Shown here in pieces: positions 1-64,000 of a DNA stretch of 64,000 bases (within the stretch, counting starts at the first letter, position 1; each line of letters opens with the position of its first letter). Source of the DNA: Halorubrum halodurans (GTDB lineage: Archaea; Halobacteriota; Halobacteria; Halobacteriales; Haloferacaceae); NCBI RefSeq assembly GCF_002252985.1, contig NZ_NHPJ01000132.1, positions 1-64,000 on the forward strand, in the 5' to 3' direction. Made by a program: the position numbers and the translations under genes. Under the pieces are notes generated by a model. The model was not told the DNA's origin and searched no databases. It was given only the letters and a program-made list of their open reading frames with translations.

Positions 1-249
1 CCCGGCGACCCCGACGACTCCCCGTCCGTCGACGAGCCGCGGCTCGAGACCGATCGCGGCCTGCCGGGGTTCGTCGACGCCTCGCTTCTCGCGTTCGCCG
101 CGACCCTCCTCGCGCTCGTCGTTCTCGGCGCGGCGACCGGTGACCCGGTCACCTGGAACGACGCGCCGGGGACCCTCTCGAACGCCCTGACGGCGGCCGG
201 CGTCGTCGGCGGGGTCCGGTGGGTCGCGGAGCGGGGAGACGGACAGTGA
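1..249 (+). CDS. Hypothetical protein, C-terminal part (window edge)
   Basis: An open frame enters from the left edge and ends with TGA at 247-249, giving 82 residues. It starts with an acidic, Pro/Asp/Ser-rich stretch, then has one clear hydrophobic segment (about residues 27-46, Leu/Ala/Val-rich) and a second weaker one near the C terminus. This suggests a small membrane-anchored protein. It lies about 70 bp upstream of secE in the same direction and could share its transcript. I do not recognise the family. The N terminus lies outside the window. Confidence 0.55.
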   Translation, partial: PGDPDDSPSVDEPRLETDRGLPGFVDASLLAFAATLLALVVLGAATGDPVTWNDAPGTLSNALTAAGVVGGVRWVAERGDGQ

Positions 250-319
250 GGGGGAGGGTGCTCGTCCGGCGGCCCGCATCAAAAGGTAAAAACCGTCCCG
301 TCACGAACTCGCTCGTAAC

Positions 320-496
320 ATGGACGTCCCGTACGACCTCAACAGCTACATCCGCGTGTTGAAGCTGGCGAGCACGCCGAGCACCGACGAGTTCCTCCAG
401 GTGTCGAAGATCGCCGGTGCCGGGATCCTGCTCATCGGCTTCCTCGGCTTCCTGATGTTCGCGATCATGAGCCTCCTGCCGGGGGTCGGCGCGTAA
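320..496 (+). CDS. secE: Protein translocase subunit SecE (Sec61 gamma)
   Basis: This 58-residue protein is the small essential subunit of the SecYE translocation channel in the cytoplasmic membrane. It has the family layout: an amphipathic N-terminal helix (with [16 protein letters not shown]) and one C-terminal transmembrane helix ([20 protein letters not shown]). The length is normal for archaeal SecE. The ATG at 320 begins the conserved region. The stop codon overlaps the next gene by one base (TAATG), the common archaeal secE-spt5 pairing, so the two are very probably co-transcribed. Its short length hides it from ordinary length-filtered gene calls. Confidence 0.93.
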
Positions 497-948
497 TGCC
501 GATCTTCTCGGTCAAGACGACCGCCCGCCAGGAGCGGACCGTCGCGGACATGCTCGCCGAAAAGGAGATGCCGGAGATCCAGGCGGTCATCGCCCCCGAC
601 CAGCTCACGAGCTACGTGATGGTCGAGGCGTCGGACGGCAGCGTCTTCGCCCGGATCCTCGACGAGATCCCCCACGCCCGCGGCGTCATCCAGGGCTCCG
701 ACGGCCCCGCGGAGAGTCCCTTCTCGGAGGTCGAACACTTCCTCTCGCCGACCCCGGACGTGGAGGGGATCGCCGAGGGCGACATCGTCGAGCTCATCGC
801 CGGCCCGTTCAAGGGCGAGAAGGCCCGCGTCCAGCGCATCGACGAGGGGAAAGACCAGGTGACCGTCGAGCTGTACGAGGCGACCGTCCCCATCCCGGTG
901 ACGGTCCGTGGCGACCAGATCCGCGTGCTCGACAGCGAGGAGCGATAA
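496..948 (+). CDS. spt5: Transcription elongation factor Spt5 (NusG-like)
   Basis: A 150-residue protein with an N-terminal NGN domain (about residues 1-85, starting [13 protein letters not shown]) and a C-terminal KOW domain (about 90-150, with the GPFKGEKARV core). Archaeal Spt5 binds RNA polymerase with Spt4, closes the clamp around DNA and increases processivity. The KOW domain can contact the ribosome. The length is typical of archaea, and the position directly after secE is the classic arrangement. The start codon overlaps the secE stop by one base, indicating translational coupling. The name nusG is also used for this family. Confidence 0.93.
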   Translation: MPIFSVKTTARQERTVADMLAEKEMPEIQAVIAPDQLTSYVMVEASDGSVFARILDEIPHARGVIQGSDGPAESPFSEVEHFLSPTPDVEGIAEGDIVELIAGPFKGEKARVQRIDEGKDQVTVELYEATVPIPVTVRGDQIRVLDSEER

Positions 949-1024
949 CTCCCCACGGCGGCGGCGTAACGCGGATCGCCGACAACGACAAGGGCTTTAT
1001 TCGACGACCACCGACCCTGCCTAC

Positions 1025-1987
1025 ATGTTCGGTTCCGGCGTTCCCGCGATCCTGAGCGTGGTCCCCGACACGTTCACGTTCGCGTGGATCGTCGCGGTCC
1101 TCTTCGCGGCCGCCTGGCTGCTCGACGCCCGCGGGTACGCGGCGGGACGGGCGCTGGCGGCGGGCACGTGGGGACTGTTCGGGCTGTTCTGGCTGACGAC
1201 GGTGCCGTACTTCGCGTTCGAACACCAGAGCTACGTCGAGTCGATCCTCGCGCTCGTCGGCGTCCCCGCCTGCCTCTACGTCGGCTACCTGCTGTACGAC
1301 GGGCGGGCGTCGCTGTTCACGCTCACGCGGGCCGTCTCGATCATGCTGTTCATCTACCTGCCGTTCGAGACGATCCCGGCGTTCACGCTCGCCGGCGTGG
1401 CGGTCCCGGAGCCCCGGCGGATCCTCATCGAGATCGTCGCGAACCACACCGGCGCGATGATCGACCTCCTCGGATACGCCCCCGAGCGCGTGACGAGCTA
1501 CGAGGGGTACGACGCGGCCTTCGGGTGGACGCTCGCGGACGGCCACCGCATGCGGATCAACGTCGTGTTGGCGTGTACGGGCCTCGGCAGCATGGCGATC
1601 TTCGGCGGGCTCGTCGCCGCCGTGGAGGGGCCGCTCGACCGGAAGATCCGGGCGCTCGCGGTCTCGATCCCGCTCATCTACGTGCTCAACATCCTCCGGA
1701 CGACGTTCATCACGATCGTCGCCGGCAACCAGTACATGCAGTGGCAGCCGGAGCTGGTGTTGGCGATGTTCGGCGCGACGAATCCGTATCGCGTCTCGTT
1801 TCTGGTCTCCGACCGGATCATCAGCCAGCTGCTCGCGGTCGTCGCGCTGATCGGGATCACCTACCTCGTCGCCAGACAGCTCCCCGAGCTCGTCGTCATC
1901 CTCGAGGACGTGCTTTACGTGCTCACCGGCGAGGAACACGACCTCACGGAGGCGCTCGACCTTCCGCGCGAGCCGACGAACCGGTGA
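1025..1987 (+). CDS. artA: Archaeosortase A (PGF-CTERM processing)
   Basis: A 320-residue polytopic membrane protein with about eight hydrophobic segments. It contains the exosortase/archaeosortase catalytic signature: Cys184 in ACTGLGS, Arg225 in LNILRTTFI and Arg256 in NPYRVSF. Archaeosortase A removes the C-terminal PGF-CTERM segment of surface proteins and couples it to lipid attachment; the haloarchaeal S-layer glycoprotein is its best-known substrate. A matching substrate lies in this window at 41673-44759. The ATG at 1025 is preferred over upstream in-frame starts because it begins the hydrophobic region and upstream codons overlap spt5. Several possible in-frame extensions are an artefact of high GC. 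Confidence 0.9.
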   Translation: MFGSGVPAILSVVPDTFTFAWIVAVLFAAAWLLDARGYAAGRALAAGTWGLFGLFWLTTVPYFAFEHQSYVESILALVGVPACLYVGYLLYDGRASLFTLTRAVSIMLFIYLPFETIPAFTLAGVAVPEPRRILIEIVANHTGAMIDLLGYAPERVTSYEGYDAAFGWTLADGHRMRINVVLACTGLGSMAIFGGLVAAVEGPLDRKIRALAVSIPLIYVLNILRTTFITIVAGNQYMQWQPELVLAMFGATNPYRVSFLVSDRIISQLLAVVALIGITYLVARQLPELVVILEDVLYVLTGEEHDLTEALDLPREPTNR

Positions 1988-2073
1988 CCCCGGAGGTGAC
2001 GAGGGATGCGACCCGCGCGGGACGACTTCGACGACTTCGACGATCGCGCCGGCCGCGACGGGGGTGACCGGCC

Positions 2074-3363
2074 GTGACGGGCGGCGCGATCGTCTCGAAC
2101 GTCGGCACGATCGCCTCGACCGTCGGCGTCGATCCCCTGATCTACCTGGAGACGAACGTCGCCAAGCTGGTGTTGGCGACGCTTCTGGGGATGTTCCTCG
2201 GGCTCGAACGCGAGTGGTCACAGAAGTCGGCGGGGATCCGGACGTTCGCGCTCGTCAGCCTGGTCGCGGCGGTGTTCTCGGTCGCGGACGAGCCGGGGCT
2301 GCTCGTCGTCGGCGGCGCGTTGATCGTCGCCAGCGCGGTCCTCCTGGCGGTCCGGAGCTTCGTCGAGCCGGACGTCGAGGGGCTGTCGCTCACCACCTCG
2401 GTCTCGATGCTCGTCGCCTACGGGGTGGGCGTCCTCGTCGCGGCGGACCTCTTTCTGGAGGCGGTGACGGTGGCGGTGCTCTCCTCGTTCCTGCTCGTGT
2501 TGAAACGCGAGCTCCACCAGTTCGCGTGGGGGCTCTCCCGCGAGGAGGTGCGTAGCGCCGTCGAGTTCACCATCCTCGCGTTCGTCGTCTTCCCGATCCT
2601 GCCGGCGGAGACGATCGACCCGTGGGGGGCCGTCCAGCCGCGGCTGGTCTGGTCGCTCGTCGTCGCGATAAGCGCGATCGGCTTCGTCAACTACGTGCTC
2701 GTCAAGGAGTATCAGGGCCGCGGCTACGCCGTCACGGGCTTTTTCGGCGGGCTCGTGAACTCCACCGCGGTCGTCGCCGAGATGGCCAAGCGCGCCGCCG
2801 GCCGAAGCGACCTCCTCGACATCGCCGTCGGCTCGATCCTGCTCGCGAACGCGGCGATGGCGCTGCGGAACGCGGCGCTCGTCGTCGTCTTCGTCCCCGA
2901 GGCCGCGCTCGCCGTCGGCGCGCCCCTCGGCGCGATCACGCTCGCCGGCGTCGGGCTCGCGCTCTGGCGGAGCGACTGGCGGACCGGCGTGGAGGCCGAA
3001 CTCACCTCCCCGTTCAGTCTGCGGAACGCGCTCTCGTTCGGCGGGCTGTTCCTCGTCGTGCTCCTCGTCTCCGCCGGGGCCGAGCGGGCGTTCGGCGCGA
3101 CCGGCTTCGTCGCCACCGCCTTCCTCGCGGGGCTCGTCTCCTCGGGGACGGCGACGACGACCGCGGTCTCGCTCCTGGGCACCGGGCAGGTCACGGTCGA
3201 CACCGCGGTCGCGGGGATCGTCGCCGGGACGGTCTCGAGCATCCTCGTGAAGACCGCCTTCGCCGCGAGCGTCGGCCGTGACCTCGTCCGGCCGGTACTG
3301 ATCTGGAACCTGGTGCTCATCGCCGTCGGGCTGGCGGTCGGCGTGCCGCTGCTGTCGCTTTGA
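2074..3363 (+). CDS. MgtC/DUF4010 family membrane protein
   Basis: A 429-residue integral membrane protein with roughly 11-12 hydrophobic segments. The N-terminal third carries the MgtC-type motif (LLGMFLGLEREWSQKSAGIRT, about residues 37-57), and the rest matches the DUF4010 layout, including the conserved ALVNST-like segment FGGLVNSTAVVAEM and SSGTATTTAV. MgtC proteins are linked to growth at low magnesium or ATPase control in bacteria; the substrate or role of the archaeal two-domain form is not known. The GTG at 2074 is the most upstream start that keeps the first hydrophobic stretch. It lies 86 bp after artA on the same strand. Confidence 0.8.
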   Translation: MTGGAIVSNVGTIASTVGVDPLIYLETNVAKLVLATLLGMFLGLEREWSQKSAGIRTFALVSLVAAVFSVADEPGLLVVGGALIVASAVLLAVRSFVEPDVEGLSLTTSVSMLVAYGVGVLVAADLFLEAVTVAVLSSFLLVLKRELHQFAWGLSREEVRSAVEFTILAFVVFPILPAETIDPWGAVQPRLVWSLVVAISAIGFVNYVLVKEYQGRGYAVTGFFGGLVNSTAVVAEMAKRAAGRSDLLDIAVGSILLANAAMALRNAALVVVFVPEAALAVGAPLGAITLAGVGLALWRSDWRTGVEAELTSPFSLRNALSFGGLFLVVLLVSAGAERAFGATGFVATAFLAGLVSSGTATTTAVSLLGTGQVTVDTAVAGIVAGTVSSILVKTAFAASVGRDLVRPVLIWNLVLIAVGLAVGVPLLSL

Positions 3364-3918
3364 ACGGAGCGAGTGGAGGCGGGCGTTCGATCGAACCCTC
3401 TTTCGTACGTCCGTTGCGCCACGAGACGGTCGCTAGAATCCGGTTGCTTATAGAACGGGTGTTTCGTGTGTGATCGGGGTGATGAGAACAGGGTCGTTGC
3501 TGGCGCGGTGACCGTCGTCAAAACCCCAGTCGCTCGATATTCCGTCGTTGCTGACGGGGTGAACGTGACTGCGGTGAACACCCTCCAAAGCCCCAGCCGC
3601 GAGGACTCGATGCGCTCGTTGCGGTCCTCGCTCAGTCGCTACGCTCCTTCGCTGCGGTCCTTACGTCGCGCGTCTTCGTCCTCGCGACTGCCCCTTTGAG
3701 TCCCACCCCGCACAGCACCACCACCGCACCTCATACCTCCCCAGCCTCGCGGCTCCTTTCAGTCGCCGCGTCCCTCGCGAGCGGTTCGCGCCCTCCGGGC
3801 GCTCACCGGCGCGCCACCGCAATCGCTCGTTGCTTCGGCTGTACTGACCGAACCGGGAGCGAATCGACGCCGCTGGCGTGTTCGAAGCGGGCGGAACCGG
3901 GCGTCGCGCCCTCGGCTT
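3364..3918. other. Intergenic region with dispersed GC-rich repeat
   Basis: There is no convincing gene in this 555-bp gap between two convergent genes. Its right half (about 3590-3850) is Pro/Ser/Arg-coding in any frame and matches the repeat described separately. A weaker half-copy seems to lie just upstream: AAAACCCCAGTCGCTCGAT near 3520 resembles AAAGCCCCAGCCGCGAGGA near 3588. Short frames here have no recognisable domain or start signals. Confidence 0.6.
3588..3850. repeat. Dispersed intergenic repeat, copy A
   Basis: A non-coding block running from AAAGCCCCAGCCGCGAGGA through GAGTCCCACCCCGCACAGCA and CTCCCCAGCCTCG (3737-3749) to GCGCCACCGC. A diverged second copy with the same order of blocks lies near 24385-24520 and shares the 13-mer CTCCCCAGCCTCG exactly. 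I recall similar blocks in many Halorubrum intergenic regions; that is memory, not a search result. No terminal inverted repeats or coding capacity are visible, so the mechanism of spread is unknown. Confidence 0.6.
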
Positions 3919-4293
3919 TTACGACAGGTGCGCGGTCACGTCGGTCGAGGAGATCATCCCGACGTAGTCGTCGTCGACCACCGGGAGGTGTTTCACGCCG
4001 TACATCGTCATCATGGCGGCGACCTCCTCCATCAGCAGGTCCGGGGTCACGGTCTCGACGTCCTCGGTCATCACGTCGCGGACGAGCGTCTCCTCGGTGT
4101 CCTTTCCCGCCGCTACGGCGCCGATGATGTCGCTCTGAGTGACGATACAGCCGCTGCCGGCGGTGACGACGAGCGCGCTGATGTCGCCCTCGCTCATGCG
4201 GCGGGCGGCCTCGCGGATCGGTTCGTCGCCGCCGATCGTCTCCAGCGGCGTCGACATGACCTCGCTGACGCGGGTGCGATCGTGTAAGTCCAT
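3919..4293 (-). CDS. CBS-domain pair protein
   Basis: A 124-residue protein consisting of two CBS motifs and little else: the first spans about residues 8-60 (VSEVMSTPLETI ... ALVV), the second about 70-122 (VRDVMTEDVETVTP ... HLPVVDDDYVGMISSTDV). Such stand-alone Bateman modules bind adenine nucleotides or SAM and act as energy or ligand sensors, usually through a partner protein. The ATG at 4293 was chosen because it precedes the first CBS motif directly. A second CBS-pair gene follows in the same direction 65 bp upstream. The ligand and target cannot be read from sequence. Confidence 0.85.
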   Translation of the reverse strand: MDLHDRTRVSEVMSTPLETIGGDEPIREAARRMSEGDISALVVTAGSGCIVTQSDIIGAVAAGKDTEETLVRDVMTEDVETVTPDLLMEEVAAMMTMYGVKHLPVVDDDYVGMISSTDVTAHLS

Positions 4294-4358
4294 ACCACAC
4301 CTCGTCCGTGGGGCGTGTTGGGTCTTCCGGATGGCGCAAGGGGTCGCTCCTTGGAAGA

Positions 4359-4742
4359 CTACCGCCCGGCGAGGTGTTCCGTGAGGTCGGTCGCCGACAG
4401 CATCCCGACCACGACCCCGTCGTCGTCGGTCACCGGGAGGTGGCTGTACTCGCCGTCGGCCAGATCCGCGAGCGCCTCGACCGAGTCGTCCTCGGACGCG
4501 GTGACGACGTCGGCGGTCATACACTCGCCGACGAGCGTCTCGTCGTGCGGGTCGTTCTCGCGGACGAGCCGCACGAAGTCCCACCCGGTGAGCAGCCCCT
4601 CGAGGCGGCCCGCCTCGTCGACGACGAGGATCGAGTTCACGTTCGTCTCCAGCATGCGGTCGGCCGCCTCCGCCGCGGTGGCGTCGGCGCCGACGGTCAC
4701 GAGCGTCGTCGACATGAGCCGACCGACGGGTACGTTAGTCAT
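4359..4742 (-). CDS. CBS-domain pair protein
   Basis: A 127-residue paralogue of the preceding gene, again two CBS motifs: VGRLMSTTLVTVGADA at the N terminus and VGECMTADVVTASEDDSVEAL in the second half, ending HLPVTDDDGVVVGMLSATDL. The two tandem genes point the same way and are 65 bp apart, so they probably arose by duplication and could be co-expressed and heterodimerise; that is inference. The protein is cytosolic, with no signal peptide or membrane segment. Confidence 0.85.
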   Translation of the reverse strand: MTNVPVGRLMSTTLVTVGADATAAEAADRMLETNVNSILVVDEAGRLEGLLTGWDFVRLVRENDPHDETLVGECMTADVVTASEDDSVEALADLADGEYSHLPVTDDDGVVVGMLSATDLTEHLAGR

Positions 4743-4802
4743 GTGCCACGCTGACGCGTCCCACGATAATTAATCGTGAGGGTCGCGGCCCCCGCGGGTC
4801 GC

Positions 4803-5597
4803 TCACTCGAGGATCGACTCCGGCGCGCCGGCCAGCCCGACGAGCGCCTCCGCCTCGACGTGGTGGAGGTCGCCGGGGATCACGAGCAGGTGGAGCGGGT
4901 CGCCGAACTCGCGGCCGGCGAGCGCCGAGAGTCGGTCCGCGGCGACGACCGCGTTCGGCGAGCCGGCGCGAGCGACGACGACCGCGAGCGCGTCGCGCCA
5001 GCCGTCGGCGAGCAGGCCCGCCGCGTAGTCGGCGGTCATGTACTCCTCGTGGTCGGGGTCGGGGCCCGACGGGCCGGTTCCAACCTTGATGTCGAGGTAG
5101 ACGACGGTGTGGAGCCCGCGCTCGCGGTTCGCCTCGATCGTCTCGCGTACGCTTCCCGGCACGTCGTCGCCGCCGTGGGCGTACGGGAACGGGAGCGTCA
5201 CGGCCTTCCCGAAGCGGTAGTTCTGGAGCCCGGTGAGACTCGAGGCGGCCGACTGGGCGGTGACGCCGTGGATCACTCGCGTCTCGATCCCCCGTTCTTC
5301 GGCCCGGAGGCGGAGGTCCGTGTGCGTCGTCGAGATCATGGTGTCGCCGGCGGTGAGGAAGGCCGCGTCGCCGGCCTCCGCGGCCGCGAGGATCGGCTCC
5401 GGGTCGCGCTCGACCCCCTCCCGGTCGCGCACCTCGATATCGACGTCGTGGGCCGCCTCGAGGTCCGCGACGTCCGCGCCGACCAGCCGGCTGGTGTAGA
5501 ACTCCGCGAAGACGCGGTCCGCCGACCGGAGCGCCTCGCGCCCCTCGACGGTGATCGAGCGCTCGTCGTAGAGGCCGAGTCCGATGAACGTGAGCAT
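4803..5597 (-). CDS. dphB: Diphthine synthase (EF-2 diphthamide biosynthesis)
   Basis: A 264-residue SAM-dependent methyltransferase of the tetrapyrrole-methylase fold. It trimethylates the modified histidine of elongation factor aEF2 during diphthamide formation. The N terminus MLTFIGLGLYDERSITVEG and the internal blocks VFAEFYTSRL, AAFLTAGDTMISTTH, GVTAQSAASSLTGLQNYRFG and DIKVGTG are characteristic of archaeal DphB. The length is typical. It is transcribed convergently toward the CBS genes' upstream side and divergently from the oxidoreductase operon. Confidence 0.92.
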   Translation of the reverse strand: MLTFIGLGLYDERSITVEGREALRSADRVFAEFYTSRLVGADVADLEAAHDVDIEVRDREGVERDPEPILAAAEAGDAAFLTAGDTMISTTHTDLRLRAEERGIETRVIHGVTAQSAASSLTGLQNYRFGKAVTLPFPYAHGGDDVPGSVRETIEANRERGLHTVVYLDIKVGTGPSGPDPDHEEYMTADYAAGLLADGWRDALAVVVARAGSPNAVVAADRLSALAGREFGDPLHLLVIPGDLHHVEAEALVGLAGAPESILE

Positions 5598-5839
5598 ACC
5601 GCCGTTCGGCGGAGGACGGTCTAAAAGGGCGCGGACCGCCGCCGCCCGGCCGCCGAACGCGAGCGCCTCCGGCTCGACGCTCGGGCTCCACGCCTGATCA
5701 CGGAACTCCCGTACGCGCCGTCGAGGGACCCTCGCTCCGGGGATCGTTCATGATCGTTTCATGTGAATCCATAGCAAACCCTAAGAGGTGACCGACACAA
5801 CGTTGCGTTACTGGGCCTTACCGGGCCAAGATCCACGAT

Positions 5840-7735
5840 ATGACTGATCAAGAACTCATCTGGCGGATATCGGGAGGATCCGGCGACGGGATCGCTTCCA
5901 CCAGCCAGAACTTCGCGAAGGCCCTGATGCGATCGGGGCTGAACGTGTTCACACACCGGCACTATCCGTCCCGGATCCGTGGCGGGCACACGTACACGGA
6001 GATCCGCGCGGCGTCGGGGCCGGTCGAGTCCCGCGGCGACGGCTACAACTTCCTCCTGGCGCTCGGCGACTCCTTCGCCCGCAACCCGCAGGAGGGCGCC
6101 GTCTACGGGAACGAGGAGATCAAGCCGCTCTCCGAGAACCTCGACGAGCTCCGCGAGGGCGGGGTCATCGTCTACGACGAGGGCCTCCTCGACCCCTCGG
6201 AGATCCCGAACTTCGACGAGCGCGTCGAGGAGAACGACTGGCACGTCTTCCCGCTCGACCTCCGCGGACTCGCCCGCGACATGGGTCGAGAGGTGATGCG
6301 CAACACCGCCGGCGTCGGCGCGACCTGCGCGCTGATCGGCATGGAGCTCGATCACGTCGAGGACCTGATGCGCGACGCGATGCCCGAGAAGATCCTCGAC
6401 CCCAACCTCGAGATCCTCGAGACCGCCTACGACCAGGTCCGCGAGGAGTACGACGTCGACGACGTCGACGTGTCGGTCCCGACCGGCGAACACGAGGAGA
6501 CGCAGCTCCTCATGTCCGGCTCGGACGCCATCGCGTACGGCGCGATCGACGAGGGATGCCGCTTCATCGCGGGCTATCCCATGACGCCGTGGACGGAAGT
6601 GTTCACGATCATGACCCAGAACCTGCCCGAGCTCGGCGGGATCTCGGAGCAGGTCGAAGACGAGATCGCGGCGGCCGCGCTGGCGGTGGGGGCCTCCCAC
6701 GCCGGCGTCAAGGCGATGTCGGGCTCCTCGGGCGGCGGCTTCGCGCTCATGTCCGAGCCGCTCGGGCTCGCCGAGATGACGGAGACGCCGCTCGTGCTCG
6801 TCGAGGCGATGCGTGCCGGTCCCTCGACCGGGATGCCGACGAAGCCGGAGCAGTCCGACCTCGAGCACGTCCTGTACACCTCCCAGGGCGACTCCCAGCG
6901 GGTCGTCTTAGCCCCCGGCACGGTCGAGGAGGCGTACGAGCAGTCCCGGCTCGCCTTTCGGCTCGCCTACGAGTACCAGATCCCGACGATCCTCCTGTAC
7001 GACCAGAAGCTCGGCGGGGAGCTGAAGAACGTCCCCAAGAGCCACTTCGACCGCGAGCCGAACCCGACGCTCGGGAAGACGCTCACCGAGGAGGAGCTCG
7101 CCGAGCAGCCCCACTCGGCGGACGGGAAGTTCCACCGCTTCCAGCACGACGTCGAGGACGGCGTCACGCCGCGGTCGATCCCCGGCCAGAAGGGCGGTCG
7201 TTACCTCGCGACCGGCAACGAGCACGACCCGACGGGCCACATCAGCGAGTCGCCCGACAACCGCGTCGCACAGATCGACCGGCGGACCCAGAAGCTCGAG
7301 GCGATCCGCGCGGATCTGGACACCGTGGACACGAGCTCGTACGCCGGCCCCGCCGACGCCGAGTACGGGGTCCTCACCTTCGGGAGCCAGCAGGGGACCG
7401 TCGAGGAGGCCGTCGGGCGACTCAACGACGCCGGCGTCTCGGTGAAGTCGCTCGGCGTCTCCGACATGCTCCCGTTCCCGACCGAGGAGGTCGAGGCGTT
7501 CATCGAGAGCGTTGAGGAGGTCCTCGTCGTCGAGATGACCGCCTCTGGACAGTTCCGCGGCCTCGTCCAGAAGAACCTCGGCCGGTACGGGGAGAAGCTG
7601 TCGAGCCTCCTGAAGTATAACGGGAACCCGTTCGAGCCGGCCGAGGTCGTCGACGGCTTCGAGGCGGCGATCGTCGAGGGCGACGGCGACGCGTCCGGCC
7701 ATCAGACCACCTTCGTCCCAGCAGCAGGTGATTAA
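5840..7735 (+). CDS. porA: 2-oxoacid:ferredoxin oxidoreductase alpha subunit (PorA/KorA type)
   Basis: A 631-residue fusion of the gamma domain (residues about 1-190, WRISGGSGDGIASTSQNFAK and SRIRGGHTYTEIR) and the alpha pyrimidine-binding domain (from about 225, GSDAIAYGAIDEGCRFIAGY; SGGGFALMSEPLG), as in the two-subunit halobacterial enzymes. With the beta subunit it oxidatively decarboxylates a 2-oxoacid to acyl-CoA, reducing ferredoxin, in place of the NAD-linked dehydrogenase complexes. Pyruvate (Por) or 2-oxoglutarate (Kor) are both possible. I favour Por from the subunit lengths and the adjacent Lrp-type regulator, but substrate assignment is not certain. The beta gene follows after 3 bp. 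Confidence 0.85.
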   Translation: MTDQELIWRISGGSGDGIASTSQNFAKALMRSGLNVFTHRHYPSRIRGGHTYTEIRAASGPVESRGDGYNFLLALGDSFARNPQEGAVYGNEEIKPLSENLDELREGGVIVYDEGLLDPSEIPNFDERVEENDWHVFPLDLRGLARDMGREVMRNTAGVGATCALIGMELDHVEDLMRDAMPEKILDPNLEILETAYDQVREEYDVDDVDVSVPTGEHEETQLLMSGSDAIAYGAIDEGCRFIAGYPMTPWTEVFTIMTQNLPELGGISEQVEDEIAAAALAVGASHAGVKAMSGSSGGGFALMSEPLGLAEMTETPLVLVEAMRAGPSTGMPTKPEQSDLEHVLYTSQGDSQRVVLAPGTVEEAYEQSRLAFRLAYEYQIPTILLYDQKLGGELKNVPKSHFDREPNPTLGKTLTEEELAEQPHSADGKFHRFQHDVEDGVTPRSIPGQKGGRYLATGNEHDPTGHISESPDNRVAQIDRRTQKLEAIRADLDTVDTSSYAGPADAEYGVLTFGSQQGTVEEAVGRLNDAGVSVKSLGVSDMLPFPTEEVEAFIESVEEVLVVEMTASGQFRGLVQKNLGRYGEKLSSLLKYNGNPFEPAEVVDGFEAAIVEGDGDASGHQTTFVPAAGD

Positions 7736-7738
7736 CCC

Positions 7739-8677
7739 ATGAGCACGTTTTCAGCCATCGGAGAGGAACGCGAGATCGACCGCGACGAGTACACGCCCGG
7801 CGTCGAGCCGCAGCCGACGTGGTGTCCGGGCTGTGGCGACTTCAGCGTCCTGAAGGCGCTGAAACAGGCGCTTCCCGAGGTCGGCCGCACGCCCGAGGAG
7901 ACGCTGCTCTGTACCGGGATCGGCTGTTCGGGGAAGCTGAACAGCTACCTCGACACGTACGGCTTCCACACGATCCACGGGCGCTCGCTGCCCGTGGCCC
8001 GCGCCGCGAAGCTCGCGAACCCCGATCTGGAGGTGATCGCCGCCGGCGGCGACGGCGACGGCTACGGGATCGGCGGGAACCACTTCATCCACACGGCTCG
8101 GGAGAACCACGACATGACCTACATCGTGTTCAACAACGAGATCTTCGGGCTCACGAAGGGCCAGACCTCGCCGACGAGCCCGAAGGGTCACAAGTCGAAG
8201 ACCCAGCCACACGGAAGCGCCAAGGAGCCGCTCAAGCCGCTCTCGATGTCGCTCAACGCCGGGGCCTCCTACGTCGCCCGGACGGCCGCGGTCAACCCGA
8301 ACCAGGCGAAGGAGATCCTCATCGAGGCGATCGAACACGACGGGTTCGCCCACGTCGACTTCCTGACGCAGTGTCCGACCTGGAACAAGGACGCCCGCCA
8401 GTACGTCCCGTACATCGACGTCAACGACTCCGACGACTACGACTTCGACAGGACCGACCGCGTCGAGGCCGCGGAGATGATGCGGACGACGGAGGAGGCG
8501 CTGTACGACGGCGAGGTGCTCACCGGCCGCTTCTACGTCGACGAGGACCGGCCCTCCTACGGCCAGGAGAAGCGCCAGATCGGCGAGATGCCCGAGGAGC
8601 CGCTGGCCGAGCGCTACTGGGACGACGACTACGAGTGGGAGCGCTCGTACGACCGGTTCATCGACAAACACGAGTAG
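7739..8677 (+). CDS. porB: 2-oxoacid:ferredoxin oxidoreductase beta subunit (PorB/KorB type)
   Basis: A 312-residue subunit that binds thiamine diphosphate and the single Fe-S cluster. Visible signatures are WCPGCGDFSVLKAL (cluster cysteines), CTGIGCSGKLNSYL, the TPP motif GGDGDGYGIGGNHFI, NNEIFGLTKGQTSPTS and a later cysteine in TQCPTWN. There is no extra ferredoxin domain, as expected for halobacterial enzymes. It starts 3 bp after the alpha gene, so the two are one operon. The C-terminal tail after residue 240 is acidic and aromatic-rich. The pyruvate versus 2-oxoglutarate question is the same as for the alpha subunit. Confidence 0.87.
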   Translation: MSTFSAIGEEREIDRDEYTPGVEPQPTWCPGCGDFSVLKALKQALPEVGRTPEETLLCTGIGCSGKLNSYLDTYGFHTIHGRSLPVARAAKLANPDLEVIAAGGDGDGYGIGGNHFIHTARENHDMTYIVFNNEIFGLTKGQTSPTSPKGHKSKTQPHGSAKEPLKPLSMSLNAGASYVARTAAVNPNQAKEILIEAIEHDGFAHVDFLTQCPTWNKDARQYVPYIDVNDSDDYDFDRTDRVEAAEMMRTTEEALYDGEVLTGRFYVDEDRPSYGQEKRQIGEMPEEPLAERYWDDDYEWERSYDRFIDKHE

Positions 8678-8757
8678 CCCCGCCGGCCCGGTTCGGCGTT
8701 TCGCCTCCCGTTTTCGGGTTCGCAAGGTATTTTTTCCGTGGTGACAAAGAAGCTCGT

Positions 8758-9186
8758 ATGGGTACCGTATCGACGGAAGAGCGCATCCTCTCGGTGTTGG
8801 AGGAGGACGCACAGGCCTCCTGCGGGGAGATCGCCGAGCGGGCGGACGTCTCGAAGCCAACGGTGCGAAAGTACATCGACAAGCTGGAGGAGGAGGGCGT
8901 CATCGTCGGCTACTCGGCCGACGTCGACCCGAAGAAGCTCTCGACGCAGTCGATCGCGATGGTGGGGATGGACGTGGACTCCGGCAAGTACGTCTCCGCG
9001 ACCCGCGAGCTGAAGTCGCTCGACGAGGTCGAGGCGCTGTACACCTCCTCCGGCGACCACATGCTGATGGCGGAGGTGCGCGCCGCCGACGGCGACGAGC
9101 TCGGCGACGTGATCAACGACGAGCTGCTCGCCGTCGACGGCGTCACCGCCGCCCACCCCTCGTTTCTCCAGGAACGGCTGAAGTGA
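8758..9186 (+). CDS. Lrp/AsnC family transcription regulator
   Basis: A 142-residue regulator with an N-terminal winged helix (residues 5-55, ILSVLEEDAQASCGEIAERA ... TVRKYIDKLEEEGVI) and a C-terminal RAM/ACT-like ligand domain (about 65-140). The family forms octamers that sense amino acids. An A/T-rich box (GGTATTTTTT, 8727-8736) sits about 25 bp before the ATG, implying a leaderless transcript separate from the oxidoreductase operon. From memory, an Lrp paralogue (LrpA1) lies beside porAB in Halobacterium; this is recalled, not checked. Regulation of the neighbouring operon is a reasonable guess. Confidence 0.88.
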   Translation: MGTVSTEERILSVLEEDAQASCGEIAERADVSKPTVRKYIDKLEEEGVIVGYSADVDPKKLSTQSIAMVGMDVDSGKYVSATRELKSLDEVEALYTSSGDHMLMAEVRAADGDELGDVINDELLAVDGVTAAHPSFLQERLK

Positions 9187-9237
9187 ACGCGGGCCAGCGA
9201 CACGCGGCCGCGACGGCGAGCGTCGAGCCTGCCGCGG

Positions 9238-9708
9238 TCACCCGAGCGCCGCGATGTCGGCCACCACTATCGCCTCGTCGCCGGCGGGACCGCGCCGCAC
9301 CGCGCGCCGGTCGAAGCCGTGAGCGCGGTAGAACTCGTGGGCGCTCGGCCGGTCGTCGGGCACGCTCGCGCGGAGCGTGTCGACGCCCCGGTCGGACAGC
9401 GCCGACGCGACGCGGGAGAGCAGCTCCTCGGTGACGCCCTCTCCGACGTGTTCCGGGTGGACCCACAGCGCGAGGAGTTCGGCCTCGGGTCCCTCCTCGT
9501 CGGGGTGGGCGATCGCCACCCCGACGGGGCCGTCGTCGTCCTCCATGAGAAAACAGCACTCCGCGCCCACCGCCGCCTCCCTGACGCCGGCGGCCGAGAC
9601 GTCGAGAAGCGGCGCGCCGATGTCGTCGAACACCGTCGCCTCGCGGGCGCGGGAAACCGTCGTCCGAAGCGTCTCGGCGTCGCCGGGACGCGCCGGTCGA
9701 ACACGCAT
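9238..9708 (-). CDS. GNAT family N-acetyltransferase
   Basis: A 156-residue single-domain GNAT protein. The acetyl-CoA-binding motif A is seen in LLALWVHPEHVGEGVTEELL (about residues 78-97), preceded by a beta strand carrying DGPVGVAIAHPD and followed by VDTLRASVPDDRPSAHEFYR and AHGFDRR, the usual motif B. The substrate cannot be inferred. The ATG at 9708 begins MRVRPARPGDAET, a typical GNAT N terminus. It lies between the Lrp regulator and ileS, and its reading direction matches ileS. Confidence 0.85.
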   Translation of the reverse strand: MRVRPARPGDAETLRTTVSRAREATVFDDIGAPLLDVSAAGVREAAVGAECCFLMEDDDGPVGVAIAHPDEEGPEAELLALWVHPEHVGEGVTEELLSRVASALSDRGVDTLRASVPDDRPSAHEFYRAHGFDRRAVRRGPAGDEAIVVADIAALG

Positions 9709-9830
9709 ACCCGGACCGTGGTGAGGGGACTAGGTATACGTTTCGGGGTCGACCGAGCGACCCCGTGGCACCGACGGACGGCGATCGGGGCGGCCGCCGG
9801 AGCGCACCCACTGGAGTGCCGGACCCGAGG

Positions 9831-12800
9831 CTACGCGACCGGCTCGATCCCGATCGTCAGCGTCACCGCCTCGACGTCCCACTCCTCGACGAGCCCGTCG
9901 GGGCCGTCCGCGGCGTCCGCGGGGGCCTCGAGCCACGCGTCGGCGCGGACCTCCTCCGCGATCAGGTCGGCGTGCTCGTCGACGAAGCCGGCGACGCGGT
10001 CGTCGTCGACGGCGACCCCGAGCCGGACCCGTGCCTCGACGTCGAGGTCGAGGTCCTTGCGCATCTCCTGGACCCGCCGGATCACGTCGCGGGCGTACCC
10101 CTCCGACTCGATTCCGGGGGTGAGCGAGGTGTCGACGTACACGGTCCCGCCGTCGAAGTCGACGCCGGTGACGTTCTCCGGCGGCTCCGCGACGTACTCG
10201 ACCATTCCCTCGTCGAGGTCGACGGGCTCGCCGTCGACCGCCACCTCGCCCCCCTCGACCGCCGTGCGGGTCGCGCCCTGGACCGCCTCCATCACCTTCT
10301 GGGCGTCGCCGCCGAAGGCGGGGCCGATGGCCGCCATCCGCGGCTCGGCGCGCTCGACCAGCTCGTCGAAGGCGTCCGTGACGTGGACCTCGCGGGCGTT
10401 GACGCGGTCGGCGATCAGGTCGGCGAGGCGGTCGACCGCGCCCGCGACCGCGTCGTCGTCGGTCTCGACGACGACCCGCGGGACGGGCCATCGGAGCTTG
10501 CGTCCGGCCTGCTGGCGGGCGTTCGCCGCGGCCTCCTCCACGTCGCGGAGGACGGACACGTCGCGTTCGAGGTCGGGGTCGCGCAGGTCGTCGTCGGGCT
10601 CGGGGTACGCGAGCTGGTGGACCGTGGTCGCCTCGCCGTCGAGCGTCCGGTACATCCGCTCGGTGAGGTAGGGCGCGATCGGCGCGAGCAGCCGGATCAC
10701 CTCGTCGAGGACGGTCGCGAGCGTGGCGTAGGCCCCGCGCTTCGAGGCGGAGTCGGCCTCCTCCCACATGCGGTCGCGAACGGCCTTCACGTAGAACCGG
10801 GAGACGTCCTGGGTGACGAACTCGATCACGGCGTTGACCGCGTCGCTGACGCGGTAGTCGTCCCAGGCCGCCTCGACCTCCGTCTCCACGGACTGGAGCC
10901 GCGAGAGCACCCACCGGTCGACGAGCTCGAGCTCGCCGTCGTCGAGGGAGGCGTCGGCCGGGTCGTACCCGTCCAGCTCCATGTACTCGAGCGGGAAGCG
11001 GAACACGTTCCAGAGGATGTTGAGCTTCCCCTGGATCTCGGCGAGCCCGTCCCACTCGAACGCGAGGTCGACGCCCTGCTGATCGTGGCTGAGCAGGTAC
11101 GTCCGGAGGGGGTCGCGACCGGCCCGCTCGATCGCCTCCTCGGGCGTGACGATGTTGCCGACGGATTTGGACATCTTGCGGCCGTCCTCGTCGTTGGCGA
11201 AGCCGTGCATGATCACCTCCTCGTAGGGGATCTCGCCGACCGCCGCGGTCCCCATCCCGAGCTGCGACCAGAACCAGCCGCGCGTCTGGTCGTGCGCCTC
11301 GATGATCAGGTCGGCGGGCCACAGCTCGTCGTGGGCGTCCGTCTCGCTGGGGTACCCGAGGGTGCCCCACGAGGCGACCGAGGAGTCGAGCCACACGTCG
11401 AAGACGTCCTCGACGCGGCGGTAGGTGGTCCCGTCCTCGACGATCGTGAGGTCGTCGACGGAGGGTCGGTGGAGGTCGATGGTGTCGGGGTCGACGTCCT
11501 CCTCGACGCGCTCGGCGAGCTCATCGCGGGTGCCGATCACGATCATGTCGTCGTCGAGGTCCCCGGCCTCCGCGTCCTCCGGGACCCAGATCGGGATCGG
11601 GATCCCCCAGTAGCGCTGTCGGGAGACGTTCCAGTCGGGCGCGTCCTCGATGAAGTCGCGGAAGCGGTTGTCGCGCGCCCACTCCGGGTGCCACTCCGAG
11701 GCCTCCATGTTCGCGAGGAGGTCGTCTTTCACGTCCGTGATCGAGATGAACCACTGGTCGGTGACGAGCTGGATGATCCCGGTGTCACACCGCCAGCAGT
11801 GACCGTAGCTGTGCTCGAGGGTGCCGTGGGCGAGCATGTGGCCGTCGGCGACGAGGTCGTCGATGATGTCGTCGTTGGCGTCGCGGACGAACTGCCCGGC
11901 GTACTCGCCGGCCGCGTCGGCGAACTCGCCGTTCGGGCCGACGGGACAGAATATCTCGAGGCCGAGCTCGGTGCCGCGGTGGAAGTCCTCCTCCCCGTGG
12001 CCCGGCGCGGAGTGGACGAGCCCGGTGCGGTCCGCCTCCACGTAGTCGGCGGCGTACACCTCCCCCGCGCCCTCGAAGTCGGGGTACTCCGCGAGCCGAT
12101 CGGCGAGCGGGTGGTCGTACGCCCAGCCGACGAGGTCGTCGCCCGAGAGCTCCGCCGCCACCTCGTAGTCGTCGTACCGCCCCTCCCGGAGCACGTCCTC
12201 GACGCACGCCTCGGCGACGTACAGCAGCTCCTCCTCGCCGTCCGTCTCCGCGCGGACGCCGTTGTAGGTGAGATCCTCGTCGACGGCGACGAAGGTGTTC
12301 GCGGGGATCGTCCACGGCGTCGTCGTCCAGATCACGAGGCTGCCCTCCCGATCGGACAGCGGGAACTTCACGTAGACCGACGGGTCCTCGACGTCCTCGT
12401 ACTCCACCTCGTTGTTCGCGAGCCCGGTCTCACACCGCGGGCACTGCGAGATGGAGCGTTTCCCCTGCTCGACGAGACCGTTCTCGGCGACGTTCGAGAA
12501 CGCCCACCACGCCGCCTCCATGTACTCCGGCGAGACCGTCTCGTAGGGCTCCTCCCAGTCCATCCAGACGCCGATCGACTGGAAGTCCTCGTCCATCGCC
12601 GCCCGGTTCTCGAGGGCGAACTCCTTGCACCGCTCGATGAACGGCTCCATGCCGTACTCCTCGATGTCCCGCTTGTTCTCGAAGCCGAGCTCCTCCTCGA
12701 CTTTCACCTCGATCGGGAGGCCGTGCATGTCGTAGCCCGGTCGGTCCGTGACGCGGTGGCCGGTCATCCGCTTGTGGCGGATGACGGCGTCCTTCAGCGT

Positions 12801-12983
12801 CTTGTTCCAGGCGGTCCCGAGGTGCATCTGCCCGGAGGTGTACGGCGGCCCGTCGACGAAGAAGAAGGGCGGGTCGTCGGCGTGTGCCTCCTTCGCCGCC
12901 TCGTAGGCGTCCGCGTCGTCCCAGTACTCCGCGACCGTCGACTCGACGTCGGCGGGCGTGTACTGGTCGTCGATCTCGTCCAT
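9831..12983 (-). CDS. ileS: Isoleucine--tRNA ligase
   Basis: A 1050-residue class I aminoacyl-tRNA synthetase that charges tRNA-Ile. The HIGH-type motif is HLGT in PPYTSGQMHLGTAWNK (about residues 44-59), the KMSKS loop is GRKMSKSVGN, and WTTTPWTIPANT marks the CP1 editing domain. The C-terminal anticodon-binding region ends with a long acidic tail. Length and order are normal for archaeal IleRS. The ATG at 12983 precedes the conserved N terminus; the frame stays open for another 1.7 kb upstream, through cobT antisense, only because of high GC. No neighbour suggests an operon. Confidence 0.95.
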   Translation of the reverse strand: MDEIDDQYTPADVESTVAEYWDDADAYEAAKEAHADDPPFFFVDGPPYTSGQMHLGTAWNKTLKDAVIRHKRMTGHRVTDRPGYDMHGLPIEVKVEEELGFENKRDIEEYGMEPFIERCKEFALENRAAMDEDFQSIGVWMDWEEPYETVSPEYMEAAWWAFSNVAENGLVEQGKRSISQCPRCETGLANNEVEYEDVEDPSVYVKFPLSDREGSLVIWTTTPWTIPANTFVAVDEDLTYNGVRAETDGEEELLYVAEACVEDVLREGRYDDYEVAAELSGDDLVGWAYDHPLADRLAEYPDFEGAGEVYAADYVEADRTGLVHSAPGHGEEDFHRGTELGLEIFCPVGPNGEFADAAGEYAGQFVRDANDDIIDDLVADGHMLAHGTLEHSYGHCWRCDTGIIQLVTDQWFISITDVKDDLLANMEASEWHPEWARDNRFRDFIEDAPDWNVSRQRYWGIPIPIWVPEDAEAGDLDDDMIVIGTRDELAERVEEDVDPDTIDLHRPSVDDLTIVEDGTTYRRVEDVFDVWLDSSVASWGTLGYPSETDAHDELWPADLIIEAHDQTRGWFWSQLGMGTAAVGEIPYEEVIMHGFANDEDGRKMSKSVGNIVTPEEAIERAGRDPLRTYLLSHDQQGVDLAFEWDGLAEIQGKLNILWNVFRFPLEYMELDGYDPADASLDDGELELVDRWVLSRLQSVETEVEAAWDDYRVSDAVNAVIEFVTQDVSRFYVKAVRDRMWEEADSASKRGAYATLATVLDEVIRLLAPIAPYLTERMYRTLDGEATTVHQLAYPEPDDDLRDPDLERDVSVLRDVEEAAANARQQAGRKLRWPVPRVVVETDDDAVAGAVDRLADLIADRVNAREVHVTDAFDELVERAEPRMAAIGPAFGGDAQKVMEAVQGATRTAVEGGEVAVDGEPVDLDEGMVEYVAEPPENVTGVDFDGGTVYVDTSLTPGIESEGYARDVIRRVQEMRKDLDLDVEARVRLGVAVDDDRVAGFVDEHADLIAEEVRADAWLEAPADAADGPDGLVEEWDVEAVTLTIGIEPVA

Positions 12984-13085
12984 ATCCGTTGGTCTTCGTG
13001 CGCGTATTTGAATACGGCGGAGTCGTGGGAACGCCCGCGCGGAGACGGGACAAGAGACTTCAAGCGCGAGCCGAACCGTCACGGC

Positions 13086-13361
13086 ATGACGGTGCCACGA
13101 ACCGTGCGCGGGAACCTCGGGTACGCCCTCCTCGGCGGGCCGGCGCTCGCCGCCGTCTCGTTTCTCGCCGGCGCGCAGTTCTTCGGGACGGTCGGAGGCG
13201 TCGGAGTCGGGGTCGTGACGTACGCCCTCGGCTGGACGCTCTCCGCGCGCCGGTCGGGATCGGGGTCGACGCGGGCGGCGGACGCGGACGACGACCGGGA
13301 CCGCCGCGAGCGGGAAGCCGACGCGCGAAAGGGCGGCTACGGCGGGAGCGGCGGCGGGTAG
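13086..13361 (+). CDS. Small hypothetical membrane protein
   Basis: A 91-residue protein with two hydrophobic segments (about 12-30 and 34-50) followed by a charged, Arg/Asp-rich and finally glycine-rich C-terminal tail (GGYGGSGGG). It is divergent from ileS, with 102 bp between starts. I do not recognise a family. The codon composition matches the core genes around it, so it is probably real. Confidence 0.6.
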   Translation: MTVPRTVRGNLGYALLGGPALAAVSFLAGAQFFGTVGGVGVGVVTYALGWTLSARRSGSGSTRAADADDDRDRREREADARKGGYGGSGGG

Positions 13362-13438
13362 CGGACCGTTTCGCGGCCGTCGACGGCGGGCGGTCGGTCC
13401 GTTCCGGGGACGCGTACGGTCGGTACGCGACCGTCCCG

Positions 13439-14611
13439 CTACCGCTCGATCCCCGCCTCCGCGAACGTCGCCATCCGGTCGTGGCTCCGGCAGGCGGCGC
13501 GGTAGGTCGCGAGCGCCAGCGCCGCGCCGGAGCCCTCGCCCAGTCGGAGCCCGTGATCGAAGAGCGGCGCCAGACCGAGGGCGTCGAGCTGGACGGCGTG
13601 GCCCGGCTCGTCGCCCAGATGCGAGGGGAGCAGGTACGGCCGCACGTCCCCCGCGACCGCGACGGCGACGAGCGCGGCCGCGCCGGAGACGACGCCGTCG
13701 ACGACGACCGGCGTCCGGTCGGCCGCACAGCCGATCGCGACGCCGGCGAGGAGGCCGACCTCGTAGCCGCCGACGCGCCGGAGCACCTCGACGGGGTCGA
13801 CGGCGGACCCGGCCTCGGCCTCGTCGCGGTCGATCCCCCCGTCGGCGCCGACGAGGCCGTTCGTCGCGAGCGCGCGCTCCACGACCGCGACCTTGTGCGC
13901 GCGGATCTCCTCGCCGACGCCGGTCCCGTGACCGGTGATCCGCTCCGGGTCCGCCCCGGTGAGCGCCGCCGTGAGCGCGGCGGCGACCGTGGTGTTGCCG
14001 ATCCCCATCTCGCCGAGCGCGACGATCCCGGCGTCCGCGAGCCGCGTTCGAGCGGTTCGGACGCCGGCCGACAGCGCCGCGACCGCGTCGGCGCGGGACA
14101 TCGCCGGTCCCGCGGCGACGTCGTCCGTGCCGGGGCCGATCCGCTCGTCGACGACCTCGATCCTCCCGCCGGCCTCGACCGGCGCCCCCTCGACGCCCGC
14201 GTCGACGACGAGCGTCCCCGCGCCGACGACCTCGCTTATCGCGGAGACGGCGGCCCCGCCGGCCGCGACGTTCCGGAGCATGGCGCGGGTCACGGACTTC
14301 GGGTATGCCGAGACGCCCCGGTCGGCCACGCCGTGGTCGGCGCCGGCGACGACGACGGTCGGGTCCGCGAGCGTCGGTCGGGGGTCGCCCGTCAGCCCGG
14401 CGAGCGCGACCGCGAGGTCCTCCAGCCGGCCGAGGCTGCCGGGAGGCTTCGTCAGGTCGGCCTGTCGCTCGCGGGCCGCCTCGGCCGCCTCGGCGTCGAC
14501 GTCCGGGATCGGCGGCGGCGAGAAGCCGGCCGGCGGCGAGGGATCGGGCGACGCCGTGGGGTCGGTCGGCGGCGAGGGGTCGGGCGACGCCGCGGGATCG
14601 TCCTCGGACAC
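13439..14611 (-). CDS. cobT: Nicotinate-nucleotide--dimethylbenzimidazole phosphoribosyltransferase-like (CobT)
   Basis: A 390-residue CobT-family protein of cobalamin nucleotide-loop assembly. Recognisable blocks are LTKPPGSLGRLEDLAVAL, VVVAGADHGVADRGVSAYP, GEMGIGNTTVAAAL and the C-terminal GLRLGEGSGAALAL with the catalytic-type glutamate. The first 35 residues are an unusual Asp/Pro/Ser-rich leader encoded by two 26-bp near-identical repeats (14531-14556 and 14567-14592, one mismatch), so the true start could be further in. The GTG at 14611 is the start used here. The stop of the upstream gene at 14614 lies 2 bp away, so the pair is an operon. The base transferred in archaea may differ from DMB. 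Confidence 0.87.
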   Translation of the reverse strand: MSEDDPAASPDPSPPTDPTASPDPSPPAGFSPPPIPDVDAEAAEAARERQADLTKPPGSLGRLEDLAVALAGLTGDPRPTLADPTVVVAGADHGVADRGVSAYPKSVTRAMLRNVAAGGAAVSAISEVVGAGTLVVDAGVEGAPVEAGGRIEVVDERIGPGTDDVAAGPAMSRADAVAALSAGVRTARTRLADAGIVALGEMGIGNTTVAAALTAALTGADPERITGHGTGVGEEIRAHKVAVVERALATNGLVGADGGIDRDEAEAGSAVDPVEVLRRVGGYEVGLLAGVAIGCAADRTPVVVDGVVSGAAALVAVAVAGDVRPYLLPSHLGDEPGHAVQLDALGLAPLFDHGLRLGEGSGAALALATYRAACRSHDRMATFAEAGIER

Positions 14612-14613
14612 GG

Positions 14614-15072
14614 TCAGGCGTCGAAGTCCGGCAGGTCGTCGGGGGCCTCGTACTCCGACTCCCAGTCGATGTACTCCTCTTTGAGCACGTCACAGGCGAC
14701 CTGGCCGAGCTCCGTGAGCCCGGCGTTGATCGCGGAGACGGAGCCCCACGAGTCGAGGTCCGCGTGGTACTCCCGCTCCTTCCAGTCCTCGGGGATGCCC
14801 GGCGCGTGGTAGCCCACGCGGTCGGCGAAGGAGTCCCAGAAGAAGTCGAACCGGGAGACCAACTCGAGGTCCTCGACTATCCGCCAGTCCGACTCGTCGA
14901 GGTTGCTGTCGGCGGCCCACTCCGTGAACGCCTCCTCCCAGGCCCCCTCGCGCAGGAACGCCGACAGCTCCTCGCGGCGGTACTCGCCGCCGGCGACCTC
15001 GGCGTCCTCGTACTCGTTCGGGTCGACGGCGGACAGCTCCGGGGGGTCCGGCGTCTCGATGTCGAGCGACAT
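14614..15072 (-). CDS. Conserved-looking hypothetical protein upstream of cobT
   Basis: A 152-residue acidic, soluble protein rich in Trp, Tyr, Asp and Glu (for example ESDWRIVEDLELVSRFDFFW and RVGYHAPGIPEDWKERE). It has no signal peptide, membrane segment or known motif that I recognise. It ends 2 bp before the cobT start, so co-transcription with the cobalamin gene is likely and a role near cobamide metabolism is possible but unproven. The ATG at 15072 is chosen because upstream codons are Arg/Gly-rich and unlike the protein. Confidence 0.65.
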   Translation of the reverse strand: MSLDIETPDPPELSAVDPNEYEDAEVAGGEYRREELSAFLREGAWEEAFTEWAADSNLDESDWRIVEDLELVSRFDFFWDSFADRVGYHAPGIPEDWKEREYHADLDSWGSVSAINAGLTELGQVACDVLKEEYIDWESEYEAPDDLPDFDA

Positions 15073-15215
15073 GTCCGCCCGTCCGCGCCGCGGGGCCAAA
15101 ACGGTGCGGGCTCGGCGGCGGGGTCGCGTGACGGGACGCGGTCGCGTGGCGGCGACCGGACCGCCGGCCGTCCGCGATCCGGTCCTTTTACCGCGCCGAC
15201 CGAGTATCCCGAGAC

Positions 15216-15623
15216 ATGACCGTTCGCGCCCGCTCCCGACAGGTCGGGATCGCCGCCGCCCTCGTCAGCGCGCTCCTGCTCGCCGTGCCGTACGCGCTCG
15301 TCTCGGGGTTCGACGCCCAGCTCGCCGGCTACTACACCGCCGGGCCGGTCGGAGCCGGCGGGGTCGCGCTGTTCGCGCTGTTGAGCGCGGTCGTGTTCGC
15401 CTCCGTCGAGCAGGGGAACGTCGATCCGGGGACGCTCGCCGGCGCGCTCGTCGTCCTCGGGGCCGCGACGACGCTGCTCTCGGCGCTCTGGTGGCTCTCG
15501 ATCGAGCCGACGACGATGTTCGGCGAACACCGCTGGCTCGAGTACCACGCGGCCGCGGTGACCGTCACGTCGCTGCCGGTCCCGGTCGCCGCCGGCGTCT
15601 ACGCTCGGGAACTGCTCGGGTAG
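15216..15623 (+). CDS. Hypothetical four-helix membrane protein
   Basis: A 135-residue protein with four predicted transmembrane segments (about residues 9-30, 40-62, 72-92 and 108-130) joined by short loops. The third loop contains SIEPTTMFGEHRWLEYHAAA. It resembles small membrane proteins common in haloarchaea but I cannot name a family with confidence. It directly precedes the 7S RNA gene on the same strand. Confidence 0.65.
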   Translation: MTVRARSRQVGIAAALVSALLLAVPYALVSGFDAQLAGYYTAGPVGAGGVALFALLSAVVFASVEQGNVDPGTLAGALVVLGAATTLLSALWWLSIEPTTMFGEHRWLEYHAAAVTVTSLPVPVAAGVYARELLG

Positions 15624-15640
15624 TCCGCCGCTCGTCTCCC

Positions 15641-15660
15641 GCGAACGAAAGGCCCTTATG
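15641..15660 (+). promoter_or_regulatory. Promoter of 7S RNA
   Basis: A purine-rich BRE-like CGAAAG followed by a TATA-like CCCTTATG lies about 20-25 bp upstream of the expected 5' end of the 7S RNA (near 15672-15680). This spacing fits an archaeal core promoter. The assignment rests on sequence pattern and position only. Confidence 0.5.
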
Positions 15661-15671
15661 CGGCACCGATG

Positions 15672-15987
15672 TAGGACAGCCCGGACTAGGTCGGGCGGTT
15701 AGGCCCCGCTCGTCACCCGCGAGGTAGTCTTCAGCGGGGACCGAACACCGGGCGCGTCCGGATAGACCGGCGCGGGCCCCGAGAGCCAACGTGGAAGCCT
15801 CGTCCGCCGGGGACAGCGGTCCGTGGCGCCCGCTCGCAGGAGCGGTCCGTCGCGGTTCGTCGGCGACAACGGGTCAGGCGCGGAAGCGAGCAGCCCACCG
15901 CCGGACGCCCGTCGCTCGTCGGGTCGCGGGGTGGAGGAGGCAACCGGGATACCCCGTGCCGGAACGCCGGGCTAGCTCGGCCGTCCA
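15672..15987 (+). ncRNA. ffs: 7S RNA (signal recognition particle RNA)
   Basis: The RNA component of the archaeal signal recognition particle. The diagnostic helix-8 signature is present: GTCAGGCGCGGAAGCGAGCA (15873-15892) followed by GCCCACC, containing the GUCAGG, GGAA tetraloop and GAGCAGC elements that bind SRP54. The 5' part (GCCCGGACTAGGTCGGGCGG) is broadly complementary to the 3' end (CGCCGGGCTAGCTCGGCC), closing the long Alu/S-domain helix. The size of about 315 nt fits haloarchaea. Ends are estimated from the terminal pairing and could be off by several bases. No protein-coding frame is needed to explain the interval. Confidence 0.88.
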
Positions 15988-16098
15988 CCATTCATACCGG
16001 ATCCGCAGTCGCGGAGCGGCCGTGCTCCCGTCCCCACGCTCCCGTCCGGCCGAACCGGAACGGTCGGCGTCAGATCGGCGTCGAGATCGGCGGCGTCC

Positions 16099-17718
16099 TC
16101 AGTGCTCGCCGCCCGTCCCGCGCCGGTCGGAGTCGAGGTCGATGTCGAGGTCCTCGAGGAGTTCCTCGGCCTCCGCGCGTTTCTCCTGGTGCTCTTCGAG
16201 GAACTCGCGCATCAGTTCGGCGGCCTGCTCCTTACAGCCGCCACAGAGCCGCTCGCCGTTCACGCACTCGGAGTACACTTCGGTGGCGAGCCCGTCGTCG
16301 TCGCCCGCGAGCAGGTAGGCGTACAGCTCGTAGACGGGGCACTCGTCGGCCTCGCCGCCCAGTTCGCGCTGCTTCTCGGCCGTGTCGCGTCCGCCGGTCG
16401 TCGCCGACCGCACCTTGTCGTAGCCGTCCTCGGGGTCGTCCAGGAGCGAGATGTGACTCGCCGGGATCGACGAGGACATCTTCCCGCCGGTGAGCCCGGT
16501 CATGAAGCGGTGGTAGATCGAGGAGGGCTGGCGGAAGCCGAAGCCGTCGTGGTCGATCTCCACCTCCCGCGCCAGCGACTCGGCCGCCTCGCGCGTCATC
16601 CCGAACGCGTCGACGTGGCCCTCGAAGACGCGCTTCTCGCCCGCTATCGCCCCGATCAGCGCCTCGAACGCCTCGTCGGTGGCGTTGCGGTCGAGGAAGC
16701 GGACACGCGGGCGGAGCGGCTCCCTGCCGCCCGCGCGGAGCTTGTCGAGCGCGCTCGCCTTTGCCTCCTCGAGGTCGACCGCCTCGGCGTCGACCTCGGG
16801 CGGCTCGTAGTCGGCGAGCCACGCGGCGGCGTCCTCACAGCGCACGTCGGAGTCGCCCGCCTCGTCGCCGGACGCGGGGTCGTCGCCGCCCGCCAGCGCG
16901 TCGTAGGCGGCCCGCACCAGCGTCCGCTCCTCGTCGTCGAGCTCGAAGCTCGCGAACGCCTCGGTCACCTTGAAGTAGCGCATCCGCGTCGCCAGGTCGC
17001 GGGTGAGCCGGACGTGCGGGTCCTGGTCGGGGCCGACCGGGATCACGGTGGGTTTCGGCTCGTCGACCAGCTGCGGGTAGAGGATGTCCGCGGTCTGGGT
17101 GACGACGCTCTGCATGTGCGAGATGTTCGTCTCGCCGTCGAAGCCGTAGATCGCCTCGAACTCCGAGAAGTTCGCCTTCGACCCCAGCTCGAAGCCGAGG
17201 TCCTGGACCGCGCGGTTGTCGGACTGCCGGTAGAGCTCGCCCTCCTCGGGATCGAACCCGAGCGCGAGAAGCGAGAGGAGGTAGCTCCGGGCGTGCTCGT
17301 CGATCTCGTCCCAGGACATCCCGCGGGCCGAGTGGGCCTCGAGGTCGGCGATCAGCCCGAACACGTCGCCGCCCCGCCGTTGGTGCCAGATCAGCTCGTC
17401 GAACACGAGCTTGTGGCCGATGTGCGGGTCGCCGGTGGGCATGAACCCCGAGAGCGCGGCGAACGGCTCGTCGTTCGCCATCGCCTCCGCGACCACGTCG
17501 TACTCGCGGTGGCCGAAGATGACGCCGCGGCGCATCAGGTAGTGGGGGTCGACCACGTCGTCGGCGACGTCGTCGAACGCCTCGATGCCGAACTCGGCGA
17601 AGAGGTCGGCGTAGTCGCCGACCGACGCCGACCCCCACGGGTCGAGCGCGACGTCCTCGCTCGGCTCGCCGTCGGCGCGCTCGGTCCCGCCGTCCGTGCG
17701 GGGGGTGTCCTCGTTCAT
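16099..17718 (-). CDS. trpS: Tryptophan--tRNA ligase
   Basis: A 539-residue class I synthetase. The HIGH-type motif is PTGDPHIGHK (about residues 91-100), and the KMSKS-type loop is GGKMSSSIPASH. It has the archaeal/eukaryal TrpRS blocks SKANFSEFEAIYG and IPVGPDQDPHVRLTRD. An acidic insertion around residues 270-330 is haloarchaeal in style. Near the C terminus is a short Cys cluster (CVNGERLCGGCKEQAAELM). The ATG at 17718 begins an acidic lead-in before the catalytic core. The neighbourhood also holds endA; the haloarchaeal tRNA-Trp precursor carries the best-known intron cut by that enzyme. Confidence 0.94.
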   Translation of the reverse strand: MNEDTPRTDGGTERADGEPSEDVALDPWGSASVGDYADLFAEFGIEAFDDVADDVVDPHYLMRRGVIFGHREYDVVAEAMANDEPFAALSGFMPTGDPHIGHKLVFDELIWHQRRGGDVFGLIADLEAHSARGMSWDEIDEHARSYLLSLLALGFDPEEGELYRQSDNRAVQDLGFELGSKANFSEFEAIYGFDGETNISHMQSVVTQTADILYPQLVDEPKPTVIPVGPDQDPHVRLTRDLATRMRYFKVTEAFASFELDDEERTLVRAAYDALAGGDDPASGDEAGDSDVRCEDAAAWLADYEPPEVDAEAVDLEEAKASALDKLRAGGREPLRPRVRFLDRNATDEAFEALIGAIAGEKRVFEGHVDAFGMTREAAESLAREVEIDHDGFGFRQPSSIYHRFMTGLTGGKMSSSIPASHISLLDDPEDGYDKVRSATTGGRDTAEKQRELGGEADECPVYELYAYLLAGDDDGLATEVYSECVNGERLCGGCKEQAAELMREFLEEHQEKRAEAEELLEDLDIDLDSDRRGTGGEH

Positions 17719-17840
17719 ACCTCCCCTCCCGTCGGTCGACGCAAAAACCGTTCGCTTGCGCGGGAGCGGCTCACACGCGGCCGGCGGCCGGCACGCCCGA
17801 CAACCGCGGTCGCCGGCTCGAGGCCACACCCGGCTTGCGG

Positions 17841-17850
17841 GCTTTATGCC
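17841..17850 (+). promoter_or_regulatory. Promoter of uspA-like gene
   Basis: The TATA-like box CTTTATGC sits about 25 bp before the ATG at 17872, so transcription should begin at or within a few bases of the start codon. A leaderless mRNA is the usual haloarchaeal pattern. Sequence pattern only. Confidence 0.45.
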
Positions 17851-17871
17851 TCCGCCGACCGACCGTCCGGT

Positions 17872-18303
17872 ATGAGCCCCGACCACGTGCTCGTTCCCCT
17901 GGACGGCTCGCCGCTGGCCGCGGAGGCGTTGGCACACGCGCTCGCGACCTTCGACTGCCCGGTGACGGTGTTGAACGTCGTCACCCCGCTGGACGCCGGC
18001 ATGACCGAGGGCGGCGTGCTGGAGCCGGACGGGGAACGCGAGCGGGAGGCGGCAGAGCGCGCGGAGCGGCTGGTCGCGGACGCCCGCGAGCGAGCCGCCG
18101 CCGCGAACCGACCCGTCGAGACGGCGGTCGAGACCGGCGACCCGGCGGAGACGATCCTGGGGTACGTCGCGGACCACGACGTCGACCACGTCGTGATGGG
18201 CGGCCACGGCGGCGAGCGCGGCTCGATCGCCCGGCGGCTCCTGGGGACGGTCGCGAGCGCGGTCGTCGGGGAGGCCCCCGTCACGGTCACCGTCGTCCGG
18301 TGA
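17872..18303 (+). CDS. Universal stress protein, UspA family
   Basis: A 143-residue single UspA domain. The N-terminal strand HVLVPLDGSPLAAEAL and the ATP-binding signature MGGHGGERGSIARRLLGTVA (matching G-2x-G-9x-G-S/T, about residues 107-126) are both present, with EAPVTVTVV at the end. The family binds ATP and is induced by stress; individual roles are not predictable. It is divergent from trpS. Confidence 0.92.
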   Translation: MSPDHVLVPLDGSPLAAEALAHALATFDCPVTVLNVVTPLDAGMTEGGVLEPDGEREREAAERAERLVADARERAAAANRPVETAVETGDPAETILGYVADHDVDHVVMGGHGGERGSIARRLLGTVASAVVGEAPVTVTVVR

Positions 18304-18334
18304 CCGGGGTGCCGGAGCCACGCGACCGCCGACC

Positions 18335-19594
18335 TCACGCGATCCCGAGGGTCGTCGAGAGGAGCCGGTAGAGGCCGAACCCGATCGCGACGGACGTGAC
18401 GAGCGTGATCACCCAGAACCCGACCGTCACGCCGATCTTCCGCCGGGAGACGCCGGCGGACCCCGCGGCGAGCCCGCCGCCGATGACGCCCGAGATGATG
18501 ATGTTGTTGAACGAGATGGGGATCCCGAGCGTGATCGCCGCCTGCGCGATGACGAACCCCGGCACGAGCGCCGCGATCGACCGCCGGAGGCCGAGCTGGG
18601 CGTACTCCCGCGAGGTCGCCTGGAGGAGCCGCGGCGCGCCCATCCACGCGCCGGCGAGGATCCCGCTCGCCCCGACGCCCATCAGGACGATCGCGGGCAA
18701 CCCGAGCGCCGTCCCGTAGAGGTTCTCCAGCGGGCCGGTCGCGAGCCCCACCTGGCTGCCGCCGCTCGAGAAGGCGACGACGCTGCCGAGGGCGAGCAGG
18801 AACGTCCGGATCCCCTTCTCCACCGAGGCCCGCGTCCGGCGGCGGATGAACCGGAACCCGACGGCCGCGAACGCGAGCGTCACGAGGACGACGACGGGAT
18901 CCACGCCGAACGCGGTCGGAACCGCCGTCACCCCGCCGACCGCCGCCGCGACCGCCTCGGCGACGGAGCCCTGCGCGCGCTCCGGGTGCGGGATCACGCC
19001 GAGCCGGACGTTCGCGAGGATCCCGGCGACCACGCCGGCCAACAGCGGGACGCCGACCGTGTCGGGCACGTCGTCGCGCCGCAGCAGCGTCGCCGTGAGG
19101 TACGCGAGCCCGCCGGAGACGGGCGGGACGAGCAGCCAGAACGTCCCGATCCGGCGGTAGGTGTCGAGCGCGGGGTCGCCGCCGAGCGAGAGGCCGACGC
19201 CGACCATCGCGCCCGTCGTCGCGAACGCCGCGGGGACCGGATAGCCGCTGTAGACGCCGAACGCCATGAACGACGCGGCCACGAGCAGGCCGGTCGTCGC
19301 CCCGAGCGGCGTGATCGCGACGCCGTCGATCAGGTCCGCCCCGACCGTCTCGGAGATCGCCCCGCCCTGCGTCAGCGCGCCCGCGGCGGCGAGGATCCCG
19401 ATCAGGAACGCCGCGCGCATCGTCGACACCGCGTTCGCCCCGATCGCCGGCGCGAACGGCGGGGAGTTGCTGTTGGCCCCGAGCGACCAGGCCATGAACA
19501 GACACGAGACCGTCGCGAAGACGACGAGCGCCCAGAACGAGACGCCGAAGGTCACGGGGATCCCCTCGGCCGACTCCGCGTCGTTCGGTCCCAC
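18335..19594 (-). CDS. PiT-family inorganic phosphate permease
   Basis: A 419-residue integral membrane protein with about 11 hydrophobic segments. It has the two inverted PiT signature repeats: GANSNSPPFAPAIGANAVST in the N-terminal half and IPISFNNIIISGVIGGGLAAG in the C-terminal half. PiT carriers import phosphate with protons or sodium, as a low-affinity alternative to PstSCAB. Some homologues carry sulfate, so the substrate is by family only. No PhoU gene is adjacent. Confidence 0.87.
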   Translation of the reverse strand: MGPNDAESAEGIPVTFGVSFWALVVFATVSCLFMAWSLGANSNSPPFAPAIGANAVSTMRAAFLIGILAAAGALTQGGAISETVGADLIDGVAITPLGATTGLLVAASFMAFGVYSGYPVPAAFATTGAMVGVGLSLGGDPALDTYRRIGTFWLLVPPVSGGLAYLTATLLRRDDVPDTVGVPLLAGVVAGILANVRLGVIPHPERAQGSVAEAVAAAVGGVTAVPTAFGVDPVVVLVTLAFAAVGFRFIRRRTRASVEKGIRTFLLALGSVVAFSSGGSQVGLATGPLENLYGTALGLPAIVLMGVGASGILAGAWMGAPRLLQATSREYAQLGLRRSIAALVPGFVIAQAAITLGIPISFNNIIISGVIGGGLAAGSAGVSRRKIGVTVGFWVITLVTSVAIGFGLYRLLSTTLGIA

Positions 19595-19616
19595 CCCGAT
19601 CGACCTCGACCGCGCC

Positions 19617-20834
19617 TCACGGCGTCAGCCTCCCGACCGAGAGCCACTCGATCCGGTCGTCGGTCCCGGCGTCTCCCGCGTTTCCACTCCCGTCGGTCAG
19701 CGCGAACACCAGCTCCTTGCGGACGCCGCCGGCGAGCCGCACGTCGAGCGAGAGCTCCCGCGGTGCGAAGACGTGGTCGGGGGCGACCACCCGCACGAGG
19801 TGCTCGGAGTGCGGGAGGTCTTCCACGGTGTCGACGTCGAGGTACGTCCGGAAGTCCGCGCCGAACTTGAAGCCAGTCTTGGGGACGGTCCGGCGCTCGC
19901 GGAGCGCGCGGTAGGCGGCGAGCCGGCGGTCGAACCGGTCGCCCTCCACGGCGCGGCCGCGGGCGACGATCGCGGCGGCGGCGTCCGCGGGGTCGTCGCC
20001 GTCGACCGCGAGGCGACCATCGTCGGCCGCGGCGGAGCCCCCGGCTATCTCCCCGTCCGCCCGGCCGCCGTCGACGGCCTCGGAGAGCCGGAGGATCCCG
20101 TCGGCCGCGAGCGACGCGGCCTCGACCAGCGAGAGCTGGATCACCCCCTCGACCGCCGCGGCCCGACCCGTCAAGGGCTGGCCGTAGAAGCCGCGCTCGT
20201 AGAGCCCGGCCGGGGCGTCCCAGAGCACGACGCGGTCGGCGAGCAGCGCTCCGGTCAGGTCGTCCGGCGGGTCGTAGGCGGTCGAGCCCGTCAGGTCCGG
20301 GGTGGCGGCCTCGAAGTAGGTGATGTCGCTCTCCTCGTCGACGACCGCGAGGGTCTGGCCCGCCACGCCGTCGGCCGGGACCGACTCGCGTTCGCCCACG
20401 ACGCGCACCGGGTAGCGGACGTTCCCGGTGTCGGGCGTCGACCCCCGCTCGTAGGCCACGACGTCGACCGCGTCGGGCACGTCCGCCCGGCCGCCCGGCC
20501 ACGGGTCGCGGGCGGGCGAGAGGTAGAAGCCGCGGTCGCGGAGGTCGGCGTAGACGAGGTAGCGCACCGCGAAGCGGTCGGCGGCGGCCGCGCTGTCGAC
20601 GAAGAACCGCTCGAACCCCGCGGGATCGCCGGCGCCGCCGGATCGACTCCCGTCGTCCCCGAGACGGACTCCGGCGAGGTCGCCGCGGAACAGCAGATGG
20701 GCGGCCTCGACGCGGGAGAGCTCGATGGCGTTCCCGCCGACCGGCCGACCGTAGCCCCGCGAGTCGTAGAACCGCTGTCTGGCGTCCCCGCCGACGTGGA
20801 CGGCGTCGCCGCGGAGGTCGCCTGTCGGTTGCAT
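19617..20834 (-). CDS. endA: tRNA intron endonuclease EndA (fused two-repeat form)
   Basis: A 405-residue homologue of the archaeal splicing endonuclease, which cuts bulge-helix-bulge introns in pre-tRNA and pre-rRNA. The catalytic C-terminal repeat shows GFKFGADFRTYL (tyrosine), HSEHLVRV (histidine) and GVRKELVFAL (lysine), the Tyr/His/Lys triad. The N-terminal half (RGYGRPVGG ... IELSRVEAAHLLFRG) is a second, degenerate copy, so the protein is the fused form that works as a homodimer. The length exceeds the usual ~340 because of acidic insertions near residues 265-300. The ATG at 20834 begins the conserved N terminus. Confidence 0.88.
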   Translation of the reverse strand: MQPTGDLRGDAVHVGGDARQRFYDSRGYGRPVGGNAIELSRVEAAHLLFRGDLAGVRLGDDGSRSGGAGDPAGFERFFVDSAAAADRFAVRYLVYADLRDRGFYLSPARDPWPGGRADVPDAVDVVAYERGSTPDTGNVRYPVRVVGERESVPADGVAGQTLAVVDEESDITYFEAATPDLTGSTAYDPPDDLTGALLADRVVLWDAPAGLYERGFYGQPLTGRAAAVEGVIQLSLVEAASLAADGILRLSEAVDGGRADGEIAGGSAAADDGRLAVDGDDPADAAAAIVARGRAVEGDRFDRRLAAYRALRERRTVPKTGFKFGADFRTYLDVDTVEDLPHSEHLVRVVAPDHVFAPRELSLDVRLAGGVRKELVFALTDGSGNAGDAGTDDRIEWLSVGRLTP

Positions 20835-20948
20835 GCCCGCACTCGCGGCCGGACGGGGTAAGGGGATTGCGGTCGGCGGAGGGGCGTCGCCGCCGGCCGG
20901 GGAACGCGGCCGAGTAAGGGTAAAGGGCCAGCGGGCGGAAGACGCTCC

Positions 20949-23225
20949 ATGGACGACACCGCCGGCGTCAGGCTCACGGTCCGCGCCGCCGAGAAGCGCG
21001 ACGCGGGCCGCGGCATCGCCAGGCTCCCCGAATCCGCACGCAAGCGACTCGGCCTCCTCAGCGGCGACACGGTCCGGATCGACGGCGAGCGCTCCGCCGT
21101 CGCGAAGGTGTGGCCGGGCGGCCCCGACGCGCAGGACGGCTCGGTCCTCATCGACGCCGACACCCGCGCGAACGCCGGCGTGAAGGTCGGCGACGCCGTC
21201 ACCGTCAGCCCCGTGGACGTCGTCGACGCCGACCGGGTCGTCCTCGCCGCGCCCGCCCGGCTCGCGTCGGTGGACGTGAGCCGCGAGGTCGTCGAGCGCG
21301 CGCTCGCCCGCGACCTCCGCGATCGCCCGATCTCTCCCGGCGAGGCCGTCCACGTCGAGCGGCTCGGCGGCCTCCGGTTCGTCGTCCGGGAGACGCGGCC
21401 GACCGGCACCGTCCGGGTCGCGAGCGGCACCGACGTGTCGGTCGACTACGCGGACGCCGACGGGACGCGGGAGGGGACCGGATCGGGCTCCGCCGGAGCC
21501 CGGACGGGAGCCGGAAGCGGCTCCGGCGCGTCCGGCGGCGAAGCGGGCGGGGCCGCCGGCTCGGGGGGGACCGACGCGTTGCCCGACGCCGACGGCCGTC
21601 CCGCGGACGGGGAGGACCCGCCCGCCGAGCACACCGCCGGCGCGACCTACGAGGACATCGGCGGGCTCGACGAGGAGCTGGAGCTGGTGCGCGAGACGAT
21701 CGAGCTACCGCTCTCGGAGCCCGGCGTGTTCACCCGGCTCGGGGTCGACCCGCCGAAGGGCGTCCTGTTGTACGGGCCGCCGGGCACCGGGAAGACGCTC
21801 ATCGCCCGCGCCGTCGCCAACGAGGTGGACGCGACGTTCATCACCGTCGACGGCCCGGAGATCATGTCGAAGTACAAGGGCGAATCGGAGGAGCGGCTCC
21901 GCGAGGTGTTCGAGCGCGCGAGCGAGGACGCGCCCGCGATCGTCTTCTTCGACGAGATCGACTCGATCGCTGGCAAGCGCGACGACGGCGGCGACGTGGA
22001 GAACCGCGTCGTCGGCCAGCTGCTCTCGCTCATGGACGGGCTCGACGCCCGCGGCGACGTGATCGTCATCGGCGCGACCAATCGGGTGGACTCGCTCGAT
22101 CCCGCGCTCCGGCGCGGCGGCCGGTTCGACCGCGAGATCGAGATCGGCGTTCCCGGCGAGGCAGGTCGCCGCCAGATCCTCGACGTCCACACGCGGCGGA
22201 TGCCGCTCGCCGACGACGTGGATCTCGACCGGATCGCGGGCCGGACCCACGGCTTCGTCGGCGCCGACATCGAGGGGTTGACCCAGGAGGCGGCGATGAC
22301 CGCGCTCCGCCGCGCCCGCGAAAGCGACGCGCGGGCGCTCGACTCGGTGACCGTTACGCGGGCCGACTTCGAGGCGGCCCACGCCGCGGTCGAGCCGAGC
22401 GCGATGCGCGAGTACGTCGCCGAACAACCGACCACGGACTTCTCGGACGTGGGCGGGCTCGACGGGGCGAAGGAGAAGCTCGAGCGGGCGGTGAGCTGGC
22501 CGCTGACGTACGGCCCGCTCTTCGACGCGGCGAACGCCGACCCGCCGACGGGCGTCCTGCTCCACGGGCCGCCGGGGACCGGGAAGACGCTGCTCGCGCG
22601 GGCGATCGCGGGCGAGAGCGGCGTCAACTTCGTCCAGGTCGCGGGACCGGAGCTGCTCGATCGCTACGTCGGCGAGTCGGAGAAGGCGGTGCGGGACCTC
22701 TTCGACCGGGCCAGACAGGCCGCGCCGGTGATCGTGTTCTTCGACGAGATCGACGCGATCGCGGCCGACCGCGACGCGGCCGGCGGGGGCGACTCCGGCG
22801 TCGGCGAGCGCGTGGTCTCGCAGCTTTTGACCGAGCTGGACCGCGCGAGCGACAACCCGAACCTCGTCGTGCTCGCCGCGACGAACCGCCGGTCGGCGAT
22901 CGACCGCGCGCTTCTGCGTCCCGGCCGGCTGGAAACGCACGTCGAGGTGCCCGAGCCGGACCGCGAGGCGCGGCGGGCGGTGTTCGCGGTCCACACCCGC
23001 GAGAAGCCGGTCGCCGACGACGTGGACCTCGACCGGCTCGCCGACGAGACGGACGGCTACTCCGGCGCGGAGATCGCGGCGGTCTGCCGGGAGGCGGCGA
23101 TGGCCGCGATCGAGCGGGTCGCGGACGCACACGGCGAGGCGGCGAACGACCACGCCGACGAGGTCGCGATCACGGGCGAGGACTTCGCGACCGCGATCGC
23201 GACCGTCTCCGCCTCGCGGCAGTAG
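20949..23225 (+). CDS. Cdc48/VCP-type double AAA ATPase
   Basis: A 758-residue AAA+ unfoldase. The N domain (residues 1-170, double-psi barrel, starting [20 protein letters not shown]) is followed by two ATPase domains, each with Walker A GPPGTGKT and Walker B VFFDEID, plus GRFDRE and RPGRL arginine-finger regions. The family extracts and unfolds proteins for the proteasome. Between the N domain and D1 lies an unusually long, low-complexity Gly/Ser/Ala/Asp linker (about residues 171-230). Haloarchaea carry several Cdc48 paralogues; this one is the long-linker type and need not be the main Cdc48. Intergenic spacing from endA is 114 bp, divergent. Confidence 0.9.
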
Positions 23226-23229
23226 TCCT

Positions 23230-23283
23230 GCCGGTCTCGCCGTCCCCGCCGGTCTCGCCGTCCCCGCCGGTCTCGCCGTCCCT
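23230..23283. repeat. 18-bp tandem repeat, 3 copies
   Basis: Three consecutive copies of an 18-bp unit beginning GCCGGTCTCGCCGTCCC (last base of copy 3 differs) fill the gap after the Cdc48-type gene. It lies between convergent genes and has no coding or obvious regulatory function. Confidence 0.85.
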
Positions 23284-23314
23284 CCCGTCGCCCCCGTGCC
23301 GTGAGTCGTCCCCG

Positions 23315-23836
23315 TTACTCGGCGTCCCCGCCGTCCTCGCCGGCCTCGCCGTCCTCGCCGTGCCCGTGGGCGTGGCCGTGCTCGTGGCCGCCGTCGTCCG
23401 CGGCCGGCACGGCCTCCAGCCCTTCGGTGCCGAACTCGTCGACGGGGGTGACGCTGTAGTCGACGGTGAGGGTGTCCTTCGTGGCGCGGACCTTCCCGAC
23501 GAACGTGGAGATGTCGGCGAGGCTCCCCTCGAGGACGAACAGCTCCATACAGTACCGGGAGCCGACGTGGTTGTGGAAGTTGGAGGCGACGAGCCCCTCG
23601 TGTTCGTGTCGCAGCCGCATCATCCGCTCCTCGACGCTCGTCGTCTCGTAGTCGAACAGCACCGTCACGACCGCCATCAGCCGGCGGTCCTCCAGCCGCG
23701 CGTCCTCGAACTCGCCGAGGAGGTTTCGCGAGGCCTCCCGAACCACCTCGCTACGCCCGGTGTAGCCGTGTTCGTCCGCGAACTCGTCGATCCGGTTGAG
23801 CAACTCCTCGGGCATCGACACGCTGACGACGGTCAT
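23315..23836 (-). CDS. nikR: Nickel-responsive regulator NikR
   Basis: A 173-residue ribbon-helix-helix repressor. The N-terminal RHH domain ([20 protein letters not shown] ... GRSEVVREA) is followed by an ACT-like metal-sensing domain with the four nickel ligands of the family: His77, His88, His90 and Cys96 (in [20 protein letters not shown], then C). The last 30 residues are a His/Gly/Asp/Glu-rich tail ([10 protein letters not shown]) absent from E. coli NikR and possibly an extra metal-binding segment. NikR represses nickel uptake genes when nickel is sufficient; no such transporter is in the window. A 7-bp inverted repeat overlaps its promoter (see 23840-23866). Confidence 0.92.
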
Positions 23837-23839
23837 GTA

Positions 23840-23866
23840 TAATAACTCTCTCCCTTATTGTTATTA
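23840..23866 (-). promoter_or_regulatory. Candidate NikR operator / nikR promoter
   Basis: TAATAAC-N13-GTTATTA, a perfect 7-bp inverted repeat, lies 3 bp upstream of the nikR start codon and overlaps the stop codon of the PadR-like gene. The spacing between half-sites is close to the long spacer of the E. coli NikR operator. The A/T-rich half-sites also look like the TATA region, so binding here would block nikR transcription. Autoregulation is inferred from position. Confidence 0.45.
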
Positions 23867-24229
23867 ATCCTTTAGATCGTCCTCGTCGCTGCCAGCGTGG
23901 ACGTCGCCGGCCCCGTCGGCGCCGTTCCCCGCCTCCCCGACCCGACCGGCTCCGGCCTCGACGCGTTCCGAGAACCACTCGTAGTGGTCGAGGAGGGCGG
24001 TCTCGCCGGCGTCGGTGAGCGCGTAGACGTCCGCGAGCCCCTCGACCCGGCGGGCGAGGTACCCCGCCTCGACGAGCGCGGCCAGGGTGGCGTAGAAGCT
24101 CTGGGGGTCGATCCGCTCGTCGTAGTGGGTCTCGAGCCGGCTCTTGAGCGACTGCGCCCGCAGCTCGCCGGCCTCGTAGATCAGCGCACAGCAGTCGCGC
24201 CGCCGCCCGCTGTGGAACCACTTCGTCAT
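23864..24229 (-). CDS. PadR-like winged-helix protein
   Basis: A 121-residue protein with a winged-helix fold resembling haloarchaeal PadR/HTH proteins: KWFHSGRRRDCCALIYEAGE, LRAQSLKSRLETHYDERIDP, SFYATLAALVEAGYLARRVE and LADVYALTDAGETALLDHYE. The C-terminal 30 residues are acidic and low-complexity. The start ATG at 24229 is the first with conserved sequence. It lies immediately upstream of nikR in the same direction and its stop codon is inside the candidate NikR operator. Targets are unknown. Confidence 0.75.
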   Translation of the reverse strand: MTKWFHSGRRRDCCALIYEAGELRAQSLKSRLETHYDERIDPQSFYATLAALVEAGYLARRVEGLADVYALTDAGETALLDHYEWFSERVEAGAGRVGEAGNGADGAGDVHAGSDEDDLKD

Positions 24230-24296
24230 ACGCCGCGTTCCGGTCGCGGCCTCACGACGGTTTCGGTCGAGGGGCGTGAACCGGAGGGACACGATC

Positions 24297-24340
24297 GGGT
24301 CCTCGCGGAAGTCACGACGGGTCCTCGCGGAAGTCACGAC
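24297..24340. repeat. 22-bp direct tandem repeat, 2 copies
   Basis: Two perfect adjacent copies of a 22-bp unit that starts GGGTCCTCGCGGAAGTCA; a third, degenerate copy (TGGAAGTCACGGG) follows near 24351. It is upstream of the PadR-like gene. Function unknown. Confidence 0.85.
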
Positions 24341-24384
24341 GGCTCCCCCCTGGAAGTCACGGGCGCGGTTTCCCGTTCCGCATC

Positions 24385-24520
24385 CGCACCGTCCAGCACC
24401 GCGCCACACCTCACCCCTCCCCAGCCTCGTCGCTGGCGCGGAACCGCGCCAGCGACTCCCTCGCGCGCGACTCGCGGCGTGGCCGCTCGTTTCGCACGCG
24501 CCACCGCGACGGAGGGTCGG
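24385..24520. repeat. Dispersed intergenic repeat, copy B
   Basis: The order CAGCACCGCGCCACACCTCA, CTCCCCAGCCTCG (24417-24429), CTCCCTCGCGCGCGACT and CACGCGCCACCGCGACGG parallels copy A at 3588-3850. Copy B contains a 13-bp perfect inverted repeat with a 2-base loop (24429-24456) where copy A has unrelated bases. Both copies are intergenic and non-coding. Confidence 0.6.
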
Positions 24521-24533
24521 GTGGGCGTCCCCG

Positions 24534-25184
24534 TCAGGTCGCTTCCAGCAGTTCGTCGAACGCCTCCACGCGGCGATCGCCGAGGACGCACCGCCCCCGG
24601 TCGTCGTGGCCGACGCGCTCGACGTGGACCGCGTCGAGCCCGGCGTTCCAGGCCGCGCCCACGTCGCTCGCGCCGTCGCCGGCGTAGTACCCCCGGTCGC
24701 GCGCGTCGACGCCCATCGCGTCCATCGCGACCTTCAGGGGAGCCGGATCCGGCTTCCAGCCGGTCTCGTCGGTACAGCAGACGACGGCGTCGAACCGGGA
24801 GCCGAGGTCGAGCCGGTCGAGGACGGGCTCGGCGAGGAACCGCTGGCAGTGGGTGACGAGCCCGACCGGGTGGTCCACGGCGTCGAGCCGGTCCAGCAGG
24901 CGGGCGGCGTCGTCGTGGAGGTACGTCGCCTCCGCGCGGGCGACCGGGTCCTCCACGTCGTGGAAGGCCGGCCAGAAGCGGTCGGGATCGACGCCCATCC
25001 CGCGGAGGGTCTCGCCGCGCGACCCGCCGAGCCCGTGCCAGAGGACGTACGCCTCGCGGTCGGAGAATCGTCGGCCGAGCCGGTCGCCGACGCGGTCGAA
25101 CACCCCGCGGGTGTACGCCCACTCGGCGTCGACGAGCGTCCCGTCGAGGTCGAACAGGTGGAAGTCGTACTCGGCGAGGACCAT
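24534..25184 (-). CDS. HAD-superfamily hydrolase
   Basis: A 216-residue HAD phosphatase. Motif I is FDLDGTLVDAEW (residues 11-22, nucleophile Asp), motif II is in VGLVTHCQRF, and motif III/IV includes GWKPDPAP with lysine and GYYAGDGASDVGAAWNAG with the acidic pair. The cap domain lies between motifs I and II. It resembles phosphoglycolate phosphatases, but the substrate is not determined by sequence. Confidence 0.87.
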   Translation of the reverse strand: MVLAEYDFHLFDLDGTLVDAEWAYTRGVFDRVGDRLGRRFSDREAYVLWHGLGGSRGETLRGMGVDPDRFWPAFHDVEDPVARAEATYLHDDAARLLDRLDAVDHPVGLVTHCQRFLAEPVLDRLDLGSRFDAVVCCTDETGWKPDPAPLKVAMDAMGVDARDRGYYAGDGASDVGAAWNAGLDAVHVERVGHDDRGRCVLGDRRVEAFDELLEAT

Positions 25185-25257
25185 GCCGCCGTTCGTAGGC
25201 TCCCCGTCGATAAGTGCGTTGTGGGACCTCGACCGGCGGGCCCGGCGCGGCCGGGTC

Positions 25258-25650
25258 TCACTCCCGGACGTGGATCGACGACCCGAGGTACTTGTGGAGG
25301 ACCTCGTCGACCGAGTCCGCGTTGAACCGGTCCAGATCCGCGGCGATCGCGGCCTCGAGCGCGTCGAGGTGTTCCCGGTCCGTTCGGAGCTCGCGGAACG
25401 ACGCCGCCACGACCTCGACGCCCAGCCGATCGCCGAGGAACCGGCGGGCCGACGGCTCGTCGCCGACCTCCCCGCGCCAGAGCCGGTCGTGGAAGAACAG
25501 CCACCCCTCCGTGCCGGGCTCCGCCGCGGGGAGCTCCACCGTCGTCTCGAAGCGGTCCGGGTCGGCGCGCGCCCCGTCGGGATCGAGCCGGAAGGCGACG
25601 CGGAAGACGTACGCGGCGTTCACGCCCGCCCGGTCCACCGATCGAAGCAT
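25258..25650 (-). CDS. LWR-salt protein (haloarchaeal conserved family)
   Basis: A 130-residue protein with the hallmark FFHDRLWRGEVGD segment, which I associate with the family called LWR-salt protein that is restricted to salt-loving archaea. It is rich in Asp, Glu and Arg, has no membrane segments, and ends HKYLGSSIHVRE. The function is unknown. The ATG at 25650 starts MLRSVDRAGVNAAYVF, while upstream codons look non-coding. It is divergent from uppS (107 bp). Confidence 0.7.
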   Translation of the reverse strand: MLRSVDRAGVNAAYVFRVAFRLDPDGARADPDRFETTVELPAAEPGTEGWLFFHDRLWRGEVGDEPSARRFLGDRLGVEVVAASFRELRTDREHLDALEAAIAADLDRFNADSVDEVLHKYLGSSIHVRE

Positions 25651-25756
25651 AACGGTTTCGCCGGGCGTCGGCCGCGTCGCCTCTCCCCTCACCGGGGGCG
25701 ACCGTCAGCGAGGGCGAACGACAAGCTACATACGACCGCGCGGCGTTGTCCTGGTC

Positions 25757-26749
25757 ATGCTGGACCGGCTCCGTTCGGCCGTCGAACGCGCCTACCTGCG
25801 GTACCTCCGCCGGCGGGTGGAGACGGTCCCGACCCACGTCGCCGTCATCCAGGACGGTAACCGGCGGTACGCCCGCGAGCGCGGCGGCGACGCCCCGGAG
25901 GGCCATCGCGCCGGCGCGGACACGACCGAGCGCGTCCTCGACTGGTGTGCGGATCTGGGCGTCTCGGAGCTGACGCTGTACGCCTTCTCGACGGAGAACT
26001 TCGAGCGACCCGACGAGGAGCTCGAGCCGCTCTTCGACCTCCTCGAGGCCAAGCTCCTCGAGTTCGCCGACGCCGACCGCGTTCACGACCAGGGCGTCCA
26101 GGTCCGGGCCATCGGCGACGTCGAGCGGCTCCCGTCGCGGGTGCGCGAGGCGGTCGACTACGCCGAGCGCCGGACCGCCGACAACGACCGGTTCACGCTC
26201 AACGTCGCCCTGGCGTACGGCGGGCGCACGGAGCTGCTCGACGCGGCCCGCGGGGTCGCCCGCGAGGTCGCCGAGGGCGATCTCGACCCCGCGGACGTGG
26301 ACGTCGAGACGGTGGAGCGCCGACTGTACGACCGCCCGATCCGCGACGTGGACCTCATCGTCCGAACCGGGGGCGACGAGCGCACCTCGAACTTCCTGCC
26401 GTGGCACGCCAACGGCAACGAGGCGGCCGTCTACTTCTGTACGCCCTACTGGCCCGAGTTCTCCGAGGTGGACTTCATGCGCGCGATCCGCACCTACCAG
26501 GCACGCGAGGAGTCCTGGCGGCGCGCCCGCGCCGAGCGCGCCGCGGCGCTGGTCCGGGCGGTCGCCGAGGTCGAACTGACGGAGGCCAAGCGGGTGGCAC
26601 GGCGGCTCCGCGGGCGGCTGCCGCGGAGCGAGCTCGACGCCGTCGCCGAGGAGCTGCCCGAGGACGGGGACGCCTCCGCGACCGATCGCGTCCCCGCGAC
26701 CGCGACCGCCGGCGTCGACGTCGAGGGCGACTCGGAGCCGGCGGACTGA
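25757..26749 (+). CDS. uppS: Polyprenyl diphosphate synthase, cis-type (UppS)
   Basis: A 330-residue cis-prenyltransferase that builds the C55-60 polyprenyl (dolichol-type) carrier used for N-glycan assembly. Family motifs are VAVIQDGNRRYARERGG (catalytic Asp), LTLYAFSTENFERP, DLIVRTGGDERTSNFLPWHA and PYWPEFSEVDFMRAIRTYQ. The C-terminal 50 residues are a low-complexity acidic/Ala tail not needed for catalysis. In haloarchaea the product becomes the lipid on which AglB substrates are assembled, and AglB is encoded at 52917-55382. Confidence 0.92.
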   Translation: MLDRLRSAVERAYLRYLRRRVETVPTHVAVIQDGNRRYARERGGDAPEGHRAGADTTERVLDWCADLGVSELTLYAFSTENFERPDEELEPLFDLLEAKLLEFADADRVHDQGVQVRAIGDVERLPSRVREAVDYAERRTADNDRFTLNVALAYGGRTELLDAARGVAREVAEGDLDPADVDVETVERRLYDRPIRDVDLIVRTGGDERTSNFLPWHANGNEAAVYFCTPYWPEFSEVDFMRAIRTYQAREESWRRARAERAAALVRAVAEVELTEAKRVARRLRGRLPRSELDAVAEELPEDGDASATDRVPATATAGVDVEGDSEPAD

Positions 26750-26798
26750 TCGGCCCTGCGGGTGGCCGCGGAGCGGGGTCGACGGGCGAAGGGAGCCG

Positions 26799-27257
26799 CT
26801 ACGCCGGATTCTTGCGCGTGAGGTCGCTGCCGCAGACGGGGCAGCGCTCGCGGTTCTCCTCGAAGGTCCGGCTGCAGCCGACACACTGGAACCGCCACTC
26901 GCGCTCCTCCGTGATCCCGTCGCGGGCGATGGGTTCGACGCCCAGGTCGAGCCGCTCGGCGACGTTCTGCATCGCGTAGTCGTCGGTGACGAGGACGGCG
27001 TCGAGCTCGAGGGCGGTCGCGATCAGCCGCACGTCGGTCTCCGAGAGCTCCGCGGCGTCGCCGGAGCCGCGGGCCGCGCGCTGGACGTTCGTCACCGCCT
27101 CCGGGGCCGGCACGTGGATCGTCATCCCCGACCCCTCCATGGCGTCGAACCGGAGCGCGGTCTCGCCGCTGAGCTCGTCGTGGACCTCCGGGACGGAGAC
27201 CACGGGGTCGTCGGTGGTGTACTCGTGGATGAACGCGGACGTGTCGAGAACTCTCAT
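26799..27257 (-). CDS. nob1: Nob1-type ribosome maturation endonuclease
   Basis: A 152-residue protein with an N-terminal PIN domain (VLDTSAFIHEY with Asp5; ELSETDVRLIATALEL; AVLVTDDYAMQNVAE) and a C-terminal zinc ribbon (CVGCSRTFEENRERCPVCGS, four cysteines). This architecture is Nob1, which cleaves the 3' end of 16S rRNA precursor. The ATG overlaps the stop codon of the PRC-barrel gene (ATGA, 27255-27259), so the two are translationally coupled. Confidence 0.9.
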   Translation of the reverse strand: MRVLDTSAFIHEYTTDDPVVSVPEVHDELSGETALRFDAMEGSGMTIHVPAPEAVTNVQRAARGSGDAAELSETDVRLIATALELDAVLVTDDYAMQNVAERLDLGVEPIARDGITEEREWRFQCVGCSRTFEENRERCPVCGSDLTRKNPA

Positions 27258-27502
27258 CAGCGGCCGACGACGATGTAGTCTTTCACCGCCTGTACGTTCG
27301 CGACCGGCACCAAGAGTCGCCCCGTCTCGTCGACGTCGAAGGTGACGCGCTCGGGGTTGAGCTGCTCGTGCGGGCTCACGAGCAGGTGGTGGAGCTGCCC
27401 GGACTTCAGGTCCATCGTGATGTTGTACAGATCGCCGAGCTCCGTCCCGTCCGACCCCATCACCGCCTTCCCCGAGAGGTTCTCCGCCAGGATGTTCGCC
27501 AT
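27257..27502 (-). CDS. PRC-barrel domain protein
   Basis: An 81-residue protein that is a single PRC-barrel (ILAENLSGKAVMGSDGTELG ... DYIVVGR). Free-standing archaeal PRC-barrel proteins are linked to RNA processing (and, in haloarchaea, recently to cell division for the CdpB family). Its operonic overlap with nob1 supports an RNA or ribosome-related role here. The ATG at 27502 is preferred to the upstream in-frame ATG because it begins the conserved fold. Confidence 0.85.
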   Translation of the reverse strand: MANILAENLSGKAVMGSDGTELGDLYNITMDLKSGQLHHLLVSPHEQLNPERVTFDVDETGRLLVPVANVQAVKDYIVVGR

Positions 27503-27666
27503 GTGCGCACGCTTTCGGTCGACGGTATTAAACGCCACGGGCCGTCGGACGGACGGCCGACGGGCCCGCGCGGCCGTCCTCGCCCTCGTCGTCGCGAGCG
27601 CGTGATGAAAGGCTTAACTGACGGCCGAGCCGAACGGGACACAACGACCTTCTCGGGGCGATTCTC

Positions 27667-29460
27667 ATGACTGACGACACACACACGGACACCCTTCGGA
27701 CGCCGATCGTCGCCGTGCTCGGCCACGTCGACCACGGGAAGACGAGCCTCCTCGACGAGATCCGCGGCTCCGCGGTGAGCGAGGGCGAGGCCGGCGCGAT
27801 CACCCAGCACATCGGCGCGACCGACATCCCGCTCTCGACCATCTCGACGATGGCGGGCGAGCTCGTGAACCCGGACGACTTCGATCTCCCCGGACTGTTG
27901 TTCATCGACACGCCGGGACACCACTCCTTCTCGACGCTGCGCGCCCGCGGGGGCGCGCTCGCCGACATCGCGGTACTCGTCGTCGACGTCAACGACGGCT
28001 TCCAGCCGCAGACCGAGGAGGCGATAGACATCCTCCGGCGCACGGGGACGCCCTTCGTCGTCGCCGCCAACAAGGTGGACACGACGCCGGGGTGGAACCC
28101 CCAGGAGGGCGAGCCGATCCAGCGGAGCCTGGAGGCGCAGTCCGAGCGCGCGGAGTCGATGCTCAACGAGAAGCTCTACGAGATCATCGGGCAGCTCTCC
28201 GACGCCGGCTTCTCCGCCGACCTCTACTGGCGGGTTCAGGACTTCCAGAAGAACATCGGGGTCGTCCCCGTCTCCGCGCTCACCGCCGAGGGGATCCCCG
28301 ACCTCCTCGCGGTGCTGATGGGCCTCTCCCAGCGGTTCATGAAGGAGGAGATGGCGATCGACGTGTTCGGTCCCGGCGAGGGAACCGTTCTCGAGGTGAA
28401 AGACGAGCGCGGGTTCGGGGCCACGATCGACACCGTGGTGTACGACGGCGTGGTGCGAAACGGCGACACGATCGTCGTCGGGGGACAGAACGACCCGATC
28501 GTCACCGAGGTCCGCGCGCTCCTCCAGCCGCGGCCGCTCGAGGAGATCCGCACCGAGAAGAAGTTCGAGAAGGTCGCGGAGGTCGGCGCGGCCGCCGGGG
28601 TGAAGATCGCCGCGCCCGACCTCGACGACGCGATGGCCGGCGCGCCCGTCCGGGTCGTCCGCGACCATCCGGTCGAGGCGGTGATCGAGGAGGTGAAAGC
28701 CGAGCTCGCGGAGATCGAGGTCGACACCGCGGAGGACGGCGTCGTAATCAAGGCGGACACCCTCGGCTCGCTGGAGGCCATGGCGAACGCGCTCCGCGAG
28801 GCGGAGGTGCCGATCCTGCGCGCCGAGGTCGGCGACATCGCGCCCCGCGACATCGCGGTCGCGGAGACCGCGAACCAGGACGAGCACAAGGCGATCCTGG
28901 GCTTCAACGTCGACCTGCTCGCGAACGCCGAGCGGGAGCTCGAGAGCGCCGACGTGAAGCTGTTCACGAACGACGTGATCTACCAGCTGATCGAGGACTA
29001 CGAGACGTACGTCGAGGAGCGCCAGCGCGCCCAACAGGAGACGGTGCTGGACAAGGTGGTCCGCCCCGCGCGGTTCCGACTCCTCCCCGACCACACCTTC
29101 AGACAGAACGATCCCGCGGTCGTCGGCGTCGAGGTCATCTCCGGCACGCTCCAGAACAACCGCAACGTCGGCTACTTCGAGGGCAACGAGTTCGAGCGGG
29201 TCGGCGGGCTCTCGGGGATCCAGAAACAGGGCGACGACGTCGACGAGGCCCGCGCCGGCGAGCGCGTGAGCATCGCGATCGACGGCCCCACGGTCGGCCG
29301 CGACATCGAGGAGGGCGACACCCTCTGGACGGAACTCCCCGAGAAACACGCGAAGATCCTCGAACAGGAGCTGAAAGAGGAGATCACCGCCGACGAGCGC
29401 GAGGCGCTCGCCGGCTACCTCGAGACGCGTCGGAAGCGGGACCCCTTCTGGGGGAAGTGA
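27667..29460 (+). CDS. infB: Translation initiation factor aIF5B
   Basis: A 597-residue GTPase that promotes subunit joining and initiator tRNA placement. G1 is GHVDHGKTS (residues 19-27), G3 DTPGHHSF, G4 NKVD, followed by the domain II-IV region with VVIKADTLGSLEAMANALRE and a C-terminal domain ending RDPFWGK. Length and order match archaeal IF5B/IF2. Divergent from the PRC-barrel/nob1 operon. Confidence 0.95.
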   Translation: MTDDTHTDTLRTPIVAVLGHVDHGKTSLLDEIRGSAVSEGEAGAITQHIGATDIPLSTISTMAGELVNPDDFDLPGLLFIDTPGHHSFSTLRARGGALADIAVLVVDVNDGFQPQTEEAIDILRRTGTPFVVAANKVDTTPGWNPQEGEPIQRSLEAQSERAESMLNEKLYEIIGQLSDAGFSADLYWRVQDFQKNIGVVPVSALTAEGIPDLLAVLMGLSQRFMKEEMAIDVFGPGEGTVLEVKDERGFGATIDTVVYDGVVRNGDTIVVGGQNDPIVTEVRALLQPRPLEEIRTEKKFEKVAEVGAAAGVKIAAPDLDDAMAGAPVRVVRDHPVEAVIEEVKAELAEIEVDTAEDGVVIKADTLGSLEAMANALREAEVPILRAEVGDIAPRDIAVAETANQDEHKAILGFNVDLLANAERELESADVKLFTNDVIYQLIEDYETYVEERQRAQQETVLDKVVRPARFRLLPDHTFRQNDPAVVGVEVISGTLQNNRNVGYFEGNEFERVGGLSGIQKQGDDVDEARAGERVSIAIDGPTVGRDIEEGDTLWTELPEKHAKILEQELKEEITADEREALAGYLETRRKRDPFWGK

Positions 29461-29478
29461 CCCGCGGGACCGGTCGAC

Positions 29479-30333
29479 TCAGTCGTCCGCGGGCGCGGCG
29501 CCCGGCGTCGCCGCGCCGAGCCCGGACGCCATCCCCGCGACGACGCGCTCGTTGTCGGCGACCCACCGGAGCAGCAGGAACGCGAAGACGTACTTCGCCA
29601 CGATGTCCATGCCGCTGTAGGCCCACGAGGTGATCGCGACGTCGAGCAGCGCGAACCCCTCCGCGCCGAGCGCCCAGAAGATCGGGTAGCCGAGCCACAA
29701 CACCACGGTCAGTACTTTCAGCGTGTCGAAGATCTCGGCGGTGCCGGCCGCCTCGGCGTCGGCGGACCACTCGACGAGGAGCACGTACAGCACCACGGCG
29801 AAGAACGCGCAGCTGATCGCGTACCAGAACCAGCGGAGCGCGTACGACGACGTGGTCAACGCGGCGGCGAGCCCCGTGACGCACATCCCGACGTCCATCA
29901 CGATCGCCGTGAACAGCTTGGTGACATTCGATCCGGCGAGCAGCCCGAGCGTGAGCAGGATCATCGGCGTCGACAGCGCCCACGTGAGGTACCGACCCCA
30001 CATCGTGAGCACCTCCTCGCCGGCCAGCGGGTGGCCGGCCGGCATCTCGAGGAAGCTCACCGTGAGCCCGGAGGCCAGTCCCAGGTAGCTCGAGATGGAG
30101 ACGAGCGGGACCATGAGCGTCGCGACGAAGATGAGCCGCGAACGCGGGTCCTCCACGTTTCGACCCATGTAGACGAAGAGCAGGATCGACAGCCCCGCGA
30201 GCGCGATGTTCGCCCAGAAGGAGAGGTTCAACAGCCGGTCGGCGCGTATCTCTCGATACACGTCGGTCTGTGTTAACTCCAACGGGAGGGCCTGTGACGC
30301 CACCGCCAGGTCAGCCGCGGCTGTCTCTATCAT
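29479..30333 (-). CDS. hop: Halorhodopsin (light-driven chloride pump)
   Basis: A 284-residue seven-helix retinal protein. The chloride-pump signature on helix C is GRYLTWALSTPMILLTLGLL: Arg114, Thr117 and Ser121 match the bacteriorhodopsin Arg82, Asp85 and Thr89 positions. The retinal Schiff-base lysine is Lys247 (GMDIVAKYVFAF) with Asp243 as counter-ion-side residue. Long stretches such as GSNVTKLFTAI and RWFWYAISCAFF identify it as halorhodopsin rather than a proton pump. The Asp96-equivalent position is Thr128, giving Thr-Ser-Thr rather than the textbook Thr-Ser-Ala. It imports chloride with light. A Bat-type UAS-like site lies upstream. Confidence 0.95.
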   Translation of the reverse strand: MIETAAADLAVASQALPLELTQTDVYREIRADRLLNLSFWANIALAGLSILLFVYMGRNVEDPRSRLIFVATLMVPLVSISSYLGLASGLTVSFLEMPAGHPLAGEEVLTMWGRYLTWALSTPMILLTLGLLAGSNVTKLFTAIVMDVGMCVTGLAAALTTSSYALRWFWYAISCAFFAVVLYVLLVEWSADAEAAGTAEIFDTLKVLTVVLWLGYPIFWALGAEGFALLDVAITSWAYSGMDIVAKYVFAFLLLRWVADNERVVAGMASGLGAATPGAAPADD

Positions 30334-30357
30334 GCGGTATCCTGAGGTTAGCGGGAA

Positions 30358-30368
30358 GGAAAATAAGT
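30358..30368 (-). promoter_or_regulatory. TATA-like box of halorhodopsin gene
   Basis: On the minus strand, ACTTATTTTCC lies about 25-30 bp upstream of the ATG at 30333. This places transcription start only a few bases before the start codon, as for bop-type genes. Confidence 0.5.
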
Positions 30369-30374
30369 AATGTA

Positions 30375-30389
30375 CCCAACCAGTATGGT
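30375..30389 (-). promoter_or_regulatory. Bat-type UAS-like element upstream of halorhodopsin
   Basis: The minus strand reads ACCATACTGGTTGGG. The upstream activator sequence of the Halobacterium bop regulon, bound by Bat, is recalled as ACCcnactagTTnGG. The site here has both outer blocks and differs at two of the weaker inner positions. It sits next to the TATA box at the expected place. The consensus is quoted from memory and no bat gene is in the window. Confidence 0.45.
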
Positions 30390-30490
30390 ACTCGACCGGA
30401 AGTCAGCGACGGCGGGGCGGTCGTCGGGGCCGATTCCCGCACGACGGGGCCAACCGCGGTATTCAAACCGCCGAAACCCTGAGGACGGAC

Positions 30491-30907
30491 ATGCACCGGA
30501 GACGGTTCCTCGAGCGCGCCGGAGCGGCCGGCGTCGCGGTCGGGACCTCCCTCGCCCTCGCCGGCTGTCTCGCGGACCAGTACGACGTCGGGATGACCGC
30601 CACCGGGTTCGTCCCGGAGGCGGTGACCGTCGAGGTCGGGGACCGCGTCGTCTGGGAGAACACGAGCGTCCGCGGCCACACCGTCACGGCCTACGAGGAC
30701 GCGATCCCCGAGGCCGCCGAGTACTTCGCCTCCGGCGGGTTCGAAAGCGAGGCCGCCGCCCGCGCGGCGTGGTCCGACGAGTTCGGCGGCCGCCTCGAGA
30801 ACGGCGACCGCTTCTCGCACACGTTCTCGGTCCCCGGCCGCTACGACTACGTCTGTATCCCCCACGAGACCGGCGGGATGGTCGGGGCCGTGATCGTCGA
30901 GGAGTGA
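30491..30907 (+). CDS. Halocyanin-like blue copper lipoprotein
   Basis: A 138-residue exported protein. A twin-arginine-type signal (HRRRFLERAG) leads to a lipobox LAGC with Cys26 as the lipidated residue. The mature part is a single cupredoxin domain with type-1 copper ligands His63 (GHTVTAYE), Cys122, His125 and Met130 (VCIPHETGGM). Halocyanins are membrane-anchored, outward-facing electron carriers. It is followed by a SafE-like protein and a copper ATPase, so the three genes form a copper/electron-transfer group. Confidence 0.9.
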   Translation: MHRRRFLERAGAAGVAVGTSLALAGCLADQYDVGMTATGFVPEAVTVEVGDRVVWENTSVRGHTVTAYEDAIPEAAEYFASGGFESEAAARAAWSDEFGGRLENGDRFSHTFSVPGRYDYVCIPHETGGMVGAVIVEE

Positions 30908-31011
30908 GAGGGGGCGTCCCCCGGCCGTCGCGGCCCGGATCGTCGATCCCACGCCGGCCGGAACCGACGAAACCCATTAGCGCACGCGCCACCAATCGAC
31001 GGCAACACGCG

Positions 31012-31920
31012 ATGGACCCATCCAGCCTGCTCGGCGTCGACGTCCTGTTGTTCCTCGCCATCGGCCTGCTCGGCGGGGCCCACTGTATCGGGATGTGCGG
31101 GCCGCTCGTCACGACGTACGCGGCCCGGATGGACCCCGACGCGGGCCGGACCGACGGCGGGACGCACGGGACCGGCGCGGCCGACGGCGGCGCGGGCGGC
31201 GCGGCGACGACCCGGACCGACCGCGACGCCCGCGGCGGCCACCTCACCACCTACGAGGTACGCCAGCACGCCCTCTTCAACCTCGGCCGGACGGCGAGCT
31301 ACGCGCTGATCGGGACGGCGCTCGGCGCGCTCGGCGGGGTCGTTCTCGTGACGACCGCGACGCTGACGGGCGCGGCGGGGACGGTCCGGGGCGTCGTCGG
31401 CCTCGGCGTCGGCGCGCTCGTGATGGCGGTCGGCGCCCGGTACGTCCTCGGCGGCGCGACCGGCGGCGTCCACCTGCCCGGCCTCGGACGGGTCACGGCC
31501 TGGCTGACCGGCCACGTCGACCGGCTCGCCAACGGGCCGGGGATCGTCGCACTCGGCGCGGTCCACGGGCTCCTCCCCTGTCCGATCCTCTACCCGGCGT
31601 ACCTCTACGCCTTCGCCAGCGGGTCGGCGCTGTCGGGGGGGCTCGCGCTGGCCGCGCTCGGCGTCGGGACGATGCCCGCGGTGTTCCTCTACGGCACCCT
31701 GATCGGGAGCGTCGACGCGGTACACCGCCGGCGGGTCCACCGACTCCTCGGGGTCGCGTTCCTCGCGCTCGGCTACGTCCTGTTCGCCCACGGGCTGATG
31801 TCGGTCGGGGTCCACGTCCCGCACCCGCGGCTCCCGTTCTGGAACCCGCTCGACGCGGGAATGAGCGGGATGGCGGGGATGGACGGGATGACTGGAATAC
31901 TCGGTCTCGGAGGTGCCTGA
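31012..31920 (+). CDS. SafE/DsbD_2-like membrane protein (copper or cytochrome oxidase assembly type)
   Basis: A 302-residue membrane protein with about six helices. The hallmark is GLLGGAHCIGMCGPLVTT near the N terminus (residues 18-35), where the two cysteines sit in the DsbD-like transmembrane fold used by SafE-type proteins beside CcoI/FixI genes, and a second small-residue motif ALGAVHGLLPCPILYPA in the other half. A charged Asp/Gly/Thr loop of about 45 residues follows helix 1. The C terminus is Met-rich (MSGMAGMDGMTG), suitable for Cu(I). The next gene is a CcoI/CopA-like ATPase 2 bp away. Copper handling is inferred. Confidence 0.8.
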   Translation: MDPSSLLGVDVLLFLAIGLLGGAHCIGMCGPLVTTYAARMDPDAGRTDGGTHGTGAADGGAGGAATTRTDRDARGGHLTTYEVRQHALFNLGRTASYALIGTALGALGGVVLVTTATLTGAAGTVRGVVGLGVGALVMAVGARYVLGGATGGVHLPGLGRVTAWLTGHVDRLANGPGIVALGAVHGLLPCPILYPAYLYAFASGSALSGGLALAALGVGTMPAVFLYGTLIGSVDAVHRRRVHRLLGVAFLALGYVLFAHGLMSVGVHVPHPRLPFWNPLDAGMSGMAGMDGMTGILGLGGA

Positions 31921-31922
31921 GC

Positions 31923-34496
31923 ATGGCCGCGGAGGACGGAACGACCGCCGACGCGAGCGCCGACCGCCCCTTCCCCGACTGTACGCTCTGTGACCTCCCG
32001 ACCGAGGGCGTCGACGTCGTCGACGACGACGGCAACCGGTTCTGCTGTGCCGGCTGCCGGGACGTGTACGACGCGCTCGGCGACGTCGACGTGGACGCCG
32101 AGGAGGTCGCGGCGCGGCGGGACCGGGACGGAGGCGGCGGGAACGATCGGGACGGAGCCGACGACACGGTCCCGGCCGACCACGACGCGACGTTCCTCGA
32201 GGTCGACGGGATGCACTGTGCGACCTGCGAGGCCTTCATCGAGACGGTCGCGACCGACACCGAGGGCGTCAGCGCCGCGAGCGCGAGCTACGTCACCGAC
32301 ACGGTCCGGATCGACCACGACCCCGGTGCCGTCTCCGCCGACGACCTGGCCGACGCCGTGAGCGGCCTCGGCTACAGCGCGTACTCCCGCGACGACGCCT
32401 TCTCGCGGCGGCAGTCGGACAACATGGCGACCGCGCGCCTCGCGATCGGCGTGCTCGTCGGGATGGCGGTGATGCTCCAGTACGTCGTTCTGATCTACCC
32501 GACGTACTTCGCGTTCCCGTTCTACAACGAGCGGACCCTGGAGTACCTCAACCAGGCGATGTCGTCGACGTCGGGGACGTACTTCTTCATCGTGATCGGC
32601 GTGTTGACGACGATCGTCCTCCTCGTCACCGGCAAGCCGATCCTCAGGGGGGCGTACGTGAGCGCGCGGACGCGGTCGCCGAACATGGACCTGCTCGTGG
32701 CGCTCGCCGCCGTCAGCGCGTACCTCTACAGCACGTTGGCGGTCGCGCTGCTCCCCGACCCCTCCATCTACTACGACGTGACCGTCGCGATCGTCGTGAT
32801 CGTCACCGTCGGCAACCACTACGAGTCCTCGGTCAAACGGCGGGCCACGGAGCTCCTCTCCGACCTCACCGCGGTTCAAGTGGACACGGCGCGGCGGGTC
32901 GGCCGGGCCGGAGCGGGGGAACACGACGAGAACGGGGCCGACGGCGAGCCGACCGAGGTCGCGCTCGACGCGCTGGAGCCGGGCGACCGCGTGCTCGTCC
33001 GCGCGGGCGAGCGGGTTCCCGTCGACGGCGAGGTGGTCGACGGCGACGCCGCGGTCGACGAGTCGGTCGTCACCGGCGAGTCGATGCCGGTCCGCAAGGA
33101 GCCCGGCGACGCCGTGGTCGGCGGCTCCGTCGTCGCCGACGGCTCGCTGGCGGTCGCCGTGGGCGAGGAGGCGAGCTCGAGTCTCGACCGCGTCGCGGAG
33201 CTCGTGTGGGACCTCCAGAGCGGCAACCACGGCGTCCAGAAGCTCGCCGACCGGCTCGCGACCGTCTTCGTCCCCGTGGTGCTCGCGATCGCGGTCGTCG
33301 CCGCCGCGGCCAACCTCGCGCTCGGGAACGGGGTCGCGACCGCGATGCTCGTCGGGCTCACGGTGCTCATCGTCTCGTGTCCGTGCGCGCTCGGGCTCGC
33401 GACCCCGCTCGCGGTCGCCGCCGGGATCCGCGACGCGCTGGAGCGCTCCATCGTCGTCTTCGACGACACCGTCTTCGAGCGGATCCGCGGGGCCGACACC
33501 GTCGTCTTCGACAAGACCGGGACGCTCACCACCGGCGAGATGCGCCTGCTCGAGCGCGACGTCGACGACGACCTGCTCGCGGCCGCCGCGGCGTTGGAGT
33601 CGCGGTCGGCACACCCGGTCGGTCGGGCGATCGCGGCCGCCGTCGACGAGGCCGACGCGCGAGGCGGGACCGCGGCCGCCGACGGCGGAGCGGTGACCGA
33701 GGGGGCGGGCGACGCTTCCGAGGGCGAGGCCGCGGACGTCGGCGTCACGGGCGACCCGACCGTCGAGGCGTTCGAGAGCCACCCGCGGGGCGTCTCCGGC
33801 GTCGTCGACGGCCGCGAGGTCGTCGTCGGGCACCCGGCCCTGTTCGACGAGCGGGGGTGGACCGTGCCCGAGGCGATCCGCGAGGCGGTCGCGGCCGCCC
33901 GCGACGTGGGGCGCGTCCCGGTCGCGATCGGGCGCGACGGCGCTGCCGAGGGGCTCGTCGTCGTCGGCGACGAGCTGCGCGAGGGGTGGGAGGAGACGGT
34001 GACCGCGCTCGCGGACTCGGGCGTCGAGGTGGTCGTGTTGACGGGCGACGACGCGCGCGCGGCGACCGTCTTCCGCGAGCACGACGCGGTCTCGGAGGTG
34101 TTCGCGGGCGTGCCCCCGGAGGGGAAAGCCGAGACGGTCGAGCGGCTGAAGGGTCGCGGGCGGACCGTGATGGTCGGCGACGGCACGAACGACGCGCCCG
34201 CGCTCGCGGCCGCGGACCTCGGGATCGCGCTCGGCGGCGGCACGGCGATGGCGGCCGACGCGGCCGACGTGGCGGTCGTCGACGACGACCTCGTGTCCAT
34301 CGAGACGGTCTTCGCGCTGTCGCGGGCGGCGGGGCGGCGCGTGAAGGGAAACATCGGCTGGGCGTTCCTGTACAACGCGGTCGCGATCCCGCTTGCGGTG
34401 ACCGGACTCCTGAACCCGCTCTTCGCCGCGGTCGCGATGGGGCTGTCGAGCCTGCTCGTGGTGACGAACTCCTCGCGGCCGCTGTTGAAGGAGTGA
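31923..34496 (+). CDS. Heavy-metal P1B-type ATPase (CopA/CcoI-like)
   Basis: An 857-residue P-type ATPase. N-terminal metal-binding parts are a Cys-rich module (CTLCDLP ... CCAGCRDVY) and one HMA domain (GMHCATCEAF). The membrane CPC motif is VSCPCALGLATP, the phosphorylation motif is FDKTGTLT, and the hinge is GDGTNDAPAL. The extra Cys module is the one seen in FixI/CcoI enzymes that deliver copper to cytochrome oxidase, so export to periplasm-side assembly is more likely than simple detoxification; this is inference. It starts 2 bp after the SafE-like gene (operon) and is the last clear core gene before the low-GC tract. Confidence 0.92.
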   Translation: MAAEDGTTADASADRPFPDCTLCDLPTEGVDVVDDDGNRFCCAGCRDVYDALGDVDVDAEEVAARRDRDGGGGNDRDGADDTVPADHDATFLEVDGMHCATCEAFIETVATDTEGVSAASASYVTDTVRIDHDPGAVSADDLADAVSGLGYSAYSRDDAFSRRQSDNMATARLAIGVLVGMAVMLQYVVLIYPTYFAFPFYNERTLEYLNQAMSSTSGTYFFIVIGVLTTIVLLVTGKPILRGAYVSARTRSPNMDLLVALAAVSAYLYSTLAVALLPDPSIYYDVTVAIVVIVTVGNHYESSVKRRATELLSDLTAVQVDTARRVGRAGAGEHDENGADGEPTEVALDALEPGDRVLVRAGERVPVDGEVVDGDAAVDESVVTGESMPVRKEPGDAVVGGSVVADGSLAVAVGEEASSSLDRVAELVWDLQSGNHGVQKLADRLATVFVPVVLAIAVVAAAANLALGNGVATAMLVGLTVLIVSCPCALGLATPLAVAAGIRDALERSIVVFDDTVFERIRGADTVVFDKTGTLTTGEMRLLERDVDDDLLAAAAALESRSAHPVGRAIAAAVDEADARGGTAAADGGAVTEGAGDASEGEAADVGVTGDPTVEAFESHPRGVSGVVDGREVVVGHPALFDERGWTVPEAIREAVAAARDVGRVPVAIGRDGAAEGLVVVGDELREGWEETVTALADSGVEVVVLTGDDARAATVFREHDAVSEVFAGVPPEGKAETVERLKGRGRTVMVGDGTNDAPALAAADLGIALGGGTAMAADAADVAVVDDDLVSIETVFALSRAAGRRVKGNIGWAFLYNAVAIPLAVTGLLNPLFAAVAMGLSSLLVVTNSSRPLLKE

Positions 34497-34884
34497 GGAC
34501 CTGGATCGAACGAACACGTCCGACGTTTGACCCGCCGCCCCGATTGTGAGTGGATCCGACCCGTATTCATGGGGGACGATCGACGACAGATCGTTGCTGA
34601 TTGGCTCACGATGTCTACTGGGTTCTGGATCGGAAGAGAAGCAACGAGCCCAATTCCGCGCCCCAAGGTGAGAGGTCACTCTACTGGAGCCTGAAGGTCC
34701 GCCATGTGCCGGGCGCGATAGAAACCCACATAGCGCGTAAGCAATCGCCACCCGATGACTGCGAGGCCCGCACCTGAAGCGTTTGTGAAAACATCGTCGT
34801 AGGCTGCGGTGCGGGCGGTGAGTGTTGACTGTAGTAACTCGATTCCGACGCCGTATGCGGCGACGACACAAAAAACAATGGTGA

Positions 34885-35597
34885 GAATTTGCGGTCGTGT
34901 TTAGTTAGTAGCATTCAGCCATCGAGCGAAGCTCTGTAACCAATTTTCGGCGGTCGCTGGTTCGACGTGGCTGAAACAGTTCGAAAACGACGAGGTTCGG
35001 CGCTTTAGTTCTCGAAAAATGCGTTCGATAGCATTTCGATTTCCGTGGCGTTCTGTCTGAAATCGGAGTCCAGCTCGGGAAAGCGCAGTTTGGAGGTGTT
35101 TCGCTCCGTCAACGAGAAATACGGAGGATTCGACATCGTGTCTTTGACGCAATTCGCGCAGGAAAATTTCTGTGAGAGCGGTCGTAGTCGTCGCAAACAA
35201 CCGGACGTGAAGCAGTTCGTTTGACTGCGGATCGGCGGCGGCATACAGCCAAAATTGCTGATCGTTGATCCGAATCACCGTTTCGTCGAGCGCAATCTGA
35301 TTCGGTGATCTCCCAGATTCCGGCTGTAGATCGGCTTTCTGAACCCAATCGTGGACGGCCTTTCGACTGCGTTGGACACCCAGCGAACCGAGCAATTCGA
35401 CGGTATTCGACAGCGAGAGTCCCGCAACGTGGGATTGAATACCCAACTCCATCGCCGGCTCGGGTGTCCGCTCGCGCTCCACAAAATCCAAATCAATCCA
35501 CTCTCTATGACCGTTGAGGCGGGCAATTTCTGCCATAGACCAGCAAGAAATTCTCCCGCCTCACTTTTCACGCTTAACTAAACACGACCGAATTTGC
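34885..35597. mobile_element. Insertion sequence, IS6-type, with 8-bp target duplication
   Basis: The element proper is 34893-35589 (697 bp). It has 15-bp perfect terminal inverted repeats: GGTCGTGTTTAGTTA at 34893-34907 and its complement at 35575-35589. It is flanked by a perfect 8-bp duplication GAATTTGC (34885-34892 and 35590-35597). It encodes one transposase on the minus strand. Size, repeat length and 8-bp duplications fit the IS6 family. It interrupts a VanZ-like gene. All ends were read directly. Confidence 0.92.
34901..35536 (-). CDS. IS6-type DDE transposase
   Basis: A 211-residue transposase with the DDE residues in context: first Asp in IALDETVIRI, second Asp in FLVDGAKHLQ, and Glu in AIERIFRELKRR. 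Short length and the QFWLYAAADPQSNELLHVRL block are typical of haloarchaeal IS6 elements. The frame begins at 35536 and ends at 34901, filling nearly the whole element, with the stop codon inside the left inverted repeat. It is uninterrupted, so the element could be active. Confidence 0.88.
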   Translation of the reverse strand: MAEIARLNGHREWIDLDFVERERTPEPAMELGIQSHVAGLSLSNTVELLGSLGVQRSRKAVHDWVQKADLQPESGRSPNQIALDETVIRINDQQFWLYAAADPQSNELLHVRLFATTTTALTEIFLRELRQRHDVESSVFLVDGAKHLQTALSRAGLRFQTERHGNRNAIERIFRELKRRTSSFSNCFSHVEPATAENWLQSFARWLNATN

Positions 35598-35978
35598 CAA
35601 TTCGGCCGCAAGGTGTCATGAAGTGTGTATGCGAGCGTCGCGGCGAGTGCACCGTATGCGAGCAGATGAAGCCACGTGGAGAAGCCGATAACATCGAATG
35701 GCCCGGTTCGGAACGTCCCGCTTCCTGGCGCGGGGACGATCGAGTACAACAGAATAACGGACGCAACGACCGCGACCGCAGCCCAGCGAACTCCCCGCGG
35801 GATCAACGGGAGTCGGATCCGAACCATCGTCACTCAATGATGAGTGATCGGACCTAAAGCGTGCGGTTCAACCGTGTCACCGAAGATCGAATGGTATCGT
35901 TTCGGCAGATCTCCATGAGAGTGGGGGTATTTCACGGGGAAGTTCAAGGTGAAATCCCTCTTCACCGCAGGTGGGATG

Positions 35979-38450
35979 TCAACTTGTCACAGGCGGGCTG
36001 ATTCCGTTGGACAATCCTTGGTATCGCTCCCACAGCAGTACCGCTGGCGGTAGCGCCACGACGGTAAACACAAACGAGTACACGACACTCAGTGCCATCA
36101 AGAGCCCGAAGTCGCCAAGCACTGGTGTGATCGCAAGCGCAAGCGCACCCGTCCCAAGCGAGGTTGTGAGCATGCTCCCGAGCAGAGCACCACCCGTTCC
36201 TGAAAGCGTAATGATCATCGATTCGTGAGCGTCAGCACCTGCGTTGAACTCGTCGATGAATCGGTGAGTGGCGTGAACGGAGTAAGCGATACCGAGACCG
36301 ATAGAGATCGAGAGGATCGTCGCCGTCAGAGCGTTGAGAGACAATCCAAGAAATCGCATCGTCCCAAGTAACACCGCGATGGCAATCAGGATGGGAAAGA
36401 GGTTGACGATACCAAGAAGCGGCTTCCCTTCCAAGACTGCGTACGCGATAATTAGGAATACCCCAGTTAATCCCATCGCGAGGACAAGCCCCATGATCGC
36501 CGAATCAAAAATAATGTCCGTTACGGCATCGAAGACCACAAGCTGACCGGTTGCGGTTGTCTCAAACCGGAATTTCTCGGCAAATTCACGGGAATCAGCT
36601 GCGGCTTCCGCCTGTGAGGCACCTGATTCTATTGCGTAGTCAACTTGTGCGCTCCGCCGGTCTGGCGTGAGATACTGCTCCGCTCGATCACCGCTTGAGG
36701 AGGCGAATAGCTCGTCGTAGATCAGTCCGAGATTGCGGTCAGGAACGCCGTTACCATCCACGTCATTTCGAGCGATGAGTTCGGCAAACGCCGGATCTCT
36801 CTCCGCATGTGACTGTATCACCGTCACGATGCTCGTCGGCCGGGCGGCTCCCCCACCACCGACTGCAAGCGCTCCTGGCGCGTCATCGTTCGGATCCGCA
36901 AGCGCCTCCAACGCATGGTCCTCCTCAAAGTTTCCTTCGACATACAGTGTAACTGATTGGTCTTGATTCGTTGAAAAGCGATCTTCGAGGAGGTTGATTG
37001 TCTCGGTAACAGTGTACTCACTGGGTGCGAACGGTTCTGGTAGCTCAGTCACGTATGCCGGCTGCTCTTCGGGCGGGAGGAAGTCCTCCGTTTCGAAGGA
37101 GGTGTCCACACCACTGCCATACGCGCCGGCCATTCCGCCCGTCACGAGCAACACGACAACGAAGGCGATCGGCGCGTACCGACTCACCTGTGCCGGAAAC
37201 GTGAGCAGTTTCCCCAGTGTGGAATCCTCCGAGGAGATCGGCGCAGAGTTGAATTCAGGCACGTTGTACTGTTCGCGTAGTTTGTCGACCTCAATTTTCG
37301 CGGCAGGGAGAAATAGCCCGAAAATCAGGAAGGTGAACACGATCCCGATCGCCGAGGCAATCCCCATGTTCCGGATCGGCGTGAGGTCTGATATCACGTT
37401 CGCACCGAAGCCGAACACGGTCGTCACGGTGACGATAATAAACGCGATCATCAACTGATTATTTGCCTCACGCATCGCCTCAACCGCCTCGTATCCAGCA
37501 GCCGTCTCCTCGCGGTAGCGATTAATGATGTGTATCCCGAAGTCGACACCGACTGCGAGCAGTAACACGGGCACCGAGATCATTTGCTGATTGAACGGAA
37601 TCCCGGAGAAACCAAGGAATCCGAACGTCCAGATCACGGTCATGAGAAGCGATAACAGCCCGAGCGAGAGATCGATCGGGTCACGATAAGCGACGATCAG
37701 GAACAACAACAACAACAGCACAACGACGGGCATGACAATCGTGAGAGAATCTCCGATGACTGCCCCGAGTTCTGCGTTCGTGATCCCGCCACCGAACGCC
37801 GTGATCTCACCGGGTTGATCCGACGCGATCGACCGGATCGTCGTCTGAATTTCTTGGAGATCTCCGGAGGAGAAGCCTGTAGGAACGTCGTGTGAAACGA
37901 CTGTGATCGACGCAGAAGCGCTCGCACTCGTCGGGTTGAAATCAGTCGAGAGGGTTCCGGTGAATCGCTGATCCTCAGAAAGGCTCCGAACGGTCTGCCG
38001 GATACGAGTCTCACTGGTTGACTCGATCACCCGCCGCTGTTCGGCCGGAGTAGTCGCCGATGGATCGATCGTCTGTGCGACTACCGTAGCGGGGCCGTTC
38101 GAGGAGGCAACTCGAAGGTCATCACGTGAGTTGATCTCCTCTAAGACGACGAGATCTCTGCGTAGTGCTTCCTTGGTGAGTACGTTACTTCCAGAGTGGA
38201 TGAGCTGTGTCGATTCTTCCTCGGCTGCGAATGGATCCTCGAACTCCTCGTTGATGGCGTCGAGTGCCTCCTGTTCCTCAAGCCCTTCAGTGAACGAGTC
38301 AGTGGCCTCTGTATCCGTGCTGACGAGCCCCATACCACCGGCGAACACCAGGGTGAGTACGAGAAACGCGACGATAATCCGCCGCGGGCGGTCAACGATG
38401 GTGTCGTTAAGCCGCCGCGTCCACTCCTCGGTTCGCTCGCCGAGCGACAT
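35979..38450 (-). CDS. MMPL/RND-superfamily transporter
   Basis: An 823-residue membrane protein with the RND layout in two halves: an N-terminal helix (RRIIVAFLVLTLVFAGGMGL), a large exterior domain, a sterol-sensing-like block (VMPVVVLLLLLFLIVAYRDP), a loop domain, then a second set (SAIMGLVLAMGLTGVFLIIA). Each half has about six helices, and the conserved GVDFGIHIINRY and ISIGLGIAYSVHATHRF segments resemble MMPL/HpnN-type lipid transporters. The substrate is unknown. The upstream secreted-protein gene ends 3 bp away, so the two form an operon; a TetR regulator lies divergently beyond. GC is well below core genes. Confidence 0.85.
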   Translation of the reverse strand: MSLGERTEEWTRRLNDTIVDRPRRIIVAFLVLTLVFAGGMGLVSTDTEATDSFTEGLEEQEALDAINEEFEDPFAAEEESTQLIHSGSNVLTKEALRRDLVVLEEINSRDDLRVASSNGPATVVAQTIDPSATTPAEQRRVIESTSETRIRQTVRSLSEDQRFTGTLSTDFNPTSASASASITVVSHDVPTGFSSGDLQEIQTTIRSIASDQPGEITAFGGGITNAELGAVIGDSLTIVMPVVVLLLLLFLIVAYRDPIDLSLGLLSLLMTVIWTFGFLGFSGIPFNQQMISVPVLLLAVGVDFGIHIINRYREETAAGYEAVEAMREANNQLMIAFIIVTVTTVFGFGANVISDLTPIRNMGIASAIGIVFTFLIFGLFLPAAKIEVDKLREQYNVPEFNSAPISSEDSTLGKLLTFPAQVSRYAPIAFVVVLLVTGGMAGAYGSGVDTSFETEDFLPPEEQPAYVTELPEPFAPSEYTVTETINLLEDRFSTNQDQSVTLYVEGNFEEDHALEALADPNDDAPGALAVGGGGAARPTSIVTVIQSHAERDPAFAELIARNDVDGNGVPDRNLGLIYDELFASSSGDRAEQYLTPDRRSAQVDYAIESGASQAEAAADSREFAEKFRFETTATGQLVVFDAVTDIIFDSAIMGLVLAMGLTGVFLIIAYAVLEGKPLLGIVNLFPILIAIAVLLGTMRFLGLSLNALTATILSISIGLGIAYSVHATHRFIDEFNAGADAHESMIITLSGTGGALLGSMLTTSLGTGALALAITPVLGDFGLLMALSVVYSFVFTVVALPPAVLLWERYQGLSNGISPPVTS

Positions 38451-38453
38451 CTG

Positions 38454-40460
38454 CTACTGCCCTCTCCGGTAGATGACGAGTCCAGCTGTCCCGATGACGA
38501 GAAGCGCAATGATGATGATCGGAAGCGGCAGCCCGCCATCTTCGCTTTCGACCACGTCGATCGGAACGCGGGACGTATCAGTCAGTTGGCTATCACCGTC
38601 TGCGTCGTCATATCGGAAATCAAGCGAGATTGGATACGTACTTCCCGGTGTCGCTGATCCGGTAGTCGTCAGCTCGAAGGTCATAGTCGTCGTTTCGCCG
38701 GGGTCAAGTGACTGAACGTATCCGGTGTCTGTGTTCCCAGTAGCAAGCGGATCATCAGCAAACAGGCGGGCCTCGATGTCACTGGCGGGTTCATCCATAT
38801 TGTTCGTCACCGCGACATCGACGGTTCGGGTTCCGCCCGCCGCAATCGTGCGGTTTTCGATCGCTACCGTGAATCGATCGCGTTCAGGGGCAACCTCAAC
38901 ATTGACCGCGAGATTCTCGTCAGCCCGGATCTCACCGTCATCGTTACGATACTGGACTGTGAGATCCAGCGAGCGGAGGCCAGCCTCAGCTTCACCACCG
39001 ATCGCAATCGGTAGCGTGAAGTTTTCAGATTCTCCGGTGTCGAGCGTTCCGACCGCAGCCGAGCGCTCAATGGGAAGGACGTTCTGATTTTCACCTGTAT
39101 ACTGGACCACGACGGTGTGAGCCGACACGGGTCCATTGTTGCTTACTGTCCCCCGCAGTTCGCCGTCTTCGTTGACACGCAGATCGGATTCGATATCGGT
39201 GAGCGTGAATTCCTGTTCGGAGGCAACCGCGGCATTAACGACGAGATCGTCGTCGACGCGGGTTTCCCCCTCGTCAGTGTAATATCGTACTGCCATCTCC
39301 AATGAACGGAGACCGGCCTCGGATTCGCTGCTGATCGAGATCGGGAGCGAGAAGTTTACGGCCTCACCGGGAGCAAGCGTCCCAACAGCAGCCGAACGAT
39401 CATCCGGTAGCACGGTCTGGTCATCGCCCGCATACTGGACCACGACACTGCGAGCCGGAAGCGGTCCCTCGTTGCGCACGGTACCGACCAGATCACCGTC
39501 TCCACCGACCCGAAGCGTCGAATCGATGTCGGTGAGATCAAACTCCTGTTCAGCCAGTGGAAGGACGCCGAGCGAAAGTCCACTATCAGTGCGAGCAATC
39601 CCATCAGGATCCTCAAACTGGACGGAACCAGCGAGCGTGTACTGCTGGACTGGGAGACCACTTGCGACGCCTACGTCATACGCAACAGTAGTCGTTTCAC
39701 CGGGTTCGAGTCGTTCGACTCGAACCGTGTCTGATTCGCCGCCGCTCACGGTGACACTCTGACTCTGCGTACCGAACGTCACGTCCGCGTCGTAGGCAAC
39801 CTCCGTACCAACGTTCTCGATTGTCGCCTCAACCATACCGCTGTCACCGACCTGCGTGTTGCTCTCGACATCGACGACCTGGAAGCGGGCGTCATCACGC
39901 ACGCGAAGATCAACTTCTCTAGAAACCGTCACAGTGCGACCCTCGCCGGAAGAGTAGTACGAGTAGGTCAGGTCAAGATCGAGTGAGTACGTGCCAGCGT
40001 CGACATCATCCGGCACGTTAATACTTACAGGTACCTCTCCCGGTGCGTTCGTGGTCACGCCACCGATCGCGATCTCACCGGATTCGACTGAGAGTGGACC
40101 ATCCGCCTCGGCGTCGACACGGACGTTACGTGCGGTAGTTACGGTTTCAGCCACGGACGGATCGCCGAACCGAAGGTTTCCATCATTGGCGATCGTCAAC
40201 TCGACCTGATTCGTCTGTCCCGGTACGAGGTTCGGATTTGCAGCGTACACATCGAGATCAGGCGACCCACCAACGTTGCTTGTCGCTTGTGCGGGTGCGT
40301 CCGAAACTGTACTACTGCCCATCGCTGCGGCCGTACTACTTCCTACAGCGGTTCCACTAGATTCGAGGCCACTCAGCTCCGCACCGACAACGCCGACACC
40401 GATGCCACTCGTGACGAGCAGAACACTCACGAGAATGACGGACAGCGGTCGGGTTCGCAT
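38454..40460 (-). CDS. Secreted S-layer-domain/CARDB-like protein, partner of the MMPL transporter
   Basis: A 668-residue exported protein: signal peptide (RTRPLSVILVSVLLVTSGIG), then at least four Ig-like repeats of the COG1361/CARDB kind, two of them nearly duplicated (EFDLTDIDSTLRVGGDGDLV and EFTLTDIESDLRVNEDGELR), and a C-terminal transmembrane anchor (LPLPIIIIALLVIGTAGLVI) followed by basic RRGQ. There is no PGF-CTERM motif. The gene sits 3 bp upstream of the transporter, a pairing that suggests an extracellular accessory or substrate-capture subunit. This functional link is inference from the operon. Confidence 0.8.
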   Translation of the reverse strand: MRTRPLSVILVSVLLVTSGIGVGVVGAELSGLESSGTAVGSSTAAAMGSSTVSDAPAQATSNVGGSPDLDVYAANPNLVPGQTNQVELTIANDGNLRFGDPSVAETVTTARNVRVDAEADGPLSVESGEIAIGGVTTNAPGEVPVSINVPDDVDAGTYSLDLDLTYSYYSSGEGRTVTVSREVDLRVRDDARFQVVDVESNTQVGDSGMVEATIENVGTEVAYDADVTFGTQSQSVTVSGGESDTVRVERLEPGETTTVAYDVGVASGLPVQQYTLAGSVQFEDPDGIARTDSGLSLGVLPLAEQEFDLTDIDSTLRVGGDGDLVGTVRNEGPLPARSVVVQYAGDDQTVLPDDRSAAVGTLAPGEAVNFSLPISISSESEAGLRSLEMAVRYYTDEGETRVDDDLVVNAAVASEQEFTLTDIESDLRVNEDGELRGTVSNNGPVSAHTVVVQYTGENQNVLPIERSAAVGTLDTGESENFTLPIAIGGEAEAGLRSLDLTVQYRNDDGEIRADENLAVNVEVAPERDRFTVAIENRTIAAGGTRTVDVAVTNNMDEPASDIEARLFADDPLATGNTDTGYVQSLDPGETTTMTFELTTTGSATPGSTYPISLDFRYDDADGDSQLTDTSRVPIDVVESEDGGLPLPIIIIALLVIGTAGLVIYRRGQ

Positions 40461-40661
40461 TCGCTACCTCTCCCCCACCGGTTCAACAGTTCGGTGCCCG
40501 GCGGGTGACAGACACTCGGTTAGAGGGCGGAACATCATCGACAAGATACTGAAGGACTTCACACACAGTGCTTGGTTCACGAATCAATAAACGTTTTGTT
40601 CTCCGAATCGAATAGCCGGTATGGAGCATAACAGGAATGCCTCGCATCATGGTCAGAGAAC
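40461..40661. promoter_or_regulatory. Divergent promoter region with possible TetR operator
   Basis: The 201-bp gap separates the secreted protein/transporter operon from the TetR gene. It contains the palindrome AAACGTTT (40589-40596) within AATAAACGTTTTGTT, and direct copies of CGAATC on either side. A divergently placed repressor usually binds here. No firm operator can be named from sequence alone. Confidence 0.3.
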
Positions 40662-41291
40662 ATGACGAATTTCACTGATGAGGAACGAGATCGCGTTCGA
40701 GTAGAGTTACTCGAGGCGGGACACGACCTTTTCGCCAAACATGGCTTCGATCGCACGCGCATAAGCGACGTGACCGATGCGGTTGGGATCGGGACGAGTA
40801 CGTTCTATCAGTTCTTCGATTCCAAAGAGGAACTGTACCACGCGGTGCTGATCGACGAGCGTGACCGGCTGTTTGAAACACTGGAGTCAGCGGTAGCCGA
40901 CGCGGAGACCCCGCACCAGGAAGCGGAGACGATCCTACGGACGACGTTAACCGAAGTACAGTCGAACCCCCTGATCCGACGGCTGTTCGTCGACGGCAAG
41001 ATCCGAATCATCGAAGATCAGTTGGACGAGGTTACCGACGAGGGTGACCAAGAGAGTCACTGTTCGGAGTCACTGTCGACATACGATCGAATCCTTTCGC
41101 AACCGGAAGAATGGGTGGACCGTGGGATAGTACGGATCGATGATCCCGATATCGTGCGCGGCCTCTTCCGATCGATATTGTTTGTCACACAGGCGCGCGA
41201 GACGCCCGTCATTCCGGACGGGTCCTACGAGCCCATCGAAGACGCACTGATCGAGACGATCGTTGCTGGGTTATTTGAAACGGAACACTAG
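40662..41291 (+). CDS. TetR/AcrR-family regulator
   Basis: A 209-residue TetR-type regulator. The N-terminal HTH reads RVELLEAGHDLFAKHGFDRT, RISDVTDAVGIGTSTFYQFF and DSKEELYHAVL. The C-terminal ligand-binding region is acidic and divergent, as usual. It is divergent from the MMPL operon, so it probably represses that operon until a ligand binds. Base composition matches the island rather than the core. Confidence 0.87.
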   Translation: MTNFTDEERDRVRVELLEAGHDLFAKHGFDRTRISDVTDAVGIGTSTFYQFFDSKEELYHAVLIDERDRLFETLESAVADAETPHQEAETILRTTLTEVQSNPLIRRLFVDGKIRIIEDQLDEVTDEGDQESHCSESLSTYDRILSQPEEWVDRGIVRIDDPDIVRGLFRSILFVTQARETPVIPDGSYEPIEDALIETIVAGLFETEH

Positions 41292-41508
41292 TACGTCCCG
41301 TGTGACATCCCGAGTTGGCTCTCATGAGCGAATCGGGATGATCGGTACTAGGAATCTACTGATTCGGAGAACTCCTCTAGTGATGTTTCGGCATCGAGGA
41401 TCGTTTTCGTCGCGTCAGTCTCGCGTCAGACACATGATCCGAAAACGACATTCACACTACTTCTCGCGCCGATTGTGACGGTTTCACACACTCTCGACTA
41501 CACACAAA

Positions 41509-41520
41509 GTATTTATAAGA
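41509..41520 (+). promoter_or_regulatory. TATA box of the S-layer gene
   Basis: GTATTTATAAGA matches a strong archaeal TATA box, preceded by an A-rich BRE-like CACAAA. Transcription should start near 41540, giving a leader of about 130 nt before the ATG at 41673. Long leaders are typical of S-layer glycoprotein genes in haloarchaea, unlike the usual leaderless transcripts. Confidence 0.6.
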
Positions 41521-41587
41521 ACCGTCGTATTGTCCTGATGCCCCTATCCCCGAACGCGGCAGGAGCGAGTAATCCGGCACACGTGTA

Positions 41588-41619
41588 CCGTCTCACACTG
41601 CGGGAACGATGTGAGACGG
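41588..41619 (+). promoter_or_regulatory. Hairpin in the S-layer mRNA leader
   Basis: CCGTCTCACA (41588-41597) and TGTGAGACGG (41610-41619) form a perfect 10-bp stem with a 12-nt loop, 53 bases before the start codon. It could stabilise the abundant message or control translation. The pairing is seen directly; the role is inferred. Confidence 0.6.
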
Positions 41620-41672
41620 AGTGTGGTGGACAAAACTGCTGACGCACTCGGAACGCAGACAGACAACAAACA

Positions 41673-44600
41673 ATGACAAACGACAATACACGTACGAAGG
41701 CCAACGCGGTCTTCTTCAGCGTCATCATGGTGCTTTCCATGGTGGCGGTTGGCTTCGCTGCTGCGCCAGCAGCAGCAGCCAATTCAGGAAGCGTAACGTT
41801 TGATGACCAAGATCTTGGTTCAGATGGTGCTGTAGACGTTGAGGTAGACAGCCTCAGCGGTCCCTCCGGCAATAATGTCACGGCTGTCGTCACCTACACC
41901 AGTGGTGGCACCACGACGGTTGCAGGAATCAACACGACAGATGTTGGCAGTCCCGACGGGACAGTCTCCGTTGACATCGGAGACGCCGGTGGATTCCCCG
42001 GTACTCACACTGCCCACCTGTTCAACCCCAGTACTGCGCCAAGCCTGAGTGTTAGCGGCACGGTTTCTACCAGCCAAGCTAACCAGGCGTTCGCCTCTGA
42101 CACCGCTGCGGTTACTGCTCAGCGGTCCGCAGGCACTGGTGATGTCTACAATGGTTCCACCGTCTATCAGGGTGAGGACGACCTGACCTTCATTGACGAT
42201 GATGGTTCGACGGTCACGCCCGGCGCACTCCAGAAGACCGCTGGATCCGCCGAGGGTACGTCGCTTCAGCTGCCGATAGCCACCGATGCGGCGACCGGCA
42301 CGTACGCGACGAGCAGCGGGTTCGAGGTCATCGTTCAGGAGCCTCGTATCACCACCTCTGAGGTCCAGATCAGCGGTTCTGGATCTGACGTCAGTCAGGT
42401 CGGTCCTGACGCCGCTGACAACCTCGACATCGTCGCTGAGTGGAACTTCCCCGAAGCCGAGGATCTTTCCATCACAGTCGAGGACCCGAGCGGCACGGAC
42501 ATCACCGGCGAGGTTGTCCCTGGTTCGACAACTCTCTCTGGCGGTGATGATTCCACTAGCCTCGATCTCTCCGGCGAGGACGCTGGTGAGTACACCGTCA
42601 TCTTCGAGGGTAATGACAACCTCGACCACGATGAGGTTGTCGAAGAGTACACCATCGAGTTCACGACTGACGACACAGTGCAGGTCGAGGTCAGTGAAGA
42701 GTCGGTCACGCAGGGTGAAAACCTTGAGTACACCGTGAGCGGTGGGACGAACGGTCAGTTCCACACCGTCACTATCGATGCGGAGGACTTCCGCAGCGAC
42801 AACATCGATGATGTCTTCCGCAACGTTGGAGACACTTCGCAGGTTGGCTTTGCCAACAGCACTAGCAACAACGCTAATCCCTCGACTGCGGACGTTGCCT
42901 ACGCTGTCGTCGAGATCGACGGCACCACGGCAACTGGATCCATCGACGCGGGTACTCTCGATGACGCGTCAATAACTCTTGACGTGTATGAGGCGAATTC
43001 GTCCGACCAAGTCGATTTCAGTGGTGACTCCATTGATGATACCTCGTTCGATGTCGAGTCGGGCGAGATCACCATCGAGAGTCCCGACAACCAGTACACG
43101 ATCGGCTCTCAGGTCGACATCAACGGAACTGCCACCAGTGCTGAGGCCGTGGACGTTTACGTCCGCAGCAACAACGAGTGGCGGCTCCTCTACCCCGACA
43201 TCGATGTCGACTCCGCTGATGAGTACGAGCAGGAAGAGGTCGTACTGAGCAGCCCCGGTCTCAACGTGAACACGCCCGGTGCCGATCTGCTCTCGCAGGC
43301 TGGAACCTACCGTTACGGTGTCGTTGACCACAGTGAGTTCAACGGTTCCACGACGGTTGAGACGACTGCTTTCAGCCGTGCCACGAGCACACAGCAGTCC
43401 CTGACGACGGTCCAGGGTGAGCTGTCCGCTCAGCTCGAGACGGTTAACGGCCAGATCAACACTCTCGATAACGCTGCCGACATCACGGGTACGGCAGAGG
43501 GTCAGGACACGATCGCACTCGTCTACGTCGACTCTCGCGGTAACGTCGCCGCGGAGACGGTCGACGTGGACGACGACGGTACCGTCGACGTGGAAGACAA
43601 TACCGTCCCGAACGTTGGCGCCAACCCCAATGGGGTTTCGCTGAACGAAGGGACGGTGACTGCCCACTTCATCTCACAGAGTCGTGACAATACAGTCGGT
43701 GACGGCGAACTCCCCACCGGTAGCGCTAGCAATAATGTCCAAGACCTGGTCGACTGGGTCAACAACGATGTTACCCAGCGCTCGGTGACTGGGGACCAGG
43801 CTCGCTCGCTGATCGTTAGCGAGACGACGGACGACACGGCCAGTGACGACCTGATGGTCACCCAGAGCTTCCGGTACACGGAGAGCCAGACGACGCTTCA
43901 GTCCATCTACCCTGATGTGGCTCAGGCAGACGGCATCAACCCGGTTGCGACCGGTGAAACGATGGTCGTTGAGGGCATGACGAACCTGCGCCCCGACGAC
44001 AACTCGATCACCGTTGAGGTTCTGAACCAAGACGGTGACTCGCTGGTTATCTCCAGCACTGACGAGTGGGCCACGAGTGGTCAGTGGAACACTTCCGTCG
44101 ACACGAGCGACCTCGAACCCGGTACGTACGTCGTCGAAACTGACGACGGCGAGAACACGGACCGCGCTGAGGTCGAAATCGTCGAGGAACGCGACACCGG
44201 GAGCCCGGAATTCTCGGTCTCCGATCTTAACCCGCAGGACGTCACTGTCACGCAGGGTGACGCGATCGATGTCTCTGCGATGATCGAGAACACGGGCGAC
44301 GCTGCTGGTAGCCAGACCGTCGAGTTCCAAGTTGGCGGGAACACTATCGCGTCCGAAGAGGTTGAACTGGACGCTGGTGGAAGCCAGACGGTCGAGTTTA
44401 CTGGCATCGACACGTCCAGTCTCGATGCTGGTGACTACGAGCACGGTGTCTACACCGACGACGACAGCCAGACGGCCACGCTGACCGTCGAAGCTCCCGA
44501 CACCGGTGGCGATGACGGTGCCTCCGACGACGGTGCCTCCGACGACGGTGCCTCCGACGACGGTGCCTCCGACGACGGTGCCTCCGACGATGGTGCCTCC

Positions 44601-44759
44601 GACGATGGTGCCTCCGACGACGGTGCCTCCGACGACGGTGCCTCCGACGACGGCTCCGGTGACGGCAGCACCGACGACAGCACGCCCGGCTTCGGCGCGC
44701 TCGTCGCTCTCGTCGCGCTCATCGCCGCTGCGCTGCTCGCGACGCGCCGTCGCGACTAA
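41673..44759 (+). CDS. csg: S-layer (major cell surface) glycoprotein, PGF-CTERM type
   Basis: A 1028-residue exported protein. The signal peptide (ANAVFFSVIMVLSMVAVGFA then AAPAAAA) fits the haloarchaeal surface-protein signal. A large beta-rich ectodomain carries several N-glycosylation sequons (NNVT, NTTD, NGST, NSTS, NSSD, NGST, NTSV). A threonine/serine-Asp stalk follows as nine GASDD repeats, then STPGFGALVALVALIAA and the basic end TRRRD, the PGF-CTERM signal for ArtA (1025-1987). AglB (52917-55382) should glycosylate it. GC is lower than in flanking genes. It is the only complete S-layer gene in the window, so it is likely the functional one. Confidence 0.92.
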   Translation: MTNDNTRTKANAVFFSVIMVLSMVAVGFAAAPAAAANSGSVTFDDQDLGSDGAVDVEVDSLSGPSGNNVTAVVTYTSGGTTTVAGINTTDVGSPDGTVSVDIGDAGGFPGTHTAHLFNPSTAPSLSVSGTVSTSQANQAFASDTAAVTAQRSAGTGDVYNGSTVYQGEDDLTFIDDDGSTVTPGALQKTAGSAEGTSLQLPIATDAATGTYATSSGFEVIVQEPRITTSEVQISGSGSDVSQVGPDAADNLDIVAEWNFPEAEDLSITVEDPSGTDITGEVVPGSTTLSGGDDSTSLDLSGEDAGEYTVIFEGNDNLDHDEVVEEYTIEFTTDDTVQVEVSEESVTQGENLEYTVSGGTNGQFHTVTIDAEDFRSDNIDDVFRNVGDTSQVGFANSTSNNANPSTADVAYAVVEIDGTTATGSIDAGTLDDASITLDVYEANSSDQVDFSGDSIDDTSFDVESGEITIESPDNQYTIGSQVDINGTATSAEAVDVYVRSNNEWRLLYPDIDVDSADEYEQEEVVLSSPGLNVNTPGADLLSQAGTYRYGVVDHSEFNGSTTVETTAFSRATSTQQSLTTVQGELSAQLETVNGQINTLDNAADITGTAEGQDTIALVYVDSRGNVAAETVDVDDDGTVDVEDNTVPNVGANPNGVSLNEGTVTAHFISQSRDNTVGDGELPTGSASNNVQDLVDWVNNDVTQRSVTGDQARSLIVSETTDDTASDDLMVTQSFRYTESQTTLQSIYPDVAQADGINPVATGETMVVEGMTNLRPDDNSITVEVLNQDGDSLVISSTDEWATSGQWNTSVDTSDLEPGTYVVETDDGENTDRAEVEIVEERDTGSPEFSVSDLNPQDVTVTQGDAIDVSAMIENTGDAAGSQTVEFQVGGNTIASEEVELDAGGSQTVEFTGIDTSSLDAGDYEHGVYTDDDSQTATLTVEAPDTGGDDGASDDGASDDGASDDGASDDGASDDGASDDGASDDGASDDGASDDGSGDGSTDDSTPGFGALVALVALIAAALLATRRRD
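44517..44651 (+). repeat. 15-bp tandem repeat, 9 copies, in the S-layer stalk
   Basis: Nine in-frame units of GGTGCCTCCGACGAC (two have GAT in place of the last GAC) encode GASDD repeats in the membrane-proximal stalk. Copy number can change by slippage without a frameshift, so stalk length may vary between strains. Confidence 0.95.
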
Positions 44760-44926
44760 CTAACAAAAAACACCGGGCGATCCGTTCGCTCGGCCTTCCG
44801 CGATTTGAATTCTATTTTTGGTGCGTGATGTACTCCACTCTGAGCTACAGCGCTCAGCACCACCAGTTGCGACCGTTGTTGGACGTGAGCGAATAAGGTG
44901 AAATAATTCACCAAGTGGTCACAAAG
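44760..44926. terminator. Probable transcription stop after the S-layer gene
   Basis: An A-rich stretch (AACAAAAAACA) directly after the stop codon and a TTTTT tract at 44815-44819 are possible terminators of the S-layer message. A small palindrome GGTGAA-ATAA-TTCACC lies at 44897-44912. Nothing else is recognisable. Confidence 0.35.
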
Positions 44927-45272
44927 GGCTGTGTTGAATCGCCATACAGCAGCGAGGTAGGGCGCTAAATCATAGGAGCTGAAGCGAGAGACTTCAGTTG
45001 CCTATGACCCAATCTCCCGCTTCATCGGGGAAGTTGTGCCGGTTGCTCAAGGAGTTACTGGCGATAGAGACGAATTCGCCGCCCCGGAAGATGCGGCGGA
45101 TTCGCGGATTACGCACTCGTTTCCTCCATTGTCTGCGGATTTACCTCGATTCATCGTACCGCATGACGATCGTTCCGCGAGATCGCTCTGATGTGTGTCG
45201 TCTATAACATCAAACGCTTCGTCAAACAGTGAATCTCTCTGCCTTACAGCGATTCAACACAGTCTCACAAAG
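44919..45272 (+). mobile_element. Truncated IS5-like element (MITE) with 8-bp target duplication
   Basis: The element is 44927-45264 (338 bp). Ends are GGCTGTGTTGAATCGC and the complement of GACTGTGTTGAATCGC (16-bp inverted repeats, one mismatch). An exact 8-bp duplication TCACAAAG flanks it (44919-44926 and 45265-45272). Inside is the decayed N-terminal part of a transposase: MTQ-ISRFIGEVVPVAQGV, GDRDEFAAPE, then FADYALVS and HCLRIYLDSSYRMTI in three different frames, as in haloarchaeal IS5-type enzymes. The rest has been deleted. It cannot transpose by itself. Confidence 0.82.
45004..45190 (+). pseudogene. Decayed transposase N-terminal fragment (IS5-like)
   Basis: The start MTQ (45004) is followed after a one-base loss by ISRFIGEVVPVAQGVTGDRD, then FADYALVS in a second frame and HCLRIYLDSSYRMTI in a third. 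The pieces line up in the order expected for an IS5-type transposase, so at least three small indels have occurred. Catalytic residues are missing. Family placement is from memory of such proteins. Confidence 0.65.
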
Positions 45273-45380
45273 TTAATCTTTCTCAAAGAGATCATCGACT
45301 ACGGACATCAAAAGTCTTGAGAGTATGTCATGAGGTGACAGAAAGTATTTACCCACCACAGCGATACATCCGGTAGTGAA

Positions 45381-46979
45381 ATGAACACACGTCCGGCTCT
45401 CGTCGTGCTGGTCGTGATGGTTGCTCTCATTGCACCGATCACGACTGTAACGGCACAATCTGATATCGCTGTCGGGTTTGGCGACTCTCAGTCTACAGTG
45501 ACACAAGGGGATGTCGCAACGATCGATCTTCAATTACGGAACACCGAGGAAGCTGACCTCCGTGTCCGGTCATCTGATCGGAGCTTTCGTGCTACACTTC
45601 GTGTCCGTGATGGTGACAACGACGGAACCGTCCGGGTTCGTTTCAATACGTTCCGTGCTACCAGTGATGATCGGGGTCCTACGTTCGTGGCCACCGACGC
45701 TGCGGATGATGTCGAAACTATCTCCTCTTCGTATGAAGGCTCTGGAGACGTACTCGACAGTGGCCGGTACAACCTAATCGTCTCAACGGCTGAAACGAGC
45801 GTCGCATCCAAACTGTATCTTGAAGAACCTGGTGACGCTGGCGGGAGTAATACGACCGTTGTGGCTCCCGAGACGCCACTTCCGAGAGTAACCACTGATG
45901 TAGCTGACTCTACTACTAGTCTGAATATTGACGGAGAGGCGAACGTGTCGACGGCCGCTACCGGAGACCACATCCGTACACGGTTTTCTGTCCCTGGACT
46001 CGGTGGCATTGTCGACGCAGATCCGCCAGTCCGCAATTTCGTGTTCGCTGCGAATAGTTCCCCCGGTGCCCGGACTACACACACGATGTCTATCTCGCCA
46101 AACGAATCGGTTTCTGTGCATTCGATGACGATTGATTATCATGTTGGTAGCAGCTCTGATGTCGCAGATGTTTCTAAGATTTCACAGAGTGATATCAAGA
46201 CTCTCGGTATCGACACCACGGGCGACGGCTACATTGACCGTTCCGAGTTGCTCTCGATTCAGAACATTCGAACGGAGAGCAACGGTCGGCTCACGGTGAC
46301 CTTTGACCAGTCGATCGATATCAACGCGAATGACAGCTTCTTCGCGTCATACATCGTACGAAATCCTAATGTGACTGGATCACATGACGTCGGGGTTACG
46401 CTCTATGGTGAGAATGAAACGGTGCGAGAGGAGGGAATCGTCCTGTATGGTCCTGCCGGACAGGGAACGCTCGGATACGGTGTCGATCTCCGGATCAAAT
46501 CCGTCGACCAGAGAACGGAGGCGATTGCGCCGCTAGCTACGCTCAAATCGGTCTACGATTCGGATGCGAATGATCTCGTCGCCGAAGTGAATACGAGCGA
46601 ACTCAAGCCGGGAGAATACGAGATCAGTCTTTCGGTGGATGAAACCGCCCCTGAGACCCTTCCGCGGACGGAATTGACTGAACGGGTTACAGTCGCGGAA
46701 CCAGAGGTTGCGTTGGAAGATCCTTCGATCGGCAGTTCGCCGCGCCTTGTCATTGATGGAGACACGAACCTTGCGCCCAGTAATTCGCTAATCGTTCGAG
46801 TAGAAGCCATGGAGATCAATGGTGCGATTAGCCAGATACAGAACTGTGTGGCGATCGTCGAATCCGATGGATCGATCAACTGTGAATTCAATCTCGAGAA
46901 GTCCACAGAAGATTTCGATATTGAGGTCACGGTTGAGCGTCGTGGGACCGTGATTGCTGGTCCGGTTGAATACAACTGA
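45381..46979 (+). CDS. Secreted surface protein (BGTF/S-layer-like), function unknown
   Basis: A 532-residue exported protein with a signal peptide (RPALVVLVVMVALIAPITTV, cleaved near TVTAQ-SD). The body is beta-rich with many sequons (NTT, NVS, NSS, NES, NDS, NVT, NET, NTS) and an N-terminal block VTQGDVATIDLQLRNTEEAD that resembles the BGTF-type Ig fold of haloarchaeal surface proteins. A segment GIDTTGDGYIDRSELL looks like a calcium-binding dockerin/EF-like loop. There is no C-terminal anchor or PGF motif, so attachment must be indirect. Base composition is island-like. Confidence 0.7.
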   Translation: MNTRPALVVLVVMVALIAPITTVTAQSDIAVGFGDSQSTVTQGDVATIDLQLRNTEEADLRVRSSDRSFRATLRVRDGDNDGTVRVRFNTFRATSDDRGPTFVATDAADDVETISSSYEGSGDVLDSGRYNLIVSTAETSVASKLYLEEPGDAGGSNTTVVAPETPLPRVTTDVADSTTSLNIDGEANVSTAATGDHIRTRFSVPGLGGIVDADPPVRNFVFAANSSPGARTTHTMSISPNESVSVHSMTIDYHVGSSSDVADVSKISQSDIKTLGIDTTGDGYIDRSELLSIQNIRTESNGRLTVTFDQSIDINANDSFFASYIVRNPNVTGSHDVGVTLYGENETVREEGIVLYGPAGQGTLGYGVDLRIKSVDQRTEAIAPLATLKSVYDSDANDLVAEVNTSELKPGEYEISLSVDETAPETLPRTELTERVTVAEPEVALEDPSIGSSPRLVIDGDTNLAPSNSLIVRVEAMEINGAISQIQNCVAIVESDGSINCEFNLEKSTEDFDIEVTVERRGTVIAGPVEYN

Positions 46980-47239
46980 TCACAACGCGTTTTTACTCAT
47001 CACTGATGAAGAGGCCCATCATCACTCTATAATCCTCTGTTGAATCCGCAGAAAGCGTCGGGAATGGGTCATTCTGTGCTCGATTCAGAGCTGCTGCCGA
47101 GAGAATTTGGAGATGGAATCTTGGCAGAGAGCGAGAGAATCGAGATTACTGGATGGATCGATCCACTTCATCGCCGACGAAAAGCGGGATAAACGCTCTT
47201 TCAGAGATTGTGGTCCCCGTGCCATCATCGGATTCACGT

Positions 47240-47693
47240 ATGGAAACGCTGCTAGCTAGACAAGCCACGGCTAACAACAAAATGATTACGCCGTCTGGGG
47301 ATCTGCTTCTTCCACAGCCGGTAGGCGGTCGAAACGTGTGTGCGGCGCGGTCGCTGTCTAGCGATAGCAGGTGCTAAAGAAAGCCCCGACCGACCGCTGA
47401 GGGCCGCCGGTTTGGCGGCCCTCAGCTCCCTCGTCTGTCTGCCCGGCTAGTGGTCATCATCATTCGGAGAGGCGATCGTGTGACTCGGGACGCCAGCACG
47501 TGAAGCAGAGATTCACGTATTCGGGCTTTCCCGGATGCCGCGGCGCGCGGCATCCGGGCTGTAGCGCCCATGACTCGACTTCTTTCGCACATGGACCAGT
47601 CAACAGAACGTGCTCTATGGCACGGAATCCTTATCGGTCTCTTGCGCCCCATATCTTGGTTCACGTTCTCTAGGGATAGCAGCGTTTCCATCG
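47240..47693. mobile_element. Candidate palindrome-rich non-autonomous element
   Basis: A 454-bp unit bounded by a 15-bp inverted repeat: ATGGAAACGCTGCTA at 47240-47254 and its exact complement at 47679-47693. Inside are two perfect hairpins: CTGAGGGCCGCC paired with GGCGGCCCTCAG (47397-47425, 5-nt loop) and CCCGGATGCCGCG paired with CGCGGCATCCGGG (3-nt loop, about 47529-47557). The GC-rich core contrasts with its AT-rich surroundings. Haloarchaea carry palindrome-associated elements related to IS200/IS605; this could be one. No target duplication was seen. Confidence 0.5.
47397..47425 (+). repeat. Perfect 12-bp hairpin
   Basis: CTGAGGGCCGCC (47397-47408), loop GGTTT, GGCGGCCCTCAG (47414-47425). 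A long, fully paired GC-rich stem inside the candidate element. It could be recognised by a TnpA-like enzyme or act as a terminator. Confidence 0.85.
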
Positions 47694-47733
47694 AGTCAAC
47701 AGAGCACTCTATAACACACGCGACGTGGAGATA

Positions 47734-49380
47734 CTACACCCAGTGACCGAGTAAGTATGATGATCCCACAATAACGATGCCGCCAAACAACTCACGACCA
47801 CCGATACCAAGCAGAAGAAAACCAGATTCATCATCAGTGGTACCACCGCCGCTATCGGACTGACTATCGCTCTTATTGCCTGATACGGATTCTTCTTTAT
47901 CGACACGATCGTCGGTAACCATTGTGTCAGTGGTATCAGTATTCGTGTTGGTTTGATTGTTCAGATCAGTGGCGACCTCACTAGCGTTCTCACCTCTGTC
48001 AGTTTTATCCGTCTGTTTTTCATCAATAAATACAGACTCAGTCTCGGTATACTGTTTGTCATCATCGTATGTAACCAGGATATTGACGACTGTCTGTCTC
48101 GCTCCAGCGGCAAGGGTTTGATCGAATCTTACTTGATTTATTGGCCGATCAACATCAAACTCTCGAGCAATATCGATCCGATCTCCGGTACTACCATTAA
48201 TCGTCTCGACTGTCACACGTGTGATCTCCGCCTTCGAAACGTTACCCGTGATACGGAGTGTCCCCGTTGTGGCGTTAGCTGTAGTCCTCGTAATATTCAC
48301 TTGTGGATCGGAGTTGTGTTTTATTGAAAATGTATGTTTATTGATATTGCCAGCAGAATCCTCTGCCACAAGCCGAAATTCGTTTGAATCAATATTGTTG
48401 TAGAGCTGGATTTGTTTATTGATATCAATCGTAATCCGATCTGGATCCGGTCGTGTATCACTCTCGAGTAGCAATATGTCTGATGCGTTGTTACTCGTGC
48501 GGTTGAGTTCGACGCGGTTAAGTTTCGTATTGTCGCGTATGGTCCCTTGAATTCGGACCGAATCCGAGTGGCTTACTGGTGGGATCGTAAGATTAATCTC
48601 CGGATCAGTCGCATCGTCTACGACCAGAGTAAACGCGTCTTCATTCGTCTTTCCGCGTGAATCTGTATATCGAGCAACAATCTCATTTTCTCCGGTACCA
48701 AGCAGCAAGTCTTGGGAAAACGAGTCTCCAGGGTTATCGATATAAAAGAACTCACGCGTGGTTTCGTTAGCTTCCGAAATGTTATAAGTGTGTTCGATAG
48801 TGACCCGTTCAACCTCAGAGACTGTGTGAAACGTTCCAGCGAGTGTTACTTCTCCACCAGAAACATTAGTCTCGTTATCAGGGGCACCCATGATGCTAGT
48901 AGTGAATGGTGATGAATACTGAACACGCGGTGCGGCGGTATGCTTTGTAATTGTCGTGGTAAATGTTGATACCTTATCAGCACTCACGATAACTTCGACC
49001 GTGTTTTCGTCTGTATCGAGATCAAGGGTGACATTGCGCGAGAACGACCGATCATCGGGGTTGTACGATCGCCAGATTTCACCATTTATTCTGATCTCAA
49101 CGAACTCAATCGGCGTGTTGGTTTTGACCGTAACGTTCGCCGCTGGATCGGCTTGAACAATAATCTCCTCTTTCTCTGTGAGTTGTTCGCCGTTAACTTC
49201 GACACCGATCGTGGTGTCTTCTTGTGCGACCACTACGTTCGTTGTTGGCCCGACAGTCACGAGCGCGACACAGAGAGCGAAACACAAAATGAATCGTGAT
49301 ACGAATCGCCACGAGGAACAAAATCGACGAACAAGATGTGACTGACGACACGGCTGTGATTGTTTCTCTGCGTTCATCAC
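47734..49380 (-). CDS. Secreted Ig-repeat surface protein with C-terminal membrane anchor
   Basis: A 548-residue protein. An N-terminal basic region and hydrophobic segment (FVSRFILCFALCVALVTVGP) form an export signal. The body has several Ig/Big-like repeats (NETNVSGGEVTLAGTF, SDSVRIQGTIRDNTKLNRVE, TTGTLRITGNVSKAEITRV) with many N-glycosylation sequons. A Ser/Thr/Asn/Asp-rich stalk leads to a last hydrophobic segment (GFLLLGIGGRELFGGIVIVG). It has no canonical PGF motif. It is among the most AT-rich coding regions of the window, which suggests a distant donor. Confidence 0.72.
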   Translation of the reverse strand: MMNAEKQSQPCRQSHLVRRFCSSWRFVSRFILCFALCVALVTVGPTTNVVVAQEDTTIGVEVNGEQLTEKEEIIVQADPAANVTVKTNTPIEFVEIRINGEIWRSYNPDDRSFSRNVTLDLDTDENTVEVIVSADKVSTFTTTITKHTAAPRVQYSSPFTTSIMGAPDNETNVSGGEVTLAGTFHTVSEVERVTIEHTYNISEANETTREFFYIDNPGDSFSQDLLLGTGENEIVARYTDSRGKTNEDAFTLVVDDATDPEINLTIPPVSHSDSVRIQGTIRDNTKLNRVELNRTSNNASDILLLESDTRPDPDRITIDINKQIQLYNNIDSNEFRLVAEDSAGNINKHTFSIKHNSDPQVNITRTTANATTGTLRITGNVSKAEITRVTVETINGSTGDRIDIAREFDVDRPINQVRFDQTLAAGARQTVVNILVTYDDDKQYTETESVFIDEKQTDKTDRGENASEVATDLNNQTNTNTDTTDTMVTDDRVDKEESVSGNKSDSQSDSGGGTTDDESGFLLLGIGGRELFGGIVIVGSSYLLGHWV

Positions 49381-49604
49381 AGTGATCCAGTCGTATCGAG
49401 ATATCTGACGGTTTCAATGCTCTGCATACATGTTCGACGATATTATTCGTACTTGATTGTCGCGGTGTGATTCTTATATCCGATATTTGGTTGTTGGAAT
49501 CCAGGAGCCAGTCTCACGATTCACACCAGATTCGTCACTACGAGCGAGAAAGCATCCACCTAGATCATGACAGATATTCCTCGGAGAATACTGTTGTTAA
49601 ATTA

Positions 49605-50210
49605 TCAAGTATTCTCGTCGCCCCTGTATAATCGATGGTTGAGGTAGTCATATAGTGATGCTTTGGTACGTTCCGTAATTCCGTCACGAGATGTCGTCAG
49701 TTTATTCATATGTGCGCCGTTCAGGCTCGCGAAAATGTGCTCGCACACGAGGTTGGAATCAACAGGCTGGAACTCTCCGTTTTCGATACCTCGCTGGACG
49801 ATGTCGTCGATACGTTCGAAAAGCTGCTGATCGACGGCTGTGAACTGCTCACGAAACGACTCGTTGGTCACGGCCTGTACACGCAGCTCAAGAATCACCG
49901 CGTACATCTCACGCTCGCTTGCGTCGTTTGATGACGGTAACAGCTTCTCAAGTAGCAATTCGAGCTCCTCTCGAGCTGTCTCAGTCGATTCATTCTCCAG
50001 TTCAGCCATGAGCTCGATGAGTACATATTCGAGAAGAGAGACGAGAATGTCATCTTTTGAATCATAATGGTAGTAGAGAAGTGATCGACTTTTCCCAAAT
50101 TCCTCGGTGATATCGGTGATAGAAACCTGGGAATATCCGTTCATTGCCACTGCGTTGAACGCGGCCTTCATAATTGCGTCTCGGGTCTGTTGTTCGCTGT
50201 CTTCGGGCAT
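49605..50210 (-). CDS. TetR/AcrR-family regulator
   Basis: A 201-residue regulator with the TetR HTH (IMKAAFNAVAMNGYSQVSIT, DITEEFGKSRSLLYYHYDSK) and an all-helical C-terminal domain with INGEF-type ending (RGIENGEFQPVDSNLVCEHI). No target gene is beside it in the usual divergent position, except the aglB 5' fragment downstream of its start. It differs from the TetR at 40662, sharing only the fold. Confidence 0.85.
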   Translation of the reverse strand: MPEDSEQQTRDAIMKAAFNAVAMNGYSQVSITDITEEFGKSRSLLYYHYDSKDDILVSLLEYVLIELMAELENESTETAREELELLLEKLLPSSNDASEREMYAVILELRVQAVTNESFREQFTAVDQQLFERIDDIVQRGIENGEFQPVDSNLVCEHIFASLNGAHMNKLTTSRDGITERTKASLYDYLNHRLYRGDENT

Positions 50211-50294
50211 GGTCTCCGTTTCGGGCCCTCGAGGATTGTGGTTTCGATCCTCACGACGTAATGCGAAAGAGATCGGACTTCAGTCATGGTCACT

Positions 50295-50458
50295 GACAAC
50301 GGAGGGTTTTATTCTGTCACCCGCACAGGGTCGGGTAATGGCGGACCCGCACGCGGCGACGCGGGAGCTCCTCGAGGAGCGACCGGCGGTCGGGTCAGCC
50401 CTCGAATCGGTCCTCGCGGCGGACGACTCCGGCCCCTGGGAGTTCGACGACGTCGACG
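50295..50458 (+). repeat. Duplicated aglB promoter and 5' end (164 bp)
   Basis: 50295-50458 aligns without gaps to 52874-53037 with eight mismatches by eye: five in the 43 bp upstream and three in the coding part. It includes the TATA-like TTTTAT, the short leader and the first 40 codons of aglB. Identity stops abruptly at 50458/53037. Confidence 0.9.
50338..50458 (+). pseudogene. aglB N-terminal fragment
   Basis: ATG at 50338 begins ADPHAATRELLEERPAVGSA, matching the first 40 residues of AglB (52917) apart from two substitutions. It ends at a fusion with S-layer sequence. If transcribed it would make a 58-residue product (stop near 50511) with an out-of-frame tail. It has no catalytic domain, so it is a remnant. 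Confidence 0.85.
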
Positions 50459-51152
50459 GCCGAGTTTACGATCGCCGCGCGCGATGCGATCTTCGACAAC
50501 ATGGACGGTGACGAGGTCCAGATCGGTCTCGGCGAGTCTGCGACCATCAGCGGAACGACAAACGTTGCTCCCGGCTCGGATGCCAGCGTGCGCATCCAGT
50601 CGGCTGAGGGCGTCTCGCCCTCGTTCGTCGAGACGTCTGACGTCCAGATCAACAGCGACGGAACCTTCAGCGCCGAATTCGACGTGAGCGCTCAGTCCGT
50701 CAACGACACGGGCACGGTCATCTTCCATGTCGCCGGTAGCTCCGTCGAGGGCTCCGATATGCGGATCGTCGAGACGGTCGGCGAGCCTGCCAACTTCCAG
50801 GTCTCCGGTCTCAACCCGCAGGACGTGACGGTCACGTCCGGTGACGTCATCGACATCCCCGCGACGGCCGAGAGCACGGGCGAGAACGCGACCACCCAGA
50901 CCATGACGTTCCAGGTCGGCAGTAACACTATCGCCGATCAGGACGTCCAGTCTCGATGGCGGTGACTACGACCACGGTGTCTTCACCAACGACGACAGCC
51001 AGACGGCCACGCTGACCGCCGAAGCCCCCGACGACGGTAGCTCCGACGACGGCTCCGGTGATGACGGCTCGACGGACGACAGCACGCCCGGCTTCGGCGC
51101 GCTCGTCGCCCTCGTCGCCGCTGCCCTGCTCGCGACGCGGCGTCGCGACTAA
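50459..51152 (+). pseudogene. Remnant of a different S-layer glycoprotein gene (3' part)
   Basis: In the S-layer frame the sequence reads EFTIAARDAIFDNMDGDEVQ ... VNDTGTVIFHVAGSS, then FQVSGLNPQDVTVTSGD, clearly related to the C-terminal part of the complete S-layer protein (SDLNPQDVTVTQGD). A deletion of about 53 bp at a short ACGTC microhomology near 50942-50952 shifts the frame; the end continues in another frame as SLDGGDYDHGVFTNDDSQ and DDSTPGFGALVALVAA plus ATRRRD. So the PGF-CTERM end survives but the gene is broken twice: no 5' end, and an internal frameshift. It has higher GC than the complete copy. Confidence 0.85.
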
Positions 51153-51219
51153 GGCAGCCACACCGTCAGGCTAACCACCGGCTCCGCGCCGGTCATTCGC
51201 GGACCTTCTTTATCGCGAC

Positions 51220-51261
51220 GCTACACCGACCAGCGGCGGTGCTCGGTCGGATCGGTGTAGC
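51220..51261 (+). terminator. Inverted repeat downstream of the S-layer remnant
   Basis: GCTACACCGA (51220-51229) and TCGGTGTAGC (51252-51261) are perfectly complementary over 10 bp with a 22-nt loop. They could be the old transcription stop of the resident S-layer gene. Role inferred from position. Confidence 0.4.
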
Positions 51262-51298
51262 TCCTCCTCGTGGCGAGAGCGCCGGCGATGAATCTGTG

Positions 51299-51319
51299 TA
51301 TGTGTAGGTTCTACACATA
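51299..51319 (+). promoter_or_regulatory. Palindromic operator of the VapBC-like pair
   Basis: TATGTGTAG-GTT-CTACACATA is a perfect 9-bp inverted repeat, ending 5 bp before the antitoxin start codon. Type II antitoxins bind such sites over their own promoter and repress it. Confidence 0.6.
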
Positions 51320-51324
51320 GATCG

Positions 51325-51720
51325 ATGGCTGAGGAGAAAACCCGCGTCGATTTCAACGCCCCGAAGTCCTTCATCGAACGGGCCGACAGCGTGGTCGAGA
51401 TCCTCGACGTGTCACGGACGCGCCTCCTCATCGAAGCCCTCGAGGACGAACTCGAAGCGCTCGCGAACGACGAGGCGTTCCGCCGGCGTCTCGGTGACGC
51501 CTACTACGACGGCCGCGTCGACTACGACACCGTCGAAACGATTCTCGGCCACGAGGAGGCACTCCGAATGAAACTCCTCCGAGAATCGATCGATCGGACT
51601 CCCCCTGAACCTCGATTCGAGGACGACGTTCCGAGTGACGATGCCTTCTACGACGGTGATGTCCCGGAATGGACGGATTCCGCTTCGTCTGAATCCCCGG
51701 AAGACGAGTCACACGTCTGA
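51325..51720 (+). CDS. Antitoxin-like protein (VapB partner)
   Basis: A 131-residue acidic protein. The N-terminal half (TRVDFNAPKSFIERADSVVE ILDVSRTRLL) resembles an RHH-type antitoxin domain, followed by helices and a disordered acidic C terminus (DDVPSDDAFYDGDVPEW). It lies 2 bp upstream of a PIN-domain gene and 5 bp after a perfect palindrome, the classic layout of a VapBC module. The assignment is by context plus the fold-like N terminus. Confidence 0.7.
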   Translation: MAEEKTRVDFNAPKSFIERADSVVEILDVSRTRLLIEALEDELEALANDEAFRRRLGDAYYDGRVDYDTVETILGHEEALRMKLLRESIDRTPPEPRFEDDVPSDDAFYDGDVPEWTDSASSESPEDESHV

Positions 51721-51722
51721 GG

Positions 51723-52178
51723 ATGCCGGAGAAAGCCGTCGCCGTCGTCGACACCAACGTGCTGTTGAATCTGGCTCTTCCCGTCGTTGACGCCCGTCCG
51801 AGGGCACCCTCCGGAGCGGATCCTCTCAAAGCGCTCCTCACCGCGTACGACGTTCACGTTCCTGCAAGCGTCCTCGGCGAACGTACCGATGTGACGGGGA
51901 GCGGTGACTTGCTGTCTACGGCTGCCGACCTCGTGTTCCAGGCAGCCAACCATCTGTCGACCCACGATGTCGACGATCCGCTCGAGTACGGCCTCGATCG
52001 CGGGGAGTCCAACTGTATCCGGCTGGCCAACGAATTGGAGGCGGACCTGTTCGTCACTGACGAGTTCAATACGACCAACTACCTCCTCATCACCCTCGCG
52101 CTCGACGACCGGAACGTCCTCTTCACGACGCCGCGCGTCCTCCGTACGCTCGCAACCTGGGCGGTTCTCCCCGTCTAA
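51723..52178 (+). CDS. PIN-domain ribonuclease toxin (VapC-like)
   Basis: A 151-residue PIN-domain protein. Acidic active-site residues are Asp10 in AVVDTNVLLNL, Glu in LDRGESNCIRLA and Asp in ADLFVTDEFNT. VapC toxins cleave specific tRNA or rRNA. Spacing of 2 bp from the upstream gene indicates co-translation. High-GC codon use suggests it belongs to the resident chromosome rather than the island. Confidence 0.8.
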   Translation: MPEKAVAVVDTNVLLNLALPVVDARPRAPSGADPLKALLTAYDVHVPASVLGERTDVTGSGDLLSTAADLVFQAANHLSTHDVDDPLEYGLDRGESNCIRLANELEADLFVTDEFNTTNYLLITLALDDRNVLFTTPRVLRTLATWAVLPV

Positions 52179-52189
52179 TATGTTTCGGC

Positions 52190-52271
52190 CGCACTCACCT
52201 ACTACGTCGAGATCAAGGACTGGGACGCGCAGTACGTCGATCGACTCCGACGGCAGTATCTCGAAGGCTGA
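52190..52271 (+). pseudogene. Possible C-terminal remnant of an unidentified gene
   Basis: An in-frame segment AALTYYVEIKDWDAQYVDRL then RRQYLEG and TGA looks like the end of a real protein, with acidic haloarchaeal composition, but it has no start codon nearby. It may be a leftover of the rearrangement that produced the surrounding scars. I do not recognise the source protein. Confidence 0.3.
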
Positions 52272-52355
52272 ATTCCTCTCCCCGATACTCTCGACCGGGC
52301 CGAACCGCCTCGATATCGCTCGTCTCACGACGCCGGTGAGACGGCGTCCTGCCCG

Positions 52356-52802
52356 CTACTCCACGGGAACCCGGAGGTCCGCGACGCGGCGGACGCGATA
52401 GAACCGCACGTACCGGGTCACGATCCGCCAGGCGACGACCGCGAGGCCCGCGCCGCTGGCGTTGGTGAGCACGTCGCCGTAGGCCGCAGTCCGGGCGGTG
52501 AGCGTCGACTGGAGCAGCTCGATCCCGATCCCGTAGGCGGCGACCGCGAGGAAGACGACGCCGAGGACTTGCCAGTCGGGCCGTGGCGAGTCGTGGAGGG
52601 CGTACGCGGCCGCGGCGGCGAGGCCGCCGTACGCGAGCAGGTGGAGCCAGGTGGAGTAGCCGAGCAGGCCGAACGGGCCGGTTCGGAAGGTGCCGCTGCC
52701 CGGCGCGGGCACGACGGAGTAGCGGAGAATGACGAGCGCGACGAGCGCGACCGCGGCCACCCGGACGCCCCGCGGGATCAGCGGGAGGCGGATCCGAGGC
52801 AT
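52356..52802 (-). CDS. VanZ-like membrane protein (intact paralogue)
   Basis: A 148-residue protein with four hydrophobic segments: PRGVRVAAVALVALVILRYS, YSTWLHLLAYGGLAAAAAYA, VLGVVFLAVAAYGIGIELLQ and ASGAGLAVVAWRIVTRYVRF. The IELLQ and NASGAGLAV blocks are typical of VanZ-like proteins, whose role outside glycopeptide resistance is unknown. It is collinear with the IS-split copy at 34676-35827. It is divergent from aglB with 114 bp between the starts. Confidence 0.85.
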   Translation of the reverse strand: MPRIRLPLIPRGVRVAAVALVALVILRYSVVPAPGSGTFRTGPFGLLGYSTWLHLLAYGGLAAAAAYALHDSPRPDWQVLGVVFLAVAAYGIGIELLQSTLTARTAAYGDVLTNASGAGLAVVAWRIVTRYVRFYRVRRVADLRVPVE

Positions 52803-52916
52803 GTACGCTCGGTGGCGGCGGCGTGGACCTAAAACGCCCGGTATACGGCGGGGTGAGGCGCGCACGACCCGGCGACAACGGAGGATTTTACCCGGTCGCC
52901 CGCACAGGGTCGGGTA

Positions 52917-55382
52917 ATGGCGGACCCGCACGCGGCGACGCGGGAGCTCCTCGAGGAGCGACCGGCGGTCGAGTCGGCGCTCGAATCGGTCCTCGCGGCG
53001 GACGACTCCGGCCCCTGGGAGTTCGACGACGTCGACGTCGACTCCGGGACCTTCGGCGAGTTGGTCTCGCGGGGGATCGTCGAGCGCGAGGGCGACGAGT
53101 ATCGCGTTGCCGATCGGGAGGCGGTTCGGGCCGCGCTGGAGGGAGAGGCGTATCAGTCCGGCGCGAGCAACGCGGCCGGATCGGGGGGACTCGCGAGTGC
53201 GGTGAGCGGGCTGAGCGGTGGCGAGGACGGGACGATCAACCGGATGCTCCGCGGGTGGCGCGCGGCGCTCCACCGCGACCTGCTCGGCGGTCTCCTCGCG
53301 GCGTTCCTCTTTCTGTTCGCGTTCCGTATCGTCACGATCGGGAGCGTGTTCCGTGACGGCCGCGTCGTGTTGCCGGGCAACGACCCGTACCACTACCTCT
53401 ACTGGGTCGAGCGGCTCGCCGAGGCGGGCCCCGACCGACTCGCGTTCGAGGCGATCGCTGAAGTGCTCGGCGGGCGTGTGAACAGCGAGCCGCTCGCGTA
53501 CACGCTCGGCTGGTGGGCGACGGAGTTCCTTGGTGGGGGAGTCGAGGACGCCGCGGCGATCGTGGCGTGGATCCCCGTCGTCGCGGCGCTCGTCGTCGGG
53601 CTCGGCGTCTACCTGATCGCGGTCTGGACGACGAACGACGAGCGGGTCGCGGTGGCCTCAGTCGTCGTCCTCGCGCTGCTCCCCGGACACGCGCTCTACT
53701 CGGGGATCGGCTTCTTCGATCACCACGCGATCGACTACGTCTGGCTCACCCTCTCGATCGTCGGCGTAACGTGGCTCGCGCGGGATCACGAGACGCGCGA
53801 TCCGGACGCGCGGCTCGGCCACCTCACGTCGCCGGCGACGTGGCTGGTGGTCGCCGGGCTCGGGGTCGTCTTCGCCGCGATGGCACACTCCTGGAACGGA
53901 TCGCCGATCCTTCTCGTTGGACTCGCCGTGTACGCGACGCTGCGGGCGGCCTCGGACATGCGGGCCGGGTGGAACCCGCTCGTCGCTGCCACGCCCGTCG
54001 TGAGCGCGCTCGGGCTCGGGTTCCTCCTCGCGTACGTGCTCCACACGAGCGCCGGATGGCAGGAGCCCGTCGCGGTGTACGCGCCGCTTCTGGTCGCGGT
54101 CGGGGTGGCGCTGGTCGCGGTCGCCGCGGCCGTGCTCGGGTGGTTCGGGATTCATCCCGGCGTCCATCTCGCGGTCTCGGCGGCGAGTGTCCTCCCGATC
54201 TGGATGGGAGTGAACCGATTCCTCCCCGATGTCGCCGATCGGCTGGCCGAACGAACCGCGGGGTCGCTGCTCGGTCGCGAGGGGATCGCCGAGACGCGGA
54301 GCCTCTTTGCGACCGACTACGGCGTCATCTTCGGGCCGATCGACCACTTCGGCTGGTTCCTGTTCGTGGCGTTGCCCGTGCTCGCGTGGGTCGGCGCGCG
54401 CTGCGTGTACGATCACGAGCCGCGGTGGCTGGTGATCATCGGCTACGCCTCGACGCTCGTCACCTTCGGACTCGTCCAGATCCGCTTCGCGGGGGAGGCC
54501 ACGGGGGTCGTCGCGGTGCTCTCCGGCGTGGGGATCGTGTACCTGCTGTCGGTCATCGACCTGGCGGCTCGACCGACGCCCTTCGGAGAGCGATCCGACC
54601 GAGTGCGACTCGATCTCCGGCCCGCGGGTGTCTCCGGGCGCGACGCCGGCTACGCCGCCGCGACCGTCCTGTTGGTCGCGAGTCTGAGCCTCTTCATGGT
54701 GCCGGCGGTGATGGACAACGTCGCCGCGACCGACGCGGAAGTCGAGGCGATCGAGTGGATCGACGCCGACGCGAACGCGACCGAGGGCCCCGACTACGTC
54801 CTGACCGAGTGGGGCCGTAACCGAATGTTCAACTACGGCGTGAACGGGCGATCGAACAGCTACGCCTACGCCCAGCGTAACTACGAGCCGTTCGTCCGCG
54901 ATCCGAACCCGGACGTCCATGCCGACCGGTTCCAGGGCCGCGTGGGATACGTGGCGATCCACGAGATCGAGGACGCCGACGCGCCTCCGGACTCCGGGTA
55001 CGCCCAGCTGTTCGAGGCGAACGGGAGCGCGACCCCGGCGGCGAACGGTTCCGGACGGTTCCGGCTCGAGCACGTCACCGACGCCGCCGCGATCAAGGTG
55101 TTCCGACCCGTGACCGGCGCCACCGTGGCCGGAGAGACCGACCCGGACGCGACCGTGACGGTCGAAACGACCGTCGACGTCGCCGGCGGATCGTTCGCCT
55201 ACGAGCGGCGGACGACCGCCGACGGAAACGGGAACTACACCGTCGTCGTTGCATATCCCGGCGAGTACACGGTCGAGGTCGAAACCGGATCCGCCGGAGA
55301 CGAGACTGTAACCGGAAACCGGACGGTGACCGTGCCCGACGGGGCGGCCTCCAGTGGAGGACGCGTCGCGGTTGGCGGTTGA
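52917..55382 (+). CDS. aglB: Dolichyl-phosphooligosaccharide--protein glycotransferase AglB
   Basis: An 821-residue STT3-family oligosaccharyltransferase that moves the lipid-linked glycan to Asn-X-Ser/Thr of exported proteins. After a cytosolic acidic N-terminal part (about 110 residues) come about 13 membrane helices; the acidic motif is in PGNDPYHYLYWVERL (DPYHY) and GIGFFDHHAIDYVWL (DHH). The exterior domain begins near 620 with TEWGRNRMFNYGVNGRSNSY, the WG-type acceptor-binding motif, and ends in an Ig-like region. The S-layer protein and the secreted proteins of the island are likely substrates. A 164-bp copy of its 5' end lies at 50295. Confidence 0.93.
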   Translation: MADPHAATRELLEERPAVESALESVLAADDSGPWEFDDVDVDSGTFGELVSRGIVEREGDEYRVADREAVRAALEGEAYQSGASNAAGSGGLASAVSGLSGGEDGTINRMLRGWRAALHRDLLGGLLAAFLFLFAFRIVTIGSVFRDGRVVLPGNDPYHYLYWVERLAEAGPDRLAFEAIAEVLGGRVNSEPLAYTLGWWATEFLGGGVEDAAAIVAWIPVVAALVVGLGVYLIAVWTTNDERVAVASVVVLALLPGHALYSGIGFFDHHAIDYVWLTLSIVGVTWLARDHETRDPDARLGHLTSPATWLVVAGLGVVFAAMAHSWNGSPILLVGLAVYATLRAASDMRAGWNPLVAATPVVSALGLGFLLAYVLHTSAGWQEPVAVYAPLLVAVGVALVAVAAAVLGWFGIHPGVHLAVSAASVLPIWMGVNRFLPDVADRLAERTAGSLLGREGIAETRSLFATDYGVIFGPIDHFGWFLFVALPVLAWVGARCVYDHEPRWLVIIGYASTLVTFGLVQIRFAGEATGVVAVLSGVGIVYLLSVIDLAARPTPFGERSDRVRLDLRPAGVSGRDAGYAAATVLLVASLSLFMVPAVMDNVAATDAEVEAIEWIDADANATEGPDYVLTEWGRNRMFNYGVNGRSNSYAYAQRNYEPFVRDPNPDVHADRFQGRVGYVAIHEIEDADAPPDSGYAQLFEANGSATPAANGSGRFRLEHVTDAAAIKVFRPVTGATVAGETDPDATVTVETTVDVAGGSFAYERRTTADGNGNYTVVVAYPGEYTVEVETGSAGDETVTGNRTVTVPDGAASSGGRVAVGG

Positions 55383-55476
55383 ATCTCGATCGTCCGTCGC
55401 GGGAGCTCGGTTCTGGTTCCGGGTCTCACGGAACGCTGCGTTTTCGACGTCGGAGTCCGTACCCGTGACTTCACAG

Positions 55477-55486
55477 TATTTTTATC
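55477..55486 (+). promoter_or_regulatory. TATA box of the sugar transferase gene
   Basis: TATTTTTATC lies about 20 bp before the ATG at 55501, implying a leaderless or nearly leaderless message separate from aglB. Sequence pattern only. Confidence 0.45.
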
Positions 55487-55500
55487 ATTTCGGTCGGTAC

Positions 55501-56940
55501 ATGTCTTCGATGCTCTCCGGATGGCGGTATCGGCTCGAAAGCGTCGCCGGCGTCGCGCTGTTGACCGTGATCGCGGTCACGGTCGCGAACAGTGCCGTCG
55601 TTCACGGGCTGTTGGGTCGGCTTCCGGTCGTCGGTCGACTGGCGGCGGACGCGCCGATGGGGACGGAGCTGCTGTTCGAGATCGCCACGACGGTGGTCGT
55701 CGTCACCGCCGCCTTCGTGCCGTTGTACAAGCCGCGGCCACGGCGCATCCTCGACACCGTCGCGCTCGCCCAGAAGCGGGTCATGGTCGCGATGTTCGCG
55801 CTCGCGGCCGTGGGCTACTTCGATTACACCTACCGCCTCCCGCGGACGACGCTCATCGCGATCACGCCGGCGTTGCTCGTTCTCCTCCCCGCGTGGTTCG
55901 TGTGGATCCGGCGGCGGCCGAGCACCGAGACGGATCGGGTGATCGTCGTCGGCGACGACCCCGCGGAGATCGAACGGCTCGCCGGCGACGTGGACCTGCC
56001 CCTGCTCGGCTACCTCTGTCCGACGAGCTCGTTCGATTCGATCGCGGGATCGGGCGAGCCGCGGGCGGTCGCGACCGCGGTCGCGGACGGTGGGGCGCAG
56101 ATCAGGGGGTTGGATCGGCTCGGGGGACTCTCGCGCATCGAGGACGTGCTCGTCGAGTACGACGTGGACACGGCGGTGCTCGCCTTCGAGCACACCGATC
56201 GCGCGGAGTTCTTCGGCGCGCTCGACGCGTGCTATGAACACGGGGTCGCGGCGAAGGTCCACCGCGAGCACTCCGACCGGGTGTTGACCGGCGACGACGA
56301 CGTGGGGACGCTCGTCGACGTCGACGTCGAACCGTGGGACGTTCAAGACCACATCCTGAAGCGCGGTTTCGACGTGGCGTTCTCGCTGTCCGGATTGCTC
56401 GTCTTGAGCCCGGTCATCGCGGGGATCGCCGCCGCGATCAAACTGGAGGACGGCGGGCCGATCCTCTACAGCCAGGAGCGAACGGCGGTGTTCGGCGAGA
56501 CGTTCGAAGTATATAAGTTCCGGTCGATGATCGAGAACGCCGAAGAGCTTTCGGGCGTAAAGATCAGCGACGAGGATGAGGGAGAGGTCGACCCTCGGGT
56601 GACACGAGTCGGTCGTGTGCTCCGGCAGACTCACCTCGATGAGATCCCACAGCTGTGGTCCGTGCTGAGAGGAAATATGAGCGTCGTCGGTCCACGACCG
56701 GAACGTCCCGAGCTCGACACCGATATCCAGACGGGTGTCATCGATTGGCGGAAACGCTGGTTCGTGAAACCTGGATTGACGGGGGTAGCACAGGTCCACG
56801 ACGTGACGGGTGCGGAGCCGGACAAGAAGCTTCGATACGACCTCCAGTACGTGAAACGACAATCATTCTCATACGATCTGAAACTGATCGTACGGCAGAT
56901 CTGGAAAGTACTTGCCGACGTCGTCGAAGCGGTTCGGTGA
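55501..56940 (+). CDS. Polyprenyl-phosphate sugar-phosphate transferase (bacterial sugar transferase family)
   Basis: A 479-residue protein with four N-terminal helices, a cytosolic Rossmann-like segment (DRVIVVGDDPAEIERLAGDV) and a C-terminal catalytic domain of the WbaP/PglC type: KRGFDVAFSLSGLLVLSPVI, GPILYSQERTAVFGETFEVY KFRSM, DPRVTRVGRVLRQTHLDEIP and SVVGPRPERPE. Such enzymes attach the first sugar-phosphate to the polyprenyl carrier. Its position after aglB suggests it starts the N-glycan or another surface glycan. The start ATG at 55501 gives the full first helix. Confidence 0.88.
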   Translation: MSSMLSGWRYRLESVAGVALLTVIAVTVANSAVVHGLLGRLPVVGRLAADAPMGTELLFEIATTVVVVTAAFVPLYKPRPRRILDTVALAQKRVMVAMFALAAVGYFDYTYRLPRTTLIAITPALLVLLPAWFVWIRRRPSTETDRVIVVGDDPAEIERLAGDVDLPLLGYLCPTSSFDSIAGSGEPRAVATAVADGGAQIRGLDRLGGLSRIEDVLVEYDVDTAVLAFEHTDRAEFFGALDACYEHGVAAKVHREHSDRVLTGDDDVGTLVDVDVEPWDVQDHILKRGFDVAFSLSGLLVLSPVIAGIAAAIKLEDGGPILYSQERTAVFGETFEVYKFRSMIENAEELSGVKISDEDEGEVDPRVTRVGRVLRQTHLDEIPQLWSVLRGNMSVVGPRPERPELDTDIQTGVIDWRKRWFVKPGLTGVAQVHDVTGAEPDKKLRYDLQYVKRQSFSYDLKLIVRQIWKVLADVVEAVR

Positions 56941-56990
56941 CGTAGTTCCGACTTCGAACGAAACTTACGGCTGACCCGTGACTGTATGGT

Positions 56991-57899
56991 ATGAATACGC
57001 CGACTGGGCGCTCGATCCTCGTCACTGGTGGCGCGGGATTCATCGGAAGCCATCTCGTCGAAGCCCTGGCTGATGACAACGAGGTGGTCGTCCTCGACGA
57101 TCTTTCCGGAGGACGTCGTGAGTGGGTTGACGATCGGGCGACACTAATAGAGGGGGACGTTCGCGAGGATCAAACCGTCGCCGATGCTGTCGACGGTGTG
57201 GATCTGATCTTCCACCAAGCCGCGAACGTGAGCGTCGAGCGATCGATCGACTCACCTGTCGACAGTCATGAAACGAACGTCGACGCGACGCTTTGCCTGC
57301 TTGAGCACGCTCGCCGAGAGAACGCTCGGTTCGTTTTCGCATCCAGCGCGGCGATCTACGGTGATCCGGAGACGATGCCGATCGAAGAGGCAGACTCGAA
57401 GCACCCGTCTTCTCCATACGGACTCGAGAAACACACGGCCGACGAATACTGTCGACTCTATCACGAGCTTTACGGAGTTGAAACGGTTGCGCTTCGATAC
57501 TTCAACGTCTATGGCCCTCGACAACGCGGCGGACAGTACAGTGGTGTCATCGACGTGTTCCTCGATCAAGCCGTCCGCGATGAGGATATCACGGTCCACG
57601 GAGACGGTAATCAAACTCGTGATTTCGTTCACGTGAATGACGTCGTCGCTGCGAACTGCCTTGCTGCGACGAACGGAACGCCCGGTGAGGCGTATAACGT
57701 CGGAACGGGCGAAAGTATCCGCATCGTCGAACTGGCACAACTAGTTCAAGAAACGACTGAAACGACGTCGGATATCACTCATACCGCCGCTCGTGACGGG
57801 GATATCGATCGAAGTCGTCCCTCGATCGAGAAGGCGCGAACTGATCTGGGGTACAGGCCGAGTCGTTCACTCGAGAACGAACTGAGTTCCCTTCGGTAA
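56991..57899 (+). CDS. NAD-dependent epimerase/dehydratase (sugar nucleotide)
   Basis: A 302-residue extended SDR. The NAD-binding motif is VTGGAGFIGSHL, the catalytic pair is Tyr and Lys in SPYGLEKHTADEY (YxxxK), and RYFNVYGPRQRGGQYSGVI and DFVHVNDVV are typical of UDP-glucose 4-epimerase-like enzymes. The exact sugar is unknown. It follows the sugar transferase after 50 bp in the same direction, so both probably serve surface glycan synthesis. Confidence 0.87.
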   Translation: MNTPTGRSILVTGGAGFIGSHLVEALADDNEVVVLDDLSGGRREWVDDRATLIEGDVREDQTVADAVDGVDLIFHQAANVSVERSIDSPVDSHETNVDATLCLLEHARRENARFVFASSAAIYGDPETMPIEEADSKHPSSPYGLEKHTADEYCRLYHELYGVETVALRYFNVYGPRQRGGQYSGVIDVFLDQAVRDEDITVHGDGNQTRDFVHVNDVVAANCLAATNGTPGEAYNVGTGESIRIVELAQLVQETTETTSDITHTAARDGDIDRSRPSIEKARTDLGYRPSRSLENELSSLR

Positions 57900-58046
57900 G
57901 TAAGTCCGATCGAAGTCGGTCTTCCGAAGCGTTTAGTGTGGGTTCGGAGTGAAGTGAATCCGAACACGTTCGTCACAATGAACCACACACGACACACAGG
58001 CGAGAGTCCGGAGGCGACGGCGGGCCACACCGCCGGGGGGGCATAG

Positions 58047-60107
58047 ATGGGCGTACGACGGATCGGCGTCGACGTCGGCGGCACGTTCACTGACGTGGTG
58101 CTGGCGCTCGACGGCGAGCTCGTGACCGCGAAGGTCCCGAGCACCGACGACCAGAGTGAGGGGGTGATGGCGGGTATCGAGAAGGCGTGTGCGGCGGCCG
58201 GGATCGACCCCGAGAGCCTCACGGAGTTCTCACACGCGATGACGGTCTCCGTCAACGCCCTCCTCGAGGACGCCGGCGCGCGGACCGCGCTCGTCACGAC
58301 GGAGGGGTTCCGGGACGTCCTGGAGATCGGCCGGCAGGACCGCCCGTCGCTGTACGACCTCGACGCCGAGAAGCCGACGCCGATCGTCCCCAGACGCCGT
58401 CGCTTCGAGGTGGACGAGCGGGCGACCGTCGACGGGATCGAGCGCTCCGTCGACGACGAGGAGGTGCGCGCCGTCGCGGCGGCGATCCGCGAGACCGACG
58501 CCGAGTCGGTGGCCGTCTCCCTGCTTCACGCCTACGCACACCCGGCGAACGAGAAGCGCGTCGCGGCGGTCCTCCGCGAGGAACTCGACGTGCCGGTGTC
58601 GGCCTCCCACGAGGTGCTCGCCGAGTTCCGCGAGTACGAGCGCACGTCGACGACGGCCGTCGACGCCTACGTGCGGCCGGCGATCGATCGCTACGTGGGC
58701 CGGCTCTCGGAGCGGGCACGCGACCGCGGCGTCCCGCAGCCGCGGATCATGCAGGCGAACGGGGGGATCACGGACGCCGACACCGTCAGGCGAAACGCCG
58801 TGACGACCGTCCTCTCGGGGCCCGCCGCGGGCGTCGTGGGCGCCAGCGAGATGGCGGCCGCGGGCGGCGAACCGGACCGAACCGACGAAGCCGGCCTCGT
58901 CACCTTCGACATGGGCGGGACCTCGAGCGACGTGAGCCTCGTCCGGGACGGCGCGGCCGAACGGACCACCGAGGGGGTCATCGCCGACCGGCCGATCCGG
59001 ACGCCGATGGTCGACGTCGAGACGGTCGGCGCGGGCGGCGGGTCGATCGCCTGGGTGGACGCGGGCGGCGCGCTCCGCATCGGGCCGCGTTCCGCGGGGG
59101 CCGACCCCGGTCCGGCCTGCTACGGGAAGGGAGGCACGGAGCCGACCGTGACGGACGCGAACCTCGTGTTGGGGTACGTCGGCGCGAGCACCAGCCTCGG
59201 CGGCGAGCTGTCGCTCGACGCGGACGCCGCCCGCGACGCCCTCGCCGATCTGGCCGCGGAGGCCGGGATGGAGGGGCCGCTCGCGGCCGCCCGCGGCGTC
59301 CATCGCGTCGCGAACGCGAACATGACTCGCGCGATCCGGTCGGTGACCGTCGAGCGCGGGTACGACCCGCGACGGTTCGGGCTCGTCGCGTTCGGCGGGG
59401 CGGGACCGATGCACGCGGTCGCGATCGCTGACGGGCTCGACATCGGGCGCGTGGTGATCCCGCGGGCCTCCGGCGTCCTCTCGGCGTACGGGCTGCTCGC
59501 CGCCGACGAGAAGCGCGACGCCGTCCGAACCCTCCAGCGACCCCTCTCGTCGGCCGACCCGGACGACGTCGACGACGTGTACGGCGCGCTCGGCGAGGAG
59601 CTCCTGGCCGAGGTGAGCGACCGCGACGCGGCGAGCGTCCGGTACGCCGCGGACCTGCGGTACGCCGGCCAGAGCTTCGAGCTCACCGTCGACGTCGATC
59701 GTCCCTTCGACCCCGCGGCGGCCGGCGAGGCGTTCGGGGCGGCCCACGAGTCCGCCTACGGCTACCGGGTCGACGAGCCGGTCGAACTCGTGAACTGCCG
59801 CGCGACGGCCACGGTTCCCCGGAGCGCGCCGGCGGTCGAGTACGACGCCGCCGGCGACGCGCGGAAGGGCACCCGCGAGGCGGCGTTCGGCGAGAGCGAC
59901 GGGGCGACTGCCGGCCACGACGGTGAGACGACCGCCGACGTCGTCCGCGACACGGCGGTCTACGACCGGGGCCGGCTGCCGCCGGGCGAGACGTTCGCGG
60001 GGCCGGCGGTCGTCGAGGGCGACGAGAGCACGGCCGTGGTTCCGCCGGGCTGGGACGTGCGGGTGCGTGCGGACGGCGCGTTGATCGCGGAGGTGACCGA
60101 GTCGTGA
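58047..60107 (+). CDS. hyuA: Hydantoinase/oxoprolinase A subunit
   Basis: A 686-residue HyuA-family protein. The N-terminal actin-like phosphate-binding motif is GVDVGGTFTDVVL (residues 7-19), and the middle has GPAAGVVGASEMAA, VTFDMGGTSSDVSL and GPRSAGADPGPACYG, with a C-terminal domain. These ATP-dependent enzymes (hydantoinase, 5-oxoprolinase, acetone carboxylase relatives) open cyclic amides or carboxylate ketones; the substrate here is unknown. It overlaps the B subunit start by 4 bp (GTGA). Confidence 0.9.
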   Translation: MGVRRIGVDVGGTFTDVVLALDGELVTAKVPSTDDQSEGVMAGIEKACAAAGIDPESLTEFSHAMTVSVNALLEDAGARTALVTTEGFRDVLEIGRQDRPSLYDLDAEKPTPIVPRRRRFEVDERATVDGIERSVDDEEVRAVAAAIRETDAESVAVSLLHAYAHPANEKRVAAVLREELDVPVSASHEVLAEFREYERTSTTAVDAYVRPAIDRYVGRLSERARDRGVPQPRIMQANGGITDADTVRRNAVTTVLSGPAAGVVGASEMAAAGGEPDRTDEAGLVTFDMGGTSSDVSLVRDGAAERTTEGVIADRPIRTPMVDVETVGAGGGSIAWVDAGGALRIGPRSAGADPGPACYGKGGTEPTVTDANLVLGYVGASTSLGGELSLDADAARDALADLAAEAGMEGPLAAARGVHRVANANMTRAIRSVTVERGYDPRRFGLVAFGGAGPMHAVAIADGLDIGRVVIPRASGVLSAYGLLAADEKRDAVRTLQRPLSSADPDDVDDVYGALGEELLAEVSDRDAASVRYAADLRYAGQSFELTVDVDRPFDPAAAGEAFGAAHESAYGYRVDEPVELVNCRATATVPRSAPAVEYDAAGDARKGTREAAFGESDGATAGHDGETTADVVRDTAVYDRGRLPPGETFAGPAVVEGDESTAVVPPGWDVRVRADGALIAEVTES

Positions 60108-61738
60108 GCGATGACGGAACGAACTCCGACCCCCGTCGCGCCGGCGACGCGATCGATCCGGTGACCCTGGAGATCCTCCGCAACCAGCTCGAGAGCGTCG
60201 CCACGGAGATGGGTCACGTGCTCATCCGCGGGGCGTACTCGCCGAACATCAAGGAGCGACAGGACTGCTCGACCGCGCTCTTCGACGCGTCGGGTCGGAT
60301 GGTCGCACAGGCCGAACACATCCCGGTCCACCTCGGCGCGATGCCGGACGCGGTGGAGACGGTCCTCGAGAAGGACCCGAAGCCGGGCGACGTGTTCGTC
60401 CTCAACGACCCGTTCGCGGGCGGAACTCACCTCCCGGACGTCACCCTGGTGTCGACGATCGCGCCCGAGGGCGAGGTGATCGGCTTCGCGGTGTCGCGCG
60501 CGCACCACGCCGACGTGGGCGGGAGCGCGCCGGGGAGCATGCCCGCGGGGGCCCGCGAGATCTTCGAGGAGGGGCTCCGGCTGCCCGCGGTCCGCCTCGT
60601 CGACGGCGGCGAGCCGAACGAGGCGGTCCGCGAGCTGATCCGCGCGAACGTCCGGACGCCTGACGAGCGCGAGGCCGACCTCCGCGCGCAGCGCGCCGCG
60701 AACGCGCGGGCCGAGGAGCGTGTCGGCGAACTGCTGGAGGAACACGGGTCGACGCTGCTCGACGCCTTCGACGCCGTCATCGACTACTCGCGCGAGCGCG
60801 TCGAGGCCGAACTCGCCGCCCTCCCGGACGGCACCTACCGGGCGCGGGACGTGCTCGAGGGCGACGGCGTCACCGACGAGGACGTGCCGATCGAGGCGGC
60901 CGTCACGGTCGACGACGCGTCGATCGCCGTCGATTTCGACGGCACGGCGGACCAGGTGACGGGCAATCTGAACGCGCCGCTGTCGGTCGCGAAGAGCGCG
61001 GTCTACTTCGTCGTCCGGGCGATCACCGACCCGGAGATCCCGCCGAACCACGGCTGTTACGAGCCGGTGTCGGTGTCGGCACCGGAGGGATCGTTGCTCG
61101 ATCCGAACCCGCCGGCGGCGGTCGTCGGCGGCAACGTCGAGACGAGCCAGCGCGTCACCGACGTCACGCTCGCGGCGCTCGCCTCGGCCGTCCCGGACGC
61201 CGCGCCCGCGGGCGGGCAGGGGACGATGAACAACCTGATCATCGGCGACCGGGCGGGCGAGTTCACCTACTACGAGACGATCGGCGGCGGCTTCGGGGCG
61301 CGCCCCGGCAAGGACGGCATGGACGGCGTCCAGGTCGGGATGACGAACACGCTCAACACGCCCGCGGAGGCGATGGAGACCGAGTACCCGCTCCGCGTCG
61401 AGCGCTACGCGTTGCGTCCCGGAAGCGGCGGCGACGGCCGGCAGCGCGGCGGATTGGGGCTCGAACGGACCGTGGCCGTCGAGACCGACGTCACCGTCTC
61501 GCTTCTGACCGAGCGCCGGCGGACGGCCCCCGCGGGGCTCGCGGGCGGCGCGGACGGCGCTATGGGGAAGAACCTCGTCGACGGCGAGCCGGTGCCCGCG
61601 AAGGCCTCCGTCGACGTCGCGGCCGGATCGACCGTCTCGATCCTGACGCCCGGCGGCGGCGGCCACGGCGACCCCGAAGAGCGCGACCCGGAGGCACGGG
61701 AGCGCGACCGGCGCGACGGGAAGGTCGAGGAGGAGTGA
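60104..61738 (+). CDS. hyuB: Hydantoinase/oxoprolinase B subunit
   Basis: A 544-residue HyuB-family protein: VTLEILRNQLESVATEMGHV, SPNIKERQDCSTALFDASG, LNDPFAGGTHLPDVTLV, the GQGTMNNLIIGD and GGGFGARPGKDGMDGVQVGM segments and a glycine-rich end TPGGGGHGDPEERD. It works with the A subunit, which is translated just ahead with a 4-bp overlap. The GTG at 60104 is the start. Together they form a complete two-subunit hydrolase/carboxylase whose substrate cannot be deduced. Confidence 0.9.
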   Translation: MSDDGTNSDPRRAGDAIDPVTLEILRNQLESVATEMGHVLIRGAYSPNIKERQDCSTALFDASGRMVAQAEHIPVHLGAMPDAVETVLEKDPKPGDVFVLNDPFAGGTHLPDVTLVSTIAPEGEVIGFAVSRAHHADVGGSAPGSMPAGAREIFEEGLRLPAVRLVDGGEPNEAVRELIRANVRTPDEREADLRAQRAANARAEERVGELLEEHGSTLLDAFDAVIDYSRERVEAELAALPDGTYRARDVLEGDGVTDEDVPIEAAVTVDDASIAVDFDGTADQVTGNLNAPLSVAKSAVYFVVRAITDPEIPPNHGCYEPVSVSAPEGSLLDPNPPAAVVGGNVETSQRVTDVTLAALASAVPDAAPAGGQGTMNNLIIGDRAGEFTYYETIGGGFGARPGKDGMDGVQVGMTNTLNTPAEAMETEYPLRVERYALRPGSGGDGRQRGGLGLERTVAVETDVTVSLLTERRRTAPAGLAGGADGAMGKNLVDGEPVPAKASVDVAAGSTVSILTPGGGGHGDPEERDPEARERDRRDGKVEEE

Positions 61739-61832
61739 ATCGAGAAAAACGAGAGAAGACCGACGGACGCCCCGTCCGCATCGAAGTACGTTCCACATTG
61801 AGATCGACGTGCTCCGCGCGCGTCGGTTGAAA

Positions 61833-62165
61833 CTAGGACGTGATGTACGCCACGACTCGGTCGACCGCCCGATCAACGACGTCTTGGCGGAGGGTTCCCT
61901 GTCGATACTCCATCCACTCCGTTTTGACGGCGTTCACGGACCACGGCATGATCGAACTCGACTCGGGAGCTCCCCCGTCCGTCCAGTGGGCGGGCTCGAG
62001 CGGGATCCGTTCGTCGTGCTACGTTCGTGTGGTTAATGCGAGCGCGACGTACTGGCCGCCGTGAAACGGCGTCCCATCGGTACTGATGACGAGGAACGGA
62101 CGACCCGTCGACTCGTCTTTGAACGGGTCGGTCGCAACCACGACGTCCCCGCGTTCCCAGCTCAT
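61833..62165 (-). pseudogene. PemK/MazF-like toxin with an in-frame nonsense codon
   Basis: The frame starts with ATG at 62165 (SWERGDVVVATDPFKDESTG, RPFLVISTDG: MazF/PemK-like N terminus), meets TAG at codon 49 (62019-62021), and then continues in the same frame as HDERIPLEPAHWTDGGAPES to a normal stop at 61833-61835. A single base change (TGG to TAG) would explain it. The gene is 111 codons, typical for the family. The ATG overlaps the stop of the upstream antitoxin by 4 bp (ATGA). No other defect is visible. Confidence 0.72.
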
Positions 62166-62512
62166 TCGGACCGGTTCGCCGCAGCGTGCTCCCGCCACTC
62201 ATCGAGATCCTCCGCGCCGAGCCGCTCGTCCAACGCGTCCATGTCCCGGTGAAATCGAAACGCGTCCCGGACCGTTTCCTCGTCGCCGATCGCCCAGTAG
62301 TCCCCCTTGTGCTCGAGGAGGTGCCGTTCTCGGAGTCGACGAAGCACGGTCCCGATGGAGGTCTTCTTCACCCCCGTGGCCTCCGCGATCTCGGAGGGCG
62401 TGAACGCCTTGTCGTCGTTCCGGTAGAGGAACCGGACGACTCTCTCGCCGTTCGTCACCCCCGTGAGCTCCTCGTCGTCGGCCTCGGTGAACGTCTCGAT
62501 GTCGATCGGCAT
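62162..62512 (-). CDS. Winged-helix antitoxin-like protein
   Basis: A 116-residue protein with a MarR-like winged helix: ERVVRFLYRNDDKAFTPSEI, AEATGVKKTSIGTVLRRLRE and RHLLEHKGDYWAIGDEE. The C-terminal part (DAFRFHRDMDALDERLGAED) is helical and acidic. It overlaps the PemK/MazF-like gene by 4 bp, so it is probably the autoregulatory antitoxin. The start MPIDIETF at 62512 is preferred over an upstream ATG. The gene is intact although its partner toxin carries a stop codon. Confidence 0.75.
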   Translation of the reverse strand: MPIDIETFTEADDEELTGVTNGERVVRFLYRNDDKAFTPSEIAEATGVKKTSIGTVLRRLRERHLLEHKGDYWAIGDEETVRDAFRFHRDMDALDERLGAEDLDEWREHAAANRSE

Positions 62513-62667
62513 GGTTGTCAGTACTGTCTCCAGTGTCATAATCGTTCTCTCGTCACCACACTCGACCGGTGGACGGAACCCGATCGGCATCCGGCCACGG
62601 TTACGTTCGGCTGATCGGCGTCTACTGGGCGATCCGCTTTTCAGTGTTCTCGGACTCCGGGCAGTCG

Positions 62668-63600
62668 TTAGTTCGTCTCTGTCGCGTCCTTGAGATAGGG
62701 TCGACAGACGCGTTCGACGCCCTCCTCGAAGCTGATCCGGGGCTCCCAGCCGGTGGCGTCGTGGAAGGTGGAGTAGTCGGCCATGGTGTCGTGGACGTAG
62801 CCGTCGAAGGGACACTCGACGTAGACGGGGTCGACGTCGGTGCCGAGCGCGTCGTTGATCATGTCGACCATCTCGTTGAAGGAGTAGGCCTCCTGGGTGC
62901 CGACGTTGTAGACGCCGGTGAGTTCGTGATCCGCGGCGAGTTCGCAGGCGCGGGCGACGTCGGAGACGTGGGTGAAGTCCCGCGTCTGGCTGCCGTCGCC
63001 GAAGAGTTCGGGGGCCTCGCCGTTCGCGATGGCGTCGGCGAACTGCGCGACCGTGTTGGCGTACTCGCCCTTGTGTTGTTCGTTGCCGGCGAAGCCCTGG
63101 TACACCGAGAAGAAGCGCAGGCCGGCCACGTTCATGTCGTAGTGGTTGGCGTAGTACTCGGCGTAGCGTTCGCGGGCGAGTTTGGAGGCCTCGTAGGCGG
63201 TGTGGGCCTCGACGTCCATGTCGACGGGCGACGGTTCGGTCCGGCTGCCGTAGATCGAGGAGGTGGAGGCGTAGACGACGGTCTCACAGCTCTTCTTGCG
63301 GGCGCGCTCGACCGTGTTGATGAACCCCTCGACGTTGACGCGGCAGCCGCGCTGGGGGTTCTCCTCGTGCATGTTGCGCGAGGAGAGCGCGGCGAGATGG
63401 AAGACGACGTCGACGTCGGCGGGATAGTCGTCCTCGAGGACCGAGGCCTCGACGAACTCCACGTCGGCGGCGAGGTTCTCGGGCGTGCCGAGGTAGGTGT
63501 CGTCGACGGCGATCACGTCGTTGTCGCTCGCGAGGCGGTTCGCGAGGTTCGAGCCGATGAAGCCCGCGCCGCCCGTGACGAGGACGCGCTTGTCGTTCAT
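62668..63600 (-). CDS. NAD-dependent epimerase/dehydratase (sugar nucleotide)
   Basis: A 310-residue extended SDR: VTGGAGFIGSNLANRLAS, AALSSRNMHEENPQRG, catalytic YEASK (AHTAYEASKLARERY), GLRFFSVYQGFAGNEQHKGE and GDGSQTRDFTHVSDVARACE. It is clearly different from the epimerase at 56991 but has the same fold and is likely another UDP-sugar epimerase or 4,6-dehydratase for surface glycans. Stand-alone, reading away from the FAD oxidoreductase. Confidence 0.88.
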   Translation of the reverse strand: MNDKRVLVTGGAGFIGSNLANRLASDNDVIAVDDTYLGTPENLAADVEFVEASVLEDDYPADVDVVFHLAALSSRNMHEENPQRGCRVNVEGFINTVERARKKSCETVVYASTSSIYGSRTEPSPVDMDVEAHTAYEASKLARERYAEYYANHYDMNVAGLRFFSVYQGFAGNEQHKGEYANTVAQFADAIANGEAPELFGDGSQTRDFTHVSDVARACELAADHELTGVYNVGTQEAYSFNEMVDMINDALGTDVDPVYVECPFDGYVHDTMADYSTFHDATGWEPRISFEEGVERVCRPYLKDATETN

Positions 63601-63709
63601 GTGACGGGATTCTCGGAGATGGGGGTTTAGCGCTTCGGTTCGGTTTGGTTCGATCCCGAATCGTGAACGCCTCTCGAACCGGCGAGAGTCGCCAGTCTTC
63701 GAGACACGG

Positions 63710-64000
63710 CTACCCCGAGCCGTCCGCGAACCGCGAAGCCGAGACGGCGTCCGGGATCGACTTTCCGTCGAGGATCCGGTCCGCGACGACCCTCCCGCTG
63801 TAGGGCCCGAGCGTGAGTCCGGTCGCCCCGTGGCCGGTCGCGAGGTGTGCGCCCTCGACGCCGGGGACGGGTCCGAGAACGGGGACGCCGTCGGCACAGA
63901 CGGGACGAAGCCCGACGCGGTGCTCGATCACGGTCGCGTCGTCGAGGCCGGGCGCGACCCGGAGCGCCTCCTCGAGCACCTCCCGCAGGCCGCCGGCCGT
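63710..64000 (-). CDS. FAD-dependent oxidoreductase, C-terminal part (window edge)
   Basis: A frame entering from the right edge; 96 codons are visible, ending at 63710. GLRPVCADGVPVLGPVPGVE and HLATGHGATGLTLGPYSGRV are the C-terminal FAD-binding and lid segments of the DadA/glycine oxidase-like family. The catalytic N-terminal part lies outside the window, so the substrate amine or amino acid is unknown. Confidence 0.8.
   Translation of the reverse strand, partial: TAGGLREVLEEALRVAPGLDDATVIEHRVGLRPVCADGVPVLGPVPGVEGAHLATGHGATGLTLGPYSGRVVADRILDGKSIPDAVSASRFADGSG

Follow-up and report, generated by a model that had tools for sequence, protein, structure and literature searches.

In these archaea the cell wall is built of S-layer proteins, which are also known to serve viruses as receptors (PMC9973310, PMC10544981). 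In Halorubrum ezzemoulense, mutually exclusive islands that occupy an equivalent position and carry divergent versions of one function have been described as homeocassettes, and it was suggested that surface islands represent virus-receptor variants (PMC11078007, mBio 2024). In Haloferax, the related species of the H. volcanii and H. gibbonsii clades have strongly divergent S-layer glycoproteins, and one clade is suspected of having acquired its S-layer from a more distant lineage (PMC5867893). The N-glycoprotein cluster hvo_2062-hvo_2084 of Haloferax volcanii includes HVO_2072, the S-layer gene; the reason for this clustering was left open (PMC8241124).

The locus described here lies in Halorubrum halodurans, in a 64,000-nucleotide stretch of contig NZ_NHPJ01000132.1 (the window), and was compared across 52 Halorubrum genomes, one per species. 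As with homeocassettes, mutually exclusive versions are found at an equivalent position, as judged from the locus in two relatives (G001 and G022) and from exclusivity across the 52 genomes. Unlike homeocassettes, the variation is seen between species and between S-layer families, and a remnant of the displaced version persists; since the S-layer gene alone is common to both versions, the share of homeoalleles falls below the 50% or more that defines a homeocassette (PMC11078007). The Haloferax switch was inferred from distribution only (PMC5867893), whereas here a donor-type gene, a stub and duplicated flanks lie side by side, and scatter was quantified across 52 species. Haloquadratum walsbyi is also described as having a variable cell-wall-associated genomic island (PMC4535781). 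The comparisons establish acquisition, displacement, boundaries and a change of family, and the switch of an entire coat from one protein family to another is visible at a single site, together with its edges, displaced gene and cargo. We consider it very probable (approximately 0.88) that the resident S-layer gene was displaced when DNA from another lineage's equivalent locus entered by recombination.

The acquired segment, in which a foreign S-layer cassette is accompanied by flanks of its own, spans positions 34500-50448 (no strand assigned). GC content falls from approximately 0.70-0.76 to 0.45-0.60 at 34.5 kb and rises again from approximately 50.3 kb, while third-position GC (GC3) is 0.95-0.97 in the left flank and 0.45-0.71 within the segment, bearing out the sharply lower-GC tract of the original prediction. 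Homology steps at the same edges: the surroundings are collinear with the nearest relative, G001, at 92-94%, this collinearity breaks off at 34,499, and S-layer homology restarts at 50,449. Between these points there is no homology to G001 or G022 at the locus except for a duplicated vanZ, the S-layer gene ends and a copy of the aglB 5' end. The best relatives of the segment's genes fall outside its own clade, and the tract is missing from all close relatives examined. Neither pattern that would have spoken against acquisition, a tract shared by close relatives with congruent gene phylogenies or a stepless GC profile, was observed. The predicted extent, 34497-52355, holds at its left edge and not at its right, as foreign DNA stops at approximately 50,448 and 50,449-52,355 is resident (collinear with G022).

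To the left lies a resident copper-type P-ATPase (31095-34496 as the listed ORF, + strand, true start probably near 31.9 kb; Pfam E1-E2_ATPase and HMA). This region is collinear with both relatives up to the left edge, and the segment begins directly past the ATPase stop codon. To the right, a resident two-gene pair (51325-52178, + strand), assigned by eye as RHH-like plus PIN-like and lacking a family match, is 84-90% identical at the amino acid level in the same place in G022 and G012. It is followed by the resident vanZ (52356-52802, - strand; NF037970), with 88-90% amino acid identity in G001, G022 and G007, and by an AglB-like oligosaccharyltransferase paralogue (52917-55382, + strand). 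This protein scores 33.7 with Pfam AglB_L1 (cut-off 23.6) and 159.6 bits with TIGR04154, under the curated cut-off of 450 for AglB membership; a longer AglB-like gene sits elsewhere in the genome. The predicted glycosylation enzyme aglB is thus upheld in its AglB_L1 domain, but it is a divergent paralogue in the resident flank and not part of the acquired load. G001 and G022 each carry exactly one intact S-layer gene, of the BGTF type, between the copper ATPase and vanZ/aglB, an arrangement that the original prediction had anticipated for the orthologous locus. Outside the clade, flanking genes common to HVO_2072-type and BGTF-type loci gave scattered matches only, which do not establish positional equivalence there.

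The S-layer gene of the segment (41673-44759, + strand) encodes a glycoprotein of 1028 amino acids with a signal peptide and a PGF-CTERM anchor. Its product matches TIGR04216 (570.6 bits; curated cut-off 400), the signal peptide model TIGR04207 (29.7; cut-off 24.6) and the anchor model TIGR04126 (47.7; cut-off 24.5), as well as the solved S-layer protein PDB 7ptp (E 4e-146) over residues 158-842 plus the anchor. By sequence comparison it is a member of the Haloferax volcanii HVO_2072 family, different from the S-layers of close relatives, none of which is a TIGR04216 protein. The closest relative, in G040 (Halorubrum sp. CBA1125), is just 66-70% identical, and the direct donor is therefore unsampled. 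N-glycosylation sequon counts did not separate HVO_2072-type from BGTF-type S-layers.

The broken end of a different S-layer gene, which had been predicted at the right edge, is real. This stub (50449-51153, + strand) is the last third of the resident BGTF-type gene: it matches NF045517 with 81.7 bits, is 80-83% identical at the nucleotide level to the S-layer genes found intact in G001 and G022, and is truncated and frameshifted in its reading frames. Replacement of the resident S-layer gene, as first proposed, is supported, since the stub is related to the gene that is intact in these two genomes and the tract is absent from them. A second copy of the aglB promoter and first 40 codons (50295-50458, + strand), 164 bp in length and 95% identical to 52874-53037, is joined to the stub across a 10-bp microhomology (GACGTCGACG). 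The original prediction had overlooked this copy, as well as an additional vanZ at the left end of the segment (about 34679-35827, - strand).

The second vanZ, recognized by amino acid comparison, has a lower GC content (0.60) and is split by a 697-bp IS6-family insertion sequence (34893-35589, - strand). The transposase (34901-35536) matches DDE_Tnp_IS240, and the element has terminal inverted repeats and an 8-bp target site duplication (TSD), GAATTTGC, features that assign it to the IS6 family; removal of the element and one TSD leaves the vanZ frame intact. The protein is 75-83% identical to the aglB-adjacent vanZ products of its own clade and 50-57% identical to those of other HVO_2072-type genomes having one. 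Both the imported vanZ and the imported aglB end are of the clade's own kind. Because the aglB end is far closer to its resident copy (97.5% over 120 coding bp) than vanZ is (77% amino acid identity), the segment may be a mosaic assembled in more than one step. Approximately 180 bp 3' of the copper ATPase stop codon and approximately 85 bp 5' of the aglB copy had no match among the other sequences compared. An acquired tract was correctly predicted, but because it brings duplicates of the genes that flank the locus, it looks like an equivalent-locus exchange and not like a free-standing island.

In the history that we propose, the ancestral order would have been copper ATPase, BGTF-type S-layer gene, RHH/PIN pair (possibly), vanZ and aglB. 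The donor, an equivalent locus of another lineage, would have carried the cassette (MMPL-CARDB-TetR-S-layer-DUF7827-ORF548-TetR) between vanZ and aglB; we infer this gene order, and no genome with vanZ, cassette and aglB so arranged was found. The segment would have attached directly behind the ATPase gene on the left, and on the right its aglB end would have fused through the microhomology into the resident S-layer gene at approximately codon 700. That gene would thereby have been stripped of its promoter and the initial two thirds of its length, leaving a dead 3' stub, and the IS6-family element would have inserted into the imported vanZ afterwards. The cell now has a single complete S-layer gene of the two families, which belongs to the other family and comes with accessory proteins of its own; the resident AglB-like enzyme was kept. 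The new gene is presumably expressed, and it may have conferred an advantage, for example a modified virus receptor; by analogy with published receptor work, virus escape is a plausible driver.

Insertion and deletion may have occurred in one step or two. A two-step course, in which the cassette stood beside an intact resident gene until a later microhomology deletion joined the imported aglB to the resident S-layer gene, would differ in timing only, and we regard it as possible while leaning somewhat against it. The 10-bp join is the expected trace of a simple deletion, and some haloarchaea have two S-layer proteins (PMC10544981, PMC9973310), as the intermediate cell would have had; however, both families are intact in 0/52 Halorubrum genomes, and such an intermediate would therefore be short-lived. 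A misjoining of strains or contigs is very improbable, even though the assembly is a draft (143 contigs, completeness 95%) and the aglB 5' end is repeated within it: the roughly 10 bp shared at the right join is too short for the usual k-mer assembly errors, the assembly contains no intact S-layer gene of this BGTF kind anywhere else, estimated contamination is 0.35%, and the imported flanks are clade-specific. Import by an integrase or by the IS6-family element near the left edge is very improbable and was rejected. This element has its own TSD inside vanZ and is therefore a later simple insertion, while no integrase was found among the ORFs tested, no tRNA in the window, and neither a direct repeat common to both joins nor att repeats at the segment ends.

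The opposite polarity, with the HVO_2072-type locus ancestral here and the BGTF type acquired by the relatives, has to be weighed against the distribution of the two families. Strong BGTF-type matches were found in 35/52 genomes and HVO_2072-type S-layers (TIGR04216) in 13/52 (mutual exclusion, Fisher 4e-9), with traces of both in this genome alone, the BGTF type being the stub. In a tree of a single 4.8-kb rpoB region, this genome groups with G001 as its sister, within a BGTF-carrying clade, and S-layer family shows no more clustering than shuffled labels do (11 changes versus a shuffled mean of 10.8). Since type is scattered on the tree, which would suit an HVO_2072-type ancestor, the direction of change is unreadable from counts alone. 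Such an ancestor is nevertheless exceedingly unlikely: the broken gene is of the BGTF type, as are the pieces common to all close relatives, and the intact HVO_2072-type segment has a foreign composition.

The recombined segment also carries the surface proteins, transporter and regulators that had been predicted with the complete S-layer gene. An MMPL/RND-type transporter (35979-38450, - strand; Pfam MMPL), with 88% amino acid identity in G017, G004 and G039 and 66% to a resident paralogue elsewhere in the genome, is paired with a surface protein having CARDB/NPCBM-associated domains (38454-40460, - strand). The first TetR regulator (40662-41291, + strand) adjoins this pair in several Halorubrum S-layer loci; the second (49605-50210, - strand) has no close homologue (44% at best) and gives no pointer to the donor. 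Two putative S-layer partners, a secreted DUF7827 protein (45381-46979, + strand; PF25162) and the secreted or anchored, beta-rich ORF548 (47734-49380, - strand; no Pfam or NCBIfam match), are found together with HVO_2072-type S-layers throughout the family. The same six cassette genes are collinear in G030. Three Haloferax volcanii-like genomes have the same gene set (MMPL, CARDB protein, DUF7827 protein and an ORF548 homologue), with the DUF7827 gene upstream of the S-layer gene and not downstream as here. Judged by these matches, the cargo corresponds to the S-layer neighbourhood of such genomes, and probably to genes around HVO_2072 in the hvo_2062-hvo_2084 cluster (PMC8241124); gene order suggests equivalence to HVO_2070, 2071 and 2074, with HVO_2071 as the probable DUF7827 gene and HVO_2074 as the probable ORF548 homologue.

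Two partner families track one S-layer family across genera, making the function of the unexplained Haloferax volcanii cluster directly testable. We tentatively suggest, at somewhat less than even odds, that S-layers of the HVO_2072 type come as a portable kit: they would work rarely or not at all without the DUF7827 protein and ORF548, the trio would move as a unit and displace the BGTF S-layer whole, and Halorubrum lineages would switch between the two incompatible coats frequently enough to leave coat type without phylogenetic signal. If so, the glycoprotein genes clustered around the S-layer gene of Haloferax volcanii would be this kit. The DUF7827 protein is modelled as all-beta and Ig-like (pLDDT 81.5), and the model of ORF548 has a pLDDT of 74.6; Foldseek searches with both models returned just generic Ig-like multi-domain matches with low TM-scores.

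The original prediction of a low-GC tract is borne out: at 34.5 kb GC content steps down from 0.70-0.76 to 0.45-0.60, recovering from approximately 50.3 kb, and third-position GC steps down with it (0.95-0.97 in the left flank, 0.45-0.71 within the tract). The window is collinear at 92-94% with the nearest relative, G001 (97.3% on the rpoB region), as far as position 34,499, where homology is lost; it returns at 50,449, within the last third of the G001 S-layer gene. On this basis, we place the foreign segment at 34,500-50,448. The window is also collinear with genome G022 at 85% from 51,028 to 56,927. The right end originally proposed, 52,355, is not retained, as it takes in resident DNA, namely the stub of an S-layer gene and a pair of RHH/PIN-like genes. 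This pair (51,325-52,178; RHH and PIN assigned by eye) has a toxin-antitoxin layout and no Pfam or NCBIfam match, and among the loci read it is found at the same position only in G022 and G012. The segment carries, in order, a vanZ split by an IS6-family insertion and genes for an MMPL transporter, a CARDB surface protein, a TetR regulator, an S-layer glycoprotein, a DUF7827 protein, ORF548 (548 aa, with no known family) and a second TetR (49,605-50,210), whose best homologue among 170 genomes of the family has at most 44% identity.

The event is a change of S-layer family. The imported protein is a member of the HVO_2072 family of Haloferax volcanii (TIGR04216, here type B; 570.6 bits against a cut-off of 400) and aligns to the solved S-layer 7ptp over its main length (E 4e-146); its nearest relative is from Halorubrum sp. 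CBA1125 (66-70%). In both G001 and G022, the interval from the copper ATPase to vanZ/aglB holds a single intact S-layer gene. The S-layer proteins of both, and those adjoining vanZ/aglB in G007, G012 and G033, contain the BGTF surface domain (NF045517, type A) and have no TIGR04216 match. The stub (50,449-51,153) has the BGTF domain too (81.7 bits), and its genome has no further type-A S-layer gene, in agreement with the predicted replacement of the resident gene. The imported and displaced S-layers share a signal peptide and C-terminal region.

Two duplications were overlooked in the original prediction. The left edge of the segment bears a second vanZ, the protein of which is 75-83% identical to those of aglB-adjoining vanZ genes of its own clade, versus just 50-57% for other type-B genomes possessing one. 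The 697-bp IS6-family element that splits it has an 8-bp target duplication; since the frame is intact once the element and one duplication are removed, the element arrived later. At 50,295-50,458 lies a second copy of the aglB promoter with the initial 40 codons (164 bp, 95% identical to the resident copy). This copy is joined to the stub through 10 bases, GACGTCGACG, common to aglB and the S-layer gene (the latter read from G022). Relative to the aglB start the stub is out of frame, and a further frameshift lies within it. An acquired foreign tract, as first proposed, stands, but because the segment brings both locus flanks (vanZ and the aglB end), exchange with an equivalent locus is favoured over a free-standing island. 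Recombination with the equivalent locus of another lineage is the best supported reading, although a donor with the order vanZ, cassette, aglB was not found among the genomes compared. The left join would immediately follow the stop codon of the copper ATPase, while the right join would be illegitimate, through microhomology, with the old gene lost in the same event or through later deletion.

Of 52 Halorubrum genomes, 13 score above cut-off for TIGR04216, and 35 others have strong BGTF matches (at least 73 bits, in S-layer genes). None of the 52 has both types intact, and this one alone has traces of the two (exclusivity by Fisher's exact test 4e-9, ignoring phylogeny). Neither type is clean in four: G019, G034 and G043, with assemblies 79-94% complete, and G029, whose type-B locus (L158:4779-9887) is broken, its S-layer genes being part-length and its DUF7827 gene split. 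On a tree of one 4.8-kb region (rpoB), 11 type changes are required for 12 type-B tips among 47, against a mean of 10.8 for shuffled labels; S-layer type is therefore without phylogenetic signal on this tree.

In the genus Halorubrum, only type-B genomes encode full-length ORF548 and the DUF7827 protein (the broken DUF7827 gene of G029 aside), and G040, a fragmented assembly, is the sole type-B genome lacking them. Of 170 genomes from the family, 36 have TIGR04216 above cut-off and 31 of these carry ORF548, versus 7 of the 134 without (Fisher 4e-22, without phylogeny correction). In G030 the six genes are collinear and their order is unchanged. A grouping of MMPL, CARDB, DUF7827, S-layer and ORF548 is also present in three genomes of another genus, where DUF7827 lies upstream; one of the three, G075, has an S-layer protein that matches H. 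volcanii 7ptp along its length (1343 bits). In that species, a glycoproteomic study reports ten N-glycoproteins encoded from hvo_2062 to hvo_2084, around the S-layer gene, a clustering that it leaves unexplained (PMC8241124). From gene order, the cassette genes would correspond to HVO_2070, 2071 and 2074. MMPL, CARDB and the first TetR also adjoin type-A S-layers in G008 and G038 and so are not type-specific. H. volcanii-like genomes have a second, more distant CARDB-MMPL pair on the opposite side of the S-layer locus (L253:4640-8141, L254:4742-8108, L255:4361-7850). For both partner proteins, the predicted structure is a string of Ig-like beta-sandwich domains (mean pLDDT 81.5 for the DUF7827 protein and 74.6 for ORF548), and Foldseek returned only generic Ig-like proteins.

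HFTV1, HRPV-6 and HRTV-DL1 are reported to use S-layer proteins as receptors (PMC9973310, PMC10544981), so a changed coat family could alter virus range; effects on mating or adhesion are equally conceivable. Surface islands that exclude one another, and the presence of two S-layer types within one genus, are already known (PMC11078007, PMC5867893). As far as the literature searched shows, a family switch that still shows the old stub and the duplicated flanks, a measured scatter of type across a genus, and partner proteins tracking one S-layer family are new.

The aglB and sugar transferase genes (52,917-56,940) have just 80% identity to G001 versus 92-94% for the backbone, and because of this divergence were probably exchanged separately. 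Between the sugar transferase and a hydantoinase gene, an NAD-dependent epimerase gene (56,991-57,899; low GC, 0.57) has been inserted, absent at this position from G001, G022 and G007. Given this insertion and the aglB/sugar transferase divergence, the locus is active beyond the S-layer event.
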